Origin: an uncultured Trichococcus sp. | Lineage (GTDB): Bacteria; Bacillota; Bacilli; Lactobacillales; Aerococcaceae | Assembly (NCBI RefSeq): GCF_963667775.1 | Contig: NZ_OY764015.1 | Location: 310,001 to 374,000, forward strand | Length of the DNA: 64,000 nt | Direction of reading: 5' to 3' | Shown here: positions 1-64,000 of the stretch, in pieces | Position numbering within the stretch: position 1 is the first letter of the stretch | Layout of the letters: each line of letters starts with the position of its first letter | Notes under the pieces: generated by a model | What the model was told of the DNA's origin: nothing | Seen by the model: the letters and a program-made list of their open reading frames with translations, nothing else | The model's database searches: none | Translations under genes and position numbers: made by a program

Positions 1-1
1 A

Positions 2-622
2 GCAACGCTGATCCAATCAAAAGAATATACACAGATTCCCATCATTGCGATGGTTCGCCCACGTGGCGGAGGGTTTCACTATAATGATTATGAGAAGGCC
101 ACGATGCGTGAAGATGCGAAGATTCTAATAGAGAACGGTGCAGATGGGATTGTATTCGGCTTTCTCAATGCGGACAAGAGTATTGACGCAGATACAACGC
201 AGGAATTTGTGGGTATTTGCCACAGCTACAAGGTTGAGGCCGTTTTCCATCGCGCTTTCGACCAAACAAGTGATCCTTTCCAAGCGGTCGAAGACCTTAT
301 TTCCTGCGGCGTCGATCGGATCCTGACCAGCGGACTCAAGCCGAGTGCCGATCAGGGTGTTGCGCTTTTGGAGGAGTTGCAGAAGCGATACGGTAATCAG
401 ATTGAATTTTGTGTGGGAGCGGGCGTCAATAAAGACAATGCACGGAAGATAGTAACAGAAACAAATATTTCCCAATTGCATTCTTCTTTTAAGGGTTGGT
501 ATGCAGACCCCACGACTGAAGGCGGAGAAGTTTCCTATCGATACAGCGATGCGGGCGATTATGAAGGCGTCAGCCTTCATAAATTATCCGAATTTATGGA
601 AATGATGAAGTGCTTAGACTGA
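2..622 (+). CDS. cutC: Copper homeostasis protein CutC, 5' truncated by window
   Basis: The reading frame is open from the first bases of the window, so the true start lies upstream; the first internal ATG is at 50. The visible 206 residues carry the CutC-family TIM-barrel signatures MVRPRGGGFHY, GADGIVFGFLNAD and FHRAFDQ, then LTSGLKPSAD and VGAGVNKDNA near the C-terminus. CutC proteins are cytoplasmic and were linked to copper tolerance in older genetics, but their biochemical role is not settled. The gene ends before a bidirectional terminator shared with convergent clpP. The family assignment is secure; the function is known only by family name. Confidence 0.9.
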   Translation, partial: ATLIQSKEYTQIPIIAMVRPRGGGFHYNDYEKATMREDAKILIENGADGIVFGFLNADKSIDADTTQEFVGICHSYKVEAVFHRAFDQTSDPFQAVEDLISCGVDRILTSGLKPSADQGVALLEELQKRYGNQIEFCVGAGVNKDNARKIVTETNISQLHSSFKGWYADPTTEGGEVSYRYSDAGDYEGVSLHKLSEFMEMMKCLD

Positions 623-659
623 CTTCCTGAATGTTACTTGTTTGTTTTTTTGAATATTG

Positions 660-695
660 GCAAAAAAAAAAGAGGCCATCAGGCCTCTTTTTTAT
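660..695. terminator. Bidirectional terminator between cutC and clpP
   Basis: A 7-bp stem AGAGGCC / GGCCTCT with a 4-nt loop is flanked by an A-run on the left and a T-run on the right. It can therefore act as an intrinsic terminator for both converging genes. Confidence 0.9.
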
Positions 696-1285
696 TTCAA
701 TGATTTTGAGTTTACCATGACTTCGTCGATCAAGCCGTAATCTTTCGCTTGTTGCGCTGTCATGTAGTTGTCGCGGTCGGTATCGCGTTCGATGATTTCC
801 ATCGGTTGTCCTGTGCGTTCCGCCAAAATTTTATTCAGGCGTTCGCGTGTTTGCAGGATGTGACGGGCTGCGATTTCGATCTCGGTTGCCTGACCTTGAG
901 CACCGCCAAGAGGTTGATGGATCATGATTTCAGCATTCGGTAATGCGAAACGTTTGCCTTTTTCACCGGCAGTCAACAAGAAGCTGCCCATGGAAGCCGC
1001 CATACCCATCGCAATCGTCTGAACGTCCGCCTTGATGAAGTTCATTGTGTCGTAGATGGCCAATCCGGCAGAGACGCTGCCGCCTGGAGAGTTGATGTAG
1101 ATGTAGATATCTTTTTCTGAATCCTGTGCATCCAAGAATAGCAATTGCGCGATGACGGAGTTCGCCGTGTTATCATCGATCGGGCCACTCAACATGATGA
1201 TGCGATCCTTCAGAAGACGGGAATAAATATCATATGCACGTTCACCACGGGATGATTGTTCGATTACTGTTGGGATTAAATTCAT
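692..1285 (-). CDS. clpP: ATP-dependent Clp protease proteolytic subunit ClpP
   Basis: The product is the serine-peptidase core of the ClpCP/ClpXP/ClpEP machines, a cytoplasmic double-heptamer that degrades unfolded and regulatory proteins. The 197 residues are the normal ClpP length, and the catalytic triad falls at canonical positions: Ser98 (in GMAASMGS), His123 (in IMIHQPLGG) and Asp172 (in DTDRDNYM). I chose the start at 1285 because it is preceded by AAGGAGG at good spacing and gives the usual N-terminus [10 protein letters not shown]; a longer open frame to 1366 would run through the promoter. The gene is transcribed alone. A CtsR box overlaps its promoter, so heat-shock control is expected. 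Confidence 0.98.
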
Positions 1286-1337
1286 ATATGTTTCCTCCTT
1301 GTTCGTTTTGAATGAACAGATATTCTTTACATGGTTT

Positions 1338-1366
1338 ATTTTAACGCATTGGTCAGAAAAGGTCAA
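1338..1366 (-). promoter_or_regulatory. clpP sigma-A promoter
   Basis: On the minus strand TTGACC and TAAAAT are separated by exactly 17 bp, ending about 50 bp before the clpP start. The -35 and spacer are covered by the CtsR box. Confidence 0.8.
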
Positions 1367-1367
1367 T
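1351..1367 (+). promoter_or_regulatory. CtsR operator
   Basis: GGTCAGAAAAGGTCAAT is a direct heptad repeat that fits the known CtsR consensus (RGTCAAANANRGTCAAA) with one or two changes. It overlaps the clpP -35 element and spacer, the usual position for repression by CtsR in Gram-positive bacteria. Confidence 0.85.
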
Positions 1368-1502
1368 CGTAATGTTTGGCTAGAAGCCTAGCGTTTTCCG
1401 GCGAAATATACCTTAGACAATCATATCGTTTCAGCCGACAAATGTCCAAAAATAGATTTTAGAAATGCTGATCAGATTAAGGCTACAGCAAAAATGAAAT
1501 AA

Positions 1503-1543
1503 AAAAATCTCCTCTACCGCTTGGGAAAGGAGATTTTTTATTT
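1503..1543 (-). terminator. Terminator downstream of tRNA-Arg
   Basis: AAAAATCTCC pairs with GGAGATTTTT around a 16-nt loop. The A-run on the plus strand becomes a T-run for minus-strand transcription leaving the tRNA gene. Confidence 0.75.
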
Positions 1544-1580
1544 AGGGAACTAAAAACGTATATGCATCGAAAAAACAGTA

Positions 1581-1652
1581 CGTCTCCTGAGGGAATCGAA
1601 CCCCCATCTCAAGAACCGGAATCTTACGTGATATCCATTACACCAAGGAGAC
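1581..1652 (-). tRNA. tRNA-Arg (anticodon CCG)
   Basis: The minus strand folds into a full cloverleaf: acceptor GTCTCCT/AGGAGAC, D-arm starting GTG, anticodon stem TAAGA/TCTTG around loop TTCCGGT (anticodon CCG, reading CGG), and T-arm GGGGG-TTCGATT-CCCTC. The discriminator base is G. No CCA is encoded, so it must be added after transcription. The gene stands alone between clpP and rpoN. Confidence 0.93.
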
Positions 1653-1809
1653 AAGCAACATGAAAATTATAACCCATAGCGTGAAAGATCGCAAGAGGGA
1701 AATTCAATTTCAAATTATAAAGATTGGATGGGGCTCTTTTTCAGATTCTAAGAACTCCGGGGATCTTCTGATGAAATCATTTTGTCCCGGTTTAAATGAG
1801 TCGCAAGAC

Positions 1810-1823
1810 TGAAAACGATTTCA
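1810..1823 (+). promoter_or_regulatory. Probable cre (CcpA) site upstream of rpoN
   Basis: TGAAAACGATTTCA matches the classic cre consensus TGWNANCGNTNWCA and is a near palindrome. It overlaps the -35 element of the rpoN promoter, a position expected to give catabolite repression. Confidence 0.55.
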
Positions 1824-1848
1824 ATCAATGCTCGTGTGTGATAAAATA
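1820..1848 (+). promoter_or_regulatory. Putative rpoN promoter
   Basis: TTCAAT and TAAAAT are spaced by 17 bp; the -10 lies about 28 bp before the GTG start. The -35 is weak. Confidence 0.5.
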
Positions 1849-1875
1849 ATTCTGAAAAGGTGAGGAGGGATTGGT

Positions 1876-2970
1876 GTGTCGGTTTTATCAAATGTGTATA
1901 TGGATAAGGAAAGCTTAGAGGAATCGCTGAAGTTGGTGGGGTACGACAATGAGGATTTGTTCGCTTATCTTCAACAAAAAGCGTTAGGCAATCCTTTGAT
2001 CGAAGTGAAGATCAATAAAGAATTCGATGAACGCGCTATAAAAGAGAAATCAGTGGTGTACAAACCGGATAAGGACGACCCGATGGACACGGTTTCCGCT
2101 ATGGATCAGGTGTTTGAAGATGTGCCGACGTTGGATACATTTCTAATGGAACAAATCTATGCAAATATGCGGGATACTCCTTTGCGCGATTTGGTCTTGT
2201 TTTTGGTGGCATTCATCAATCAGGAAGGGTACGTCACCATCGATCTGAATGAAGCCGCAGAACAGAAGGGTGTCGAACCGATTGTGATGCTGGATGCATT
2301 GACGTTGCTGCATCAATTGGATCCCCCGGGTGTCGGGGCGCGGAATCTGCAGGAATGCTTGATGCTGCAGACGGAGCGTGATGAATACGCGCCGGAAATC
2401 GCTTATTATATTCTGGAAAATTACTTTACGGCCCTCAGCGATAAACACTGGCAAGCTATAGCGGTAGCGATGGATGTTGAACTGGCCGACGTGAAGGCGG
2501 TGTTCGAGTACACCCAAAGTTTGGACCCAACACCAGGGTCGGCATTCGGTGATGACAGTCTCTCTTTACCCAGACCGGATCTTTATCTGCAATTAGTGGA
2601 TGGGCATCTAGCGGTGAAATATAATGAGTGGATCTCTCCGATTGTTATTTTCCAAAAAGAATATTATGAAGAAATGATGCGGCATGAAGAGGAGGACGTG
2701 CAACAATTTTTGGCAGCAAAGAAAAAGGAATGGGAACAACTGCGGTCGGCAGTGGCATTCAGGAAAGAGTTGTTGCTTGCGGCAGGGGAAATGATCTGCA
2801 GTTTGCAGAAAGGCTTTTTCCTGGAAAGCAGGGAGTTGGAACCACTGGATGTGAATGGTTTGGCAGATGATTTGGAGATTCCGGTCACTGTCATGCGTGA
2901 AGGTGTCCTGGATAAAATGATCGAAACGGACCGTGGGACGTTTTTGTTGCACCAATTATGCGGCGAATAG
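1876..2970 (+). CDS. rpoN: RNA polymerase sigma-54 factor, C-terminally truncated (RpoN box missing)
   Basis: Sigma-54 directs RNA polymerase to -24/-12 promoters, in Lactobacillales mainly of mannose-class PTS operons. A GTG start follows GAGGAGGG at 6 nt. Region I is recognisable but poor in Gln (ESLEESLKLVGYDNEDLFAYLQQKALGNPLIE), then come the core-binding domain (DPPGVGARNLQECL, about residues 155-170) and an HTH-like stretch ending GTFLLHQLCGE. The protein stops at 364 residues, where the family normally continues with a further 60-100 residues including the RpoN box (RRTVAKYRE) that reads the -24 element. This form could bind core polymerase but should not recognise promoters. Position just upstream of cggR is the conserved one in this order. 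Likely a decayed gene. Confidence 0.85.
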   Translation: MSVLSNVYMDKESLEESLKLVGYDNEDLFAYLQQKALGNPLIEVKINKEFDERAIKEKSVVYKPDKDDPMDTVSAMDQVFEDVPTLDTFLMEQIYANMRDTPLRDLVLFLVAFINQEGYVTIDLNEAAEQKGVEPIVMLDALTLLHQLDPPGVGARNLQECLMLQTERDEYAPEIAYYILENYFTALSDKHWQAIAVAMDVELADVKAVFEYTQSLDPTPGSAFGDDSLSLPRPDLYLQLVDGHLAVKYNEWISPIVIFQKEYYEEMMRHEEEDVQQFLAAKKKEWEQLRSAVAFRKELLLAAGEMICSLQKGFFLESRELEPLDVNGLADDLEIPVTVMREGVLDKMIETDRGTFLLHQLCGE

Positions 2971-2977
2971 GCACTAA

Positions 2978-3046
2978 AAGCGGCAACAATAAGCAAAAAG
3001 ATGCGAAACGTTAAACAATAACGGGACGCGAAGCGGCCCTTTCTGA
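2978..3046 (+). pseudogene. Possible out-of-frame remnant of the RpoN box
   Basis: Just past the rpoN stop, in the next frame, the translation reads KRQQ-stop-AKRCETLNNNGTRSGPF. This resembles the family C-terminus RRTVAKYRE-LNIP-(S/G)-R: the AK, R, ET, LN and GTRS elements line up in order. It would mean that a deletion plus frameshift removed about 40 codons between the HTH and the box. The resemblance is by eye over about 20 residues and could be chance. Confidence 0.35.
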
Positions 3047-3166
3047 ATGGTTGTTGTATCAAGGTTTGTTGAAAACGTATATCTAAAAGGCAATCGGATT
3101 ATAGGTTACTCGTGATATATTGAACGAATCTATTTTGAGGGAATTCGAATTAATTTGCCAAAACGC

Positions 3167-3195
3167 TTGAAACGTCTGGTGTTTACTGTTAAAAT
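3167..3195 (+). promoter_or_regulatory. Promoter of the cggR-gapA glycolytic operon
   Basis: TTGAAA and TAAAAT with a 17-bp spacer, about 140 bp before cggR. No strong promoter is visible between cggR and gapA, so this one probably drives the operon. I could not identify a convincing CggR operator between here and the gene. The rest of the 367-bp gap from rpoN holds only the RpoN-box remnant. Confidence 0.75.
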
Positions 3196-3337
3196 AATGA
3201 AGTAAAGACGAGGGAGAATAGACAGGGGTAAAAAATATTTACAGTCTTATTCCATCTCTCCTTATATGAAATAAACGAGGACCGCCTAAGGTTGCAGCGG
3301 GGCGAAAAGCGTCCACGTGCAAATGAAGAGGGTTGTT

Positions 3338-4375
3338 ATGGAAGAGTCTATTTCAGTCTTGCAGCAAATAGTCCCGGACATTATGTCAGTCCTTCAAAAT
3401 CGGTACCATATCATGCGTAATATCCAAATGTACGCTCCAGTCGGGAGACGTGTCCTGGCCGATAAAGTTTCCTTATCAGAAAGGACTTTGCGGACTGAGA
3501 CAGACTTTTTGCGGAAACAAGGTCTCCTTTCCAGTTCGAAGAACGGGATGGAATTGACCGAGGAAGGCGAAAATGTTTACCGTCAGCTGGAAAGATTCAT
3601 GCGGCTATTGCTGAATATGAATGCGAAAGAAAAGGCGTTAGCGGATTATCTGAACATTCAGTTTTGTAGGATTGTTCCTGGTGACAGTGATGAAGATGCA
3701 TCCATTCTGGATGAAATCGGAAAAACAGCCGCCAAAGAACTGCATGCACTACTGCCGGCAGGCGAATTTATTGTTGCTGTTGCTGGCGGAAGCACAATGG
3801 CACAGGCTGCCGAACATTTTTCACCTGAATTGTCCCAGAACAGGAATTTCATTTTTGTTCCGACGCGAGGGGGTTTGGGAGAATCAATGTCGATTCAAGC
3901 CAATAGTGTCAGCGATCGTATGGCCCAATTGGTCGGCGGTGAGAACATGGCGCTTTTCGTTCCCGATAATTTGAGCGAAAAAGCTTATGCGTCCATGAAA
4001 TCTGAGCCATCAATCAAACATACTCTATCCGTCATGAAAAAGGCAAACTGCTTGTTATATAGTATCGGGAATGCTAAAGTAATGATGGAAAGACGCAGGA
4101 TGTCGCATGGGTTGATTTCATCCCTAGAAGCACATAATGCGGTAGGTGAAGCCTTTGGTTGTTACTTCAACGAGAACGGCGAAATCGTTTATCGATTGTC
4201 CCGGTTCGGACTTCAGATTGAAGAAATTGAAAAGATCCCGTACGCGATGGCCATTGCAGGGGGAAGCACGAAAGCCAAGGCGATTAAAGCGTTCATGAAA
4301 TATGCCCCGCATCAAACATGGCTGATTACGGATGAGGGCGCAGCTAATCTGATTTTAAAAGGGGTAACCCTTTAA
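3338..4375 (+). CDS. cggR: Central glycolytic genes regulator CggR
   Basis: CggR is a SorC/DeoR-type repressor that senses fructose-1,6-bisphosphate and controls the gapA operon. The N-terminal winged HTH (about residues 25-75, VGRRVLADKVSLSERTLRTE) is followed by a sugar-phosphate-binding domain with the typical AVAGGSTMAQAAE and, near the end, MAIAGGSTKAKAIKAF. I chose the ATG at 3338 because GAGGG sits 5-6 nt upstream and it aligns with the usual N-terminus; a start 21 bp upstream lacks a site. The length (345 aa) is normal. gapA begins 39 bp downstream with its own strong AAGGAGG, the standard arrangement for autoregulation. Confidence 0.95.
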   Translation: MEESISVLQQIVPDIMSVLQNRYHIMRNIQMYAPVGRRVLADKVSLSERTLRTETDFLRKQGLLSSSKNGMELTEEGENVYRQLERFMRLLLNMNAKEKALADYLNIQFCRIVPGDSDEDASILDEIGKTAAKELHALLPAGEFIVAVAGGSTMAQAAEHFSPELSQNRNFIFVPTRGGLGESMSIQANSVSDRMAQLVGGENMALFVPDNLSEKAYASMKSEPSIKHTLSVMKKANCLLYSIGNAKVMMERRRMSHGLISSLEAHNAVGEAFGCYFNENGEIVYRLSRFGLQIEEIEKIPYAMAIAGGSTKAKAIKAFMKYAPHQTWLITDEGAANLILKGVTL

Positions 4376-4414
4376 AATAAAAATTTTGACTTATCCTAAG
4401 GAGGAAATCTCAGT

Positions 4415-5416
4415 ATGACAGTAAAAGTTGGTATTAACGGTTTTGGACGTATTGGACGTTTAGCATTCCGCCGTATTCAAGAAGTAGAAGGAATCGAAGT
4501 TGTAGCAATCAATGACTTGACTGACGCTAAAATGTTAGCTCACTTATTGAAATATGATACAACTCAAGGCAGATTCAATGGTGATGTAGAAGTTAATGAC
4601 GGATTCTTCACTGTAAACGGAAAAGACATCAAAGTGTTATCACAACGTAACCCAGCAGATCTTCCATGGGCAGAACTTGGCGTAGAGTTCGTATTGGAAT
4701 GTACGGGTTTCTTCATGAGCAAATCAGGCGCTCAAGCTCACGTTGATGCAGGCGCTAAACGTGTTCTTTTATCTGCACCAGCAGGTAGCGACGTTAAAAC
4801 AATCGTTTATAACGTTAACCACAACGAATTGAGTGCTGACGATGTTATCGTTTCAGGCGCATCTTGCACAACTAACTGCTTAGCTCCAATGGCTAAAGTA
4901 TTGAACGATGAATTTGGAATCGTTGAAGGCTTAATGACTACAATCCATGCATACACTGGCGACCAAAACACTTTGGATGCTCCACATCCTAAAGGTGACT
5001 TCCGTCGTGCGCGCGCTGCTGCAGCAAACATCGTTCCTAACACAACTGGTGCTGCTAAAGCTATCGGTGACGTATTGCCTGAATTGAAAGGCAAATTGGA
5101 CGGAGCTGCTCAACGTGTTCCAGTTCCTACCGGTTCATTGACTGAATTAGTTACTGTATTGGAAAAAGCTGTAACTGTTGAAGAAATCAATGCTGCAATG
5201 AAAGCTGCTGCTAACGAATCTTATGGCTACACTGAAGATCAGTTGGTTTCAACTGATATCGTAGGAATCAACTTCGGTTCTTTATTCGATGCTACACAAA
5301 CTAAAGTTATGACTGTTGGAGACAAACAATTAGTTAAAACTGTTGCTTGGTATGACAACGAAATGTCTTACGCTTCACAGTTAGTACGTACTTTAGTAGA
5401 ATTTGCTAGCTTATAA
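4415..5416 (+). CDS. gapA: Glyceraldehyde-3-phosphate dehydrogenase, type I (glycolytic)
   Basis: Cytoplasmic NAD-dependent oxidation and phosphorylation of glyceraldehyde-3-phosphate to 1,3-bisphosphoglycerate. The N-terminus [10 protein letters not shown] is the dinucleotide fold; ASCTTNC contains catalytic Cys151 and IHAYTGDQ the partner His178. Asp34 in AINDL fits NAD preference. The length, 333 aa, is normal. The gene is rich in preferred codons and has an AAGGAGG site, as expected for one of the most highly expressed proteins. It follows cggR and is separated from pgk by 110 bp with a hairpin, which may lower read-through. Confidence 0.99.
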
Positions 5417-5459
5417 GATCACGTCTTTCATTTAATGAAAGCTGAATCGTAGAAGATAA

Positions 5460-5496
5460 CAAAAGCGGGGAGGCAACGCGCTTCCTCGCTTTTCTT
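5460..5496 (+). terminator. gapA-pgk intercistronic hairpin (partial terminator or processing site)
   Basis: AAAAGCGGGGAGG pairs with CTTCCTCGCTTTT with a G-U and one mismatch, followed by CTTA and not a long T-run. It lies inside the operon, so attenuated read-through or mRNA processing that raises gapA over pgk is more likely than full termination. Confidence 0.6.
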
Positions 5497-5526
5497 ATGT
5501 AGATACACATATCAGGAGGCGACGTA

Positions 5527-6717
5527 ATGACAAAGAAAGTTGTAACAGATTTAGATGTAGCTGGAAAAAAAGTATTGGTTCGTGCTGATTTCAACGTTCC
5601 TATGAAAGATGGAGCAATCACTAACGACAACCGTATTGTTCAAGCTCTTCCTACAATCAACTACTTGATCGAAAATAACGCAAAAGTCATCCTTTTCTCT
5701 CACTTAGGAAAAGTAAAAGCTGAAGAAGACAAAGCGAAGTTGAGCTTGAAGCCTGTAGCTGACCGTTTGGCTGAATTGTTGGGCAAAGAAGTCACTTTCG
5801 TTCCTGAAACACGCGGCGAAGCTTTGGAAGCTGCAGTTGCAGCTTTGAAAGATGGAGATGTTTTGGTATTCGAAAACACTCGTTTCGAAGATGTTGACGG
5901 CAAAAAAGAAAGCAAAAACGATCCTGAATTGGGCAAATACTGGGCTAGCCTGGGCGACCTGTTCGTAAACGATGCATTCGGTACGGCTCACCGTGCGCAT
6001 GCTTCAAACGTCGGAATCGCTTCTAACCTTGAAAGTGCTGCTGGATTCTTGATGGAGAAAGAAATCAAGTTCATCGGCGGAGCTGTTGATGAGCCTGTTC
6101 GTCCGTTCGTAGCTATCTTAGGCGGAGCGAAAGTCAGCGACAAAATCGGCGTCATCAAACACTTGTTGAACAAAGCCGACAAAGTACTTATCGGTGGCGG
6201 CATGGCTTACACATTCATGAAAGCACAAGGACTTGAAATCGGTAAATCCTTACTGGAAGCTGATAAAGTGGAATTGGCTAAAGAATTGTTGGAGAGCGCT
6301 GGCGATAAATTGATCTTGCCTATCGATGCTAAAATGGCTCACGAATTCGGCAACGATGTGGAAATCACAATCGCGAAGAACGAAGAATTCCCTGCTGATC
6401 AAATGGCATTGGATATCGGACCTGCTTCCGTAGAATTATTCGCTAAAGAGCTTGAAGGCGCGAAAACTGTCGTATGGAACGGACCTATGGGTGTGTTCGA
6501 ATTATCTAACTTTGCTCAGGGAACAATCGGTGTCTGCGAAGCAATCGCTAAATTAAGCGATGCTGTAACAATCATCGGTGGCGGAGACTCTGCTGCAGCT
6601 GCTATGCAATTAGGCTTTGCTGATGATTTCACGCACATCTCAACAGGTGGCGGAGCGTCATTGGAATACCTTGAAGGTAAAGAATTACCAGGTGTAGCAT
6701 CAATTTCTGACAAATAA
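5527..6717 (+). CDS. pgk: Phosphoglycerate kinase
   Basis: Transfers the acyl phosphate of 1,3-bisphosphoglycerate to ADP in the cytoplasm. The N-terminal domain has [11 protein letters not shown] and LFSHLGK; the C-terminal nucleotide domain has [22 protein letters not shown] and the glycine-rich [10 protein letters not shown]. The 396 residues are the usual bacterial length. The start ATG follows an AGGAGG at 7 nt. It sits between gapA and tpiA, 26 bp before the latter, as in the conserved operon. Confidence 0.99.
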
Positions 6718-6743
6718 GCAACCTATCTTAAGGAGTGATTATA

Positions 6744-7499
6744 TTGCGTAAACCGATTATTGCCGGTAACTGGAAAATGAACAAAACAGCTAAGGAAGCA
6801 CAAGCATTCATCGAAGCTGTAAAAACTAAGGTTCCTGCTTTTGACAAAGTGGAAGCTGTTATTGGATCACCGGCTTTATTTTTAGAAAACATGGTAGCAG
6901 CTACAGAGGGAACTGATTTGAAGGTTGCCGCGCAAAACTGTTACTTTGAAGAAGAGGGTGCCTTCACTGGCGAAATCAGCCCGAAAGCTTTAGGCGACTT
7001 AGGCGTCGACTACGTTATTATCGGACACTCTGAAAGACGTGAGTACTTCCACGAAACAGATGAAGACATCAACAAAAAAGCGCATGCTATTCTGCGCAAT
7101 GGTATGACACCTATCGTTTGCTGTGGTGAAACGTTGGAACAACGCGAATCAGGCGTAACAAACGAATGGGTTTCAGGACAAATTACTGCAGCTCTGAAAG
7201 ACCTGACTGCAGAACAAGTGGCTAACCTGGTTATCGCTTATGAGCCAATCTGGGCAATCGGTACAGGTAAATCTTCTTCCGCACAAGATGCGAACGATAC
7301 TTGCGGCGTAGTGCGTGCAACTGTTGCTACAATCTTCGGACAAGAAGTCGCTGACAAAGTCCGTGTTCAATACGGCGGCAGCGTAAAACCTGAAAATATT
7401 GCAGAATACATGGCTGAAGAGCATATTGACGGCGCGTTGGTCGGTGGTGCTAGTTTGGTTCCTGATTCATTCTTAGCATTATTGGAGGCTATTAAATAA
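6744..7499 (+). CDS. tpiA: Triosephosphate isomerase
   Basis: Interconverts dihydroxyacetone phosphate and glyceraldehyde-3-phosphate. Catalytic elements are all present: Lys in GNWKMNK, His in IIGHSERR and Glu in [12 protein letters not shown], with the phosphate loop GGSVKPEN and GALVGGAS. I chose the TTG at 6744 because it gives the conserved start [10 protein letters not shown] and has AAGGAG 8 nt upstream; the GTG at 6735 overlaps the ribosome binding site. It is 251 aa long. Its stop codon shares one base with the gpmI start (TAATG), indicating translational coupling. Confidence 0.97.
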
Positions 7500-9031
7500 T
7501 GAGTAAAAAACCGGTAGCAATAATTATTTTGGACGGTTTCGGCTGGAGAAATGAAATGATGGGCAATGCGGTTAAGCTAGCAAAGAAACCGAACTTTGAC
7601 CGTTATTGGAACAATTTTCCGCATGCAACGATGCTGGCTTCCGGATTGGCTGTAGGACTTCCTGAAGGCCAAATGGGTAATTCTGAAGTAGGGCATACAA
7701 ACATTGGTGCCGGACGAGTTGTCTACCAAAGTTTGACAAGAATCGACAAAGCTATCCAAGATGGCGAATTCTTGACGAACGAAGCGCTTGTAGGTGCTTA
7801 CAATCACACTACAGAGAATGATTCTGCATTGCACCTTTTCGGTCTGCTTTCTGACGGTGGTGTGCACAGTCACATCAACCATGTCATTGCCTTGATCAAG
7901 AGCGCAAAAGAAAAAGGCGTCAAAAAACTTTATCTGCATGCTTTCCTTGATGGCCGCGACGTGGATCCGCACGCTGCACCAGGCTACATCGAAACAGTGG
8001 AAAAAGCGATGGAAGAAATCGGACTGGGCGAAATTGCGACTGTTTCAGGTCGTTACTACGCTATGGACCGTGACAACCGTTGGGAACGTGTGGAATTGGC
8101 GTACAATGCAATTGCACATGGCGAAGGCGAAAAATTTGAGTCTGCACAGGATGTCGTAAAAGCGAGCTATGCAGATGACAAAACGGACGAATTCGTTTTG
8201 CCGACTGTCATCGTTAAAGACGGCAAGCCAGTAGGCCCGCTGCAAGACAATGATGCGATCATTTTCTTCAACTTCCGCCCTGACCGCGCGATTCAATTGT
8301 CGAATGCCTTCACCAACGAAGAGTGGACGAATTTTGATCGCGGAGAACGCGCTAAAAATGTGAAATTTGTGACGATGACTTCTTACCAAGAGTCTGTAAT
8401 CGCGGATATCGCCTTTAAGCCGATTCCGATGACGAATGTTCTAGGTGAAGTTCTGGCACAGCACAAACTTACGCAATTGCGCATCGCGGAAACCGAAAAA
8501 TATCCGCATGTAACTTTCTTCATGAACGGTGGACGTCACGAGCCTTTCGAAGGCGAAGGACGCATCCTGATCCCTTCACCGAAAGTTGCAACCTATGATT
8601 TAAAACCTGAAATGAGCGCTTATGAAGTGGGCGAAGCATTGGTGAAAGAGATCAATGACGACAAATACGACGCCATCATCCTTAACTTTGCGAACCCTGA
8701 CATGGTAGGCCATTCGGGTATGCTGGAACCTACAATCAAGGCGATCGAAGCAGTAGATGAGAACTTGGGTGCAGTCGTTGACGCTATCCATGCAAAAGGT
8801 GGCTATGCCATCATCTTCGCTGACCACGGTAACGCGGATACTATGTCCACTGAAGACGGACAACCGCATACTGCGCACACAACCGTACCGGTTCCTGTGA
8901 TCGTAACCAAAGAAGGCGTCACGTTGCGTACAGACGGCAAATTGGCCGATGTTGCTCCAACTATGCTTGATTTATTGAACGTAGAAAAACCAGTAGAAAT
9001 GACAGGCGAATCGCTGATCGTTAAAGCGTAA
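7499..9031 (+). CDS. gpmI: 2,3-bisphosphoglycerate-independent phosphoglycerate mutase
   Basis: Interconverts 3- and 2-phosphoglycerate through a phosphoserine intermediate using two Mn ions (alkaline phosphatase superfamily). The nucleophile Ser62 lies in [15 protein letters not shown] and metal ligands in LDGFGWR (Asp12), [23 protein letters not shown] and [10 protein letters not shown]. The 510-aa length is typical. The start overlaps the tpiA stop by one base. The following eno gene has its own promoter in the intergenic gap. Confidence 0.98.
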
Positions 9032-9048
9032 GCAAAACGCTTCAGCTA

Positions 9049-9077
9049 TTGCATAAAGTAAGAAAATTGTCTAAAAT
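9049..9077 (+). promoter_or_regulatory. eno promoter
   Basis: TTGCAT and TAAAAT are separated by 17 bp in the 94-bp gap after gpmI, so eno can be transcribed apart from the operon. Confidence 0.7.
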
Positions 9078-9098
9078 GATACTTGGTAACACAAGTAA

Positions 9099-10424
<1,326 letters not shown>

Positions 10425-10442
10425 TTTTTAATTGAATAACAG

Positions 10443-10470
10443 GAAGACAGCTGCTTGGAACACTGTCTTC
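10443..10470 (+). terminator. First hairpin after eno
   Basis: GAAGACAG pairs with CTGTCTTC around a loop containing CTTGGAAC. There is no T-run, so it is more likely an mRNA 3' end stabiliser than a terminator on its own. Confidence 0.5.
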
Positions 10471-10507
10471 ACATAAACACCATCTGGGACAACCGGATGG
10501 AAGGGGA

Positions 10508-10539
10508 AGTCCGGCGCTTGGAACGCCGGACTTTTTTTG
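10508..10539 (+). terminator. eno operon terminator
   Basis: AGTCCGGCG pairs with CGCCGGACT around a short loop and is followed by seven T. The loop again contains CTTGGAAC, as in the hairpin just upstream. Confidence 0.92.
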
Positions 10540-10663
10540 TTGCAATGAGCAATATCGTTCGGTTTTGAGTCGTAAAAATTGACTCAAAATCCAATGTCAT
10601 CATTTTTTTGAGGGCTGTTCCTAACATCCGCATGTAAATATTTTTGGAAATTAGGCATTTCCG

Positions 10664-10692
10664 TTTTCATTCGTCGCGTAATCTGCTATAAT
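10664..10692 (+). promoter_or_regulatory. serC-serA promoter
   Basis: A consensus TATAAT preceded by TGC lies about 58 bp before serC; the -35 TTTTCA at 17 bp is weak. The remainder of the 325-bp gap after eno holds the two hairpins and no coding signal. Confidence 0.6.
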
Positions 10693-10749
10693 AAGATTAA
10701 ATTATTATTAATAATTGGTGAGGATAATTGATAAGGGGGAGACAAAAGG

Positions 10750-11835
10750 ATGAAAAGAGCAAGAAATTTTTCCGCTGGTCCAGCAATACTACCAGAATCA
10801 GTCTTAGAGAAAGTACAGAGTGAAATGCTATCCTATAAAGATAGTGGCATGTCAGTCATGGAGATGAGTCACCGCTCCTCCTTGTTCGAAGAGATCATTC
10901 AGGATGCAGAACAATTACTACGGGAATTGATGAATATTCCGGAAGGTTATAAAGTCTTGTTCCTGCAAGGTGGCGCAAGCCTGCAGTTCTCCATGATTCC
11001 GATGAATCTTGGGAAGGGCGGCAAAGTCGGTTACATCAACTCCGGATCATGGGCTAAGAAAGCCATCTCTGAAGCTAAGATTTTAAAAGTCCCGAATATT
11101 GAAGTATTGGCCAGTTCCGAAGCGGATAATTTCACATACATTCCTGAAATTCCGGAAACAGACGAAGCCTATGATTACATCCATATCACAACGAACAACA
11201 CAATCGAAGGGACAGCTTTCCAAACAATCCCTCGTTTTGTTAACGCACCGATCGTTGCTGATATGTCTTCCAATATCCTGTCCAATCGCTACGATGTCAA
11301 CGACTTTGGATTGATTTACGCAGGCGCACAAAAAAATATCGGGCCTGCAGGATTGACGATCGTGATCGTGAAAGAGGATCTGATCCAGACCGAGAATACA
11401 TTGCCGAGCATGCTTGACTACCGTACACACATAAAAAATGATTCCTTATACAATACACCACCAAGCTTCTCCATCTACGTGGCCAAGTTAGTCTTCGAAT
11501 GGTTGAAGGATTTGGGCGGCGTGGAAGCTATGGTAAAAATGAACGAAGAAAAAGCAGGTTTATTGTACCGCACAATCGAAGAATCAGACTTGTTCTCTTC
11601 CCCTGTTGCAGTCAATTCCCGTTCATTGACGAATATCCCATTCGTTACCGGAGACAAAGACTTGGATGCGAAGTTCGTCAAAGAAGCTACAGCATTAGGC
11701 TTCCTTAACCTGAAAGGCCACCGTTCCGTGGGAGGCATGCGCGCGAGTATCTATAACGCATTCCCGTATGAAGGCGTCATAGAATTAACAGAATTTATGA
11801 AAGCTTTTGAAGCTAAGGAAGGGAAATTCAAATAA
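10750..11835 (+). CDS. serC: Phosphoserine aminotransferase
   Basis: Converts 3-phosphohydroxypyruvate to phosphoserine with glutamate (PLP, class V aminotransferase). The start [16 protein letters not shown] and [11 protein letters not shown] are diagnostic, [10 protein letters not shown] binds phosphate, and the PLP Lys is in [12 protein letters not shown] (about residue 197). The length of 361 aa is normal. The stop overlaps the serA start by one base (TAATG), so the two steps of the serine branch are made from one coupled message just downstream of the glycolytic genes that supply 3-phosphoglycerate. Confidence 0.98.
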
Positions 11836-13004
11836 TGTTCGAAATTAAAACTTACAACGCGATCGCCCCAGAAGGCTTAAATTTACTGAATGCAGATCAA
11901 TTCGCCCTTAACTCAGGCGAAAATCCTGACGGCATCATCCTGCGCAGTGAAAAACTGCATGGTATGGAATTCCCTGAAAGCTTGAAAGCCATCGCCCGTG
12001 CCGGCGCCGGCGTCAACAACGTACCCGTTGAAGAATGTTCCGAAGCAGGCGTCGTTGTCTTCAACACACCAGGCGCGAATGCCAATGCGGTCAAAGAGCT
12101 TGTGTTGGCAGCTATGATCATGGCTGCCCGTCCAATCAAAGAAGGACTGGATTGGGTCCAAACATTAAGCGGTGAGGATGTCGAGAAGCAAGTCGAAAAA
12201 GGCAAAAGCCAATTCGCGGGGACGGAGATTTCCGGGAAAACACTGGGTGTCATCGGCCTGGGTGCCATCGGTGCGATGTTGGCCAACGATGCATTCCGTT
12301 TAGGCATGGAAGTCATCGGGTATGACCCATATGTTTCAGTGGAAACAGCATGGAACATCAATCGCCGTGTTCAAAAAGCTGCTTCAGTCGCTGAAATATT
12401 GGAAAAAGCGGATTATATTTCCATTCACGTGCCAGTCAATGGCGATACAAAAGGCATGGTTGATGCAGCCTTCTTGGCTCAAATGAAAGACACCGCGGTT
12501 CTGTTGAACTTTGCCCGCGGCGAATTGGTCAATACGGCTGATATGCTGGCAGCATTGAAAGAAAAGCGCATCCGCAAGTACGTAACGGATTTCGCGGACG
12601 AAGCTTTGCTTCACAACGATGACATCATTGTAATGCCTCACTTGGGAGCTTCTACTGAAGAAGCTGAAGTGAACTGCGCAATCATGGCAGCCCAAACATT
12701 GAAATACTTCCTTGAAACAGGGAATATCGTGAATTCCGTGAACTTCCCGGGAGTCGATATCGCGATGCATTCTCCAATCCGTATAACTGTCATCAACAAG
12801 AACATCCCGAACATGGTCGGCCAGATTTCTTCCGGCTTGGCTAAATACTTCATCAACATCGAAGATATCCTGAACCGCAGCCGCGGCAGCTACGCCTACA
12901 CTGTCATCGATATCGCCGAAACAGACCAAGCAGTACTGGATGAAGTTATTGAAAAAATCAAAAAAATCGATGGCGTCGTGAACGTCCGCGTCATCAGAAG
13001 ATAA
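11835..13004 (+). CDS. serA: D-3-phosphoglycerate dehydrogenase with C-terminal ACT domain
   Basis: Oxidises 3-phosphoglycerate with NAD, the first step of serine synthesis. Substrate domain first, then the Rossmann motif LGVIGLGAIGAMLAN (about residues 137-151), catalytic Arg in NFARGELVNT, Glu in the ADEALL region and His in MPHLGASTEEAE. The last ~75 residues (IRITVINKNIPNMVGQISS onward) form an ACT domain likely to sense an amino acid such as serine. At 389 aa it is the short type without the intervening domain. It is coupled to serC. Confidence 0.97.
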   Translation: MFEIKTYNAIAPEGLNLLNADQFALNSGENPDGIILRSEKLHGMEFPESLKAIARAGAGVNNVPVEECSEAGVVVFNTPGANANAVKELVLAAMIMAARPIKEGLDWVQTLSGEDVEKQVEKGKSQFAGTEISGKTLGVIGLGAIGAMLANDAFRLGMEVIGYDPYVSVETAWNINRRVQKAASVAEILEKADYISIHVPVNGDTKGMVDAAFLAQMKDTAVLLNFARGELVNTADMLAALKEKRIRKYVTDFADEALLHNDDIIVMPHLGASTEEAEVNCAIMAAQTLKYFLETGNIVNSVNFPGVDIAMHSPIRITVINKNIPNMVGQISSGLAKYFINIEDILNRSRGSYAYTVIDIAETDQAVLDEVIEKIKKIDGVVNVRVIRR

Positions 13005-13044
13005 GAGTGTGATGGATCTTGGGTCAGAAATCGAGCATTAAGAG

Positions 13045-13117
13045 GACTAACCCAAAGCGGACGCTTTATGTCCGTGTGTGTTAGTCAGCTTAGGCACAGA
13101 GTTCTGGGATCCAGAAC
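13045..13117 (+). other. Nested inverted repeats downstream of serA
   Basis: GACTAAC / GTTAGTC (7 bp) encloses a smaller CGGAC / GTCCG pair, and is followed by a perfect GTTCTGG-gat-CCAGAAC hairpin. None has a T-run. They precede the serA terminator; function is unknown. Confidence 0.6.
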
Positions 13118-13135
13118 ACGTTTAAAGAGTGCGAT

Positions 13136-13190
13136 AAGCGTCCGGAATGTTCCCTCCAATGGAGGTGAGCGGGTCCGGACGCTTTCTTTT
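13136..13190 (+). terminator. serCA terminator
   Basis: AAGCGTCCGGA pairs perfectly with TCCGGACGCTT and is followed by TCTTTT. The 27-nt loop is long. Confidence 0.85.
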
Positions 13191-13264
13191 CTGAAATTGC
13201 TAGCAAAACCCTGTAATTTATGCTAAAGTTAGTAGTAGAAAATTATTATAGGGAGGTCCATCCT

Positions 13265-13504
13265 TTGTCATTATACGATGTACTATTAACGGCCCTGTTG
13301 GTTGTTTCTGTGCTGTTGATCATTGTTGTGCTGATGCAGCCATCAAAAACAAATGCAGCCAGCACGCTTACAGGTGGAGCAGAGCAATTATTCGGAAAAC
13401 AAAAGGCAAGAGGTTTTGAAGCGGTATTGCGTCAGATCACAGTCGTTCTCGGAGCGCTGTTCATCCTGATCGCCCTGGCTTTGACCTATCTATCCTCAAA
13501 TTAA
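13265..13504 (+). CDS. secG: Preprotein translocase subunit SecG
   Basis: Small membrane subunit of the SecYEG protein export channel. The 79 residues form two transmembrane helices (about 3-25 and 55-77) with the conserved linker MQPSKTNAASTLTGGAEQLFGKQKARGFEAVL. The start is a TTG at 13265: GGGAGG lies 7 nt upstream and the product MSLYDVLLTALLVV fits the family, whereas the longer frame reads through the site. The secG-est-rnr-smpB order is conserved in Gram-positive bacteria; here a terminator follows secG directly. Confidence 0.95.
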   Translation: MSLYDVLLTALLVVSVLLIIVVLMQPSKTNAASTLTGGAEQLFGKQKARGFEAVLRQITVVLGALFILIALALTYLSSN

Positions 13505-13513
13505 CTATTGCAG

Positions 13514-13545
13514 GCAGAGACCAACTATCCGGTTTCTGCTTTTTT
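13514..13545 (+). terminator. secG terminator
   Basis: GCAGAGACC pairs with GGTTTCTGC (one G-U) around 8 nt, followed by six T. Confidence 0.88.
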
Positions 13546-13568
13546 AGTTAAGGGATGCGAACAGACCA

Positions 13569-13602
13569 AAATTCCCGGCGAGGGGCGGTTCACCGGGAAT
13601 TT
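13569..13602 (+). repeat. GC-rich inverted repeat between secG and est
   Basis: AAATTCCCGG pairs with CCGGGAATTT around GC-rich sequence containing CGGCGAGG. It resembles, but does not clearly belong to, the CTCCGGCGA palindrome family found elsewhere in the window; no T-run follows. Confidence 0.5.
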
Positions 13603-13730
13603 CCGGAGCGGGAACGAGCTTGGACAAAATGTTTTTCCGATGGTCAAAATTATTTATAGTCAGATTTGATATATTAGGAAAAAAGCCGTAAATACAGTAA
13701 AATGAAGATGAATGAGTTGGGAGGAATATT

Positions 13731-14489
13731 ATGAAAGCAATCAATTTACCAGAACCCTTTTTCTTCGAAGCTGGTCCGCGTGCCGTCCTTTTGCTGCATG
13801 CCTACACCGGCAGCGCAAATGATGTGCGTTTGTTGGGACGCTTTTTGGAACGGAACGGGTATACTGTATATGCACCGAATTTTACGGGGCATGCGACCGG
13901 CCGTTTTGAGGACATCCTCGATTTGGGCGGCCCGGATGTCTGGTTCGCTGATGCCATGCGCGCAAAAGCAGAACTGATGGAAAAGGGCTACGATCAGATC
14001 GCCGTATTCGGCTTGTCAATGGGCGGTATCATGGCGACGAGAGCCATTGAAATGGGCGGATTCATCGGTGGTGGCTCCTTCAATTCACCGATCATCAGTT
14101 TCGAGGAATCGCGGGTGCCGATCAGCTTTATGCATTTCGCCAAGCTGTCGAAGAAGAAACTCGGCATGGCAAATCTGGAAATCGAGCACGAGCTGGCGTT
14201 GATGAAGCCAAAATTGACTGCCCAACTTGCCCAATTGGATGAGTTTACGGAACTGATCAAGGCGAATCTTGCCGATATCACAGTTCCCTATTACATCGCG
14301 CAATCCGGCAAGGATGAAATGATCAGCGCCGACTGCGGGAAAGTATTGGCGAACAGCATCCAGGATGCTGAAGTGGATTATCATTTCTTCCCTGAAGCAA
14401 CGCATGTCATCACCGTTGGGAAAGACAGAAACATATTTGAAGAAACAGTTTTGGCATTTTTGAACCGACTAAATTGGAATGAGGGATAA
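13731..14489 (+). CDS. est: Carboxylesterase, alpha/beta hydrolase
   Basis: A cytoplasmic alpha/beta hydrolase of the Bacillus Est30 type, hydrolysing short-chain esters. The oxyanion region is LLLHAYTGSANDV, nucleophile Ser96 lies in FGLSMGGIMA, the acid is likely in AQSGKDEMI and the His in EATHVITVGKDR near residue 225. The 252-aa length is normal. RBS GGGAGG precedes the ATG by 8 nt. The gene ends 2 bp before rnr, whose ribosome binding site lies inside this gene's last codons, so the pair is coupled. Natural substrate unknown. Confidence 0.92.
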   Translation: MKAINLPEPFFFEAGPRAVLLLHAYTGSANDVRLLGRFLERNGYTVYAPNFTGHATGRFEDILDLGGPDVWFADAMRAKAELMEKGYDQIAVFGLSMGGIMATRAIEMGGFIGGGSFNSPIISFEESRVPISFMHFAKLSKKKLGMANLEIEHELALMKPKLTAQLAQLDEFTELIKANLADITVPYYIAQSGKDEMISADCGKVLANSIQDAEVDYHFFPEATHVITVGKDRNIFEETVLAFLNRLNWNEG

Positions 14490-14491
14490 GT

Positions 14492-16858
14492 ATGAGAAAA
14501 ATAGATCAGATCCAAATTGACGTTCTAGCCTATTTTCAAGAACATGCCGGGAAAAGCATGACCTTGAAGGAAGTAAGTGAAGCGTTGGGATACACGGATT
14601 CCGACGAATTCAAAGCCTTGGTGAAAGTTTTTGCTCAATTGGAGGAAAGAGGCATACTGTTGTTGAATAAGACAGGACAATTCCGCCTAAAAACGCAAAT
14701 TGCGACTATGACGGGGACTTTCCGCAGCAACGACCGTGGTTTCGGCTTTGTGACGATCGATCCGAACGAAAGTGACCTCTTCATCCCACGCGGCAGAACA
14801 GGCAGTGCGATGGAAGGCGATACGGTCGAGGTGAAGATTACCCGCGAGGCGGAGCCTTGGAATGACAGAGGCGTCGAAGCTGAGGTGACCGCTGTTTTGA
14901 CGCGCAAATCGAATCAGGTCGTAGGCGAATTTGTACCTTACGATTCGGATCGCCGTGAAGAAACCGGCTTTTTGGGATTCGTTGTTCCGCAAGACACGAA
15001 AATCAACAGCATCGTTGTTTACATCAAACCGGAAGGCATCCATCCTGTGGAAGGCAGTGTCTGTCTGGTTGAAATCACCAGCTATCCGACACCGCAGAAT
15101 CCAATCAAAATGGAAGGATTGGTCACGAAGGAAATCGGCCATAAGGATGCACCAGGCGTTGATATCCTGGCCATCCTGTATAAGTTCGGAATTCCTTCCG
15201 AATTTCCGGAAGATGTCTTGGTCCAGGCTGAAAACATTCCTTTGGAGATTCCAGCCGAGGCGTTGGAAGGCAGACGGGATCTGCGTTCGGAACAGATTGT
15301 CACAATCGATGGTGCTGACGCCAAAGACTTGGATGATGCGATTTCCTTGAAGAAACTAGAGAATGGCAATTATCTTTTGGGCGTGCATATCGCGGACGTT
15401 TCCTACTACGTGACGGAAAATTCTCCGATCGATCGCGAAGCCTATGAGCGCGGTACCAGCGTCTATTTGACGGACCGTGTCGTGCCGATGCTGCCCCAAA
15501 AATTATCCAACGGCATCTGTTCCTTATTGCCGCATGAAGATCGTTTGACGATGTCCTGTGAAATGGAACTGGATGCGGATGGGGAAGTGGTCGCCTACGA
15601 CATTTTCTCGAGCGTCATCGAGTCCAAACAGCGGATGACTTATTCGGATGTCAATGGGATCTTGATGGATCACGACAAGAAGTTGCGCGAAAAATACAGC
15701 GATTTTGTGCCGATGTTCGAAGAGATGGCCAGCCTGCATGAAATCCTCCTGAAGAAGCGCCAAAAACGCGGGGCCATCGATTTCGAATCCGATGAAGCGA
15801 AAATCATCGTGGACGAAAACGGCCACCCGTTGGACATCTATGTGCAGGATCGCGGTGTCGGCGAGCGCCTCATCGAATCCTTCATGTTGAGCGCAAATGA
15901 AACGATCGCCCATCATTTCACGAAGGCAAATCTGCCTTTCATCTACCGGATCCATGAGCAACCGGACCCGGCCAAAATGATGCGCTTCCTGGAATTCGTG
16001 ACGACCTTCGGCATTCTTGTGAGCGGTACGCATGAAAACGTAAAACCGAAGCAACTGCAGGCTGTTTTGGCGAAAGTCAAGGATGAGCCCTACGAAGCTG
16101 TTGTTTCGACCACGCTTTTGCGCAGCATGCAGCAAGCGAAATATGATGCTGTTCCCGTGGGCCACTACGGACTGGCTGCAAAAGACTATACTCATTTCAC
16201 TTCACCGATCAGAAGGTATCCCGATCTGATTGTTCACCGTTTGATCCGCACGTATGGAAAAGGCATCGTCGATCCGAAGGTGGTTGAAAAATGGAAGGGA
16301 CAATTGCCGGACATCGCTGTTCAGAGCTCGCAGATGGAACGCCGCTCCGTAGATGCGGAACGCGAAACCGAATCGCTTAAGAAGGCAGAATTCATGATGG
16401 ACAAAATCGGCCAAGAGTTCGAAGGTGTCATCAGCTCCGTTACGAAATTCGGTATTTTTGTGCAGTTGCCAAACACTGTGGAAGGCCTCGTGCATATCTC
16501 GAAAATGGCGGAAGATTACTTCAACTACATTGAAAGCCATATGCTTTTGATGGGTGAACGCACCGGCGTCATGTACCGCATTGGCCAAAAAGTCAAAATA
16601 AAAGTAGAAAATTCGGATCCGGTCACGCGCGCGATCGATTTCTCATTGGTCATCGACAAGGATAAGACCCAGAGCCAGAGCGATCAGGATCTGGTCAAAC
16701 AGATCCGCTCGAAGATTCCGAAGAGCAAAAAACGGAAACCGGGCCAATCCGATCGCGACAGCGGACCGCGCAAAAAGACCGCAAAAGGAAAAGAGCCATT
16801 CTATTCCCGTACAGGCAAAAAAGCCAAAGGGAAAAAGGACAGAGGCAAAAAGAAGTAA
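14492..16858 (+). CDS. rnr: Ribonuclease R
   Basis: Processive 3'-5' exoribonuclease that degrades structured RNA and works with tmRNA on non-stop messages. Domains in order: N-terminal winged helix (about 1-70), two cold-shock domains (about 75-235, GTFRSNDRGFGFVTID), the RNB catalytic domain (about 255-590, with IDGADAKDLDDAISL holding the metal-binding Asp cluster and HYGLAAKDYTHFTSPIRRY), an S1 domain (about 632-715, FEGVISSVTKFGIFVQL) and a Lys/Arg-rich tail from about 735. The 788 aa are typical. It is coupled to est upstream and lies 25 bp before smpB, its functional partner. Confidence 0.98.
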   Translation: MRKIDQIQIDVLAYFQEHAGKSMTLKEVSEALGYTDSDEFKALVKVFAQLEERGILLLNKTGQFRLKTQIATMTGTFRSNDRGFGFVTIDPNESDLFIPRGRTGSAMEGDTVEVKITREAEPWNDRGVEAEVTAVLTRKSNQVVGEFVPYDSDRREETGFLGFVVPQDTKINSIVVYIKPEGIHPVEGSVCLVEITSYPTPQNPIKMEGLVTKEIGHKDAPGVDILAILYKFGIPSEFPEDVLVQAENIPLEIPAEALEGRRDLRSEQIVTIDGADAKDLDDAISLKKLENGNYLLGVHIADVSYYVTENSPIDREAYERGTSVYLTDRVVPMLPQKLSNGICSLLPHEDRLTMSCEMELDADGEVVAYDIFSSVIESKQRMTYSDVNGILMDHDKKLREKYSDFVPMFEEMASLHEILLKKRQKRGAIDFESDEAKIIVDENGHPLDIYVQDRGVGERLIESFMLSANETIAHHFTKANLPFIYRIHEQPDPAKMMRFLEFVTTFGILVSGTHENVKPKQLQAVLAKVKDEPYEAVVSTTLLRSMQQAKYDAVPVGHYGLAAKDYTHFTSPIRRYPDLIVHRLIRTYGKGIVDPKVVEKWKGQLPDIAVQSSQMERRSVDAERETESLKKAEFMMDKIGQEFEGVISSVTKFGIFVQLPNTVEGLVHISKMAEDYFNYIESHMLLMGERTGVMYRIGQKVKIKVENSDPVTRAIDFSLVIDKDKTQSQSDQDLVKQIRSKIPKSKKRKPGQSDRDSGPRKKTAKGKEPFYSRTGKKAKGKKDRGKKK

Positions 16859-16883
16859 GCTAATGAAATGAAGGTGTCGAAGT

Positions 16884-17342
16884 ATGCCAAAAGGCGAAGG
16901 AAAAGTTTTAGCGCAGAACAGAAAAGCCAGTCATGATTACATCATCCTGGATACGATAGAAGCCGGGATGGTGCTGACAGGAACGGAAATCAAATCCGTC
17001 CGCAAAGCGAAAATAAACCTGAAGGACGGCTACGCAAGCATCCGGAACGGGGAAGTATTTCTCCAGAATGTGCATATCAGCCCATTCGAACAGGGCAATA
17101 TCTTTAACCATGACCCGCTGCGTACCAGGAAATTACTGCTGCATAAAAAGCAAATCAAATATTTGATTGAAGAGACCAAGACGACTGGCGTCACGTTGGT
17201 GCCGTTGAAAGTCTATCTCAAAAATGGCGTCGCGAAAGTACTCATCGGGCTGGCAAAAGGGAAAAAGAGCTACGATAAGCGCGATGCATTGAAACAAAAA
17301 GATATGAAACGTGAAATCGACAGAGCAATGAAGGAAAGATAA
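16884..17342 (+). CDS. smpB: SsrA-binding protein SmpB
   Basis: Binds tmRNA and the ribosome to start trans-translation on stalled ribosomes. Typical motifs are [42 protein letters not shown] and the basic C-terminal tail [19 protein letters not shown] that enters the mRNA channel. The 152 residues are normal. It follows rnr closely and is closed by a strong terminator. Its RNA partner, ssrA, is encoded 8 kb downstream on the other strand. Confidence 0.98.
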
Positions 17343-17362
17343 CCGTATATGCGCACCAACAA

Positions 17363-17403
17363 AAACGCGCCTGCATTCCTGATGGAGTGCGGGCGCGTTT
17401 TTT
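17363..17403 (+). terminator. smpB terminator
   Basis: AAACGCGCC-t-GCATTCC pairs with GGAGTGC-g-GGCGCGTTT with a 4-nt loop and a run of T. Very stable. Confidence 0.93.
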
Positions 17404-17427
17404 CGGTATGAGTGGTAAATTACTGAC

Positions 17428-17559
17428 AGCTCCGGCGAAGCCGTCTTTCGTCGGAGGAGAATTTAGAATCCGCACCCAGCTCCGACGAAGCAGGCTTCGC
17501 CGGAGGAGCAGATCATGTTGTCTTCGCCAACTCCGATGAGGCAACCCTCACCGGAGTTG
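17428..17559 (+). repeat. Palindrome array, 3 units, ~50-bp period
   Basis: Units start near 17430, 17480 and 17528. Each is an imperfect palindrome of about 30 bp running from CTCCGRCGAAG to TTCGCCGGAGGAG or a close variant; the third is CAACTCCGATGAGG ... CTCACCGGAGTTG. Spacers of about 18-20 bp are unrelated. The array lies after the smpB terminator. The rest of the 435-bp gap before fbp is AT-rich with a possible TATGAT at 17667 but no good -35. Confidence 0.85.
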
Positions 17560-17777
17560 GCGCACTCTGGTTTGGACTACAGCAAGCATCGGACAGGTAC
17601 ACTGTCGAAATTGTGACCAATTGTGTAATTTTTGTATCTTGTCTATCATTTTTTTTTAATTCAAGCTATGATAGAAGTAATCATCTTGTCACGAAAAATA
17701 AAGATAATCCTGTAAGCAACGTTTGCCTTGCGGGGTTCCATTCTGAGTGAAATGAAAAAAGTAGGGGTGTAATTGTA

Positions 17778-19763
17778 ATGATAACGAAAGACAAGTATCT
17801 TCGATTGCTGGCAAAAGAATATCCGACAGCAGCAAAAACAGTAACCGAAATCATCAACTTGGAAGCCATCATGAACTTGCCGAAAGCAACCGAGCACTTC
17901 ATCAGTGACTTGCATGGGGAATACGATGCCGTGCAGCATGTACTCAGGAATGGATCCGGGAACGTCAAAGAAAAGATCCGCGAGATTTTCCAAGGGCGCC
18001 TGAGCACCCGTGAAATGAACCAGCTTGCGACAATCGTCTACTACCCGGAAGACAAAATCGACATGATTGTGGACAGCTTGGAATCCGAAGAGGAAATCAA
18101 TGAGTTTTATTCGTTGACCTTGTTGCGCATCACGGAACTTTGCGCGTTCACCGTTTCGAAATACACGCGATCGAAAGTCAGAAAGGCGATTCCGGCCGAT
18201 TATGCCTACATCATCGAGGAACTGCTTTTCAAAGACACGATCATGACGAACAAAGAGGATTATTACGAAAAGATCATCAAAACCGTCATTTCCTTGGACC
18301 GCGCCACCGAATTGATCGCTGCCATCTCGCATGTCATCCAGCGTCTGGTGGTAGATCACCTGCATGTTGTCGGGGACATCTACGACAGAGGGCCGTTCCC
18401 TGACAAAATCATCGACACCTTCATGGACGGACACGAGTTGGATATCCAATGGGGCAACCATGATGTCCTCTGGATGGGGGCCGCTAGCGGGTCGGCAGCC
18501 TGTATGGCCAATGTCATCCGTATCTGTGCCCGTTACAACAACCTTGAAATCATCGAGGATGCCTACGGGATCTCTTTGCGTCCGCTGATTACGTTTGCGG
18601 AAATGGTCTACAAGGAGGACCGCTACGAACCGTTCATGCCGAAAATCAATACCGAGGACGAAAGCAAAATCTTCCCGGAGGAAATTCGCCAGATCGCCAA
18701 AATGAACCAGGCCATTTCAATCATCCAGTTCAAACTCGAAGGTGAAATCATCAAACGCCACCCAGAATTCGACATGGCCGATCGGATGGTGCTGGACTTC
18801 ATCAATTACGAAACAGGAACGGTGAAATTGGATGGGAAAGAATATCCGATGCTGTGCGATTATTTCCCGACAGTCGATCCAGCCGATCCGTACCGCTTGA
18901 GCGAAGAGGAGATGCTGGTTGTCGAAAGGCTCTTGACCGGTTTCCTGAATTCCGAAAGACTGCAGAAACACGTCCAGTTCCTTTTCAGCAAAGGCAGCAT
19001 GTATTTGAGCTATAACGACAATCTGTTATTCCACGGCTGTGTGCCGCTGAATCCGGACGGCAGCTTCATGGAGCTGCCGATCGCGAACGTCAAGTACAGC
19101 GGCAAAGCCCTCCTGGACAAGTACGAAGAAGTGTTGCGCAGAGGCTATCTGAACCGCGAAGCAACGAAACGCAACATCCGCAGTCTCGATCTGATTTGGT
19201 ATCTGTGGGAAGGCAAAGCGTCGTCCTTGTTCGGCAAGGATAAGATGACGACTTTCGAACGCCTTTATGTTGCGGACAAAGAAACGCATATCGAGAAGAA
19301 GAACTTGTATTACGAGCAGCGCGACAACGTGGAACTGTCCTACAAAATACTGAAGGAGTTCGGCCTGGACCCAAACAAAGGCCATATCATCAACGGCCAC
19401 ACGCCTGTCAAAGAAAAAATCGGCGAGAATCCGCTGAAGGCGGACGGCAAGCTGATCGTCATCGACGGCGGCTTCTCAAAAGCCTACCAGAATACGACGG
19501 GGCTGGCCGGCTATACGCTACTGTACAACTCTTTTGGGATGCAGTTGGTTTCGCACCAACCGTTCACTTCCCGTCAGGATGCCATCGAAAACGAAAAGGA
19601 CATCGTTTCGACCCGACGCATCGTCGACAAGGAATTAGAACGCAAGACGGTAAGGCAGACAGATGTCGGCAAGAAACTGACCCAGCAAGTCATCGACCTG
19701 CAACAATTGCTGCGGGCCTACAAATCCGGCGAAATCGTGGAAGATCTGCTCAGCGACAAATAG
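17778..19763 (+). CDS. fbp: Fructose-1,6-bisphosphatase, class III (Firmicutes type)
   Basis: Hydrolyses fructose-1,6-bisphosphate to fructose-6-phosphate for gluconeogenesis. The 661 residues and the metallophosphoesterase motifs ISDLHGEYD (about residue 43), VVGDIYDRGPFPDKI (about 198) and WGNHDVLWMGA (about 225), with GHTPVKEKIGENP and VIDGGFSKAYQ later, identify the large Firmicutes FBPase (B. subtilis Fbp type), unrelated to the FBPase I fold. RBS GGGGTG lies about 9 nt before the ATG. It is transcribed alone or with the phosphatase gene 99 bp downstream. Confidence 0.97.
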   Translation: MITKDKYLRLLAKEYPTAAKTVTEIINLEAIMNLPKATEHFISDLHGEYDAVQHVLRNGSGNVKEKIREIFQGRLSTREMNQLATIVYYPEDKIDMIVDSLESEEEINEFYSLTLLRITELCAFTVSKYTRSKVRKAIPADYAYIIEELLFKDTIMTNKEDYYEKIIKTVISLDRATELIAAISHVIQRLVVDHLHVVGDIYDRGPFPDKIIDTFMDGHELDIQWGNHDVLWMGAASGSAACMANVIRICARYNNLEIIEDAYGISLRPLITFAEMVYKEDRYEPFMPKINTEDESKIFPEEIRQIAKMNQAISIIQFKLEGEIIKRHPEFDMADRMVLDFINYETGTVKLDGKEYPMLCDYFPTVDPADPYRLSEEEMLVVERLLTGFLNSERLQKHVQFLFSKGSMYLSYNDNLLFHGCVPLNPDGSFMELPIANVKYSGKALLDKYEEVLRRGYLNREATKRNIRSLDLIWYLWEGKASSLFGKDKMTTFERLYVADKETHIEKKNLYYEQRDNVELSYKILKEFGLDPNKGHIINGHTPVKEKIGENPLKADGKLIVIDGGFSKAYQNTTGLAGYTLLYNSFGMQLVSHQPFTSRQDAIENEKDIVSTRRIVDKELERKTVRQTDVGKKLTQQVIDLQQLLRAYKSGEIVEDLLSDK

Positions 19764-19862
19764 TTGTATGAAATAGATGCAATCAGCCGCCGAAATTGTT
19801 AAGATAAGGGAAGGAAAGCAAGTATCCTACTGCGAAAATAGCTTGAGAGAGGCGGGTTAACC

Positions 19863-20615
19863 TTGAAAAAGGGAGTAACGTTTTATTTTATGCGACACGG
19901 AGAAACTTATCTGAATAAATACAATCGGATGCAAGGCTGGTCCGATACCCCACTGACGCCCAGAGGCAGACGCGATGTCATGAGAAGCGGAGCGGGCTTG
20001 GGCGATGTCAAGTTCGATGCTGTCTATTGCAGCGACTTGAGACGTACATTTGAAACAGCACAGATCATTTTAAAAGAAAACCAGCATGCCGATCATCTGA
20101 AAGTGGTGGCTATGCCCGAATTCAGGGAGATATTCTTCGGTTCTTTTGAAGGGCTGGATGCGAGCGAAACCTGGGGGAACCTGAATAAATTCCTGGGAAG
20201 CCCGGATGGTGAGCCTAATTATGATGCCCACCGCTCCGTCATCGAAGAGCTGAACGGATTGAAAGACATGGATCCGTACCACGAAGCGGAAGACTACATG
20301 ACTTTCTGGCTGCGCGTCGAACGCGGTTTGATCAAACTGATCAACGAACACCGCGATTCCGAAAGAAATATCCTGATCGTTTCCCACGGGATGACGATCA
20401 GGAATATGATCCATGCGGTCATTCCTGATTTCTCGATCGACCGCCATCTGGATAATGCCAGCATATCGGTCGTCCGCTATGAGGATGGTTTCTATCATCT
20501 GGACCTCTATAATGGCACCGATCATTTTGTCGAAGACTTCACACCTGCTGATGAGCAGGAACCGGAAGTCCACAAAGTGACGCCAGCCGATAAAGTCGAA
20601 GAGGATGTCAAATAA
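19863..20615 (+). CDS. Histidine phosphatase family protein (phosphoglycerate-mutase-like)
   Basis: The start is a TTG with AGAGAGG upstream. FYFMRHGETYLNKYNRMQGWSDTPLTPRGR is the histidine-phosphatase signature, with the phospho-accepting His in RHGE, DLRRTFETA and the second His in VSHGMTIRNMIHAV. The 250-aa protein ends in an acidic tail. Members of this family dephosphorylate sugar phosphates, nucleotides or phosphoproteins, and the substrate cannot be read from sequence; it need not be a mutase, since gpmI already supplies that step. It lies downstream of fbp and ends at a terminator. Confidence 0.88.
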   Translation: MKKGVTFYFMRHGETYLNKYNRMQGWSDTPLTPRGRRDVMRSGAGLGDVKFDAVYCSDLRRTFETAQIILKENQHADHLKVVAMPEFREIFFGSFEGLDASETWGNLNKFLGSPDGEPNYDAHRSVIEELNGLKDMDPYHEAEDYMTFWLRVERGLIKLINEHRDSERNILIVSHGMTIRNMIHAVIPDFSIDRHLDNASISVVRYEDGFYHLDLYNGTDHFVEDFTPADEQEPEVHKVTPADKVEEDVK

Positions 20616-20628
20616 AACAAGAAGAGTG

Positions 20629-20662
20629 CCCTTGGAAAAAACCTTTATTTCCAAGGGTTTTT
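20629..20662 (+). terminator. Terminator after the histidine phosphatase gene
   Basis: CCCTTGGAAA pairs with TTTCCAAGGG around 9 nt, followed by TTTTTC. Confidence 0.92.
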
Positions 20663-20725
20663 CTGTGTATGCAAATCATAAACAGATGAAAATCTCATCT
20701 TTTTTTCCTTTTTGGGAAAAAATAA

Positions 20726-20754
20726 TTGTAAATTTTATCCAAATAGTCTAAAAT
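20726..20754 (+). promoter_or_regulatory. carAB promoter
   Basis: TTGTAA and TAAAAT with a 17-bp spacer, about 50 bp before the PyrR-type leader. Confidence 0.75.
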
Positions 20755-20807
20755 TAACGTAATCCACAATACTGTACGAGATACAGCGTGGCCAGAACGT
20801 CTTTAAA

Positions 20808-20893
20808 TTAGCACAGAGAGGCTAACAAGGCATGTGAAACGATTAATGTAAACAACCGTTGAAACACGCCCAATAATAGGTGTGTTTTTTTTT
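20808..20893 (+). promoter_or_regulatory. PyrR-dependent transcription attenuator of carAB
   Basis: TTAGCACAGAGAGGCTAA forms a stem-loop whose loop carries the ACAGAGAGG core of known PyrR binding loops. About 40 nt further on AAACACGCC pairs with GGTGTGTTT and runs into a long T-stretch, an intrinsic terminator. In the known pyr mechanism, PyrR with UMP binds the first loop and lets the terminator form. Placement directly before carA fits pyrimidine feedback. Confidence 0.85.
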
Positions 20894-20958
20894 ACATTTT
20901 CCTATTTTTCATGCATGTAAGGTATGTACCTTGTCAATCAGAAATCAGGAGGAAGAAC

Positions 20959-22059
20959 ATGAAACAACGTAGATTTTTAGTTTTAGAAGATGGCAGCTGC
21001 TATCCAGGATATGCTTTCGGATCAGAAAAAGATGCAATCGGGGAGATCGTATTCAACACAGGGATGACTGGTTACCAAGAAACTTTGTCCGATCCTTCCT
21101 ACACAGGCCAAATCATCACTTTCACTTATCCGTTGATCGGCAACTACGGCATCAACGAAGATGACTTTGAAGGGGTACATCCGGGCTTGAAAGGGATGGT
21201 CGTGCATGAATTGGCGGAACATCCGAGCAATTTCCGTTGCACCAAAACGTTGGATGTAGCTTTGAAGGAATTTGATGTACCAGGAATCTACGGCGTGGAT
21301 ACACGCAGCATCACCAAAAAAATCCGCAATGCCGGCGTTATGCGCGGCACGATGGTAAAAAATGCGGACAACTTGGATGAGATTGTCGCATCGTTGAAAG
21401 CCTACGAATTACCGGTTGACGAAATCCAAATGAATTCGATAAAAGAAATCAAAAAATATGCGGGTGAAGGTCCACGCGTTGTCTTGCTTGACTTCGGCTT
21501 CAAGGACAACATCCTTGCAGAATTATTGAAAAGAGGCTGCGAAGTCATTCTGGCTCCTTGGAACACAAGCGCAGAAGAAATCTTGGCCTACAAACCGGAT
21601 GGCATCATGTTGAGCAACGGACCTGGAGATCCGACATCCGTTCCGGAAGCCATCGAGACGATCAAGCAATTGATTGCGCAGGAAAATCTGCCGATTTTTG
21701 GAATTTGCCTAGGACACCAATTGATCTCATTGGCGAGCGGCGCGACAACCTACAAAATGAAATTTGGCCACCGCGGAGCAAATCATCCGGTGAAGGATCT
21801 CGAAACCGGCAAAATCAGCCTGACGAGCCAAAACCATGGCTATGCCGTGGATGAGGAAAGCCTGGGCCAGACAGACTTGATCGCAACCCATCGTGCTCTG
21901 AATGACGGCACGAACGAAGGCGTAAAACATAAAACCAAACCGGTCTTCTCGGTTCAATACCATCCGGAAGCGGCACCCGGACCACACGATGCCAATTATT
22001 TGTTCGATCATTTTGTAGATATGATGAAAGCAGTCCAAGGAGGAAAACAACATGCCTAA
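20959..22059 (+). CDS. carA: Carbamoyl-phosphate synthase small subunit
   Basis: The glutaminase subunit hydrolyses glutamine and channels ammonia to CarB. The N-terminal CPSase domain ([25 protein letters not shown]) is followed by a class I amidotransferase domain with Cys in [15 protein letters not shown] and His/Glu in [13 protein letters not shown]. Start at 20959 is set by AGGAGGA 7 nt upstream; a longer frame would start inside the attenuator region. 366 aa. It overlaps carB by 8 bp, so subunits are coupled. Confidence 0.98.
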
Positions 22060-25000
22060 ACGTACCGACATTCAATCCATCTTAGTGATCGGCTCAGGCC
22101 CCATCATCATCGGCCAAGCCGCTGAATTTGACTATGCCGGAACGCAAGCATGCTTGGCGTTAAAAGAAGAAGGATACAAAGTCATTTTGGTCAACTCCAA
22201 CCCTGCTACAATCATGACGGACGTTGAAATTGCCGATAAAGTCTATATGGAGCCACTTTCTGTGGAATTCATCACGAACATCATCCGCAAAGAGCGCCCG
22301 GATGCCTTATTGCCGACATTGGGCGGCCAGACCGGTCTGAACATGGCCGTGGAACTGGATAAAGCAGGCGTATTGGAAGAATTCAATGTCGAGTTGTTGG
22401 GAACTAAATTGAGTTCCATCCAACAGGCCGAAGACCGTGATCTGTTCCGCCAACTGATGGCGGAATTGAATCAGCCGGTCCCGGAGAGCGACATCGTCCA
22501 CACAGTGGCGGAAGCTTTAAGCTTCGCCGCGGAAATCGGTTATCCGTTGATCGTCCGTCCAGCCTTCACGATGGGCGGAACCGGCGGCGGCATCTGCCAT
22601 AATGAAGCCGACCTGCGCGAAATCGTAGCCAACGGCTTGCGCTACTCACCGGTGACGCAATGTCTCCTGGAAAAATCGATCGCCGGCTTCAAGGAAATCG
22701 AATACGAAGTGATGCGCGACAGCAACGACAACGCCATCGTGGTCTGCAACATGGAAAACATCGATCCGGTCGGCGTCCACACAGGCGATTCCGTCGTCGT
22801 GGCGCCTTCCCAAACGTTGTCCGACAAAGAATACCAAATGCTGCGCGATGTTTCCCTGCAGATCATCCGCGCCCTGAAAATCGAAGGCGGCTGCAATGTG
22901 CAGTTGGCATTGGATCCGTACTCGTTCGACTACTACATCATCGAAGTGAACCCGCGCGTCAGCCGTTCTTCGGCCTTGGCGAGTAAAGCGACCGGCTACC
23001 CGATCGCGAAGATGGCGGCGAAGATCGCTGTCGGCTTGACTCTGGATGAAATGAAGAACCCGGTCACCGGCACTTCCTATGCGGCTTTCGAGCCGGCTTT
23101 GGATTACATCGTCTCCAAAATCCCGCGTTTCCCGTTCGATAAATTCGAAAAGGGCGACCGTACCCTCGGCACGCAGATGAAAGCGACAGGCGAAGTCATG
23201 GCCATGGGCCATACGTTCGAGGAATCGATGCTGAAAGCTGTCCGTTCGCTGGAATACGGCGTCAACCATCTGGCCTTGCCGAAAGACCAAGGCCAGACCG
23301 TGACGATGGCAGAAATCGAACAGAATATCCGTGTCGCCTGCGACGAGCGTCTGTTCTATCTCGGCGAAGCGTTGCGCCGTGGCGTGACACCGGAAACGAT
23401 CCACGAATGGAGCGAAATCGACTACTTCTTCCTGCACAAATTCAAGCACATCATCGATCTTGAAAAAGAAGTGGCTGCCAATGTGAAGGATCTGGAAACG
23501 TTGCGCGAAGCGAAGAAATACGGCTTCAGCGACGAAATCATCGCGGAATTGTGGGGTATGGCTTCGGAAGACATCTACGCGTTGCGCAAAGCCAACGGCA
23601 TCGTGCCTGTCTTCAAAATGGTGGATACGTGCGCGGGCGAATTCGAATCCTTCACACCGTACTTCTACAGCACGTATGAAATGGAACAGGAATCGTTCCC
23701 GAGCGACCGCGAAAAAGTCATCGTCCTAGGCTCCGGTCCGATCCGTATCGGCCAAGGGGTCGAGTTCGACTACGCGACCGTGCATGCGGTCTGGGCGATC
23801 CAGGAAGCCGGCTACGAAGCGATCGTCGTCAACAACAACCCGGAAACCGTTTCGACGGACTTCTCGATCTCCGACAAGCTGTATTTCGAACCATTGACTG
23901 AAGAAGACGTGATGGCCATCATCGACCTGGAACAACCGCTTGGCGTCGTGGTGCAGTTCGGTGGCCAAACGGCCATCAACCTGGCCGACAAATTGGTCAA
24001 GCACGGCGTCAAGATCCTGGGCACGAGCCTGGAAGATCTTGACCGCGCCGAAGACCGCAAACTGTTCGAACAGTTGTTGCGCGATTTGGATATCCCGCAG
24101 GCACCCGGCAAGACAGCCGTGACCGTTGAGGAAGCGGTCGCCGTTGCGGATGAAATCGGTTATCCGGTCTTGGTGCGTCCGTCCTACGTATTGGGCGGAC
24201 GGGCGATGCAGATCGTCTACAACCAAGCCGACCTGGAGAAATACATGCGCGAAGCGGTCGTGGCCAGCCCCGAACGGCCGGTCCTGGTCGATCATTACCT
24301 GATCGGACAAGAACTGGAAGTCGATGCGATCTGCGACGGCGAAACCGTCCTGATCCCGGGCATCATGGAACATATCGAACGCGCCGGCGTCCACTCGGGC
24401 GACTCGATCGCTGTTTACCCGCCGCAAAACCTGTCGGCTGAACTGATCAAAACGATCGAAGACTACACGATCCGCGTGGCGCAAGGGCTGAACACGATCG
24501 GTTTGGTGAACATCCAGTTCGTCATCAGCAATGGCGTCGTCTACATCATCGAAGTGAATCCGCGCGCGAGCCGGACGATCCCGTTCCTGAGCAAGGTAAC
24601 CGGCATCCCGATGGCGAAGTTGGCCACAAAAGGGATCTTAGGACTGAACTTGAAGGATATGGGTTACAAGACAGGTCTGGTTCCGTCAAAATCAGGCGTA
24701 TACGTGAAGATGCCGGTCTTCAGTTTCAGCAAACTGAAGAAAGTCGATACCGTATTGGGGCCGGAAATGAAGTCTACCGGAGAGATCATCGGAAAAGATG
24801 TCAACTTGCCGAAAGCTTTGTATAAAGGCTTTATCGCATCCGGCGTGAATGTACCTGATTACGGTACAGCGTTGATGACGGTATCGGATAAAGACAAAGA
24901 AGAAATCATTCCGTTGGCGAAACGTTTGATTTCGTTAGGCTACCATATCGTTGCCACAACTGGTACCGGTAAAGCTTTGGAAGCACAAGGAATCAAAGTT

Positions 25001-25240
25001 GATGTCATTGAGAAAATCAATGAGAACAGCAATGACATTCTTGATGCCATCCGCGACGGCCGCATCAATCTGGTCGTCAATACGATGACGGAAGGCAAGA
25101 CAAGCGAGACCGACGGATTCCTGATCCGCCGTGAAGCAGTCGAAAACAACATCCCATGTTTGACTTCGTTGGATACAGCGGAAGCATTGCTGCAAGCGAT
25201 GGAAACCATCCATTTCCAATTGGAAGACATGAGTAAATAA
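22052..25240 (+). CDS. carB: Carbamoyl-phosphate synthase large subunit
   Basis: Makes carbamoyl phosphate from bicarbonate, ammonia and two ATP for pyrimidine and arginine synthesis. Two homologous ATP-grasp halves are visible: first half with [21 protein letters not shown] and [12 protein letters not shown], second half with [21 protein letters not shown] and [15 protein letters not shown], then a C-terminal MGS-like allosteric domain (from about residue 930) including [14 protein letters not shown]. The 1062 aa are normal for Gram-positive CarB. Only one carAB pair is in this window, and its pyr-type leader suggests the pyrimidine-regulated set. Confidence 0.99.
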
Positions 25241-25254
25241 GCTGTAAAGCAGAA

Positions 25255-25298
25255 AAGAGAAGCAGTTGCCTCGTTCGGGGCAGCCGCTTCTCTTTCTT
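25255..25298 (+). terminator. carAB terminator
   Basis: AAGAGAAGC pairs with GCTTCTCTT with inner GTTGCC/GGGGCA pairing, then TCTTATTTTT. Confidence 0.85.
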
Positions 25299-25387
25299 AT
25301 TTTTGTCGGTCTTTAGACCAGGACGGTGATCCGAACACCCGACAGTCTACCTGTGTGTCAGGCAAACCAAAAAATTCGCACAAAGAC

Positions 25388-25447
25388 AAAAAACACCCCA
25401 CAGAATGTCGAATGAATCGCTTCATATCGGCATTTTTGTGGGGTGTT
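25388..25447 (-). terminator. ssrA terminator
   Basis: On the minus strand ACACCCCACA pairs with TGTGGGGTGT and is followed by TTTTTTGTC, about 15 nt after the mature tmRNA 3' end. Confidence 0.85.
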
Positions 25448-25461
25448 GCCTCATACTAGTA

Positions 25462-25823
25462 TGGAGACGACGGGAGTCGAACCCGTGTCCAAGCATATCG
25501 GCACTTCCAAATCTACGCTCATAGTTAAACTATTGGAATTCGCCTTGAACTAGCCGTTTAACAGGCATTATTGTCGGCTAATCTGATTGATCTCTTCTGA
25601 TTCCTCCAGATGGAAGGTCACAGCGTATCCCACATCATTGAGACCCTGATCTGAGTACATGGGCGATACCAGGAGGATCTTAGCTAGCTACAATTAAGCA
25701 GCGAAAGCTAAAGTGTTGTTTTGTGTTTTGTCAGTTGTATTTAACTGTAACGTTTTAGCGTAGACGTAACCTACGGAGCGCATCAAAAGCTCGACCTATA
25801 CCTGTCGAATCCGTAACGTCCCC
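25462..25823 (-). ncRNA. ssrA: tmRNA (SsrA)
   Basis: The minus strand starts GGGGACGTTACGGATTCGAC and ends GGTTCGACTCCCGTCGTCTCCA, the signature tmRNA ends; acceptor halves GGGGACG and CGTCTCC pair with one G-U. CCA is not encoded. The tag frame ends in LAFAA followed by TAA (25694-25732). By comparison with related tmRNAs (AACT then the resume codon) the resume codon is GAC, giving DKTQNNTLAFAA; an Ala codon GCT is the usual first codon in relatives. It rescues stalled ribosomes together with SmpB. Length about 362 nt. Confidence 0.96.
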
Positions 25824-25956
25824 TTAATGGGAATGCACAGAATTATCTTGCATTTCATATTATACGTCATCCTTACCAAAAAGCAAGTATTATGCACAAA
25901 ATATTTTTGCAGTGTTCCTCAAAGAGCTTTACTTTTTCTTGACTGAAAATGCAGGA

Positions 25957-26991
25957 TCAATTCGCATTCATCCTGTATTCGTGCGGCGTCATAGCGTAGG
26001 CTTGTTTGAATTTTTGGTAGAAGAAAGTCACGTTCCTGTAACCGATCTGCTCGCTGATGCTTTCTATCGGCATATCGGTATTCTTCAGCAGGATGCAGGC
26101 GTTGTTGAGGCGCAGTTCCTGAACCAAGGCAACATAGGATTTTCCGGTCTGGCTCTTGATGAACCGGCTTAGGTAACTCGGATTGAACTTGAAAGTATCC
26201 GCAATTTGTTGCAGGCTGCAGTCCTGGTAATTTTTTTCGATGAAAAGCAGAATGTCTCCGATATAAGAATGATCCGCCTTGCGGTGTTCGCTGGATTGTT
26301 TCTGCTGAAAAGCCTTCAGCAGCTCGGAAAAGAGGATGATCATGTAGGCGTCGGTCACATCTTTTGAATAGGATGATGGTTCATAGTAATTGACGAGCAT
26401 CCCCTCGATGGCGTCGATCAGAAATTCGCTGTTCGTTGTGTTGAAAAGAAGGTAGCGGTCATGCTTCTGTGTTTTTGAAAGGGCGTTGACCGCAAACTGG
26501 GTGATGATGCTGTTTGAGGCCAGCCGGCTCAACATGTGGGTAGAGAAGTACTCCTTCCTCATCAAGAAGTTGATCAGAATATCATTTTCGCCCGTTTCCA
26601 GAATCCGATGGCAAACGCCGGTGTCCAGGATGCAAAAATCACCTTCCTTTAATGAAACTTCTGTCCCATCGATTATAATATCTATATTGCCTGAATAGAC
26701 GTAGTTCATTTCGATGAAATCATGGACATGCAATGGGGTATAGGAGAAGCGCGCGTGCTTCAGGATCAGCAGTTGGCTGCCTTCGATAAAAGCGGCGCGT
26801 TCATTTTGCTTCTCCCTTGCGCTTTCCAGATGCTTTTCGAATGTATAGCGATAGACCCGTTCGCCATCATCGTTCAAATAGGAATCAAATTTTTCAACGA
26901 AATCGGACTGGGGTTTGCTTTTTTTCTGCAGCAAATGTGACTCGGTTTTTGTGGGGGTGAATAGTTTTTCGCGAATCTGTGCTTTATCCAT
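25957..26991 (-). CDS. AraC family transcriptional regulator with N-terminal cupin
   Basis: Residues about 75-165 form a cupin-like effector domain (HARFSYTPLHVHDFIEMNYVYSG, DFCILDTGVCHRI), and the last ~100 residues hold two AraC helix-turn-helix motifs (SLQQIADTFKFNPSYLSRFIKSQTGKSY and PIESISEQIGYRNVTFFYQKFKQ) ending TPHEYR. I chose the ATG at 26991 because AAAGGAG lies 6 nt before it; this gives 344 aa. It is transcribed divergently from the PTS-rhamnosidase-esterase operon, 187 bp away, and is the likely sugar-responsive activator of that operon. The inducer is not readable. Confidence 0.9.
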   Translation of the reverse strand: MDKAQIREKLFTPTKTESHLLQKKSKPQSDFVEKFDSYLNDDGERVYRYTFEKHLESAREKQNERAAFIEGSQLLILKHARFSYTPLHVHDFIEMNYVYSGNIDIIIDGTEVSLKEGDFCILDTGVCHRILETGENDILINFLMRKEYFSTHMLSRLASNSIITQFAVNALSKTQKHDRYLLFNTTNSEFLIDAIEGMLVNYYEPSSYSKDVTDAYMIILFSELLKAFQQKQSSEHRKADHSYIGDILLFIEKNYQDCSLQQIADTFKFNPSYLSRFIKSQTGKSYVALVQELRLNNACILLKNTDMPIESISEQIGYRNVTFFYQKFKQAYAMTPHEYRMNAN

Positions 26992-27178
26992 GGAAGCTCC
27001 TTTGGGTAAGAAATGGTTAATCATGTCGTAAGAATATGATATTAATAAATTATGGCTTATCCGTTAAGATGTACTTGTTAGCGATACCATAATGATAATC
27101 CGGATGATAAATTTAGTCAATATGTTTCGCTCGACATTGTTCTTTGCACAGATTCATCAAACTATAGGAGGAAAATTA

Positions 27179-28519
27179 ATGAATACTGAAAAAATGTCCC
27201 TCAGCGACAAGATTCAAAACACAGTTGGACCTTTCGCCACCAAAGTGAACAATAATATTTACCTGACTTCGGTCAGGGATGCTATGCTGGCATATATGCC
27301 CTTTACTTTTATCGCATCGATCTTTTTGATTATTGCCTTTTTCCCGATCACTCAGGTTACTGACTTTATTACGATGGTTTTAGGAACGGAAAATGCATTC
27401 GTTTGGCAATCGAAATTATTGTACGTGAACAGTGCAACTTTGGCGGTAGGCGGCTTGATCGTCGTCATTTCCATGGCGAAATCCTTGGCGGACAAGCTGG
27501 AAACGAACGTGCTGCAGTGCATCATCACAGCAGTCGTCTCCTTCCTGTTGCTGACGCCGCTGGATAACATCGAAGGCGTCGATTTTCTGAACATCACGAA
27601 AATCAGCGCACAATCGATGTTCCTCTCGATCTTGGTCGGAATGTTCAGTACCATCATCTACAAAAAAATCGAAGAAAAGGGAATCAAAATCAAATTGCCG
27701 GAATCCGTACCGCCCGCAGTAGCTGGGCCATTCGAATCGGTCATCCCTTCCTTTATCGTGGTCACTACATTCTTCATCATCCGTTTGATCATAGAGCTGT
27801 TGCTGAAGAGTGATGCATTGACATTGATCAACGGCACGTTAGGCAAACCATTGACTTACCTAGGCGGATCGATCGGCGGCTTGGTCGTCGTCAAGATTTT
27901 CGAACAATTCCTATGGTTCTTCGGTTTGCACGGAGGCTCGATCATCCAAGCCGTAATGGATCCGATCCACCAAGTTCTTGAAGATCAAAACAAAGTTGCA
28001 TCATTGGCAGGAGCAATCCCTCCGAACATCATCAGCATGAGCTTCCGAAGTCATTTTGCATCTATCGGTGTTGTAGGTGCCGTCATCGCAATCCTGATCG
28101 TAGCCAAGAGCAGACAATACAAAGAAGTCGGCAAAATCTCGAGCGTCCCTTACATGTTCAATATCGGCGAACCAGCGTTGTTCGGTATCCCATTGATGCT
28201 GAATTTCCTGTACTTCATCCCGTTCATCTTCTCGAATGCCATTTCGACTGTCATCGCTTATGTCGTTTTCGCGCTAGGTTTAGTGCCGCTTCCGACAGGC
28301 TTGGCCCAGATTCCGTGGACAACGCCACCGATCATCAGCGGCTACTTCGTCACCGGCAGCATCAGGGGTTCACTCCTGCAGATTGCCCTGATCGCAATCA
28401 CGACGGTCTTTTGGATTCCGTTTGTTCGGATGGCCGACAAGCAACTTTACAAAGAGGAAAATGAAATGGACAGCACAGGTTCGGATTCGGCTGTCCAGGA
28501 AGCAGAAGGAATCCGTTAG
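27179..28519 (+). CDS. PTS sugar transporter subunit IIC, lactose/cellobiose family
   Basis: A membrane permease that takes up and hands a sugar to its EIIB for phosphorylation. About ten hydrophobic segments are visible; LWFFGLHGGSIIQAVMDPIH and YMFNIGEPALFGIPLMLN are the signature regions of the CelB-type EIIC, the latter with the conserved NIGEP. The start is set by AGGAGGA 7 nt before ATG 27179, giving 446 aa. No EIIA or EIIB gene lies nearby, so it must borrow them from another locus. The next gene, a GH78 enzyme, starts directly after the stop, suggesting a rhamnose-containing glycoside as substrate. Confidence 0.92.
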   Translation: MNTEKMSLSDKIQNTVGPFATKVNNNIYLTSVRDAMLAYMPFTFIASIFLIIAFFPITQVTDFITMVLGTENAFVWQSKLLYVNSATLAVGGLIVVISMAKSLADKLETNVLQCIITAVVSFLLLTPLDNIEGVDFLNITKISAQSMFLSILVGMFSTIIYKKIEEKGIKIKLPESVPPAVAGPFESVIPSFIVVTTFFIIRLIIELLLKSDALTLINGTLGKPLTYLGGSIGGLVVVKIFEQFLWFFGLHGGSIIQAVMDPIHQVLEDQNKVASLAGAIPPNIISMSFRSHFASIGVVGAVIAILIVAKSRQYKEVGKISSVPYMFNIGEPALFGIPLMLNFLYFIPFIFSNAISTVIAYVVFALGLVPLPTGLAQIPWTTPPIISGYFVTGSIRGSLLQIALIAITTVFWIPFVRMADKQLYKEENEMDSTGSDSAVQEAEGIR

Positions 28520-30931
28520 ATGCTTGAGACGGATCAATTTACAATAAACGGAAGGGTCCAACCTTTGAGCGTCAGCTTGGGTCAGGCCAGCTGGATCACA
28601 CGGTTGGACAATCCGCTTGAAAAAGAAGCAGAATTTCTGAATGAACGTCCTAACATCATTCTAGAAAAGACGTTCGATATCCCCGATGCGATCACAGAAG
28701 CTCTGATCGATATCTGCGGCCTGGGTTATTACACTTTGTACGTCAACGGGCAGCGAATCGAGGATTCCTACTTGAACAACGATGTGACGAATTACGACAA
28801 AACGGTCTATTATGATACTTATGACATCAAAAATCATTTGAAACAGGGCAACAATAAGCTGTCAGTGGAACTGGCGAATGGTTGGTATAATGCTGCACCC
28901 ATCAATATATTAGGCAAATACAATGTGCGCAAGCAACTCGCTGTCGGAAAGCCTTGTCTGATTTGTCAAATGACGATCACGACTGCTTCAGATCAAAAAA
29001 TCGTGATCGAATCGGATTCAAGTTGGGAAAGCAAATCAGGAAACTATCTGTTCAATAATCTCTACATCGGTGAAGTAGTGACGGATGACATCCCGGAGGC
29101 AGCCGCAAAACAAAAAACTGTAAAAATCGCTGGACCAAGCGGCCGTTTGACACCCAGTTTCATCCCCAAAATAAAACGGCAGAAACAATATCTTCCTGCC
29201 GTGGCTGCGGACGATTCTGCAAATAAAGGCGTCCTGATCGATTTCGGGACGATCCTGTCCGGGCATTTCCTTTGCGATATCGCCGCCGATTTTCTGGGCC
29301 AGGTCACGTTCCTCTATGCCGAGGAACTGAACGCTGATGGCACCCTTAGTTTTGATTCCAGCATCAGTGGAACCTATGGGGTGACGGATGAGGAGCACGG
29401 CATAAACGCGGGTGATCCGATTATCCAGAAGGATATCATCAAAAAAAACAAGCAAGAAATCTTCCGATTTGAAAACCAGTTCTGCTACCACTCGTTCCGC
29501 TATGTGCTGGTGAAGGCAGAACCGCAAACACATTCATTGAAAGAGCTGTTTTCAAATATCCGGGCCTACAGTGTCTACACTGACCTCACTTCTGTGAGCC
29601 GGTTTGAATCGTCCTCGGAAGAGTTGAACCGCTTATGGGAAGCAGCGCAGAATACCCGCTTGAACAATATCCATTCCTACTTCGAAGACTGCACAAGGGA
29701 ACGTTTCGGCTATGGCGGGGATATCGTGGCCTTGATTGATTCGCACCTCTACAGTCACGATATGCATAGTCTGCTGAAGAAAGTCTTTATGGATTTCGCT
29801 CATGATCAGACTTCAGAAGGCGGGATTCCGCAGACAGCCCCTTACGTCGGCATCATGACGAACGGCACTTCCAACGGGGCCGGTTCCTTGGGCTGGCAGC
29901 TGGTTTTCCCGGTGCTTGCCGCAAGAATCGAGCAGCGCTATCGGGATGCTGCCTTTGTGCAGGGGCATCTGCCTGAGTTACTGAAGCATCTTGAATATCT
30001 GCTGTCCTTCGATTTCGACTATATCCGGTTCTGTTGCTTGGGCGATTGGGGGTCAGTCGATGTCGGCATCCAGAATAAGCGCATCGTCTCGCCGGATCAG
30101 GAATTCTGTTCGGCCAGCATGTATCTGATCCTTTTGGAGGAGTACAAAGAATTATTTGGTGCGCACGATGCGTCTGAAACGATGATGGAAACCTTGGAAT
30201 TGCGCATCGAGGAAGCGAGAAGTGCCATCATCGATCTGTTCCGCAATAAAGATGGTAGTTTTGCCTCTGGAACGCAATCGAGCGCAATCTTCGCCTTGAA
30301 AGCAGGATTGCATGAAAGTGAAGCTGAAAAGCATCGGCTCGAAAGGAACCTGATCGAGCGCATCCTTGAAGAAGATGGCGTTTTCCGCTTCGGTATTTTC
30401 GGGATGTCTTGGGCATACACCATCCTTTCCCAGCTCGGTGAGGACGATTTGATCTACAATTGGCTGTACCGCCGCCACGAGCCGAATTATCTGAGCATGC
30501 TGGCGAACGGAAATCAGACCTTGGGGGAATATTTTCCGCTGCAGAGCGGCACGAACAAGGTGCAAGGTTCATTGAACCATGCGATGTTCTCCTCATACAC
30601 AGTTTGGATGATGGAAAAGCTGGTCGGCATTTCCGTCAGAAAAGATCGCAGCATCCAATTGGCTCCTTATTTTGCAATAGATTTGACAGGTGTGAATGGT
30701 TCGCTACTCACGGCGCAGGGAGAAATTGAAGCGCGGTGGGAGCAGCTTGGTGACAATGGAATCATGTACAGCGTGACACTTCCGGAATCGCTGGACTACA
30801 ATTTCCAATTAGGAGAAGCGTATCGGATACTCAACAAAGAGATAACGACTTCTGGAGACAATCGCCAAACAATAAGGCTGACAATCCAGAGTGCTGATCC
30901 GGTCGAAGCTTTAGGGCAGGAAAATATTTGA
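28520..30931 (+). CDS. Alpha-L-rhamnosidase-like glycoside hydrolase (GH78)
   Basis: The N-terminal half is beta-rich (VNGQRIEDSYLNNDVTNYDKTVYYDTYDI is the carbohydrate-binding-like domain of GH78), and the catalytic (alpha/alpha)6 barrel starts around residue 355 with FEDCTRERFGYGGDIVALI, corresponding to the acid-containing DC..RERxxxxGD motif of bacterial alpha-rhamnosidases. Length 803 aa; no signal peptide, so it acts in the cytoplasm on an imported, probably phosphorylated, glycoside. It follows the EIIC stop with no gap and its 3' end overlaps the leader region of the esterase. Removal of terminal rhamnose is inferred from the family. Confidence 0.88.
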   Translation: MLETDQFTINGRVQPLSVSLGQASWITRLDNPLEKEAEFLNERPNIILEKTFDIPDAITEALIDICGLGYYTLYVNGQRIEDSYLNNDVTNYDKTVYYDTYDIKNHLKQGNNKLSVELANGWYNAAPINILGKYNVRKQLAVGKPCLICQMTITTASDQKIVIESDSSWESKSGNYLFNNLYIGEVVTDDIPEAAAKQKTVKIAGPSGRLTPSFIPKIKRQKQYLPAVAADDSANKGVLIDFGTILSGHFLCDIAADFLGQVTFLYAEELNADGTLSFDSSISGTYGVTDEEHGINAGDPIIQKDIIKKNKQEIFRFENQFCYHSFRYVLVKAEPQTHSLKELFSNIRAYSVYTDLTSVSRFESSSEELNRLWEAAQNTRLNNIHSYFEDCTRERFGYGGDIVALIDSHLYSHDMHSLLKKVFMDFAHDQTSEGGIPQTAPYVGIMTNGTSNGAGSLGWQLVFPVLAARIEQRYRDAAFVQGHLPELLKHLEYLLSFDFDYIRFCCLGDWGSVDVGIQNKRIVSPDQEFCSASMYLILLEEYKELFGAHDASETMMETLELRIEEARSAIIDLFRNKDGSFASGTQSSAIFALKAGLHESEAEKHRLERNLIERILEEDGVFRFGIFGMSWAYTILSQLGEDDLIYNWLYRRHEPNYLSMLANGNQTLGEYFPLQSGTNKVQGSLNHAMFSSYTVWMMEKLVGISVRKDRSIQLAPYFAIDLTGVNGSLLTAQGEIEARWEQLGDNGIMYSVTLPESLDYNFQLGEAYRILNKEITTSGDNRQTIRLTIQSADPVEALGQENI

Positions 30932-30963
30932 GTAACCATTTAAAAATAATGGAGGCAAAAAAG

Positions 30964-32709
30964 ATGAAAATAAAAAAAATCAGCCAAACAGTTTTACTCA
31001 TGGCATTGCTGAACCTTGGGGCCTGTGCTGCTCCTTCCGAAACGGCGAAACCGGAAGCGAGTCCTCAGGATAAAGGTATCACTTTAGAAGAGACGCAAAC
31101 GGACGAAGCGTCACAACTGGACTACTTTGCCTACGACGCAATGAAGGATGGTTTTACGAGTTCGCGCTCAGATGTACTGACGCCGACCTTCTATATCTAC
31201 GCGGGCCAAAAGACTGAGGAGGAAGCAGAAGAACTGTTGGCCGAAATCGGATTATTGTCGGATGTCCAGGAATGGGCAGGGCAAGTCTACGTAATCAATC
31301 CTCTGAATGAGGGTGGCTATCAAACGGAGGATGCGGAAGCCTTCATCAAATTGTTGGCGAAAGCGCCTGTGAAAAACGTCAAAGTGATCGCGTTGGATGA
31401 AGGTGCGACTTTCGCAAACAACTTCCTGACGCAGAAAAGCTATCCCATTGCAGGAATGATGCTTTACGGCGGCGAGGTTGCTGCGGACAGTGCCTCAGCG
31501 ACGCCGGTTCCTGTCTACCTAAGCAATGCCGGAGAGGCAATAACGGATTTCTACACTGCAGCCAATGAAGCCGAGGAACAGCTGACAGAGGACAATCTGA
31601 CCGTTTACCGAAATCAGGAAAATGAGCTTCAGCAAGTCGTCGTAAACGCGGAAGATGAGACCGTGCAGGAAGCCTATGCCAATGCATGGGAGCATGTCTT
31701 CTCGAAAAATTACCGGATGCATAACGAACTGACGGAGTTTTACATGGCTGACGTCAGCAAATACACCGAACCTTATCCGCTTATTACGGTTCCAAATTTT
31801 GAGGGCCTGGGCATCACATATAACCAGATGATCGCTGAACCCGTCAACGGGGAAGGCGCATATACCTGGTACGAATACATCCCCGAAGCAACAATGGAAC
31901 AGGATAATAACACGGTGCCGTTGATTGTGACGCTCCACGGATTTGCGAACGATCCGAGACTGCAGGGAGACACAAGCGGTTGGACCGAGTTGGCGGCTGA
32001 AGAAAATCTGATCGTTGTTTCTCCGGAATGGCAAGACAAAGAAGTGAATTTCGGTGGCATTGAAGGCTTGGGAGAAGAGGGCGTGTTGAATTTGATCGAG
32101 GATCTGAAAGTGAACTATCCACAAATCGATCCTTCGCGGATTTATCTGACAGGCTTGTCGGCTGGCGGCTCCAAAGCTACCTTGATGGGAGTCAAATATC
32201 CCGGCATTTTCGCGGCAGTCGCTGCCGTTTCGTCACCGGGTGTCGACAAACAGGAACTCACAGCAATAGCGGAAACCTATGCAGGTCCCGAAGTTCCGTA
32301 TCTCTATATCTGCGGTGATCACGATAATTTCCAGATGATTCCTGTGGACGGTTCCGGACAATTCGGCACACCGGGCATTTTCCAAAATGACCCGAATGTC
32401 GACATGTTCCCATTCATCCAGTCTTACCAAAAAAACAACCAGCTTGAAGTAGCTCCGCAGTACGATCTGTCGTTGAACGAATTCTACGGCGTGGCGTTGG
32501 ACAATCAGGAGTGGACGACCCTCGGTGAAAAGCAAATGCTTGTCGGGACAGCCTCAAATGCAAATGGCGTCGTCATGAAATTGGCGGCCGTAAAAGACCT
32601 AGCGCATTGGAACTACAAACCGGAAGCCGCATTCATCTGGGACTTCTTCAATGACTATCAGAGAAATACCGAGAACGGTTCACTGATCATCAACAGTTCG
32701 GAAGAATAA
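30964..32709 (+). CDS. Lipoprotein with C-terminal esterase/alpha-beta hydrolase domain
   Basis: The start at 30964 is set by GGAGG 8 nt upstream and yields a lipoprotein signal MKIKKISQTVLLMALLNLG-A-C with the acylated Cys21, followed by a Glu/Pro/Thr linker. Residues about 45-300 form a domain I do not recognise. The C-terminal part (from about 310) is an alpha/beta hydrolase of the polyhydroxybutyrate-depolymerase/feruloyl-esterase type: PLIVTLHGFAND, VVSPEWQ, and nucleophile Ser in IYLTGLSAGGSKATLMG, with YICGDHDNF likely carrying the acid. It would sit on the outer face of the membrane and could deacylate plant glycans before uptake by the neighbouring PTS. 582 aa. Confidence 0.85.
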   Translation: MKIKKISQTVLLMALLNLGACAAPSETAKPEASPQDKGITLEETQTDEASQLDYFAYDAMKDGFTSSRSDVLTPTFYIYAGQKTEEEAEELLAEIGLLSDVQEWAGQVYVINPLNEGGYQTEDAEAFIKLLAKAPVKNVKVIALDEGATFANNFLTQKSYPIAGMMLYGGEVAADSASATPVPVYLSNAGEAITDFYTAANEAEEQLTEDNLTVYRNQENELQQVVVNAEDETVQEAYANAWEHVFSKNYRMHNELTEFYMADVSKYTEPYPLITVPNFEGLGITYNQMIAEPVNGEGAYTWYEYIPEATMEQDNNTVPLIVTLHGFANDPRLQGDTSGWTELAAEENLIVVSPEWQDKEVNFGGIEGLGEEGVLNLIEDLKVNYPQIDPSRIYLTGLSAGGSKATLMGVKYPGIFAAVAAVSSPGVDKQELTAIAETYAGPEVPYLYICGDHDNFQMIPVDGSGQFGTPGIFQNDPNVDMFPFIQSYQKNNQLEVAPQYDLSLNEFYGVALDNQEWTTLGEKQMLVGTASNANGVVMKLAAVKDLAHWNYKPEAAFIWDFFNDYQRNTENGSLIINSSEE

Positions 32710-32756
32710 CCGGCTGAAGTAATAACATTTCTTATTTGAATAGAAAACCAAAGGGG

Positions 32757-32805
32757 AAACCCTTGAAGGAATTGGATTTATACCTTTTCTTTCAAGGGTT
32801 TTTCT
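32757..32805 (+). terminator. Terminator of the PTS-GH78-esterase operon
   Basis: AAACCCTTGAAG pairs with CTTTCAAGGGTTT around a 20-nt loop, followed by TTTTCT. Confidence 0.88.
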
Positions 32806-32855
32806 ATATTCGAATAACAGTTATCGATTATATTGCTGCTTAAGACACAAAATTC

Positions 32856-32884
32856 TGTATATATTTTGAAAATAAGGGTATAAT
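32856..32884 (+). promoter_or_regulatory. Promoter of the 66-aa gene
   Basis: Consensus TATAAT with TGTATA 17 bp upstream. The -10 overlaps a cre site by one base. Confidence 0.55.
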
Positions 32885-32897
32885 GAAAGCGTTACCT
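32884..32897 (+). promoter_or_regulatory. cre (CcpA) site
   Basis: TGAAAGCGTTACCT fits the refined consensus TGWAARCGYTWNCW at all 14 positions. It begins at the last base of the -10 box, a position that would give glucose repression. Confidence 0.65.
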
Positions 32898-32965
32898 GAG
32901 TGATGCAGGAGAAACATTTCTACATCCGATCGTTCAGGCTGACAACGACATAGGAGGCGGTTGCG

Positions 32966-33166
32966 ATGACAATGAAGAAATTCCAAGTGGAGCTACCCGA
33001 AGATATGCTGGAAAAAATGAGAAAAGGGTATGCCGCAAAAAGAAAGCAGGGCGGCTACGAAGTGAAAAATATCAGCGATGAAGAACTTGCTGAATATTTC
33101 ATGAGCATGGGCTTAAATTATGTCGACAGAAAAATATCCGAAATTCTTGATAAAGAAAAAAAATAA
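32966..33166 (+). CDS. Small protein of unknown function, 66 aa
   Basis: An ATG 8 nt after AGGAGG opens a 66-codon frame that I do not recognise. The product is charged, rich in Lys and Glu and predicted mostly helical (FQVELPEDMLEKMRKGYAAKRK, then SDEELAEYFMSMGLNYVDRKISEIL), with no signal or membrane segment. The opening FQVELPED resembles the start of small antitoxin-like or DNA-binding proteins, but no partner toxin gene is adjacent. It has its own promoter with a cre site and a terminator, so it is a stand-alone gene that is probably catabolite-controlled. Confidence 0.7.
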   Translation: MTMKKFQVELPEDMLEKMRKGYAAKRKQGGYEVKNISDEELAEYFMSMGLNYVDRKISEILDKEKK

Positions 33167-33172
33167 TGAAGG

Positions 33173-33208
33173 TGAGAGGCGATCCAGCAAAGATTGCTTC
33201 TCTTTTTA
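33173..33208 (+). terminator. Terminator after the 66-aa gene
   Basis: GAGAGGC pairs imperfectly with GCTTCTC, followed by a T-rich TTTTTATTT. Confidence 0.6.
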
Positions 33209-33267
33209 TTTGATAGAATGGAAAATTGTAAAATGAAATGCATAAGGAAATAAACAAAAAAAATCAT

Positions 33268-33320
33268 GTAGATACGATATACTTGTTAGCAACCAAACCA
33301 AAAGTATAAGGGGTATCTAC
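33268..33320 (+). promoter_or_regulatory. Inverted repeat covering the transposase ribosome binding site
   Basis: GTAGATAC-GATATACTT pairs with AAGTATAAGGGGTATCTAC, the right arm containing the AAGGGG ribosome binding site and ending at the base before the ATG. If transcribed from outside the element, this hairpin would hide the site, a known way insertion sequences limit transposase made from read-through transcripts. Confidence 0.6.
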
Positions 33321-34408
33321 ATGACCAAAAATAATTGTATCACAGAAAAGCGCACCTTCAAACAACTTACTGACATCCAACGCGGAATGCTGGAACAGAT
33401 GGCGAAAAGCGGCACCTATAAACAAGCTGAAATGGCGCGAGAATTAGGGGTCAGCCAACCCACTGTTTCTCGTGAGTTGAAACGCGGTAGAACGCGCCAG
33501 CTTGACTATAAGCGCAATTATTACGAGCAGTATATTGCCGCCTCAGGCGCACGGATTTATAAAGAAAATCGTGAGAACTCGCATGCGCGGGATCATAATA
33601 AATATTCTGCGGCTTTCCTTGCTGCCTTACCTGAAAATCTAGCACCCAAGAAGGGGTTGCGGATTCATAGTGTGGATACTTTTGTACACTCTTATAGAAA
33701 GTTGCACCCTGACGAACGCGTACCATGCACGAAGACCGTTTACGCTTTGATAAATGCTGCCGTACTTCCAATCCGTAATATCGATTTGCCTATGAAGACT
33801 AGGATGCGGCCACGAAAAACAACCGTTTCTGAACCTAAAGGTCATAACGCTAAACACTTGGGACGCAGTATCGAAGAACGCTCTCCAGAAGTACTCTCGA
33901 GGGAAGAATTTGGGCATTGGGAAGTTGATTTAGTATTAGGTAAGAAAACAAAAAATGAGCCTGTCATCATCACTATGGTTGAACGGAAAACACGCTACTG
34001 CCTCACTAAGAAAGTTTGGGGAAAAGGCGCAGCGCTGGTTCAAAAAGGCGTGCTTGACTTGATGAAAAAACAGGGGCTAGAACAGTTCAAGTCACTCACA
34101 ACTGATAACGGCTCTGAGTTTTCAAGTCTGTCTCTTATCGAAAGCATCGCTGAAGACGTTCAGGTTTTTTTTACTCATGCGTATGCTTCTTGGGAGAAAG
34201 GAACGAACGAAAGGCATAACCGCATGCTCCGAGAATTTATCCCAAAGGGAGTCACTCTGCGTCCATTGTCCTATTCGTATTTACTGGAAGTAACCGATAC
34301 GATCAACCACAGACCAAGAAAAATAATGGGCTATACAACACCTGCAGAACGCCTTCAGGAAGAACTGGCCGATTTACAAGCAGCTTAAGGTGTTTTGTTG
34401 GTTCTATA
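33285..34408 (+). mobile_element. IS30 family insertion sequence (ends approximate)
   Basis: One transposase gene with candidate terminal inverted repeats: left TTAGCAACCAAACCAAAA, right (inverse complement) TATAGAACCAACAAAACA, which share TAG-AACCAA-C-AAA. I could not confirm a target duplication. The element lies between the 66-aa gene and a cold-shock gene and interrupts no recognisable gene. Confidence 0.6.
33321..34388 (+). CDS. IS30 family transposase
   Basis: The N-terminal HTH (FKQLTDIQRGMLEQMAKSG, YKQAEMARELGVSQPTVSRELKRG) is typical of IS30, and the catalytic DDE domain follows: GHWEVDLVLGKK (first Asp), LTTDNGSEFSSL (second Asp) and YASWEKGTNERHNRMLREFIPKG (Glu). 355 aa, a full-length intact frame, so the element may be active. 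Base composition is similar to that of the surroundings. Confidence 0.97.
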   Translation: MTKNNCITEKRTFKQLTDIQRGMLEQMAKSGTYKQAEMARELGVSQPTVSRELKRGRTRQLDYKRNYYEQYIAASGARIYKENRENSHARDHNKYSAAFLAALPENLAPKKGLRIHSVDTFVHSYRKLHPDERVPCTKTVYALINAAVLPIRNIDLPMKTRMRPRKTTVSEPKGHNAKHLGRSIEERSPEVLSREEFGHWEVDLVLGKKTKNEPVIITMVERKTRYCLTKKVWGKGAALVQKGVLDLMKKQGLEQFKSLTTDNGSEFSSLSLIESIAEDVQVFFTHAYASWEKGTNERHNRMLREFIPKGVTLRPLSYSYLLEVTDTINHRPRKIMGYTTPAERLQEELADLQAA

Positions 34409-34505
34409 GGATAAGAGAATAGATTAGCTGAGTCAAGAGCCGCTTTGCTCCTTCTCTTGACTCAGCTAACCTATCCTCTTGGGTCAGAACCACCAACAAC
34501 TCACC
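34389..34505. repeat. 117-bp imperfect palindrome next to the IS30 transposase
   Basis: The core TTAGCTGAGTCAAGAG / CTCTTGACTCAGCTAA is a perfect 16-bp stem with a 14-nt loop. The pairing extends outward imperfectly to GGTG...TTGTTGGTTCT on the left and AGAACCACCAACAAC...CACC on the right. No T-run follows. The left arm contains the candidate right end of the IS, so the right arm looks like a second, inverted IS end. The remaining bases to the csp promoter hold nothing I recognise. Confidence 0.75.
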
Positions 34506-34672
34506 TGAAAAATGGTAAGGGATGAAACACTCCCTGCCGTCAATGGCTTCAAAGCATTGGTAATACTGGATTATTGAGTAATTCGCTGTCTATAAAGGTT
34601 TTTAAAATTTTTTATGCATTTGATATTGCAATTAAGCTATTTGATAGAATTCATAAGAAAATAAGATAGGGC

Positions 34673-34701
34673 TTGCACAACCCGAAAATCCATGGTACAA
34701 T
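34673..34701 (+). promoter_or_regulatory. Promoter of the first cold-shock gene
   Basis: TTGCAC and TACAAT with a 17-bp spacer, 112 bp before the start codon, leaving a long leader. Confidence 0.8.
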
Positions 34702-34812
34702 GACTTTAACATTTTGTGAAGCGCAGAAAAGAATTGTTTCAAAACATTCCGATTCGTAACGTTAGCAACAATGTATCATAAAGTGCAAAACGCACGAGGA
34801 GGATTTTCAATT
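34702..34812 (+). promoter_or_regulatory. Long cold-shock 5' leader, copy 1
   Basis: The leader shares blocks with the leader of the second copy: TTTAACATTTTGT near the 5' end, ATTCCGAT, GTAGCAACAATGTAT-type sequence and the identical CACGAGGAGGATTTTCAATT before the ATG. Conserved long leaders of csp mRNAs control stability and translation at low temperature; a structural switch is inferred. Confidence 0.6.
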
Positions 34813-35013
34813 ATGGAACAAGGTACAGTAAAATGGTTTAACGCAGAAAAAGGTTTTGGTTTCATCGAACGCGAAAACGGAGACGATGTATTCGTACATT
34901 TCTCAGCTATCCAATCTGAAGGTTTCAAATCTTTAGAAGAAGGCCAAGCAGTAACTTTCAGCGTAGAAGAAGGTAACCGTGGACCTCAAGCAACTAACGT
35001 TGTTAAAGCTTAA
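34813..35013 (+). CDS. Cold-shock protein (CspA family), copy 1
   Basis: A 66-aa single cold-shock domain with RNP1 KGFGFIER and RNP2 DVFVHFSAI, which binds single-stranded RNA/DNA as an RNA chaperone. The ATG at 34813 follows AGGAGG by 9 nt and gives the standard [14 protein letters not shown] start. The second copy, 1.7 kb downstream, differs at only four or five residues (for example E13D, N20S and the end VVKA/VNKA). The gene is flanked by its own promoter and terminator. Confidence 0.97.
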
Positions 35014-35030
35014 TTCAAATTAAACTTTTA

Positions 35031-35062
35031 GGAACCTGATCTTTGGATCAGGTTCTTTTTTT
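35031..35062 (+). terminator. Terminator of cold-shock gene 1
   Basis: GAACCTGATC pairs perfectly with GATCAGGTTC around TTTG and is followed by seven T. Confidence 0.95.
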
Positions 35063-35101
35063 GTTCGGATAAAAAATGTAATCGAGGAGCGTGTTTTAGG
35101 T

Positions 35102-36316
35102 TTGGCAAAAGAAACATTTTATTCCAGATTGGACAAACAAGAGAGGTATATCTTGTTTTGTTGCTTCTTTGTGTTTGCAGTGAATGGGTTGTACGGAATG
35201 ATTTTAGGATCACTGCTGCCGTTGATAAGCGATGAGTATGGCCTAAGCAATACCGTAAGCGGAACATTGTTGTCCGCCCATTCACTTGGGAACCTCACTG
35301 CAGGCTTCCTGGCGGGCATCCTTCCTGTCTACCTGGGCAGAAAAAAAGCCATCATCTTTCTTTGCAGTTTCGTCGTGATGGGATTTGCCATCATGATAAT
35401 CACCGGGAACCCTGTCTTGCTGATTTTGGGCTTCCTGTTTACCGGCATCAGCCGAGGGAGCATTTCCAATTTCAACAACAGTGTAGTCAATGAGGTGTCG
35501 GACAGCAGCCCGGCTGCGTTAAGTTTCCTGCACAGCATCTTTGCCGTAGGAGCATTGAGCGCGCCTTTCTTGGTCATTTTTTCTACCCGATTATTTGGGG
35601 TATCGGGCTGGAAGGTCGCTGCGGGCGTTATTATTGCCTTGGCCCTCGTGTCCATGGTCCTTTTTTCGAGAATGAAACTCAGCGATAGCACGGAGAAAAA
35701 CAAGAACGCGACTTCCTATACTTTTCTGAAACTAAAAAGCTTTTGGGTCGGGGCAGGCATCCTCTTCTTCTATCTGTGTGCAGAGGCGTGCATCAATGGT
35801 TGGATGGTCAAATACTTTGTTGATTCAAATCTGATGACGACGGAATACGCGCAAGTCCTCGCTTCGCTCCTTTGGGTGGCGATGCTCGCTGGAAGACTGA
35901 TTACAGCCTTCTACGGTGATTTCTTCAAAAAGGGGACGCTGTTGTTGCTGACCTGTTCCGGTACGGCTAGTTTCTATTTGTTGCTGTTGTCCACAAGCAA
36001 TGTCCGACTGATTACCTTTGCGATTTTTGGTGTAGGTTTCTCGATGGCAGGTATCTATCCGACAATCATCGCTGCCGTAGGGAAAACCTTGCAGACTTAT
36101 CCGATGGCTCTAGGCACTTTGTTGGTCATTGGTGGCCTAGGCGCTATCATCATGCCGATGGTCACAGGGGCTTTGTCGGATGCATTCGGTATTTTTGCCG
36201 GCATGAGCGCCGTCATCGTTGCGATTGTCTTTTTGCTGGGCTTTGCCGGTAACTACATCATAGAAGAGAGACGATCGGAAAAAAAGATCGAGGAAGGCGT
36301 TGAACGTTTAATTTAA
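35102..36316 (+). CDS. MFS transporter
   Basis: About twelve hydrophobic helices in 404 aa, with the MFS loop 2-3 signature as GILPVYLGRKKAI and a NSVVNEVSDSS loop. The N-terminus before helix 1 is short and charged. Start codon TTG at 35102 has a GAGGAG about 14 nt upstream, longer than usual, so the exact start is uncertain. Substrate unknown. The gene sits between the duplicated cold-shock genes with no clear promoter of its own, so it may depend on read-through from copy 1. Confidence 0.88.
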   Translation: MAKETFYSRLDKQERYILFCCFFVFAVNGLYGMILGSLLPLISDEYGLSNTVSGTLLSAHSLGNLTAGFLAGILPVYLGRKKAIIFLCSFVVMGFAIMIITGNPVLLILGFLFTGISRGSISNFNNSVVNEVSDSSPAALSFLHSIFAVGALSAPFLVIFSTRLFGVSGWKVAAGVIIALALVSMVLFSRMKLSDSTEKNKNATSYTFLKLKSFWVGAGILFFYLCAEACINGWMVKYFVDSNLMTTEYAQVLASLLWVAMLAGRLITAFYGDFFKKGTLLLLTCSGTASFYLLLLSTSNVRLITFAIFGVGFSMAGIYPTIIAAVGKTLQTYPMALGTLLVIGGLGAIIMPMVTGALSDAFGIFAGMSAVIVAIVFLLGFAGNYIIEERRSEKKIEEGVERLI

Positions 36317-36410
36317 GCCGAATCGCCGTGAAATCAACGCAATCAAGCATATAGGCTGGTGGTTTTCTTTCGTAAAGCAATCGCATTTGCGATTTAATGT
36401 CCAAATTGAT

Positions 36411-36439
36411 TTGCATTATTGAATAAAGCATGATACAAT
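36411..36439 (+). promoter_or_regulatory. Promoter of the second cold-shock gene
   Basis: TTGCAT and TACAAT with a 17-bp spacer; same layout as for copy 1. Confidence 0.8.
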
Positions 36440-36552
36440 GAATTTAACATTTTGTTGGGTTAGAGAAACGAATTGCATTACGAAAATTCCGATCCGTAGC
36501 GTTAGCAACAATGTATGATATATGTGCAATAGCACGAGGAGGATTTTCAATT
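36440..36552 (+). promoter_or_regulatory. Long cold-shock 5' leader, copy 2
   Basis: 113 nt with the same ordered blocks as copy 1 but diverged between them, consistent with a conserved RNA structure rather than a very recent duplication of the whole segment. Confidence 0.6.
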
Positions 36553-36753
36553 ATGGAACAAGGTACAGTAAAATGGTTTAACGCAGACAAAGGTTTTGGC
36601 TTCATCGAACGCGAAAGCGGAGACGATGTATTCGTACATTTCTCAGCTATCCAATCTGAAGGTTTCAAATCTTTAGAAGAAGGCCAAGCAGTAACTTTCA
36701 GCGTAGAAGAAGGTAACCGTGGACCTCAAGCAACAAACGTAAACAAAGCTTAA
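36553..36753 (+). CDS. Cold-shock protein (CspA family), copy 2
   Basis: 66 aa, nearly identical to copy 1, with the same RNP motifs KGFGFIER and DVFVHFSAI and the same AGGAGG ribosome binding site. Nucleotide identity to copy 1 is very high through the coding region and drops in the leader, which suggests gene conversion or strong constraint on the coding part. Confidence 0.97.
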
Positions 36754-36771
36754 TTCAAAATTAAACTTATA

Positions 36772-36803
36772 GGAACCTGGTCTTCGGATCAGGTTCTTTT
36801 TTT
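36772..36803 (+). terminator. Terminator of cold-shock gene 2
   Basis: GAACCTGGTC pairs with GATCAGGTTC (one G-U) and is followed by seven T; matches the terminator of copy 1. Confidence 0.95.
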
Positions 36804-36850
36804 CGGCATCAAATGCAAGCTAGGTCGGAAAAAATCTTCGGGCAGTCGCT

Positions 36851-36980
36851 GCTCCGGTTGGGGAGCTTTCGCCGGAGTAAAAATAAAAATCGCGCAACTT
36901 TTCTCCGGTTAAGCTGCGTTGAGCGGAGATCCGCACTCATTCAATCGAATGTCCTCCGGTGAAAGACTTCTTCGCCGAAG
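36851..36980 (+). repeat. Palindrome array, 3 units, ~50-bp period
   Basis: Units start near 36851, 36901 and 36953. They run GCTCCGGTTGGGG ... TTCGCCGGAG, TTCTCCGGTTAAG ... GAGCGGAGA and CCTCCGGTGAAAG ... TTCGCCGAAG. Spacers are AT-rich and unrelated. Lies between convergent csp and the SAP-domain gene. Confidence 0.8.
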
Positions 36981-36989
36981 AAACGCAAA

Positions 36990-37052
36990 AAAAAATAAAA
37001 AATAAACAAGCCTCAGGAACCCGAAGCAAGATTGGGTACCAGGGGCTTGTTT
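36990..37052 (-). terminator. Terminator of the OCD operon (minus strand)
   Basis: AAACAAGCC pairs with GGCTTGTTT, with inner GGAACCC/GGGTACC pairing; the plus-strand A-run becomes the T-run for minus-strand transcription. Confidence 0.85.
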
Positions 37053-37060
37053 GAGTTGTA

Positions 37061-37663
37061 TCAATATTTCTTCTTCGGATGGCGGTCGACGATTTCTGGA
37101 TATTTTGCCAGGATCGCTTCGCCAGCCGGAGTGATGCGGTAGCCCCTCAGTGCGAATTGGGAGGCGAGCTGATCTTCGCTTAATTCCTGTTTAGCGAGCT
37201 TCATCAATTCCGGCTTCTTCATCTTGGAATATCCGGTTACTTCGTAGTGTTTCAGGATGGCTTTCAGGCTGGCTGCGTTCAGGTGGTCCAGCGAATCTGT
37301 AGCCGACAGTTCCACCGCATAGCCTTTTTCGATCGCTTCATCCAGTGCTTGACGGCCATTGATGCCGTAATTGTATTCGAAATATTTCGGATAGACGCTA
37401 TCGTTCGTGAACGTACCGAAATGGATGCGCCACAACAGGATCAGGTGACCCGGCAGGATATCTTCCTCAAAACGGATCATGTTGCGTTTGGATACGAGCT
37501 GTTCTGACCCGATCCTAACAGCGTTCAGCCAGTCCGCTTTATCGCGTTTTTCGGAAATGTAGGGCACTTCCGCATAATCCTGATAAAGTGCGAAAATGTC
37601 CTGCACCGCTGGATCCTGCAAGTTCAAGTGGCTGTTTTGCTTATCGACATTCTTGGCGTTCAT
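37061..37663 (-). CDS. Protein of unknown function with C-terminal SAP-like motif
   Basis: 200 aa starting at an ATG 6 nt after GGAGG. I recognise no catalytic domain. The C-terminal part LNAASLKAILKHYEVTGYSKMKKPELMKLAKQEL resembles a SAP-type helix-extended loop-helix, normally a nucleic-acid-binding element, followed by a winged-helix-like RGYRITPAGEAILAKYP. The middle holds the hydrophobic ILPGHLILLWRIHFGTF. It is downstream of and co-oriented with the cyclodeaminase-like gene, 27 bp away, so they form an operon, though no functional link is evident. Confidence 0.75.
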   Translation of the reverse strand: MNAKNVDKQNSHLNLQDPAVQDIFALYQDYAEVPYISEKRDKADWLNAVRIGSEQLVSKRNMIRFEEDILPGHLILLWRIHFGTFTNDSVYPKYFEYNYGINGRQALDEAIEKGYAVELSATDSLDHLNAASLKAILKHYEVTGYSKMKKPELMKLAKQELSEDQLASQFALRGYRITPAGEAILAKYPEIVDRHPKKKY

Positions 37664-37690
37664 AGAAATCCTCCTGTCCATTTCTGATAG

Positions 37691-38695
37691 CTAAGCTTCA
37701 AAATCAAAGGCGTAGCCCATTCCTTTTTCGAGAGCCCTTCGGTAAACTTCACCAGCGATTGCGACGTCCATAGCGCCCGTACCGATCGGAATGCAGATGG
37801 TGATGTCCTGCGAAAGGTCGCCGGCATCTTTCTTGCCGATCGCCAATTCGCCCAGAGTCGCAAAGACATCTTTTTCGGATAATTGCCCTTCGCTCGTCAG
37901 TTTTTTTAAAGCACCGCGATGGAGAGCTTGCTCCACATGGTCAACGATGATCTTGTCGGCTTTCAGGATGAGTGCATCCTCGATTTCCTGGAACGACCCC
38001 AATGGGAAGATAATAGTGCCTTTTTTGATCCATTCCGCTTTGATGAGGGGAGTCTGGGCTGGCGTAACAGTGATGAGGACCTCGGCCTGGCTGGCTTCCT
38101 GGGGATCCTCGACGATGCGGATGGTGCCTTTGACGCTGTCCTGCATTTTTTCAGCAAATGCTTCCGCCGTGCTGTGTCTGTGGTTCCAGACAATCAATTC
38201 GGTGATATCGAACAGGTCTGCAATTGCCCGGATATTGGTGCTGGCTTGCATTCCTACTCCGTAAATCCCAATTGTAACAGTCGGCTTTTTGATTAAATAC
38301 CGTAATGCGTTTGCGGTCTGGGCCCCGGTGCGCATATTGGTGATATAAGCGCCTTCTAGAGCAGCCGTGAAAGTGCCCAGATGCGGATTGATCAGCAAAA
38401 TCATCCCTGTGATATAAGGCAGGCCGGCAGCTTTGCGCTCACCCAAAAATCCCCCGACCCATTTCAGGCCGGCGATGTCCTGCGAACCGATGTAGGCCGG
38501 CATTGCGTTCATGAACCCTTCGTACGGCGGGTAACCGCCAGTTTCACCCAGATCCAGTGTCAATTTTGTCGGGTTGATGACTGTACCATCACCGAGCCCC
38601 TGAAAGGTCTGATGCACGAGATTGTTGAAATCCGCAATATCCAATAATTCCTTGATGGTGCTTTGGTTGATCAGAAGCGTACTGCGTTCTTCCAT
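37691..38695 (-). CDS. Ornithine cyclodeaminase / mu-crystallin family dehydrogenase
   Basis: A 334-aa NAD(P)-dependent enzyme of the OCD family, which includes ornithine cyclodeaminase, alanine dehydrogenase and ketimine reductases. Substrate-binding KWVGGF and GLPYITGMILLINPHLGTFTAALEGAYITNMRTGAQTA (split over the N-terminal domain), then the Rossmann stretch TIGIYGVGMQASTNIRAI (about residues 137-154), and LPLGSFQEIE later. I chose ATG 38695, 7 nt after GGAG, over an ATG 6 bp upstream that abuts it. First gene of a two-gene operon. Exact substrate cannot be assigned. Confidence 0.88.
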   Translation of the reverse strand: MEERSTLLINQSTIKELLDIADFNNLVHQTFQGLGDGTVINPTKLTLDLGETGGYPPYEGFMNAMPAYIGSQDIAGLKWVGGFLGERKAAGLPYITGMILLINPHLGTFTAALEGAYITNMRTGAQTANALRYLIKKPTVTIGIYGVGMQASTNIRAIADLFDITELIVWNHRHSTAEAFAEKMQDSVKGTIRIVEDPQEASQAEVLITVTPAQTPLIKAEWIKKGTIIFPLGSFQEIEDALILKADKIIVDHVEQALHRGALKKLTSEGQLSEKDVFATLGELAIGKKDAGDLSQDITICIPIGTGAMDVAIAGEVYRRALEKGMGYAFDFEA

Positions 38696-38763
38696 GGCCA
38701 TTCTCCTTTAAACGAGATGTGTACAAAAGGGTCTTTCCGTTTGAACAGTCACATAAAGTATAG

Positions 38764-38925
38764 CATTTTTTTGAGAATAACAAAAAATCAGCACCAAAGG
38801 ATCTGCCGAATGCGAGGGGAAATCTGGAATACCTCCACATCATGACTGTGAAAGATGGAGAGACGGAAGCGGAACTGGCTGTCGGGTTGTTCCGCGTGAA
38901 GCTGGTCTCGAGTGGGCTTTGCTGA
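38764..38925 (+). pseudogene. Possible gene remnant without a start
   Basis: Upstream of the FMN reductase, 53 codons are open without an ATG until near the middle and end in TGA. The translation NLEYLHIMTVKDGETEAELAVG followed by LFRVKLVSSGLC has the look of a real protein C-terminus, but I cannot name a family. The rest of the 316-bp gap holds a TATAAT at 38963 that probably serves the FMN reductase. Confidence 0.25.
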
Positions 38926-39011
38926 ATGGATCATATCTTTGGAGTAGCTGATTTTGTTCCGCTATAATGGAAGTGTGAGATGATTCAATAATAAGAGAGG
39001 CGATGATTTTT

Positions 39012-39581
39012 ATGGTGAAAAAGATCGGATTCTTAGTGGGTAGTTTGCGCGAAGAGGCCTACAGCAAAAAAGTGGCCTTGGCATTTTCAGAATTGTTCCC
39101 GGACGGATATGAAACCGGAATAGTGGAAATTGGGCATTTACCTTTATATAATCAGGATTTCGACGAGGTGGAGGGCAAGCTTCCTGAATCGTACACCCCG
39201 TTCCGTGAGGAAATCAAAGGATACGATGCCTTTGTGCTCGTGACGCCTGAATACAACCGTTCCTATCCGGCAGCCTTGAAGAATGCCTTGGACGTCGGTT
39301 CGCGTCCGTACGGGTCCAATCTTTGGGACGGCAAGCCGGTTGCGGTCATCAGCCAATCCCCGGGTGCTCTGGGGGCATTCGGTGCGAATCATCACTTAAG
39401 GCAAGTGCTTGTCTTCCTGAATATGGTTCCTTTGCAGCAGCCGGAAGCCTACATCGGAAATGTCCACAAGCTGTTGAACGAAGACGGTTCCGTTAAGGAA
39501 GAAAAGACGAAAGGATATTTCCAATCGATTGTGGATGCTTTCGTCCAATTGATCGAAAGCACGGAACCGTCGAAACAGTAA
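39012..39581 (+). CDS. NADPH-dependent FMN reductase / NAD(P)H quinone oxidoreductase family
   Basis: A flavodoxin-fold reductase using NAD(P)H to reduce FMN, quinones or azo dyes. The phosphate loop GSLREEAYSKKVA follows strand 1, and LVTPEYNRSYPAALKNALDVGSRP is the family signature around FMN, with SQSPGALGAFGANHHLRQ next. 189 aa. Start at 39012 (MVKKIGFLVG) fits the family; an in-frame ATG 9 bp upstream lies too close to GAGAGG. Single gene with a TATAAT-type promoter and its own terminator. Confidence 0.9.
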   Translation: MVKKIGFLVGSLREEAYSKKVALAFSELFPDGYETGIVEIGHLPLYNQDFDEVEGKLPESYTPFREEIKGYDAFVLVTPEYNRSYPAALKNALDVGSRPYGSNLWDGKPVAVISQSPGALGAFGANHHLRQVLVFLNMVPLQQPEAYIGNVHKLLNEDGSVKEEKTKGYFQSIVDAFVQLIESTEPSKQ

Positions 39582-39588
39582 ATGCTGG

Positions 39589-39629
39589 AAATACCCATTC
39601 TTACGAAAAAGCGTGAGGATGGGTATTTT
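39589..39629 (+). terminator. Terminator after the FMN reductase
   Basis: AAATACCCATTCTTAC pairs with GTGAGGATGGGTATTT, ending in TTTTG. Confidence 0.85.
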
Positions 39630-39699
39630 GTATGCCTGGGGGCTTTTTTCCTCTGCTATAATGGATGCAGACAACTATCAACCAGAAAAGGAAAAACTA

Positions 39700-41172
39700 A
39701 TGGACAAACATACAAACCAATCTTCTTTGTTGGACAGGCTGAAAGTACATGCGGCATCCAACAGCATCCCGATGCACATGCCGGGCCACAAGCGCAACGT
39801 CGAATTGTTGGGTACGGATCTGCCTTACAGCATCGACATCACGGAAATAGATGGCTTCGACAATCTGCACGGCGCGACTGGTATCCTCAACGAATACATG
39901 GAAGAAATCTCAGCATTTTACGGTACCGAGCGCTCATTTTACCTCGTGAACGGCAGTACCTGCGGCATCCTGGCGGGAATCCGCGCTGCGACGAAACGCG
40001 GTGGCAAGATTGCAATCGCCCGCAATTGCCACAAATCGGTCTATCATGCAATCGAACTTTTCGGATTGAAGGCCGTCTATCTGATGCCGGAAATGGACGA
40101 ATCATTCGGCATCCACGGCGGCATTTCGGCGGTAAGCATCGCGGATATGTTGGAAAAACATCGGGATACGCAACTGGTCGTCTTGACTTCGCCGACATAC
40201 GAGGGGGCAGTCAGCGATGTCGCGGTTATCGCGGCAATCTGTCATGGGCAAGGGATTCCGTTGCTCGTCGATGAGGCACACGGCTCGCATTTCAATTATT
40301 CGGAATATTTCCCAACCAGCGCCACCGCACTCGGCGCAGACCTTGTGATCCAGAGTCTGCATAAGACGTTGCCTTCGTTGACGATGACGTCGCTTGCCCA
40401 TCTGAATGGCAACCTGATCAGACCGGAAGAAATGGCGCGGCAACTCGCCATCTTCGAAAGCAGCTCGCCGTCCTATGTGCTGATGGCTTCGATCGACCGC
40501 TGTTTCCGTTTGCTGTGGGATGAAGGGGAGCAGTTATTTGGAAGCTACAATCAAAGGTTATCTGACTTTTCGAAAAAAATGGAGCAGCTCCAGCATCTCA
40601 GGGCGCTGTGCCACGGAAGCGACAGTCCGGCGCTGCACCCAACCTTTTTTGCCTTCGACAAAGGCAAAATCCTGATTTCTGCGCAAGGAACCGGCTTAAC
40701 CGGACAGAGACTCGCGGAAATGTTACGGAGCGATCATCATGTCGAAATGGAGATGGCTTATGGTGATCATGCGTTGGCGATGACCAGCGTCTGCGATACG
40801 CAAGCCGCGATGGCTGCTTTGGCCGATGCGCTATTGGCCATTGACGGCACGCTCAATCCGCATAACGGGGAGCATAGCTCAAATGATGTCACTTTAATTT
40901 TTTCCTTGCCTGAAAAGCAATGCGAAATTTGGCAGGCTTTGGAATCGGAAAAAGTAGATTGCCCGATTGAAAATGCAGTGGGGCATACAGCGGCCGAATA
41001 CGTTTGGGCCTATCCGCCCGGCATCCCGTTGCTAGTCCCTGGGGAACGGATCAGCTCAGGGTTTATCCAGCAAGTCCGAACGTTGCTGAACAAGGAGACG
41101 CAGGTCTACAGCGACGGCGACGGGCTCCCGAAAAATATCCGGATTATTGAAGATGGAGGGCTTGCTCAGTAA
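39700..41172 (+). CDS. Orn/Lys/Arg-type PLP decarboxylase (aminotransferase class I/II fold)
   Basis: The 490 aa begin with MPGHKRN, the opening motif of the short Gram-positive basic amino-acid decarboxylases (SpeA/YaaO type), followed by DITEIDGFDNLHG, LVNGSTCGILAGI, VDEAHGSHFNYSEYFP and the PLP Lys in QSLHKTLPSLTMTSLAHL (about residue 225). The C-terminal decarboxylase domain includes VGHTAAEYVWAYPPGIPLLVPGE. Substrate may be arginine, lysine or ornithine. Start 39700 is preceded by AAAAGGAA. A TATAAT at 39657 sits just upstream but lacks a good -35. Confidence 0.9.
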   Translation: MDKHTNQSSLLDRLKVHAASNSIPMHMPGHKRNVELLGTDLPYSIDITEIDGFDNLHGATGILNEYMEEISAFYGTERSFYLVNGSTCGILAGIRAATKRGGKIAIARNCHKSVYHAIELFGLKAVYLMPEMDESFGIHGGISAVSIADMLEKHRDTQLVVLTSPTYEGAVSDVAVIAAICHGQGIPLLVDEAHGSHFNYSEYFPTSATALGADLVIQSLHKTLPSLTMTSLAHLNGNLIRPEEMARQLAIFESSSPSYVLMASIDRCFRLLWDEGEQLFGSYNQRLSDFSKKMEQLQHLRALCHGSDSPALHPTFFAFDKGKILISAQGTGLTGQRLAEMLRSDHHVEMEMAYGDHALAMTSVCDTQAAMAALADALLAIDGTLNPHNGEHSSNDVTLIFSLPEKQCEIWQALESEKVDCPIENAVGHTAAEYVWAYPPGIPLLVPGERISSGFIQQVRTLLNKETQVYSDGDGLPKNIRIIEDGGLAQ

Positions 41173-41244
41173 CTTACATTTTGATAGTTATTGATCGAAT
41201 CACGATAGCGATAAAAACGGTCACTATGCTGATAGGTGGGGAGA

Positions 41245-41273
41245 TTGACGGACTAATAATTTGTTGGTAGAAT
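41245..41273 (+). promoter_or_regulatory. Promoter of the SCIFF locus
   Basis: TTGACG and TAGAAT with a 17-bp spacer, about 70 bp before the SCIFF peptide start. Confidence 0.75.
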
Positions 41274-41341
41274 TATTCACAAAGGAAGTTTTTTCTGTCA
41301 AGCAATATGCTTCCTTAACCTGTTTCAGAGGAGATGTCGTT

Positions 41342-41497
41342 ATGAAAAGAATCGTGACACTAAGCACCCGCAACTTGAAGGATACTGCCAAACACGGCGG
41401 CTGCGGCGCATGCCAAACATCTTGCCAATCCGCATGCAAAACTTCTTGCGGAATCGCTAACCAAAGCTGTGAGAACCCTAGACAAGCAGCAAAATAA
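41342..41497 (+). CDS. scfA: SCIFF (six-cysteine) ranthipeptide precursor
   Basis: A 51-aa peptide with the near-invariant core GGCGACQTSCQSACKTSC and a sixth Cys in NQSCEN; the six Cys are at residues 21, 24, 28, 32, 36 and 43. The N-terminus MKRIVTLSTRNL is the family leader. The known family is almost universal in Clostridia, where a partner radical-SAM enzyme forms a Cys-to-Thr thioether; physiological role is debated, with links to regulation and signalling proposed. GAGG lies 10 nt before the ATG. The maturase follows after a strong hairpin. Confidence 0.95.
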   Translation: MKRIVTLSTRNLKDTAKHGGCGACQTSCQSACKTSCGIANQSCENPRQAAK

Positions 41498-41505
41498 AAA
41501 AGAGT

Positions 41506-41531
41506 CCGCCCGGCTGATTCCAGTTGGGCGG
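41506..41531 (+). terminator. Hairpin between SCIFF peptide and maturase
   Basis: CCGCCCGGCTG pairs along all 11 positions with CAGTTGGGCGG (two G-U) with a 4-nt loop, followed by CAATTTTAT. It probably acts as a leaky terminator or processing site so that peptide mRNA exceeds enzyme mRNA. Confidence 0.75.
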
Positions 41532-41565
41532 CAATTTTATGGACAAAAAGGAGTTTGAAACCGAA

Positions 41566-42969
41566 ATGATTCATCAATATAAACTGAACGGATACAATAT
41601 CGTAATGGATACCTACAGCGGTGCCGTGCATGTCGTGGACGACCTTGCCTTCGACATCATCGCGCTGTACGAAGAAACCCCGGTCGAAGAGATCGTCACG
41701 ATGATGCTGGAACAATATGCGTACGACCCTGAAATCAACGAAACGGAAATCCGCGATACGCTATCGGATGTCGAAGAGTTGAAAGCCAACGGGGAATTGT
41801 TCACGGAGGACATGTACCAGAATCTTTCACTGGACTTGAAGGACCGCAAAACATTCGTGAAAGCTTTGTGTCTGAATGTGGCGCATACCTGCAACTTGAC
41901 TTGCGATTATTGCTTCGCCAGCCAAGGCAAGTACAATGGCGACAGAGCGATCATGAAATTCGAAGTCGGCAAGCAAGCGATCGACTTCCTGCTTGAGAAC
42001 TCCGGCCACCACCGCAATCTTGACGTCGACTTCTTCGGTGGCGAACCTTTGATGGCTTGGCGCGTCGTGAAGCAGATCGTCGAATACGCCCGCAGTAAGG
42101 AAGAAGAGTCCAAAAAGACTTTCCGTTTCACTTTCACAACAAACGGGATGCTTCTGAACGACGAAATCAATGACTTCCTGAACAAAGAAATGTACAACGT
42201 CGTTTTGAGCTTGGATGGACGCAAGGAAGTCCATGACCGTCTTCGCCGCACGGTCAACGGGAAAGGCAGCTACGACTACATTTTGCCGAAATTCCAGAAA
42301 TTCGTAGAAGGGCGCGGCGACAAGGAATACTATGTCCGCGGCACCTACACAGGCAATAACGTCGATTTCACAAACGATATTTTCCACGTGGCTAATCTTG
42401 GATTCGACAAACTGTCGATGGAGCCGGTCATCTGCGACCCTTCCGAACCTTACGCTTTGACGGAGAAAGATCTTCCGACACTGTACAGACAGTATGAAAT
42501 CCTGGCTGAGGAAATGCTGAAGCGCGGCGAAGAGGGCAACGACTTCACTTTCTACCACTACATGCTGGACCTTTCCGAAGGCCCGTGCATCCAGAAACGC
42601 ATCTCCGGCTGCGGATCAGGAACGGAATACATGGCTGTCACGCCTTGGGGTGAAATATTCCCTTGCCACCAGTTCGTGGGTGATGAAGAATTCAGCATGG
42701 GCAATATCTGGGATGGAATCACCAAACCGGAACTGCAAAACCAATTCAAGGAAGTCAACTGCTATTCCAAACCGGAATGCCAGGATTGCTGGGCGAAATT
42801 GTACTGCAGCGGCGGCTGCCCTGCGAACTCGCTGCATGCGACCGGTTCGCTGAAAGGCAATTATGAATTCAGCTGCGACCTGTTCCGCAAACGCGTGGAA
42901 TGCTCGATGATGGTGAAAGTCGCGGAGCAAATCCGTGAAATGGAAGCCGAAGCGATGGCTGCCGAGTAA
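41566..42969 (+). CDS. scfB: SCIFF thioether maturase, radical SAM/SPASM protein
   Basis: Radical SAM enzyme that installs thioether crosslinks in the SCIFF peptide. The N-terminal ~85 residues form the peptide-binding RRE-like region (YNIVMDTYSGAVHVVDDLAFDII). The CxxxCxxC cluster is in HTCNLTCDYCFASQGKYNG (about residue 110), FFGGEPLMAW follows, and the C-terminal SPASM region has CGSGTEYMAVTPWGEIFPCHQF and CQDCWAKLYCSGGCPANS for auxiliary Fe-S clusters. The start at 41566 (MIHQYKLNGYNI) matches the family, with AAGGAG 12 nt upstream; an ATG at 41539 is the alternative. 467 aa. Confidence 0.95.
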   Translation: MIHQYKLNGYNIVMDTYSGAVHVVDDLAFDIIALYEETPVEEIVTMMLEQYAYDPEINETEIRDTLSDVEELKANGELFTEDMYQNLSLDLKDRKTFVKALCLNVAHTCNLTCDYCFASQGKYNGDRAIMKFEVGKQAIDFLLENSGHHRNLDVDFFGGEPLMAWRVVKQIVEYARSKEEESKKTFRFTFTTNGMLLNDEINDFLNKEMYNVVLSLDGRKEVHDRLRRTVNGKGSYDYILPKFQKFVEGRGDKEYYVRGTYTGNNVDFTNDIFHVANLGFDKLSMEPVICDPSEPYALTEKDLPTLYRQYEILAEEMLKRGEEGNDFTFYHYMLDLSEGPCIQKRISGCGSGTEYMAVTPWGEIFPCHQFVGDEEFSMGNIWDGITKPELQNQFKEVNCYSKPECQDCWAKLYCSGGCPANSLHATGSLKGNYEFSCDLFRKRVECSMMVKVAEQIREMEAEAMAAE

Positions 42970-42995
42970 GAAGATAACGAGATAATTATGGGAAG

Positions 42996-43037
42996 AGAAG
43001 TGCGCGCTGGCTAATTGTCGGTGCGTGCTTCTTTTTT
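42996..43037 (+). terminator. scfB terminator
   Basis: AGAAGTGCGCGC pairs with GTGCGTGCTTCT and is followed by TTTTT. Confidence 0.82.
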
Positions 43038-43069
43038 GCTGCGGAGTCGGGAGGAGGGTGGCGTGGCTG

Positions 43070-43201
43070 CTCCTCCGGTGAAGGAGGCTTTGGCCGGAGG
43101 ACAATTCAAAATACCGCCCCCAACTCCTGGGAAGCCGGCCTAACCGGAGGAACACTCGAAATATCAGCCGGACCTCCGGCGAGACCGGCTCTCGCCGGAG
43201 C
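43070..43201 (+). repeat. Palindrome array, 3 units, ~50-bp period
   Basis: Units start near 43071, 43121 and 43172: CTCCTCCGGTGAAGG ... TTGGCCGGAGGA, CAACTCCTGGGAAGCC ... TAACCGGAGGA and CTCCGGCGAGACC ... CTCGCCGGAG. A low-complexity AAAAAGCAAAA stretch follows. It fills most of the 361-bp gap between scfB and the convergent aminotransferase. Confidence 0.85.
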
Positions 43202-43290
43202 AAAAAGCAAAAAAGCAAAAATGTAAAAAGCAAAAATAAAAAAAGCAAAAATGCGGGCCGGATCCCCGGCCGAAAAGCCAACAGAATAAA

Positions 43291-43325
43291 CCGCACAATC
43301 GCCTGATTGTGCGGTTCAACATTTA
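43291..43325. terminator. Terminator of patA (probably bidirectional)
   Basis: AACCGCACAATC pairs perfectly with GATTGTGCGGTT around GCCT, with A/T-rich sequence on both sides. Confidence 0.85.
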
Positions 43326-43330
43326 TTCAC

Positions 43331-44497
43331 TTATTTCTTATTCAATTCATCCAGAAAGGCAACAATCCGTCGGCAGCCTTCGCTGACATTCTCGTCGCTG
43401 GCGGCGTAGCTCATGCGGAAATAGCCGACTCCGGATTCGCCGAAAGCAGAACCGGGGATGACGCCGACACCGGCTTTGCGTGCGAGGTCGATGCAGAAGT
43501 TCCAATCATCATCGCCGTACTGCTCCGGAATGCGCGGGAAGAGGTAGAAGGCGCCGTCCGGATTGTTCATCTTCAGCCCGGCGGCCGTCAAACCTTCCAA
43601 CAGAATATCTCGGCGTTTGCGGTAGGCAGCTTTCATCGTTGCCGTCACTTCATCGCCGTCGCGGAAGGCAACCCCAGCCGCTATTTGTGCGGGCGTGGAG
43701 CCGCAAGTGACCAAGCTCTGGTGGTATTTCAGGATTTCGCGGATCAGGTCCGGTTGGGCAGCGACAAAGCCGACGCGCCAGCCGGTCATCGCGTAGCTTT
43801 TCGAAGTGCCGTTGATGACGATGGACTGCTCCGGGATGTACTTGGCGATGGATGTATGGCTGCCGTCGTAGGTCAGCTCGCTGTAGATTTCATCGCTGAG
43901 CACGAAAACATCATATTTTTTGATGACCGTAGCCAAAGCTTCAACTTCTTCTTTTGTATAAGTCGCGCCGGTCGGATTGTTGGGATAGGTCAGCACGACC
44001 ATCTTCGTTTCCGGATTTGCTTCCAACGCTGCCGTCAGGTCCTCCGGTGTGATCAGGAAGCCGGTCTCCGAAGTGTCGATCTTGACGCTGTGCCCGCCCG
44101 CCAAATGCGTAACGTATTCATACTGCGGAAAAGCCGGCGATTGGATGATTACCTTATCGCCTGGGTTCATCAGCGCGAACATCGAGGCGGTGATCGCTTC
44201 CGTCGCACCGACCGTCAGGACGATGTCGGTCTCCGGGGTGTAGTGCAAGCCGTATTTCCGCTCCATGAATTTTGCGATTTCCTTGCGGGTCTCGAGAACA
44301 CCCGCAGAAGGGGCGTAATGTGTCTGATTCTGGTTTAGAGCCTCTGCAGCGGCCGCCTTGATGAAAGCCGGCGTATCAAAATCAGGCTCCCCCATCGTGA
44401 AGCGGATCAGGTCCTTCACATCGCTGATGGCGGCATCGAAGTTACGGATGGGCGATCCTTTCAGTTGCTTGACAAAGCGGTTCGTTTCTCTGCTCAT
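43331..44497 (-). CDS. patA: PLP aminotransferase, probable N-acetyl-L,L-diaminopimelate aminotransferase
   Basis: A class I aminotransferase of 388 aa: FTMGEPDFDTP, YAPSAGVLETR, LTYPNNPTGATY, LSDEIYSELTYDG and the PLP-lysine motif INGTSKSYAMTGWRVGFVAA (about residue 235), with the carboxylate-binding Arg in GYFRMSYA. The general family includes PatA. Because the genes directly across the divergent gap encode the acetylated-DAP acetyltransferase and deacetylase, and the missing step between them is this transamination, the DAP role is the best inference. The start has GGAGGAG about 11 nt upstream. Other substrates such as aromatic amino acids or methionine are possible. Confidence 0.88.
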   Translation of the reverse strand: MSRETNRFVKQLKGSPIRNFDAAISDVKDLIRFTMGEPDFDTPAFIKAAAAEALNQNQTHYAPSAGVLETRKEIAKFMERKYGLHYTPETDIVLTVGATEAITASMFALMNPGDKVIIQSPAFPQYEYVTHLAGGHSVKIDTSETGFLITPEDLTAALEANPETKMVVLTYPNNPTGATYTKEEVEALATVIKKYDVFVLSDEIYSELTYDGSHTSIAKYIPEQSIVINGTSKSYAMTGWRVGFVAAQPDLIREILKYHQSLVTCGSTPAQIAAGVAFRDGDEVTATMKAAYRKRRDILLEGLTAAGLKMNNPDGAFYLFPRIPEQYGDDDWNFCIDLARKAGVGVIPGSAFGESGVGYFRMSYAASDENVSEGCRRIVAFLDELNKK

Positions 44498-44793
44498 AAT
44501 TTATTGTCTCCTCCGGATGAAATATCCTTGATCTAATGTATAGTCGAACATGCGCCAACCGATTGCCGACGTCCAATCTCATGAAAATAACATAACACGA
44601 TTGCGGGCGTATTTCTATGCAAACTTGCCTACTCCTGGATGAAAATTAGAAAATCGCGAGTTTGATGAGCGTTTTCACATGCGGGTGGCCGATCCTTCCC
44701 GGCACTTTCCGATCCGGAGGCCCGCCTGCGCCTTGATGCGCAACTCCGAAACACTTAAAGACCAAGCAGAAGTAAGCTTCTTTCCCAGAGCGG
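44498..44793. other. Intergenic region between patA and the dapH promoter
   Basis: About 300 bp with no coding signal on either strand that I can support. A promoter for patA must lie here on the minus strand, but I see no convincing -35/-10 pair. Confidence 0.5.
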
Positions 44794-44822
44794 TTGACAG
44801 TTTTGCCGGATAAGTGTACGAT
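44794..44822 (+). promoter_or_regulatory. dapH operon promoter
   Basis: Perfect -35 TTGACA and TACGAT with a 17-bp spacer, about 28 bp before the lysine riboswitch. Confidence 0.85.
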
Positions 44823-44848
44823 TAGAAAAATGAATGAATCGCCAAGCA

Positions 44849-45043
44849 AAAAGAGGTCGCGGCTGGTCAAGAGTACCGCAAGGGAAAGGGACGGTCGCCG
44901 AAGCATGCAGATGCTGGACCCAGGTTGAACAAATGTGGGGCTGTTCCATTGTCGTTGCCCGATGACAGTGGATTGCGCTTTAGCTTGGTTGGGCGAATGC
45001 AGGTCTCCGTAGCCGTAAGCACTCGCTTACCGCTATTTTTTTT
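44849..45043 (+). promoter_or_regulatory. Lysine riboswitch (L-box) with terminator
   Basis: The conserved aptamer core appears in order: AAGAGGTCGC, GGTCAAGAGTACCGC, AAGGGAAAGGGACGGT, CGCCGAAGC, GCTGGACCC and later paired arms. Downstream TAGCCGTAAG pairs with CTTACCGCTA (one mismatch) and runs into nine T (45010-45043), the expression platform. Lysine binding should cause premature termination and shut off DAP/lysine synthesis. Confidence 0.9.
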
Positions 45044-45146
45044 GCGTTTCAGGAACGAACGGACGTCCACCGCATAGGGCAAATACAGGCTAGCATGCTA
45101 TAATGGGCATGTTGGAACAGAAAAAATGATCAGGAGGAAACATCAA

Positions 45147-45860
45147 ATGAGCGAACTATTATTGACAGATGCTTATGAAATCGCAGCCTATATCAAAGCT
45201 GCCGAAAAGCAAACACCCATAAAACTTTACATCAAAGGGGATTTTGAAAATCCTGCCTACGAAGGTTTGAAATTTTTCGGTAGCGGAGACAGCTACACAG
45301 TCTTCGGGGATGCTTCAGCAATCTATCCTTTCTTGGAAGCAAACAAAGACAAAATCAAGGATCAAGTCATGGAATACGACAGACGCAATTCCGCGATTCC
45401 GTTGTTGGACACTACCAAAATTGATGCACGTATCGAGCCCGGCTCCTTCATCCGTGATCACGTAACAATCGGCAAGAGCGCCGTCATCATGATGGGTGCG
45501 GTCATCAACATCGGCGCCGTCATCGGCGAAGGCACAATGATCGACATGGGTGCGGTAGTCGGCGCACGCGGCACAATCGGCAAAAACTGCCACATCGGAG
45601 CAGGCGCAGTGGTTGCAGGCGTTCTTGAGCCACCATCGAAATCACCAGTCATCATTGAAGACGGTGTTCTGGTCGGCGCGAACGCTGTCATCATCGAAGG
45701 CGTGCACATCGGCGAAGGCGCTGTTGTCGCAGCAGGCGCGATTGTATTGGAAGACGTACCGGCTAACGCGGTAGTTGCGGGATCCCCTGCAAAAATCGTG
45801 AAGATGAAGGACGAAAAGACAAGCGAAAAAACCCAATTGTTGTCTGATTTGAGAGACTGA
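45147..45860 (+). CDS. dapH: 2,3,4,5-tetrahydropyridine-2,6-dicarboxylate N-acetyltransferase
   Basis: Acetylates tetrahydrodipicolinate with acetyl-CoA in the acetylated DAP pathway to lysine and peptidoglycan. The C-terminal two thirds are a left-handed beta-helix of hexapeptide repeats ([51 protein letters not shown]), ending [12 protein letters not shown]. 237 aa, normal. Start 45147 follows AGGAGGA by 8 nt. First gene of the riboswitch-controlled operon. Confidence 0.97.
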
Positions 45861-45882
45861 TAAATACACGCGGAGGGACCAG

Positions 45883-47034
45883 GTGAACAGCATGCAGATT
45901 GCAGAATTATACGATACGGTGAAAATGATCCGAAGGGAGCTCCACCAGATTCCGGAGATTGGCTTCGATCTGCCGCTGACTTCTGAATACGTACGCCAGA
46001 AGCTGGTGTCGTTCGGTTATGAACCGATCAGCACCGCCGAAACGGGCTGGGTAGCCGTCCTGGAGGGCAAGTCCCCGACAGCGGTCGCCTTCCGCGCCGA
46101 TATGGATGCGCTGGAGGTTACCGAGGAAACCGGAGCGGATTTCGCTTCCATTCACCCGGGCAAAATGCACGCGTGCGGACACGATGGGCACATGGCCTTG
46201 CTGCTGGGTTTCGCGAAATATTTGAAGTCTTTGCCGATTTTGGAGAAATCTGTCGTGCTGGTTTTCCAACCGGCTGAAGAAGGCCCAGGCGGCGCGAAGT
46301 GGATCATGGATTCCGGCATCCTGCAGGAACTGCAGGTCGAAAAAATCTACGGATTCCACTTGTATCCGAGTCTGCCGGAAGGGATTCTTGGTTTGGCCAA
46401 GGGACCTTTGATGGCGCGCAACGGCGAATTCGATATCACGCTTGAGGGCGTCAGCTCGCATGCCGGGCAGCCGCATTTCGGCAAGGATGCCTTGATTGCC
46501 GCCGCGCAGATCCTGCTGTCGGTCCAGAACATTCTGGCCCGCGACCTCGATCCGTTGCAGCCGGCGGTCGTGAACATCGGCACGCTCCATGCCGGGGAAG
46601 CCCGCAATATCGTGGCCGGAAAAGCCGAGCTGACCGGGACAATCCGGAGCTACGACAAGGCGGTCTATGCTTCAATCAAGGAACACCTTGCCGACATCTG
46701 CGCCGGCATCGAGCGGTTGAGCGGTGTCATCTGCAGGTTGGATATCCGCGATTTCTATCCGGAAGTCACGAACGATGCGGAAATGATCGGCACCTTGATG
46801 GACGCTCTTCCGGCCGATGCCTACGAAGTCGTCAAACCACTGATGCTGGCCGAGGACTTTGCTTTCTACCAGGAAAGCATCCGCGGCGCCTTTATCCTGC
46901 TCGGTACCGGACGTCCCGACATGGGCTGGACGCATCCGCTCCACAGCAGTCGCTTCAACTTCGACGAGAAGGTGCTGCTGAAAGGGATCGCATGCTACGA
47001 CCTGATCCTGGAAAGGGAAGGGCTGAAGCGCTAA
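45883..47034 (+). CDS. N-acetyldiaminopimelate deacetylase (M20 family)
   Basis: Removes the acetyl group from N-acetyl-L,L-DAP to give L,L-DAP. M20 metallopeptidase motifs are present: FRADMDALEVTEETG, the metal ligands in MHACGHDGHMALLLG and Glu-Glu in FQPAEEGPGGAKW, with the dimerisation domain from about residue 175 (GVSSHAGQPHFGKDALIAA). I use the GTG at 45883 because GGAGGG sits 5-6 nt upstream; an ATG 9 bp later would be at 14 nt. 383 aa. Functional specificity follows from the position 22 bp after dapH; the general family also includes hippurate and other amidohydrolases. Confidence 0.93.
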   Translation: MNSMQIAELYDTVKMIRRELHQIPEIGFDLPLTSEYVRQKLVSFGYEPISTAETGWVAVLEGKSPTAVAFRADMDALEVTEETGADFASIHPGKMHACGHDGHMALLLGFAKYLKSLPILEKSVVLVFQPAEEGPGGAKWIMDSGILQELQVEKIYGFHLYPSLPEGILGLAKGPLMARNGEFDITLEGVSSHAGQPHFGKDALIAAAQILLSVQNILARDLDPLQPAVVNIGTLHAGEARNIVAGKAELTGTIRSYDKAVYASIKEHLADICAGIERLSGVICRLDIRDFYPEVTNDAEMIGTLMDALPADAYEVVKPLMLAEDFAFYQESIRGAFILLGTGRPDMGWTHPLHSSRFNFDEKVLLKGIACYDLILEREGLKR

Positions 47035-47056
47035 AAGAATCAGAATGATTATACAG

Positions 47057-47088
47057 AAAGGCACTCTTAACGGGGTGCCTTTTGGTTT
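47057..47088 (+). terminator. dap operon terminator
   Basis: AAAGGCACTC pairs with GGGGTGCCTTT, followed by TGGTTTGG; the T-run is short. Confidence 0.78.
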
Positions 47089-47109
47089 GGGGCACATAAC
47101 GATTGCCGT

Positions 47110-47292
47110 CCTCCGGTGAGGGGTGCTTCGCCGGAGGACAGGACCGCATTCAGACGCGCTCCTCCGACAAGCAGAAGCCTCCTCGGAGAAGTGCTCGGCT
47201 ATTACCGGTCAGCTCCGGCGAACGAAGCCTCGCCGGAGCAGCAGGTCATCATGCAACGCCGTCCTACGATGAAGGCGTTCTTCGCCGGAGTT
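47110..47292 (+). repeat. Palindrome array, 4 units, ~50-bp period
   Basis: Units start near 47110, 47161, 47211 and 47260, including CCTCCGGTGAGGG ... CTTCGCCGGAGGAC and GCTCCGGCGAACG ... CTCGCCGGAGCAG. The last is degenerate on the left (TCCTACGATGAAGG ... CTTCGCCGGAG). It occupies the gap between the dap operon and the small lipoprotein gene; the remaining bases to 47450 are AT-rich and contain TACAAT at 47414. Confidence 0.85.
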
Positions 47293-47450
47293 CCGGACCG
47301 CAACAAAAGCAGTCACCCAAATCAGCTGCCGTAATGTTGCGCCGCTTCCAATAAAATTGTAAAGGTTCGATTAAGTTGATGGATCGCAAAAGCATTTTCT
47401 CCGCAAAAAAGGTACAATAGAAACATATACTGTATGAAAGAAGGGGAATT

Positions 47451-47957
47451 ATGCATAAGAAAAAATTATCCGCATTTCTTTTAGGGTCAACAGCATGGTT
47501 GCTGGTCGCATGCCAAAACCCGGCAACAGACACGACAGCCACCGAGACGGCGACAAGCACGTCGCAAGTGCAGTCAGATACAGTGGTGACCAGTCAAGCT
47601 GCTTCGAGAGCCAGCAGCTTGAAAGCTGCCGAGAGCGTGCAGGCACAGATGCCGTCCGCAAGCAGCATCACTGCAGATTCCGCAACGACAGCTGATACTG
47701 CCCAAACCGCCGATGAGTCAGCGCTGATCACCGAAGCGAAACAAACAATCACGCAATTGACAGGCTATGTCGAAAGTGAAGTGTACCTGTTCATCGTGGA
47801 AGCGGTCGAGGGCAATGAAGTCACCATCAACGTCCGTGAAAACGGCATCGATGTAGCCAGCTCCGTCGGCTTTTACCGTTATAACGGGACGACCGGGGAA
47901 TTGCTGGAAATGGATATCGTAACCGGAGAATACACCCGCCATCCTGCACAATATTAA
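47451..47957 (+). CDS. Small lipoprotein with Ser/Thr/Ala-rich linker, function unknown
   Basis: The first 21 residues form a lipoprotein signal (MHKKKLSAFLLGSTAWLLVA-C). A low-complexity linker rich in Thr, Ala and Ser (about residues 24-95) leads to a compact C-terminal domain of about 70 residues (ITEAKQTITQLTGYVESEVYLF, VTINVRENGIDVASSVGFYRYN), probably beta-rich and exposed outside the membrane. I do not recognise the domain. AAGGGG is 7 nt before the ATG. The downstream DUF2179 gene starts 35 bp later, so they may be co-transcribed. Confidence 0.8.
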   Translation: MHKKKLSAFLLGSTAWLLVACQNPATDTTATETATSTSQVQSDTVVTSQAASRASSLKAAESVQAQMPSASSITADSATTADTAQTADESALITEAKQTITQLTGYVESEVYLFIVEAVEGNEVTINVRENGIDVASSVGFYRYNGTTGELLEMDIVTGEYTRHPAQY

Positions 47958-47992
47958 AAAATAGGCTTGAATCAAAAAAATGAGGAGTGATG

Positions 47993-48523
47993 ATGATTTT
48001 CGATCTGGGATTACTGGCAAAAATATTTGCAATCAATTTGAGTTATGTGACGCTGAACACGATCCGCTTCATGCTGACGATGAAAGGTTACCGTATCTTG
48101 GCGCCGCTCTTGAGCATGGTGGAAATCGTCATTTATGTATTGGGTCTGTCGATGGTCATGAACAGTCTCGACAATCCGCTCAATCTGGCGGCCTATGCAC
48201 TCGGATACGGCGCCGGCATCGGTATCGGCATCAAAATCGAGGATTGGCTCGCGCTCGGCTACACAATGATCACAGTCATGACCCAAGATGCAAGCAGCAC
48301 AATGCCGAACCAATTGCGCGATCTCGGCTACGGGGTCTCCAGCTACAGAGCCAACGGCAGGGACGGCGAGCGGCTTGTGCTCGAAATCCTGCTGACGCGG
48401 AAGGCCGAACGCCACCTGCAGAACAAAGTGTTGGAAATCGATCCGAAAGCTTTCATGGTGTCATACGATCCGAAGTATATCCATGGAGGCTTCTGGTCCA
48501 AACGCGTCCATCTGGGCAAGTAA
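47993..48523 (+). CDS. DUF2179/UPF0316 membrane protein
   Basis: 176 aa with three N-terminal hydrophobic segments (LLAKIFAINLSYVTLNTIRF, ILAPLLSMVEIVIYVLGLSM, LAAYALGYGAGIGIGIKI) and a soluble C-terminal DUF2179 domain (EILLTRKAERHLQNKVLEIDPKAFMVSYDP). This is the YebE-like UPF0316 family, for which no function is established. Three consecutive possible starts exist (GTG 47987, ATG 47990, ATG 47993); the last has the best spacing (5 nt) from GAGGAG. Confidence 0.88.
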   Translation: MIFDLGLLAKIFAINLSYVTLNTIRFMLTMKGYRILAPLLSMVEIVIYVLGLSMVMNSLDNPLNLAAYALGYGAGIGIGIKIEDWLALGYTMITVMTQDASSTMPNQLRDLGYGVSSYRANGRDGERLVLEILLTRKAERHLQNKVLEIDPKAFMVSYDPKYIHGGFWSKRVHLGK

Positions 48524-48563
48524 ACGAATGAACAAATGAACGGACAAGGAAAGGGGAAACGAG

Positions 48564-49511
48564 ATGGCAGAACTTGTTAAATTGGGAAAAACCGACCTAC
48601 TGATCCATCCGATCGGGCTGGGAGCGAACAAAATCGCCGCAGCTGATCCGGAAACGAACACCGAATACGGTGGTGATGTGCTGTTGAGCGCAATCAACAA
48701 AGGACTTAATTTTATCGATACAGCCTTCCTTTACGGGATGGGCACTTCCGAAACGATCATAGGCAAGACGCTGAAGGAACGCAACCTGCGCAACAACGTG
48801 GTCATCGCCACAAAAGGTGCGCATCAAGTGACGGAAAAGGGCATCGTCCTGAACAACAATCCGGCTTTCCTGACGGAGCAGGTCGAAAACAGCCTGAGAC
48901 GTCTGCAGACCGATCATATCGATCTTTACTACATCCATTTTCCGGATGAAGCGACACCCAAAGCCGAAGCTGTCGGTGCGCTGCATCGACTGAAGGAACA
49001 AGGAAAAATCCGTGCCATCGGTGTCTCAAACTTCAGTCTGGAGCAGCTGAAGGAAGGCAACGCCAACGGCTATGTCGATGTCGTCCAGGATGAATACAAC
49101 CTCCTGAACCAGTCGGCCGAAGAGGGGTTATTCCCATACTGCCGCGAGCAAGGCATCTCCTTCATCCCATACTTCCCGTTCGCATCCGGTCTGCTGGCCG
49201 GCAAGTACAGGGAAGATTCGGTCCTGCCGGAAAAGCAAAGGAAGCGCCCGCAGTTCCAGGGCGATACTTACAAAGATATCCTAAAGCGCGTGGACCAGAT
49301 CCGTCCGCTCGCCGAGAAGCACCGGACCGGATTGCAGAATGTCGTTTTGGCCTATTATCTGTCAAAGGACGTCGTCGACGCTGTCATTCCGGGCGCACGC
49401 AATCAGCAGCAGGTGCTTGAAAACCTTGAAGCCGCTGATGTCCGCTTGGATGCGGAGGATGTCGCATTGATCCAGCAAGCTTTTCCGGCGTCTTACCGAT
49501 TGCCGAAATAA
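48564..49511 (+). CDS. Aldo/keto reductase
   Basis: A TIM-barrel NADPH oxidoreductase of 315 aa. FIDTAFLYGMGTSETIIGKTL holds the catalytic Asp and Tyr, VVIATKGAHQ the catalytic Lys and IDLYYIHFPDEATP replaces the usual His-containing LxxxHxPD segment, with GVSNFSLEQL and the NADP-binding C-terminus VIPGARNQQQVLENLEA. Substrate unknown. AAGGGG precedes the ATG. It is separated from the DUF2179 gene by 40 bp. Confidence 0.92.
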   Translation: MAELVKLGKTDLLIHPIGLGANKIAAADPETNTEYGGDVLLSAINKGLNFIDTAFLYGMGTSETIIGKTLKERNLRNNVVIATKGAHQVTEKGIVLNNNPAFLTEQVENSLRRLQTDHIDLYYIHFPDEATPKAEAVGALHRLKEQGKIRAIGVSNFSLEQLKEGNANGYVDVVQDEYNLLNQSAEEGLFPYCREQGISFIPYFPFASGLLAGKYREDSVLPEKQRKRPQFQGDTYKDILKRVDQIRPLAEKHRTGLQNVVLAYYLSKDVVDAVIPGARNQQQVLENLEAADVRLDAEDVALIQQAFPASYRLPK

Positions 49512-49561
49512 CTTTCTGATTGTCGAAAAACTTTTAGATTACAAAATGATGAAAAAAGCAT

Positions 49562-49590
49562 TTGACATTCATTAGCTTCAGGCATAGAAT
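49562..49590 (+). promoter_or_regulatory. ilvE promoter
   Basis: Perfect -35 TTGACA and TAGAAT with a 17-bp spacer, 32 bp before the leader peptide. Confidence 0.85.
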
Positions 49591-49622
49591 TACATCATAA
49601 TCTAACAAACAGAAGGGGGAGA

Positions 49623-49718
49623 ATGGGAATGGATGCGAGTTGTGAAATGTGTATGTTACAAAATAAAATGGAAGCGCCGTTCTCATTTGATGCCCTAGTC
49701 ATTCTAAAAGTGATTTAG
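49623..49718 (+). CDS. Leader peptide of ilvE, rich in branched-chain codons at its end
   Basis: A 31-codon frame with AAGGGG 4 nt upstream ends DALVILKVI-stop: six of the last seven codons are Leu, Val or Ile (CTA, GTC, ATT, CTA, GTG, ATT; the other is Lys), with the uncommon CTA used twice. It stops 55 nt before a strong intrinsic terminator. This is the layout of ribosome-mediated attenuation in which starvation for a branched-chain amino acid stalls the ribosome. ATG 49629 is an alternative start. No T-box sequence is present. Confidence 0.7.
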   Translation: MGMDASCEMCMLQNKMEAPFSFDALVILKVI

Positions 49719-49769
49719 CCCAGGATCCTACTTACTACAAGTAGAGTCCTATTTCCGTTTCATTGGGCT
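49717..49769 (+). promoter_or_regulatory. Leader hairpin upstream of the ilvE terminator
   Basis: AGCCCA pairs with TGGGCT and encloses AGGA-tc-CTACTT / AAGTAG-ag-TCCT. It begins at the leader stop codon, so a terminating ribosome would cover it. Also TCATTCT inside the leader codons is complementary to AGAATGA of the terminator's left arm, a possible antiterminator pairing. Confidence 0.55.
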
Positions 49770-49774
49770 CTCAT

Positions 49775-49814
49775 AAAGAATGAGCCTGACCACATAGGCT
49801 CATTCTTTTTTTCT
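49775..49814 (+). terminator. ilvE leader attenuator terminator
   Basis: AAAGAATGAGCCT pairs perfectly over 13 bp with AGGCTCATTCTTT around 8 nt, followed by a T-run. It lies 43 bp before ilvE, so transcription must read through it for expression. Confidence 0.93.
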
Positions 49815-49856
49815 TTCAGTATGACAGGTAAATAAAATAGATATGGAGTGGTTTGG

Positions 49857-50906
49857 ATGACAGAAATGACACAGACAGAAGAACAGAAAGCGTTGAACAT
49901 CGATTGGGAAAATCTGGGGTTCAGCTACATCAAGACGGATTACCGCTTCATTTCTTATTGGAAAGACGGGAAATGGGACGACGGCGAAATGACGACAGAC
50001 AACAAAGTCCACATCAGCGAAGGCTCGCCGGTGCTGCACTATGGCCAATCCTGCTTCGAGGGGATGAAGGCTTACCGCACAAAAGACGGCAGCATCAACC
50101 TGTTCCGTCCTGAAGAAAACGCCAAACGGATGATCAACAGCTGCCGACGTCTGTTGATGCCTGAGTTTCCGGTTGAAAAATTTGTCGAAGCCGCCAAAGC
50201 GGTCGTAAAAGCCAATGAAAAATGGGTACCGCCCTACAACACCGGCAGTACGCTCTATCTGCGCCCGTATATGATCGGTGTCGGCGACAACATCGGCGTC
50301 AGCCCGGCGACCGAATACATCTTCTCCATCTTTGTAATGCCGGTTGGACCTTACTTCAAAGGCGGCCTGACGCCGACGAACTTCATCGTTTCCGACTACG
50401 ACCGCGCCGCTCCGCACGGTACGGGTGCAGCGAAGGTCGGCGGAAACTACGCAAGCAGCCTGCTGCCGGGCAAAGAAGCGCATGACCGCAACTTCAGCGA
50501 CTGCATCTACTTGGATCCGGCATCGCACACGAAGATTGAAGAAGTAGGTTCCGCAAACTTCTTCGGCATCACGAAGGACAACCGTTTCGTGACTCCGAAA
50601 TCACCATCGATCCTGCCGAGCATCACCAAGTATTCCTTGTTGTATTTGGCCGAGCACAATTTGGGCATGGAAGTCGAGGAAGGCGATGTCTACATCGACA
50701 AGCTGGATGAATTCAGCGAAGCCGGTGCTTGCGGTACCGCAGCTGTCATTTCTCCAATCGGCGGCATCCAAAACGGCGACGATTTCCACGTCTTCTATTC
50801 GGAAACGGAAGTCGGACCGGTAACGCGCAAATTGTATGAGGAACTGACCGGCATCCAATTCGGCGACATCGAAGCACCGGAAGGCTGGATCGTGAAAGTG
50901 GACTAA
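49857..50906 (+). CDS. ilvE: Branched-chain amino-acid aminotransferase
   Basis: Transfers amino groups between glutamate and the keto acids of Leu, Ile and Val (PLP fold type IV). Motifs: LHYGQSCFEGMKAYR, the PLP Lys in GTGAAKVGGNYASSL (about residue 193), and EEVGSANFFGITKDNRFVTPKSPSILPSITK. 349-350 aa, the BCAT length seen in Lactobacillales and eukaryotes. Start 49857 has TGGAGTGG upstream. Monocistronic between the attenuator and a terminator. Confidence 0.97.
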   Translation: MTEMTQTEEQKALNIDWENLGFSYIKTDYRFISYWKDGKWDDGEMTTDNKVHISEGSPVLHYGQSCFEGMKAYRTKDGSINLFRPEENAKRMINSCRRLLMPEFPVEKFVEAAKAVVKANEKWVPPYNTGSTLYLRPYMIGVGDNIGVSPATEYIFSIFVMPVGPYFKGGLTPTNFIVSDYDRAAPHGTGAAKVGGNYASSLLPGKEAHDRNFSDCIYLDPASHTKIEEVGSANFFGITKDNRFVTPKSPSILPSITKYSLLYLAEHNLGMEVEEGDVYIDKLDEFSEAGACGTAAVISPIGGIQNGDDFHVFYSETEVGPVTRKLYEELTGIQFGDIEAPEGWIVKVD

Positions 50907-50918
50907 ACTAGATAGATG

Positions 50919-50968
50919 GAAAAGCAGCTCTCCCAAAGCTTTAGTGCTGAGGGATGGCTGTTTTTTTG
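50919..50968 (+). terminator. ilvE terminator
   Basis: AAAGCAGCTCTCCC pairs imperfectly with GGGATGGCTGTTTT; seven T follow. Confidence 0.8.
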
Positions 50969-50976
50969 GTGCTGGC

Positions 50977-51556
50977 TTCCGGAGGGGAGGTCGTCAGCTC
51001 CGGCGAGGGTGCGCTGGCCGGAGAACAGCATGCGCGCGGGCGACCAACTCCGGCGAGCGAATGTTGGCCGGAGGAGAGGCATTATCCGGGTGTCGGACTC
51101 CGGCGAAGCCGAGCCAATCGGAGGTGACATTTTACCGGGATCCCCAGCTCCGGCGAGGACCGCCTTCGCCGGCGGAAAACGCTAGCGCCGGTGAACGGGT
51201 CGTTCCTCGGAGAACAGCATGCGCGCGGGCGACCAACTCCGGCGAGCGAATGTTGGCCGGAGGAGAGGCGTTATCCGGGGACCGAACTCCGGCGAAGCCG
51301 AGCCAACCGGAGGTGACATTTTACCGGGATCCCCAGCTCCGGCGAGGACCGCCTTCGCCGGCGGAAAACGCTAGCGCCGGTGAACGGGTCGTTCCTCGTA
51401 GAACAGCATGCGCGCGGGCGACCAACTCCGGCGAGCGAATGTTGGCCGGAGGAGAGGCGTTATCCGGGGACCGAACTCCGGCGAAGCCGAGCCAGCCGGA
51501 GGTGACATTTTACCGGGATCTTCATCTCCGGCGAGGACCGCCTTCGCCGGAACAGG
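50977..51556 (+). repeat. Long palindrome array with 189-bp higher-order tandem repeat
   Basis: Three near-identical blocks of 189 bp begin at about 51021, 51210 and 51399 (the last incomplete). Each block carries four CTCCGGCGA-type palindromes, for example AACTCCGGCGAGCG ... TTGGCCGGAGGAG, GACTCCGGCGAAGCC ... and AGCTCCGGCGAGG ... CCTTCGCCGGCGG, spaced 40-52 bp. About 13 units in all. An open frame runs through the array, but its product is an Arg/Pro/Ala-rich repeat without a proper start and I do not consider it a gene. The rest of the 748-bp gap up to 51654 contains only AT-rich promoter-like sequence. Confidence 0.92.
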
Positions 51557-51654
51557 TCGGATCACTGGAACAAGCAAGCGCAATGCATATCTGTGGCAAT
51601 CGGCCCCACTTTTAGCTATGATTAAGCTATAGAGTTTGGCGGGAGGAAAAAGCA

Positions 51655-52644
51655 ATGAACGCATTAAGGAAATACATCAAAAATCCAAAAATTCGCCAAA
51701 TCATCGTCCTGTTCCAGCAGCATTGGGGCCGGATGGAAATCGGGCGGCAGTCGGCTGAGATGGCCTACTATGTGTTGTTGGCGCTGCTTCCGTCGCTGTT
51801 GTTGCTGGGGAACATCATTCCATTGCTGCCGTTGCCGCGGGAGCAGGTGCTCTCCTACGTGGAGATGGCTCTACCGCTTGAAGTCAGCAATACACTCACC
51901 CCGATACTGGAACAATACTTGAATAGCGGCAGTGGAGGGGTGGTTTCGTTCGGGCTGGTGCTGTCGATCTGGACGGCTTCGAGAGCCTTCAATGTTTTTC
52001 AGAATGTTTTGAATCAAGTGTACAATACGAAGATGCGTAAAAATATCATCGTCCACAGGATCTTTTCATTCGTGATCGCCTTTCTGTTGGTTGCCATGAT
52101 TGCGCTTGTCGCTTTCCTGTTCATGTTCGGCAGATATATCCGGGATTTCTTCGAAGAGTTTTTGTCCATGCAGTTGGACTTCATCACAGCCTTCGAAAAT
52201 TTCCGCTGGATCGTTGCCTTTTTGATCATCGCCATCATCATGACAGTCATTTATTATGTGGTGCCGAATGTGCGCTGGTCATTCAAATATTCGGTGCCGG
52301 GTGCAGCGTTCGCAACAATCGGCTTCCTCTTGATTTCGCAGCTGTTCTCCTTGTATGTCGGAATCGCCGGCAGCCAGGCCATCGGGAACGGGGCGATCGG
52401 AGTCGTGATCACGCTGCTGCTATGGCTGTACCTGATGGGGACGGTGCTGATATTGGGTGGCTTCCTCAATGTGATGCTGTACCATTATTTCCGGCCTTTG
52501 CCGATTGTCCTGAAGGAAGAGAGCCGCTATGCGATCCGTTATTCGAAGAACGCATTGGCGTTGACCGTCAACGAACAATCTTTGAAACGGCGCCTGATCC
52601 GCAAAAAACTGCGTATCCAAGGCAACAAACAAGCAGACAAGTGA
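51655..52644 (+). CDS. YihY/virulence factor BrkB family membrane protein
   Basis: 329 aa with about six transmembrane helices, starting around residues 36-58 (SAEMAYYVLLALLPSLLLLG, the family hallmark), then VSFGLVLSIWTASRAFNVFQ, FVIAFLLVAMIALVAFLFMF, WIVAFLIIAIIMTVIYYVVP, FATIGFLLISQLFSLYV and GVVITLLLWLYLMGTVLILG. The C-terminus is cytoplasmic and basic. Often annotated as ribonuclease BN in the past, which is wrong for this family; function unknown. GGGAGGA 8 nt before the ATG. Confidence 0.93.
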   Translation: MNALRKYIKNPKIRQIIVLFQQHWGRMEIGRQSAEMAYYVLLALLPSLLLLGNIIPLLPLPREQVLSYVEMALPLEVSNTLTPILEQYLNSGSGGVVSFGLVLSIWTASRAFNVFQNVLNQVYNTKMRKNIIVHRIFSFVIAFLLVAMIALVAFLFMFGRYIRDFFEEFLSMQLDFITAFENFRWIVAFLIIAIIMTVIYYVVPNVRWSFKYSVPGAAFATIGFLLISQLFSLYVGIAGSQAIGNGAIGVVITLLLWLYLMGTVLILGGFLNVMLYHYFRPLPIVLKEESRYAIRYSKNALALTVNEQSLKRRLIRKKLRIQGNKQADK

Positions 52645-52661
52645 TTGAATCCGGAATGACG

Positions 52662-52708
52662 AGGCGGAGAGGTTTAGGTTTTTTTAAACCTCGGCGCCTT
52701 TTTTTTTG
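52662..52708 (+). terminator. yihY terminator
   Basis: AGGCGGAGAGGTTTA pairs with TAAACCTCGGCGCCT around GGTTTTTT, followed by nine T. Confidence 0.92.
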
Positions 52709-52771
52709 GGCGAAGTTTCTATATAATGAAAAGATAGCACGCCCATTGTTTTTGAAAGAAAGGATTTAATC

Positions 52772-53968
52772 ATGCGAAATCAACAAACTACGCAGAATGC
52801 GGATGTTTCGAAGATCGATTACGGCATTATCCTGTCCGTGTTCCTTCTGGCCATCATCAGCGTCCTGACGATTTATTCAACTACTGTCCTGCAGACGGAC
52901 GGCGGCATCGGTACGACCATCATGCAGCTCGTCTGGTACGGCATCGGCATCATCGCCGCAGCCATCGTAATGCATTTCGATTCCGAACAACTCTGGAAAG
53001 TCGCGCCGATTGCATACGGGGCCGGCATCCTATTACTGTTCCTGGTCCTGATTTTCTATGACCGCAACACTTATGCGCTGCAAGGGGCAAAAAGTTGGTT
53101 CCGCTTCGGTGGCGTCACCTTCCAGCCGTCTGAAGTCGTGAAGGTCGCCCTCATCATCATGCTGGCGCGGGTCATCACCGAGCACAATATGCAGATCGAT
53201 GACCGGACCGAAAAGACCGACATGAACCTGCTTCTGAAGATCGCCATGTGGTCGGCACCGCCGCTGCTGCTGGTCATCCTGCAGAATGACCTCGGTACCA
53301 CGCTCGTTTTCCTGGCGATCATCATCGGCATGACGTTCCTTTCCGGCGTATCCTGGAAAATCCTGCTGCCCGTATTCGGTACGATCGGGGCCCTCGGATC
53401 GCTGCTCATCTACCTGGTTGTCTACAATCGCGACGTGCTCCTGAATTTCGGCTTCCAGAATTACCAATTCGCCCGGATCGATTCCTGGCTCGACCCGTTC
53501 GGGGACAGCACCGGGGATGCCTATCAACTGGCGCAAAGCATGAAAGCGATCGGATCAGGCAAACTGTTCGGCAAAGGCCTCGGCGTTTCCGAAGTCTACG
53601 TGCCGGTTCGCGTTTCCGATATGATTTTTTCCACGATCGGCGAGAATTTCGGCTTCATCGGCGGGTGTTTTCTCATTTTCATCTATTTCCTGCTGATCTA
53701 CCAAATGATCCGCATCTGTTTCGATACGAAAAATGAATTTTATGCCTACATGGCGACGGGCGTCATCATGATGATCCTGTTCCACGTATTGGAAAATATT
53801 GGCATGACGATCGGGCTATTGCCGATCACCGGTATCCCATTGCCGTTCATCTCGCAAGGGGGCTCGGCGCTCCTCGGCAATATGCTCGGAATTGGACTGG
53901 TCATGTCGATGCGTTACCATTACCGCAGCTACATGTTCTCGGATGAGGACGAACATTTCGGAATCTGA
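52772..53968 (+). CDS. rodA: FtsW/RodA/SpoVE family glycosyltransferase, probable RodA
   Basis: A SEDS membrane protein that polymerises lipid II with a partner PBP for cell elongation. 398 aa with about ten helices. Motifs: IDYGIILSVFLLAIISVLTIYSTT, GAKSWFRFGGVTFQPSEVVKVALI, LQNDLGTTLVFLAI, GFGxQ..: FGKGLGVSEVYVPVRVSDMIFSTIGENFGFIGG, which contains the catalytic Asp region (VSDMIF, where most RodA have TDFIF), and TGIPLPFISQGGSALLGNMLGIGLVMSM. AAAGGA before ATG. TATAAT at 52722 likely drives it together with the two genes downstream. Confidence 0.92.
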   Translation: MRNQQTTQNADVSKIDYGIILSVFLLAIISVLTIYSTTVLQTDGGIGTTIMQLVWYGIGIIAAAIVMHFDSEQLWKVAPIAYGAGILLLFLVLIFYDRNTYALQGAKSWFRFGGVTFQPSEVVKVALIIMLARVITEHNMQIDDRTEKTDMNLLLKIAMWSAPPLLLVILQNDLGTTLVFLAIIIGMTFLSGVSWKILLPVFGTIGALGSLLIYLVVYNRDVLLNFGFQNYQFARIDSWLDPFGDSTGDAYQLAQSMKAIGSGKLFGKGLGVSEVYVPVRVSDMIFSTIGENFGFIGGCFLIFIYFLLIYQMIRICFDTKNEFYAYMATGVIMMILFHVLENIGMTIGLLPITGIPLPFISQGGSALLGNMLGIGLVMSMRYHYRSYMFSDEDEHFGI

Positions 53969-53991
53969 CCCTAACTCAAGGAGGCAATTGC

Positions 53992-54345
53992 ATGATCACC
54001 ATTTACCAACATCCCCAATGCTCGACCTGCAAAAAGACGCGCGCTTGGTTCGACGAAGAGGGCATCGCCTATGAATTGAAGGACATCCGCGAAGAGCGTC
54101 CGGACCGGGAAAGCATCCGCCAAGCGATCGCATCAGGCAATCTGACGCTGCGCCGCATCTTCAACACGAGCGGCAACCTGTACAAGGAAATGCAACTGAA
54201 GGACAAACTCGACAGCATGGACCTAGAGGAAGCGCTGGACTTGCTCGAATCGGACGGCATGCTGATCCGTCGGCCATTCGTAACGGACGGCACGCAGATC
54301 ACGGTAGGCCACGACGAAGAGAAATTAACCACTACCTGGAAATAA
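53992..54345 (+). CDS. ArsC/Spx family thioredoxin-fold protein
   Basis: 117 aa with redox-active Cys10-x-x-Cys13 in QHPQCSTCKKTRAW and the family end RRPFVTDGTQITVGHDEE. This is the YusI/Spx-like branch named arsenate reductase in databases; the CxxC and lack of the RNA-polymerase-binding pattern make it less likely to be Spx itself, and arsenate activity is not shown. AAGGAGG lies 7 nt before ATG. It is directly followed by a GcvH-like gene, the same pairing as yusI-yusH in Bacillus, suggesting a joint role with lipoylation or redox. Confidence 0.88.
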   Translation: MITIYQHPQCSTCKKTRAWFDEEGIAYELKDIREERPDRESIRQAIASGNLTLRRIFNTSGNLYKEMQLKDKLDSMDLEEALDLLESDGMLIRRPFVTDGTQITVGHDEEKLTTTWK

Positions 54346-54363
54346 GCGAAGGAGGAAAACAAC

Positions 54364-54720
54364 ATGACTGAAAACACAGTGAAATACAGCGAGAACGGCT
54401 TCTGGATCAAGAAGGAAGCGGACAAGTACATCATCGGCCTATCCGAAAAAGGCCATGACGACCTGGGCGAAGTCAGCTTCATCGACCTGCCGGAAACGGG
54501 AGCGATCAAAACGACCGACACCCTGATCGGCGTGGAAGCCGCCAAAGCGATGACCGACTTGACTTCTCCATTGAACGGCACAATTACAGCCATCAACGAA
54601 GCGCTGGAAAACAATCCGGAGAACCTGAACAGCACCGATGCAACAGTGAACTGGATCTTCGAACTGACGGACGTATCCGCTGAGGCTTTCGAAGCTCTGC
54701 AGAACGAATCCGGACTGTAA
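54364..54720 (+). CDS. GcvH-like lipoyl-carrier protein
   Basis: 118 aa of the glycine cleavage H-protein fold: YIIGLSEKGHDDLGEVSFIDLPETG, then the lipoyl-lysine hairpin with Lys61 in GVEAAKAMTDLTSPLNGTI, and NPENLNSTDATVNWIFEL. In organisms without a full glycine cleavage system, GcvH-like proteins act as intermediates in lipoate transfer to the 2-oxoacid dehydrogenases. No gcvT or gcvP is in this window. The GAAGGAGG is 8-9 nt upstream. Ends with a strong terminator. Confidence 0.9.
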   Translation: MTENTVKYSENGFWIKKEADKYIIGLSEKGHDDLGEVSFIDLPETGAIKTTDTLIGVEAAKAMTDLTSPLNGTITAINEALENNPENLNSTDATVNWIFELTDVSAEAFEALQNESGL

Positions 54721-54736
54721 AAGAATGTGGAAAGAT

Positions 54737-54785
54737 AAAAAGGCAAGCATGCGGACATCGTGTCCGAGTGCTTGCCTTTTTGATT
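54737..54785 (+). terminator. Terminator after the GcvH-like gene
   Basis: AAAAGGCAAGCAT-GCGGACA pairs with TGTCCGA-GTGCTTGCCTTTT (small bulge), then a T-run. Confidence 0.93.
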
Positions 54786-54794
54786 TTTAATTGT

Positions 54795-54975
54795 GCCCCG
54801 GCGAAAGCCGGGTCGGCCGGAGGAGCCGGCCAGGAACTATTCTTTCCTCCGGTGAGAGGGATTTAGCCGGAGAAAAACTGATTATCCTGTTCTTTCCTCC
54901 GGCGAACGTTTCCTCACCGGAGGACGCGAAACTATTCCGTCACCAACTCCGTCCGCCGCCTCCTCACCGGAGTTG
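54795..54975 (+). repeat. Palindrome array, 4 units, ~50-bp period
   Basis: Units start near 54796, 54846, 54896 and 54943. They include CCTCCGGTGAGAGG ... TTAGCCGGAGA and CCTCCGGCGAACG ... CTCACCGGAGGA; the last is flanked by CAACTCCG ... CGGAGTTG like one unit after smpB. Two of the spacers share ACTATTCTTTCC / CTGTTCTTTCC-like sequence. Lies between two convergent genes. Confidence 0.88.
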
Positions 54976-54990
54976 GCGACCGCTAAATGC

Positions 54991-55716
54991 CTAGCACATC
55001 GCCCGCGCCACCAGATCCTCAAAGAACAGACGCATGTTTTTGGCTTCCGGTATCATCGTCTCCGGGTGCCATTGGATGGCAAGGATGCTTTGTTCCGGAT
55101 CCGTCGCTTCGACGGCTTCAACAAGGCCGTCGGGGCTGTATCCGACCGGCTGCAAGCCCTTAGCGACGACCTTCAAGGCTTGATGGTGGAAGGAATTCAC
55201 CGACAGCTTTTCGCCGACGAGGGCGTGGAGGTGGCTGCCTTCCGTAACGATGACGGAGTGGGTCGCAAATTTGAAGTCGGTCTTCTGTTGATGCTGGATG
55301 CGCATTTCCGGATAATCATGCGCAAGGTCCTGATACAGGCTCCCGCCCATCTGGACGTTCAAAATCTGCAAGCCGCGGCAGACGGCCAGGATCGGTTTCT
55401 TCTGTTTCAGGGCTTCTGCTACGAGCGCCATTTCGAAGTCGTCGCGCAAAGGGAAGGTCGCGCCGATATGCAGGCTCGGTTCCTCGCCGTAAAAGTTCGG
55501 GGAAACATCCTGTCCACCCGTCAACAACAGCCCGTCGATTTTGGCGACGTAGTCGGCTGCCGTTTCGGGGGCGCCAATCGGAATGATCAACGGATTGCCT
55601 CCTGCGGCCTGGACCCCTTTCACGAATCCGATGGGGGTGTAGGCGACGGAAATCCCTGAGAAAGCAGGGACAGCTTCCAGTAATTGGTTGCCGGTGATAC
55701 CGATCAATGGTCTCAT
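54991..55716 (-). CDS. Gamma-glutamyl-gamma-aminobutyrate hydrolase family protein (class I amidotransferase fold)
   Basis: 241 aa of the peptidase C26 family. DGLLLTGGQDVSPNFYGEEP, the nucleophile Cys113 in ILAVCRGLQILNVQMGG and the His-Glu of AIQWHPE give the complete triad. PuuD-type members hydrolyse gamma-glutamyl-GABA in putrescine degradation; others cleave further gamma-glutamyl compounds, so the substrate is open. On the minus strand, with AAGGAAGA just before the ATG, standing alone between gcvH-like and suf. Confidence 0.93.
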   Translation of the reverse strand: MRPLIGITGNQLLEAVPAFSGISVAYTPIGFVKGVQAAGGNPLIIPIGAPETAADYVAKIDGLLLTGGQDVSPNFYGEEPSLHIGATFPLRDDFEMALVAEALKQKKPILAVCRGLQILNVQMGGSLYQDLAHDYPEMRIQHQQKTDFKFATHSVIVTEGSHLHALVGEKLSVNSFHHQALKVVAKGLQPVGYSPDGLVEAVEATDPEQSILAIQWHPETMIPEAKNMRLFFEDLVARAMC

Positions 55717-55883
55717 ATATGTTGTCTTCCTTTCGTTATTGACTGATTTTTATCATTTTACCGCATAATTGAGAATATGGGAAAGAATCGTTCTTATAAG
55801 TGGACAAAACTGGCCGATAGTTTATAATGATTATAAATTGAAAAAAATTATCGTTGATTAATGGGGTTTTCATAATGATTCCA

Positions 55884-55912
55884 TTGCGAAAGGTTTTCAA
55901 TTGGGTTAAAAT
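55884..55912 (+). promoter_or_regulatory. suf operon promoter
   Basis: TTGCGA and TAAAAT with a 17-bp spacer, 60 bp before sufC. No iron- or redox-responsive operator is recognisable to me. Confidence 0.7.
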
Positions 55913-55971
55913 AGTCGTAGTGTCAATAATGAAGGTTCGATTAAAATATATAGATTGTGAGGAGTTAATTT

Positions 55972-56745
55972 ATGTCTACTTTAGAAATAATAGATCTGCA
56001 TGTCTCCATTGAGGATAAACAAATTTTGAAGGGTGTAAACCTGGTGATGAACACCGGTGAAATCCATGCCATCATGGGGCCAAACGGTACAGGTAAATCG
56101 ACTCTGTCACAAGCAATCATGGGTCACCCGAGCTACACGATCACGCAAGGCCAAGTTCTCTTGGACGGCCAAGATGTGACCGAAATGGAAGTCGACGAAC
56201 GCGCACGCGCAGGCCTATTCCTGGCGATGCAATATCCGAGCGAAATCGCCGGCATCACAAACGCTGAATTCATGCGCGCGGCCATCAATGCCCGCCGCCC
56301 GGAAGACGACAAAATTTCGGTCATGAACTTCATCAAAAAGTTGGACGAAAAAATGGAAATCCTGAACATGCCTGAAGAAATGGCTGAACGCTATTTGAAC
56401 GAAGGCTTCTCAGGCGGAGAAAAGAAACGCAACGAAATCCTGCAATTGATGATGATCGAACCGAAATTCGCGATCCTTGACGAAATCGACTCCGGTTTGG
56501 ATATCGATGCTTTGAAAGTCGTTTCCAAAGGCGTGAACCTGATGTCCGGTCCTGACTTTGGCGTCCTGATCATCACCCATTACCAACGTCTCTTGAATTA
56601 TGTACACCCTACATTCGTCCATGTCATGATGGACGGCCGCATCGTGAAATCCGGTGACGCCAGCTTGGCGAAACGTCTGGAAGCGGAAGGCTACCGCGGC
56701 ATCCGCGACGAATTAGGTCTAGATATCCATTTGGATGAAGAATAG
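55972..56745 (+). CDS. sufC: Fe-S cluster assembly ATPase SufC
   Basis: ABC-type ATPase that powers the SufBCD scaffold. Walker A GPNGTGKST (about residue 36), signature FSGGEKKRNEI, Walker B FAILDEIDSGLDIDAL and the switch His in IITHYQRLL. 257 aa, normal. First gene of sufCDSUB, 11 bp before sufD. Confidence 0.98.
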   Translation: MSTLEIIDLHVSIEDKQILKGVNLVMNTGEIHAIMGPNGTGKSTLSQAIMGHPSYTITQGQVLLDGQDVTEMEVDERARAGLFLAMQYPSEIAGITNAEFMRAAINARRPEDDKISVMNFIKKLDEKMEILNMPEEMAERYLNEGFSGGEKKRNEILQLMMIEPKFAILDEIDSGLDIDALKVVSKGVNLMSGPDFGVLIITHYQRLLNYVHPTFVHVMMDGRIVKSGDASLAKRLEAEGYRGIRDELGLDIHLDEE

Positions 56746-56756
56746 GAGGACGTCAC

Positions 56757-59749
<2,993 letters not shown>

Positions 59750-59753
<4 letters not shown>

Positions 59754-61144
59754 GTGAAGTACCTGTAGTTGACGATTATAAATTTGGCTTTCATGACGAC
59801 GCAAAAATCATCTATTCCACCGGTAAAGGACTGACGGAAGAAATCGTCAGGGAAGTATCCGCATCCAAGGATGAACCGCAATGGATGCTGGATTTCCGTC
59901 TGAAATCATTGGAAGCATACAGAAAAGCAGGATTGCCGAATTGGGGTCCGGATCTATCCACCCTGAAATTCGATGACATCACCTATTTCCAGAAGGCCAC
60001 CGATAAAGTCGCCCGCACTTGGGATGACGTGCCTGACGAAATCAAGGAAACCTTCGAAAAAATCGGGATCCCTGAAGCCGAGCGCGCTTATCTGGCCGGC
60101 GTAACGGTCCAGTACGAGTCGGAAGCCGTCTACCACAACATGAAGGATGAGTTCGAGAAACTGGGCATCATCTTTACCGATACGGATACAGCCCTGAAGG
60201 AATATCCGGAAATTTTCAAGGAACACTTCGCCACTGTTGTACCGCCGACGGACAACTTTGAGGCTGCCTTGAATTCGGCCGTTTGGTCAGGTGGCACCTT
60301 CATCTATGTGCCAAAAGGCGTCAAATGCGATGTACCGTTGCAGACTTACTTCCGTATCAACAATGAAGGCTCCGGCCAATTCGAGCGCACGCTGATCGTC
60401 GTCGACGAAGGCGCCAGCGTCCACTATGTCGAAGGCTGTACAGCGCCGACTTATTCGGCTGATAGCCTGCATGCCGCAGTCGTTGAAATCGTTGTGAAAA
60501 AGGATGCCTACTGCCGTTACACGACCATCCAAAACTGGTCCGACAATGTCTACAACTTGGTGACGAAACGTGCTGTAGCCTTGGAAAACGCGACAATGGA
60601 ATGGATCGACGGCAATCTGGGTGCCAAAGTGACGATGAAATATCCGAGCGTCATCCTGAACGGACGCGGCGCCAAAGGTACGATGCTTTCCGTAGCTTTC
60701 GCCGGCAAAGGCCAGCAGCAGGATACCGGTGCAAAAATGATCCACAACGCACCGCACACGTCCAGCTCGATCGTCTCCAAGTCGATCGCGAAGGACGGCG
60801 GGGCAGTGAACTACCGCGGACAAGTGAAGTTCGGCAAGAAATCGGAAGGATCGATTTCGCATATCGAATGCGACACGATCATCATGGACGACATCTCCAC
60901 TTCCGACACGATCCCGTTCAACGAAATCCACAACGGCAAAGTTTCCCTGGAGCACGAAGCGAAAGTTTCCAAAATCTCCGAAGAGCAACTGTACTACCTG
61001 ATGAGCCGTGGCCTCAGCGAGTCCCAAGCGACCGAAATGATCGTCATGGGCTTCGTCGAGCCATTCACCAAAGAACTTCCGATGGAGTATGCAGTCGAGT
61101 TGAATAGACTGATTGCTTATGAGATGGAAGGGTCAGTGGGATAA
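59750..61144 (+). CDS. sufB: Fe-S cluster assembly protein SufB
   Basis: Scaffold on which the cluster is built. Motifs [56 protein letters not shown] and the conserved [19 protein letters not shown], with [21 protein letters not shown] at the C-terminus. 464 aa, normal. Last gene of the operon. Confidence 0.98.
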
Positions 61145-61153
61145 TACACTAAT

Positions 61154-61200
61154 AAAGAACCGTAAGCGTTGATTTTACTGACGTTTTCGGTTCTTTTTTG
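61154..61200 (+). terminator. suf operon terminator
   Basis: AAAGAACCG pairs with CGGTTCTTT, with partial inner AGCGT/ACGTT pairing, then six T. Confidence 0.88.
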
Positions 61201-61248
61201 CGCTTTCCGGTAAAGTTGGGTTTGGCCATGAAATTTGCAAAGCTGGCC

Positions 61249-61384
61249 TTAACTCCGGCCAAGGACTGATCAGCCGGAGGGCAACACCGAAAATGTGTCT
61301 TCATCTTCGATGAAGAACGCTTCGCCGGAGGAAACAACTGTAGATGGGCTCTTAGCTCCTGGGAAGGCTCCCTTCACCGGAGAA
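61249..61384 (+). repeat. Palindrome array, 3 units, ~50-bp period
   Basis: Units start near 61251, 61302 and 61354: AACTCCGGCCAAGG ... TCAGCCGGAGG, TCTTCGATGAAGAACG ... TTCGCCGGAGGA and GCTCCTGGGAAGG ... TTCACCGGAGA. A weaker CTTTCCGGTAAAG at 61202 may be a decayed fourth unit. After the suf terminator. Confidence 0.82.
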
Positions 61385-61603
61385 GAGCAAAAAATCGCCA
61401 CCCCTAGTAATCCATCCCCATTCCCCACAAAATAATCTAACCATGGTAACGCTTCACATTTTATTTTCATAATCAAAAGCACGATATTTACGAATTAAGT
61501 TATAGAAAGGCCCCGGCATATTGTGGAAGCAGCTGGCAGTGAGGTATTCTATTGGAAATTCAGAAAGGAATGAATTTACCGAAATGTGGGAGGAGGGAAT
61601 CAA
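61385..61603. other. Intergenic region upstream of the ABC transporter operon
   Basis: AT-rich; must contain the operon promoter (TATAGA near 61500 is a candidate -10 without a clear -35). I see no riboswitch or T-box. Confidence 0.4.
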
Positions 61604-62377
61604 ATGTCAAGTTTCTTTAGTTGGGATCTAGTGTGGGAATTTTTTCCTAAAATTCTCAGTGCGTTGCCCGTGACCTTGTTGATTGTAGGCATTGCGACTC
61701 TTGTAGGCTTGGTGTTGGGAAGTTTTATTGCGTTCATACGGGTGGAAAAAATACCGATATTGAATCAACTAGCCGCAGTATTTGTTTCCTTTATTCGCGG
61801 AACGCCGATTCTTGTCCAGCTGTACATCGTTTATTACGGTGTACCCAGCCTCTTACAGGCGATCCAAATTGATGTGTCATCATGGGACAAAATTATTTTC
61901 ATCTACATTACCTACGGATTGAATACCGCAGCGTTTCAATCAGAAACCATTCGAGCCGCAATCTTGAGTGTACCGACCACGCAGAAAGAAGCGAGCATCG
62001 CTTGTGGGCTGACGAAGTCGCAAATGTACCTGCGCGTCATTCTTCCGCAAGTTGTTGTCGTGGCATTACCATCGTTTGGTACCACCACTGTCGCTTTGCT
62101 GCAGGACACATCGCTGGCATTCACGATCGGGATAGTGGATGTGGTTGGGAAAGCGCGGGCCATTGGTGCCGTTACCTTCCACACGCTGGAAGGCTATGTA
62201 GGCGCGGCAATTCTGTTCATTACATTGAGCATCATTTTGGAACGGGTCTTCGACTTGTTGGAAAAACGGATGAATTTCGCAGAAGCAAAAAAATCGTCCT
62301 TCCAACTGCCAAAATTATTACTGATTAAAAATAAAAAGGTTCAAATTAAAGAGGTTCAAAAAATTGAGACAAATTGA
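61604..62377 (+). CDS. Amino-acid ABC transporter permease (first)
   Basis: 257 aa of the polar amino-acid permease family (HisM/GlnP type). Transmembrane segments near 20-45, 60-80 and onward; the ATPase-contacting EAA loop is QKEASIACGLTKSQMYLRVILPQ. FIRGTPILVQLYIVYYGVP is characteristic of the amino-acid group. ATG 61604 has GGAGGAGGG 7 nt upstream; a longer frame is not needed. Its stop overlaps the leader of the binding-protein gene. Substrate could be cystine or another polar amino acid. Confidence 0.92.
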   Translation: MSSFFSWDLVWEFFPKILSALPVTLLIVGIATLVGLVLGSFIAFIRVEKIPILNQLAAVFVSFIRGTPILVQLYIVYYGVPSLLQAIQIDVSSWDKIIFIYITYGLNTAAFQSETIRAAILSVPTTQKEASIACGLTKSQMYLRVILPQVVVVALPSFGTTTVALLQDTSLAFTIGIVDVVGKARAIGAVTFHTLEGYVGAAILFITLSIILERVFDLLEKRMNFAEAKKSSFQLPKLLLIKNKKVQIKEVQKIETN

Positions 62378-62391
62378 AGGAGGAATTATTT

Positions 62392-63210
62392 ATGAAAAAA
62401 TCAACATTGGGTTTTGGAGCAAGTTTATTGATGACAGGGATTATCTTGGCTGGATGCGGCAGCGGTTCAGCTGAAACCGATAGTGGAGCCGACAGCGGCG
62501 CGACAGAAATCAAAGTAGGCACAGGTAATGCAGCACTGCCCTACGCTTATCTGGATGAAAATGGCGAATATGATGGCTATGATGTCGCTGTAGTGAAAGC
62601 CATCGATGAAAAACTGACTGATTACACGTTCACTTTCGAAGGAGCGGACTTCCCCACAACATTGTCAAACCTAGAGAGCGATAAAGTCCAGATGGCAGCC
62701 TTTGAACTTGAAGTGAATGCAGAGCGCCAGGAAAAATTTGTATACGGGGATGTCGGTTACGTCGTATGGGATACGTACATTGTCTCGGATCCGGATGCAG
62801 GAACGGTCTATGAATCCTTCGACGATCTTGCCGGGAAAAAAGTATATGTCACAACCGCAACAAATCAGGCAGCGATGGCTGAAACCTATTTGGAAGAAAA
62901 TCCCGATGCTTTTGAATTGGTGTATGGCGAATACAACAATGAACAGATCGTCCAAGCGATCACTTCCGGAGCAGTCGATGCATCTTTGGCACCGAAATAT
63001 CAAGTCGATAACTGGAACCGTTCCTTTGAGGAAAACTTAGCGATTGGCAGCGAACCAGTCCATAATTCGGATGCCTACCTGCTGTTCAACAAAAAAGCTG
63101 ATCAAGCCTTCATCGATGCCGTGAATACAGCATTAGAGGAATTAAAAGCGGACGGAACCATCAAAGAACTTTCCGAAGAATATTTAGATGGTGATTACGT
63201 GCCAGAATAA
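62392..63210 (+). CDS. Amino-acid ABC transporter substrate-binding lipoprotein
   Basis: Lipoprotein signal with Cys22 (GIILAGC), then family 3 solute-binding fold: VGTGNAALPYAYLDENGEYDGYDVAVVKAID, TLSNLESDKVQMAAFELEVNAER and YLLFNKKADQAFIDAVNTALEEL. 272 aa. AAGGAGGAATT sets the ATG at 62392. It captures the substrate outside the membrane for the flanking permeases. Ligand unknown; cystine-type binding proteins (TcyJ/K) are the closest by layout, and location after suf hints at sulfur supply, but this is only an inference. Confidence 0.92.
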   Translation: MKKSTLGFGASLLMTGIILAGCGSGSAETDSGADSGATEIKVGTGNAALPYAYLDENGEYDGYDVAVVKAIDEKLTDYTFTFEGADFPTTLSNLESDKVQMAAFELEVNAERQEKFVYGDVGYVVWDTYIVSDPDAGTVYESFDDLAGKKVYVTTATNQAAMAETYLEENPDAFELVYGEYNNEQIVQAITSGAVDASLAPKYQVDNWNRSFEENLAIGSEPVHNSDAYLLFNKKADQAFIDAVNTALEELKADGTIKELSEEYLDGDYVPE

Positions 63211-63225
63211 GAAAGGATGAGGGCC

Positions 63226-63936
63226 ATGAGTTTCAAGTTTGAGGTGATGATCGAATCATTGAAAGTAGCAAGCCAATACATTGGCACAACATTATTCATG
63301 GCCATCACAGCGATAGTCATCGGCGTTATTTTAGGGTTGGGCATAGCGCTGATCCGACTGTATCGCATCAAAGGACTGAGCCAGTTTTTTCAAGTGGTAG
63401 TCACTTTGTTGAAAGGCATTCCGATGGTACTAATCATTCTCGCTCTGTACCTGATTGCTTCCAAACAGTTTGATGTTTGGTCGGAATCCATGAATTGGTC
63501 GCTTCGGTTCAGGGATTTCAACATGGTCTGGATCGCCATTTCCGCATTGACGCTATTGGCCACGATCAACAGCAGCGAGATTTTCCGTGGGGCATTTGCA
63601 GCTATCAAAAAAGGACAGTTCGATGCAGCCAAATCGATGGGCATGACCAACCTGCAGACGATTCGCCGGGTTCTGTTGCCGCAAGCCATTCCGATCTCTT
63701 TACCGATGTTCAGCAATTTATTGATCGGCCTGGTCAAGGCTTCTTCCTTAGCCTCAATGGTCAGCGTCGTCGATGTCTTCGCAGCCGCGAAGATCACGGC
63801 CCAGCAGAACTACCGCTTCCTGGAAGCCTATGTGGCGGTTGCGGTCATCTATTGGGGAATCAGCCTGGTGATCGAAAAAGGTGCGCAACTCCTAGAAGAG
63901 CGCATGACCCGTAAATTAAGGAGGGCGATTGTATGA
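63226..63936 (+). CDS. Amino-acid ABC transporter permease (second)
   Basis: 236 aa, polar amino-acid permease family, paralogous to the first permease. LLKGIPMVLIILALYLIAS and EAA loop KKGQFDAAKSMGMTNLQTIRRVLLPQ. ATG 63226 lies 2-5 nt after GAGGG and better fits the family N-terminus than an ATG 9 bp upstream that abuts AAAGG. Two different permeases imply a heterodimeric channel. Overlaps the ATPase start by 4 bp. Confidence 0.92.
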   Translation: MSFKFEVMIESLKVASQYIGTTLFMAITAIVIGVILGLGIALIRLYRIKGLSQFFQVVVTLLKGIPMVLIILALYLIASKQFDVWSESMNWSLRFRDFNMVWIAISALTLLATINSSEIFRGAFAAIKKGQFDAAKSMGMTNLQTIRRVLLPQAIPISLPMFSNLLIGLVKASSLASMVSVVDVFAAAKITAQQNYRFLEAYVAVAVIYWGISLVIEKGAQLLEERMTRKLRRAIV

Positions 63937-64000
63937 TGGAAATACGCAATATCCACAAGCGCTTCGGCAAGCAGGAAGTCCTCAAAGGCATCGATATGGA
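63933..64000 (+). CDS. Amino-acid ABC transporter ATP-binding protein, 3' truncated by window
   Basis: Only the first 22 codons are in the window: MMEIRNIHKRFGKQEVLKGID, the standard beginning of a polar amino-acid ABC ATPase before Walker A. AAGGAGG is 8 nt before the ATG, which overlaps the second permease stop (ATGA). It completes the permease-binding protein-permease-ATPase operon. Confidence 0.88.
   Translation, partial: MMEIRNIHKRFGKQEVLKGIDM

Follow-up and report, generated by a model that had tools for sequence, protein, structure and literature searches.

Seven intergenic sites in the 64-kb stretch of Trichococcus DNA analysed here (the window) carry arrays of a short palindrome, each preceded by a terminator:

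17361..17402, plus strand: intrinsic terminator upstream of the 17430 triad (fold, z -5.65)
17430..17556, no strand assigned: triad, units at 17430, 17480 and 17531, between smpB and a fructose-1,6-bisphosphatase gene; a triad in 8 of 10 relatives
36771..36798, plus strand: intrinsic terminator upstream of the 36852 triad (fold, z -4.68; also found by pattern scan)
36852..36980, no strand assigned: triad, units at 36852, 36903 and 36954; of two relatives compared, one has three units and the other two
42991..43037, plus strand: intrinsic terminator upstream of the 43073 triad (fold, z -5.28)
43073..43200, no strand assigned: triad, units at 43073, 43124 and 43174, flanked by convergent genes; all eight relatives compared have three units
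47056..47083, plus strand: intrinsic terminator upstream of the 47111 array (fold, z -4.20)
47111..47290, no strand assigned: four-unit array, units at 47111, 47162, 47213 and 47264; all eight relatives compared have three units, with an irregular 64-bp step in one
50917..50968, plus strand: intrinsic terminator upstream of the 50998 array (fold, z -4.10)
50998..51552, no strand assigned: twelve-unit array of four-unit modules (steps of 50-51, 50 and 50 bp) with two 38-bp joins and a 189-bp period; 12, 12, 8, 8, 3, 3, 1, 1 and 0 units in nine relatives
54736..54782, plus strand: intrinsic terminator upstream of the 54796 array (fold, z -6.97)
54796..54972, no strand assigned: four-unit array, units at 54796, 54847, 54897 and 54947, flanked by convergent genes; of ten relatives, eight have three to four units and two have none
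61154..61196, plus strand: intrinsic terminator upstream of the 61253 triad (fold, z -3.96)
61253..61382, no strand assigned: triad, units at 61253, 61305 and 61356, 3' of a sufB-like gene; among five relatives, four have three units and one has two

The unit, CTCCGG-N14/15-CCGGAG or a near copy of it, was present at all seven sites in 3, 3, 3, 4, 12, 4 and 3 copies, in order, and these 32 units bear out the first-pass annotation, which had described a palindrome in three or more copies at each. The typical array consists of exactly three units (58 of the 103 clusters in 1.16 Mb of the genome), with centres about 50-52 bp apart; the standard element has a spacing of about 50.5 bp and a total length of about 127 bp. 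Among 313 distances below 130 bp between neighbouring units, the rounded centre spacing was 50-52 bp in 258, a clear excess near 50 bp. The steps of 47-52 bp first reported were thus right as to regularity, but the measured range is 50-52 bp, and the 12-unit array holds two 38-bp steps besides; in larger arrays, such extra 38-bp steps produce modules of 189 bp. Each unit is a dyad of 26-27 bp, with a half-site consensus of roughly W-N-CTCCGG-Y-G-A-R (about 13-16 bp) and a position logo beyond the arms that reads B-B-W-N. Position -2 is A or T in 99% of cases, split about half each with no pairing excess, as in minor-groove contact.

Within each window array the units differ from one another, the only exception being the modules copied in the 12-unit array, in keeping with the earlier remark that varying repeats set the arrays apart from CRISPR. 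Due to this divergence, a direct-repeat search recovered the unit at only three of the seven sites (47111, 50998 and 54796). A profile scan at a score of 11 found 375 units in 420 kb of the genome, versus 11 in reversed sequence and 10 in a Markov shuffle, and across the whole genome there are 158 occurrences of the exact arms versus 3 of the reversed pattern; these excesses exclude chance. A protein-coding repeat, with the left-arm codons readable as Ser-Gly-Glu, was rejected, since a period of 50-51 bp does not keep the reading frame.

Position relative to genes and terminators

Folding places a strong hairpin followed by a U-run between the stop codon and the array at all seven window sites (z -4.0 to -7.0), which upholds the claim that the arrays lie behind terminators. 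Of the seven, a simple terminator pattern scan picked up only the one at 36771, and a stricter script detected terminators at just 18 of 47 array sides. The position behind terminators might also reflect places that tolerate insertions. The accompanying claim that the arrays never lie inside genes holds in the window, where none overlaps a codon-scored gene call (some do overlap mechanical ORFs, the longest of 226 aa), but not throughout the 420 kb, where crude gene calls overlap with 5 of the 57 clusters. With regard to gene context, 36 of 57 triads are tandem, 19 convergent and 2 divergent, compared with 29 divergent gaps in a set of 142 intergenic gaps measuring 150 bp or more, the two sets having been called by two different crude gene callers. 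The single shared orientation seen by the first-pass annotation does not extend to the genome, since whole-triad polarity is plus in 27 and minus in 31 of 58 triads, at most a weak bias, and a single unit is nearly symmetric.

Twenty proteins from the neighbourhood of the super-arrays were scanned and no recombinase was found among them. Seventeen had Pfam matches, which were metabolic, regulatory and signalling together with one primase-helicase, and integron-like cassettes were rejected for this region. Two candidate novel proteins between super-arrays (L139:5142-6215 and 7472-8029) were discarded as they look antisense by eye.

Distribution and conservation among relatives

The arrays are restricted to Trichococcus within its family, being present in 13 of 13 genomes of the genus and in none of the 63 other genomes. 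A wider scan of contigs returned at least 119 stretches, and among the 80 listed all those with multiple matches came from Trichococcus or from the mislabelled SX930; where a GC-rich genome among those listed had one match, we read it as chance. Viral contigs gave 87 stretches, 78 of the 80 listed having a single match, and a 378-base stretch of one array, used as a query, had no match in plasmid and phage collections. None of the arrays in the window matched an Rfam 15 covariance model at the gathering score, and in a more permissive search one array region yielded three matches, all far below that score. In the open-licence literature searched, which leaves subscription journals mostly outside its coverage, we found no description of a Trichococcus triple-dyad repeat.

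Most arrays compared keep their position between species. Some species lack individual arrays, through loss or because they never gained them, indicating that no single array seems essential; sites in T. alkaliphilus and T. pasteurii that at first looked empty contain array sequence according to their alignment. Identity to the window across 35 orthologous pairs was 0.904 in the arm core, 0.704 in the middle of the spacer, 0.701 in the loop and 0.84-0.86 in the flanks. Indels per substitution amounted to 0.072 within arrays versus 0.241 in flanking intergenic DNA, that is, 3.3 times rarer, in 35 of 42 orthologous pairs that are not phylogenetically independent, the other seven being excluded for differing unit number. 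The selection on spacing proposed earlier is supported by this difference. The templated spread proposed with it fares less well, as the closest match was the orthologous spacer in 39 of 61 comparisons, so that such spread is not the principal process for the spacers compared, although the remaining 22 leave room for exchange between loci.

A putative docking platform and its alternatives

If the arms paired as a hairpin, they should covary. At positions 6-9 of 194 units, 440 Watson-Crick pairs were observed versus 436.3 expected (z 0.35), in a test for which 13 extra pairs at position 6, or 13% of the possible range, correspond to two standard deviations, and 195 distinct units of relatives likewise gave no significant pairing excess at any of these positions. 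Position 5 covaries modestly (142 pairs versus 129.6 expected, p 0.004; in relatives 145 versus 136.1, p 0.02), position 10 pairs less than expected in both sets, and positions 0-4 hardly vary, which puts them beyond the reach of the test; with these outer positions near-invariant, the arms may still form a short hairpin. G-T and A-C mismatches numbered 90 and 110, and 145 and 130 in relatives, a balance which favours neither strand as RNA. Taken together, arm independence, the G-T/A-C balance, arm-core conservation and the rarity of indels favour DNA recognised by a protein over an RNA hairpin.

We lean towards the view that the arrays, in double-stranded form, are platforms on which a putative protein docks at the ends of transcription units. 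This view draws on the observed anatomy, restriction to one genus within the family, conserved half-sites and spacing, arms that vary almost independently, no asymmetry between the strands, and the terminators that precede the window arrays. Each unit would offer two inverted half-sites to one presumably dimeric protein, and three dimers would assemble in fixed geometry on the standard element of about 127 bp. Just downstream of terminators, the bound complex would most likely mark or insulate transcription-unit ends, whether by obstructing read-through or by forming a supercoil boundary, and might help in chromosome organisation. Among the three roles offered by the first-pass annotation, a protein-binding scaffold fits best, a read-through barrier is possible, and a structured 3' RNA fits poorly with mostly independent arms, no G-T excess and arrays downstream of terminators. 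Dispersed palindromes are commonly read as hairpins or selfish repeats, and here the sequence argues for docking of protein at three fixed sites on DNA. If a binder is found, the arrays would provide a clean system for what proteins may do at gene ends, including blocking of read-through, holding of supercoils and chromosome organisation, and the tests that separate hairpins from dyads (arm independence, G-T/A-C balance, indels per substitution) can be transferred to other repeat families. A bolder version of the docking model, which we regard as doubtful, is a genus-specific chromosome-organising system, in which a candidate DNA-binding protein would occupy the triple-dyad elements at transcription-unit ends as three phased dimers, a large zone beside the replication terminus would be kept free of such elements, and the system would perhaps replace Noc-type or other nucleoid proteins.

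It is unlikely that the arrays are instead REP/BIME- or MITE-like repeats, spread by a transposase and mostly immobile now, with their spacing a by-product of cluster multiplication. High copy number, extragenic position 3' of genes and the differing number of 189-bp modules among species would suit such repeats, as would a Y1 transposase domain (Y1_Tnp) in 12 of 13 genus genomes, a match that does not tell RAYT from IS200. Strict periodicity, which was said to set the arrays apart from REPs, proved an overstatement, because BIMEs with regularly spaced REPs are described in the available text of PMC2817692. However, no Y1 match was found in T. ilyis (G063, 98% complete), although this genome is rich in arrays (65 + 45 two-unit matches), the logo shows no GTAG/CGTC tag at unit ends, arm cores are more conserved than spacers between orthologues, and the covariation of a hairpin is missing at positions 6-9. 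Nor is target duplication clear at the few array-free sites (smpB in G065; 54796 in G063 and G065), which are diverged enough to hide one.

An RNA element, with transcribed hairpins in 3' regions acting in mRNA stabilisation, transcription termination or attenuation, is less likely again. The arms are pairable and the arrays sit 3' of genes; when six window arrays were folded without flanks (two of them partial, with single-stranded DNA parameters), five went beyond z -2 and four beyond z -3 relative to shuffles. Yet the predicted folds share no common topology, a strong terminator hairpin precedes each of the seven window arrays, the arms vary independently at positions 6-9, G-T mismatches do not consistently outnumber A-C, and no Rfam family applies.

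By analogy with Noc and SlmA sites, the arrays could conceivably serve nucleoid occlusion or segregation and be excluded from the replication terminus, but we give this little credence. Among the loci found, a stretch of 866,708 bp with a dif-like site is free of arrays, and a 16-kb sample of it is common to 13 of 13 genus genomes, so that this sample is not a recent island. The depletion is nevertheless lopsided, with dif at distances of 236 kb and 630 kb from the two edges, and in G069 an array at 216.7 kb lies near the skew flip at about 160-200 kb. Enrichment towards the origin is not clear from a locus list that is incomplete beyond 1.65 Mb. Exactly one ParB_N match, a match that does not distinguish the type of ParB, was found in 12 of 13 Trichococcus genomes and none in G064 (63% complete). 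We set the Noc-like role aside because the zone is lopsided about dif and a second, Noc-like protein of the ParB family was not found among the 13 genomes. Most improbable are binding sites for a recombinase or transposase complex recalling Tn3-family res sites: three dyads of 26-27 bp at fixed spacing and modules that amplify and contract would suit them, but at least 82 dispersed loci, several of them at conserved positions across species, would not be stable if recombination were active at them, and none of the 20 scanned super-array neighbours is a recombinase.

Comparison with known systems

REPs and BIMEs resemble the Trichococcus arrays as high-copy, short, extragenic palindromes after genes and between convergent ones (available text of PMC3733652), and the arrays fit the description of BIMEs as regularly spaced palindromes after genes (available text of PMC2817692). 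An excess of G-T pairs is treated in the available part of PMC3733652 as a sign of transcribed repeats. In contrast to REPs, the Trichococcus units carry no GTAG/CGTC tag, form fixed triads, show no G-T excess and have independent arms at most testable positions. The available text of PMC6950789 reports cas genes in five Trichococcus genomes. The array units are not near-identical, unlike CRISPR repeats.

Tn3-family res sites comprise three resolvase-dimer subsites on about 120 bp. The likeness of the triads to them, three dyads on about 120 bp, is one of geometry only, whereas the arrays are dispersed, several are conserved in position, and no recombinase is linked to them. Noc and SlmA sites occur singly and are not known to form triads. 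They are chromosome-wide specific protein sites largely missing around the terminus, according to the available text of PMC5540599. Trichococcus differs in its lopsided depletion, in the lack of clear origin enrichment and in that no second ParB-family protein was found. BOX elements are dispersed intergenic repeats of low-GC Gram-positives. EFAR and RUP, named as MITEs in the available text of PMC3733652, are similarly intergenic repeats scattered in related bacteria. The Trichococcus arrays differ from all three in that no terminal repeats and no clear target duplication were seen and in that their unit is a conserved dyad, set between spacers that drift in sequence and keep a fixed length.

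Array anatomy and conservation

The imperfect palindrome reported by the first-pass annotation, a dyad of two inverted arms (CTCCGG-N14/15-CCGGAG or close to it), was recovered at all seven sites claimed. The arrays, their unit numbers and their state in other Trichococcus (relatives) are as follows.

17430, after smpB: 3 units; 8 of 10 relatives have the triad, T. ilyis keeps a remnant and one relative (G065) lacks it
36852: 3 units
43073: 3 units; all three kept in 8 of 8 relatives compared
47111: 4 units; all 8 relatives compared have three
50998: 12 units; count changes among relatives (12, 12, 8, 8, 3, 3, 1, 1, 0)
54796: 4 units; three or four units in 8 of 10 relatives
61253: 3 units; three units in 4 of 5 relatives

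With a symmetric arm profile trained on 420 kb (the window and, from its genome, 20 stretches selected around pattern hits), 375 units were found at score 11, compared with 11 in reversed sequence and 10 in a Markov shuffle. The spacing of about 50 bp claimed earlier was borne out: centre-to-centre distances between neighbours are 50 (206 cases), 51 (23), 52 (29) and 38 (40), where half-integers are rounded to the even number so that class 50 covers 49.5 and 50.5, and distances of 68 and 78 occur in a few cases in the 420 kb. In 1,158 kb (35%) of the window's genome, a sample chosen partly for pattern hits and including 20 stretches from the hit-free zone, there are 103 clusters: exact triads number 58, four-unit clusters 6 and two-unit clusters 4, another 12 hold 9 to 34 units, and 23 are single units, many of them close to noise level. 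The relatives gave 79 clusters in 471 kb of partly overlapping stretches, which had been taken around orthologous loci and pattern hits; 52 of these clusters are triads and 9 contain four units. Because three-unit clusters prevail in both, the basic form is a triad, about 127 bp long.

Large arrays consist mostly of four-unit modules of 189-190 bp, with steps of 51, 50, 50 and then 38; other modules combine three units with a step of 68 or 78 bp. Super-arrays of 9 to 34 units lie between many local genes at 1.470-1.575 Mb of the genome (stretches L137-L140), and the sequence of their 189-190-bp modules differs from locus to locus. Between arrays in this region (L137:15351-18260, minus strand) is encoded a 969-aa protein with AEP-TOTE primase and helicase domains, assigned in Pfam to the TOTE conflict system.

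Across 35 orthologous pairs, identity to the window at aligned positions is 0.904 in the outer six arm positions, 0.784 in the next four, 0.701 in the loop and 0.704 in the spacer middle; the flanks, which contain terminators and gene ends, reach 0.84-0.86. Such identities indicate that the arms are held while spacers and loops drift. The best match of a spacer among 303 own spacers is its orthologue in 39 of 61 comparisons, and spacers are on average 0.66 identical to the orthologue and 0.63 to the best other spacer in either orientation, with 0.36 for random pairs. Spacer divergence thus looks mostly vertical, with exchange between loci possible in the other 22 comparisons.

Constraint on spacing and the nature of the palindrome

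Indels were compared in 35 of 42 orthologous pairs, those with equal unit number (seven of differing number were left out, and the four-unit array 47111 was treated as equal to three units in relatives). Substitutions per column are higher in the arrays than in flanking intergenic DNA (0.212 versus 0.162), and indel events number 78 in 5,093 columns versus 230 in 5,912, that is, 0.072 versus 0.241 indels per substitution. The nominal p of 3e-20 for this difference is not a true probability, since the pairs share ancestry.

A palindrome kept as a stem should change in both arms together. At arm positions 6-9, however, 440 Watson-Crick pairs were observed and 436.3 expected with reshuffled arms (194 units), and in relatives (195 distinct units) none of the four positions has a significant pairing excess. 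Position 5 differs in having a modest excess (p 0.004 in the window's genome, p 0.02 in relatives), and pairs at position 10 fall below expectation in both. If one strand acted as an RNA stem, G-T and A-C mismatch counts should differ; the plus strand of 135 units has 90 G-T and 110 A-C, 78 units read in the direction of their tandem genes have 54 and 63, and the relatives have 145 and 130. The half-site logo reaches outward to one position at which A and T, equally frequent, make up 99%, and this position shows no pairing excess. Six window arrays folded without flanks, two of them in part, adopt differing topologies, and five of the six lie beyond z -2 in stability over shuffles. Taken together, the arm, mismatch, logo and folding results agree better with recognition of double-stranded DNA than with an RNA or a cruciform structure.

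Position relative to genes and along the chromosome

As the first-pass annotation held, the arrays lie behind terminators: folding places a strong U-run terminator hairpin about 14 to 57 bases before the start of all seven, and a simple terminator pattern scan lists one of these seven. For the 57 of 58 triads with both flanking genes called, the context is tandem in 36, convergent in 19 and divergent in 2, as against 89, 24 and 29 for the 142 gaps between genes that measure 150 bp or more in the first 420 kb, the two sets resting on different gene callers, both crude. Five of 57 clusters in the 420 kb overlap a crude gene call. A common orientation did not hold up, the sequence-only polarity of 58 triads being plus in 27 and minus in 31. 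Among 43 confident triads, 31 run with and 12 against the replication fork (p 0.005, with an arbitrary overall sign), and polarity follows the genes in 19 of 28 triads of tandem gaps (p 0.09); these two trends are mutually confounded. Other elements seen in the window are listed here.

33321-34388: IS30-like transposase (rve, plus HTH_38 slightly under the cut-off), upstream of the cspA-like elements
34710-35060 and 36446-36801: codirectional cspA thermoregulator hits, starts 1.7 kb apart, both at most 7 bits over the gathering score; triad 36852 comes after the second
43199-43253: A-rich 15-bp tandem repeat (AGCAAAAA...) adjoining triad 43073, absent or shortened in eight aligned relatives
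44843-44988: lysine riboswitch; downstream, an ORF at 45126 and an M20 peptidase gene at 45883

The window's genome is one contig of 3,315,642 bp, with dnaA at 2.399 Mb and, where GC skew flips, a dif-like site at 715,751 that matches 25 of 28 positions of the B. subtilis dif sequence. Among at least 82 loci, mapped from the matches listed and the stretches examined, the widest gap (866,708 bp, 479 kb to 1,346 kb) contains this site; its probability under uniform placement is about 2e-9, or about 0.0015 with clusters within 30 kb merged. Twenty samples of the gap (400 kb) held no array and six isolated weak units; one of them, near 771 kb, has an even weaker unit 51 bp away and is perhaps the remnant of a decayed array. 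All 13 genomes of the genus share a 16-kb part of the gap, and the matching loci of 12 relatives held no array and one weak unit. Because the array-free zone is lopsided about dif and arrays approach the terminus on one side in another genome (G069), it is a depleted zone rather than a clean terminus exclusion. Separately, a 185-bp stretch (L187:2001-18000, query positions 15801-15985) has 76-80% matches elsewhere in its own genome and in six relatives.

Occurrence, candidate proteins and known repeats

All 13 genomes of the genus contain the two-unit pattern, and none of the 63 other genomes of the family does. The same arrays are found in a record labelled Sedimentibacter sp. SX930 (MUZD01; L015, L074, L096, L117, L159), which the genome set places in Trichococcus and whose ftsW/rodA-like gene shares 97% DNA identity with that of the window; the record appears to be a Trichococcus.

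We infer a protein partner, and propose that one sequence-specific protein would dock on the arrays as three dimers and would act on DNA where transcription units end. No second ParB-family protein (Noc) was found for this role: ParB-family searches gave exactly one match in 12 of the 13 genus genomes and none in the thirteenth, which is incomplete. A Y1 transposase domain has matches in 12 of 13 genus genomes and none in one array-rich genome.

The arrays have no match in Rfam. No description of them was found in the open-licence literature searched, and the words 'repeat', 'palindrom' and 'intergenic' are all absent from the main text of a comparative genomics study of Trichococcus (PMC6950789). 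Two defining features of REP elements, when tested, were lacking in the arrays, which resemble BIMEs in form.
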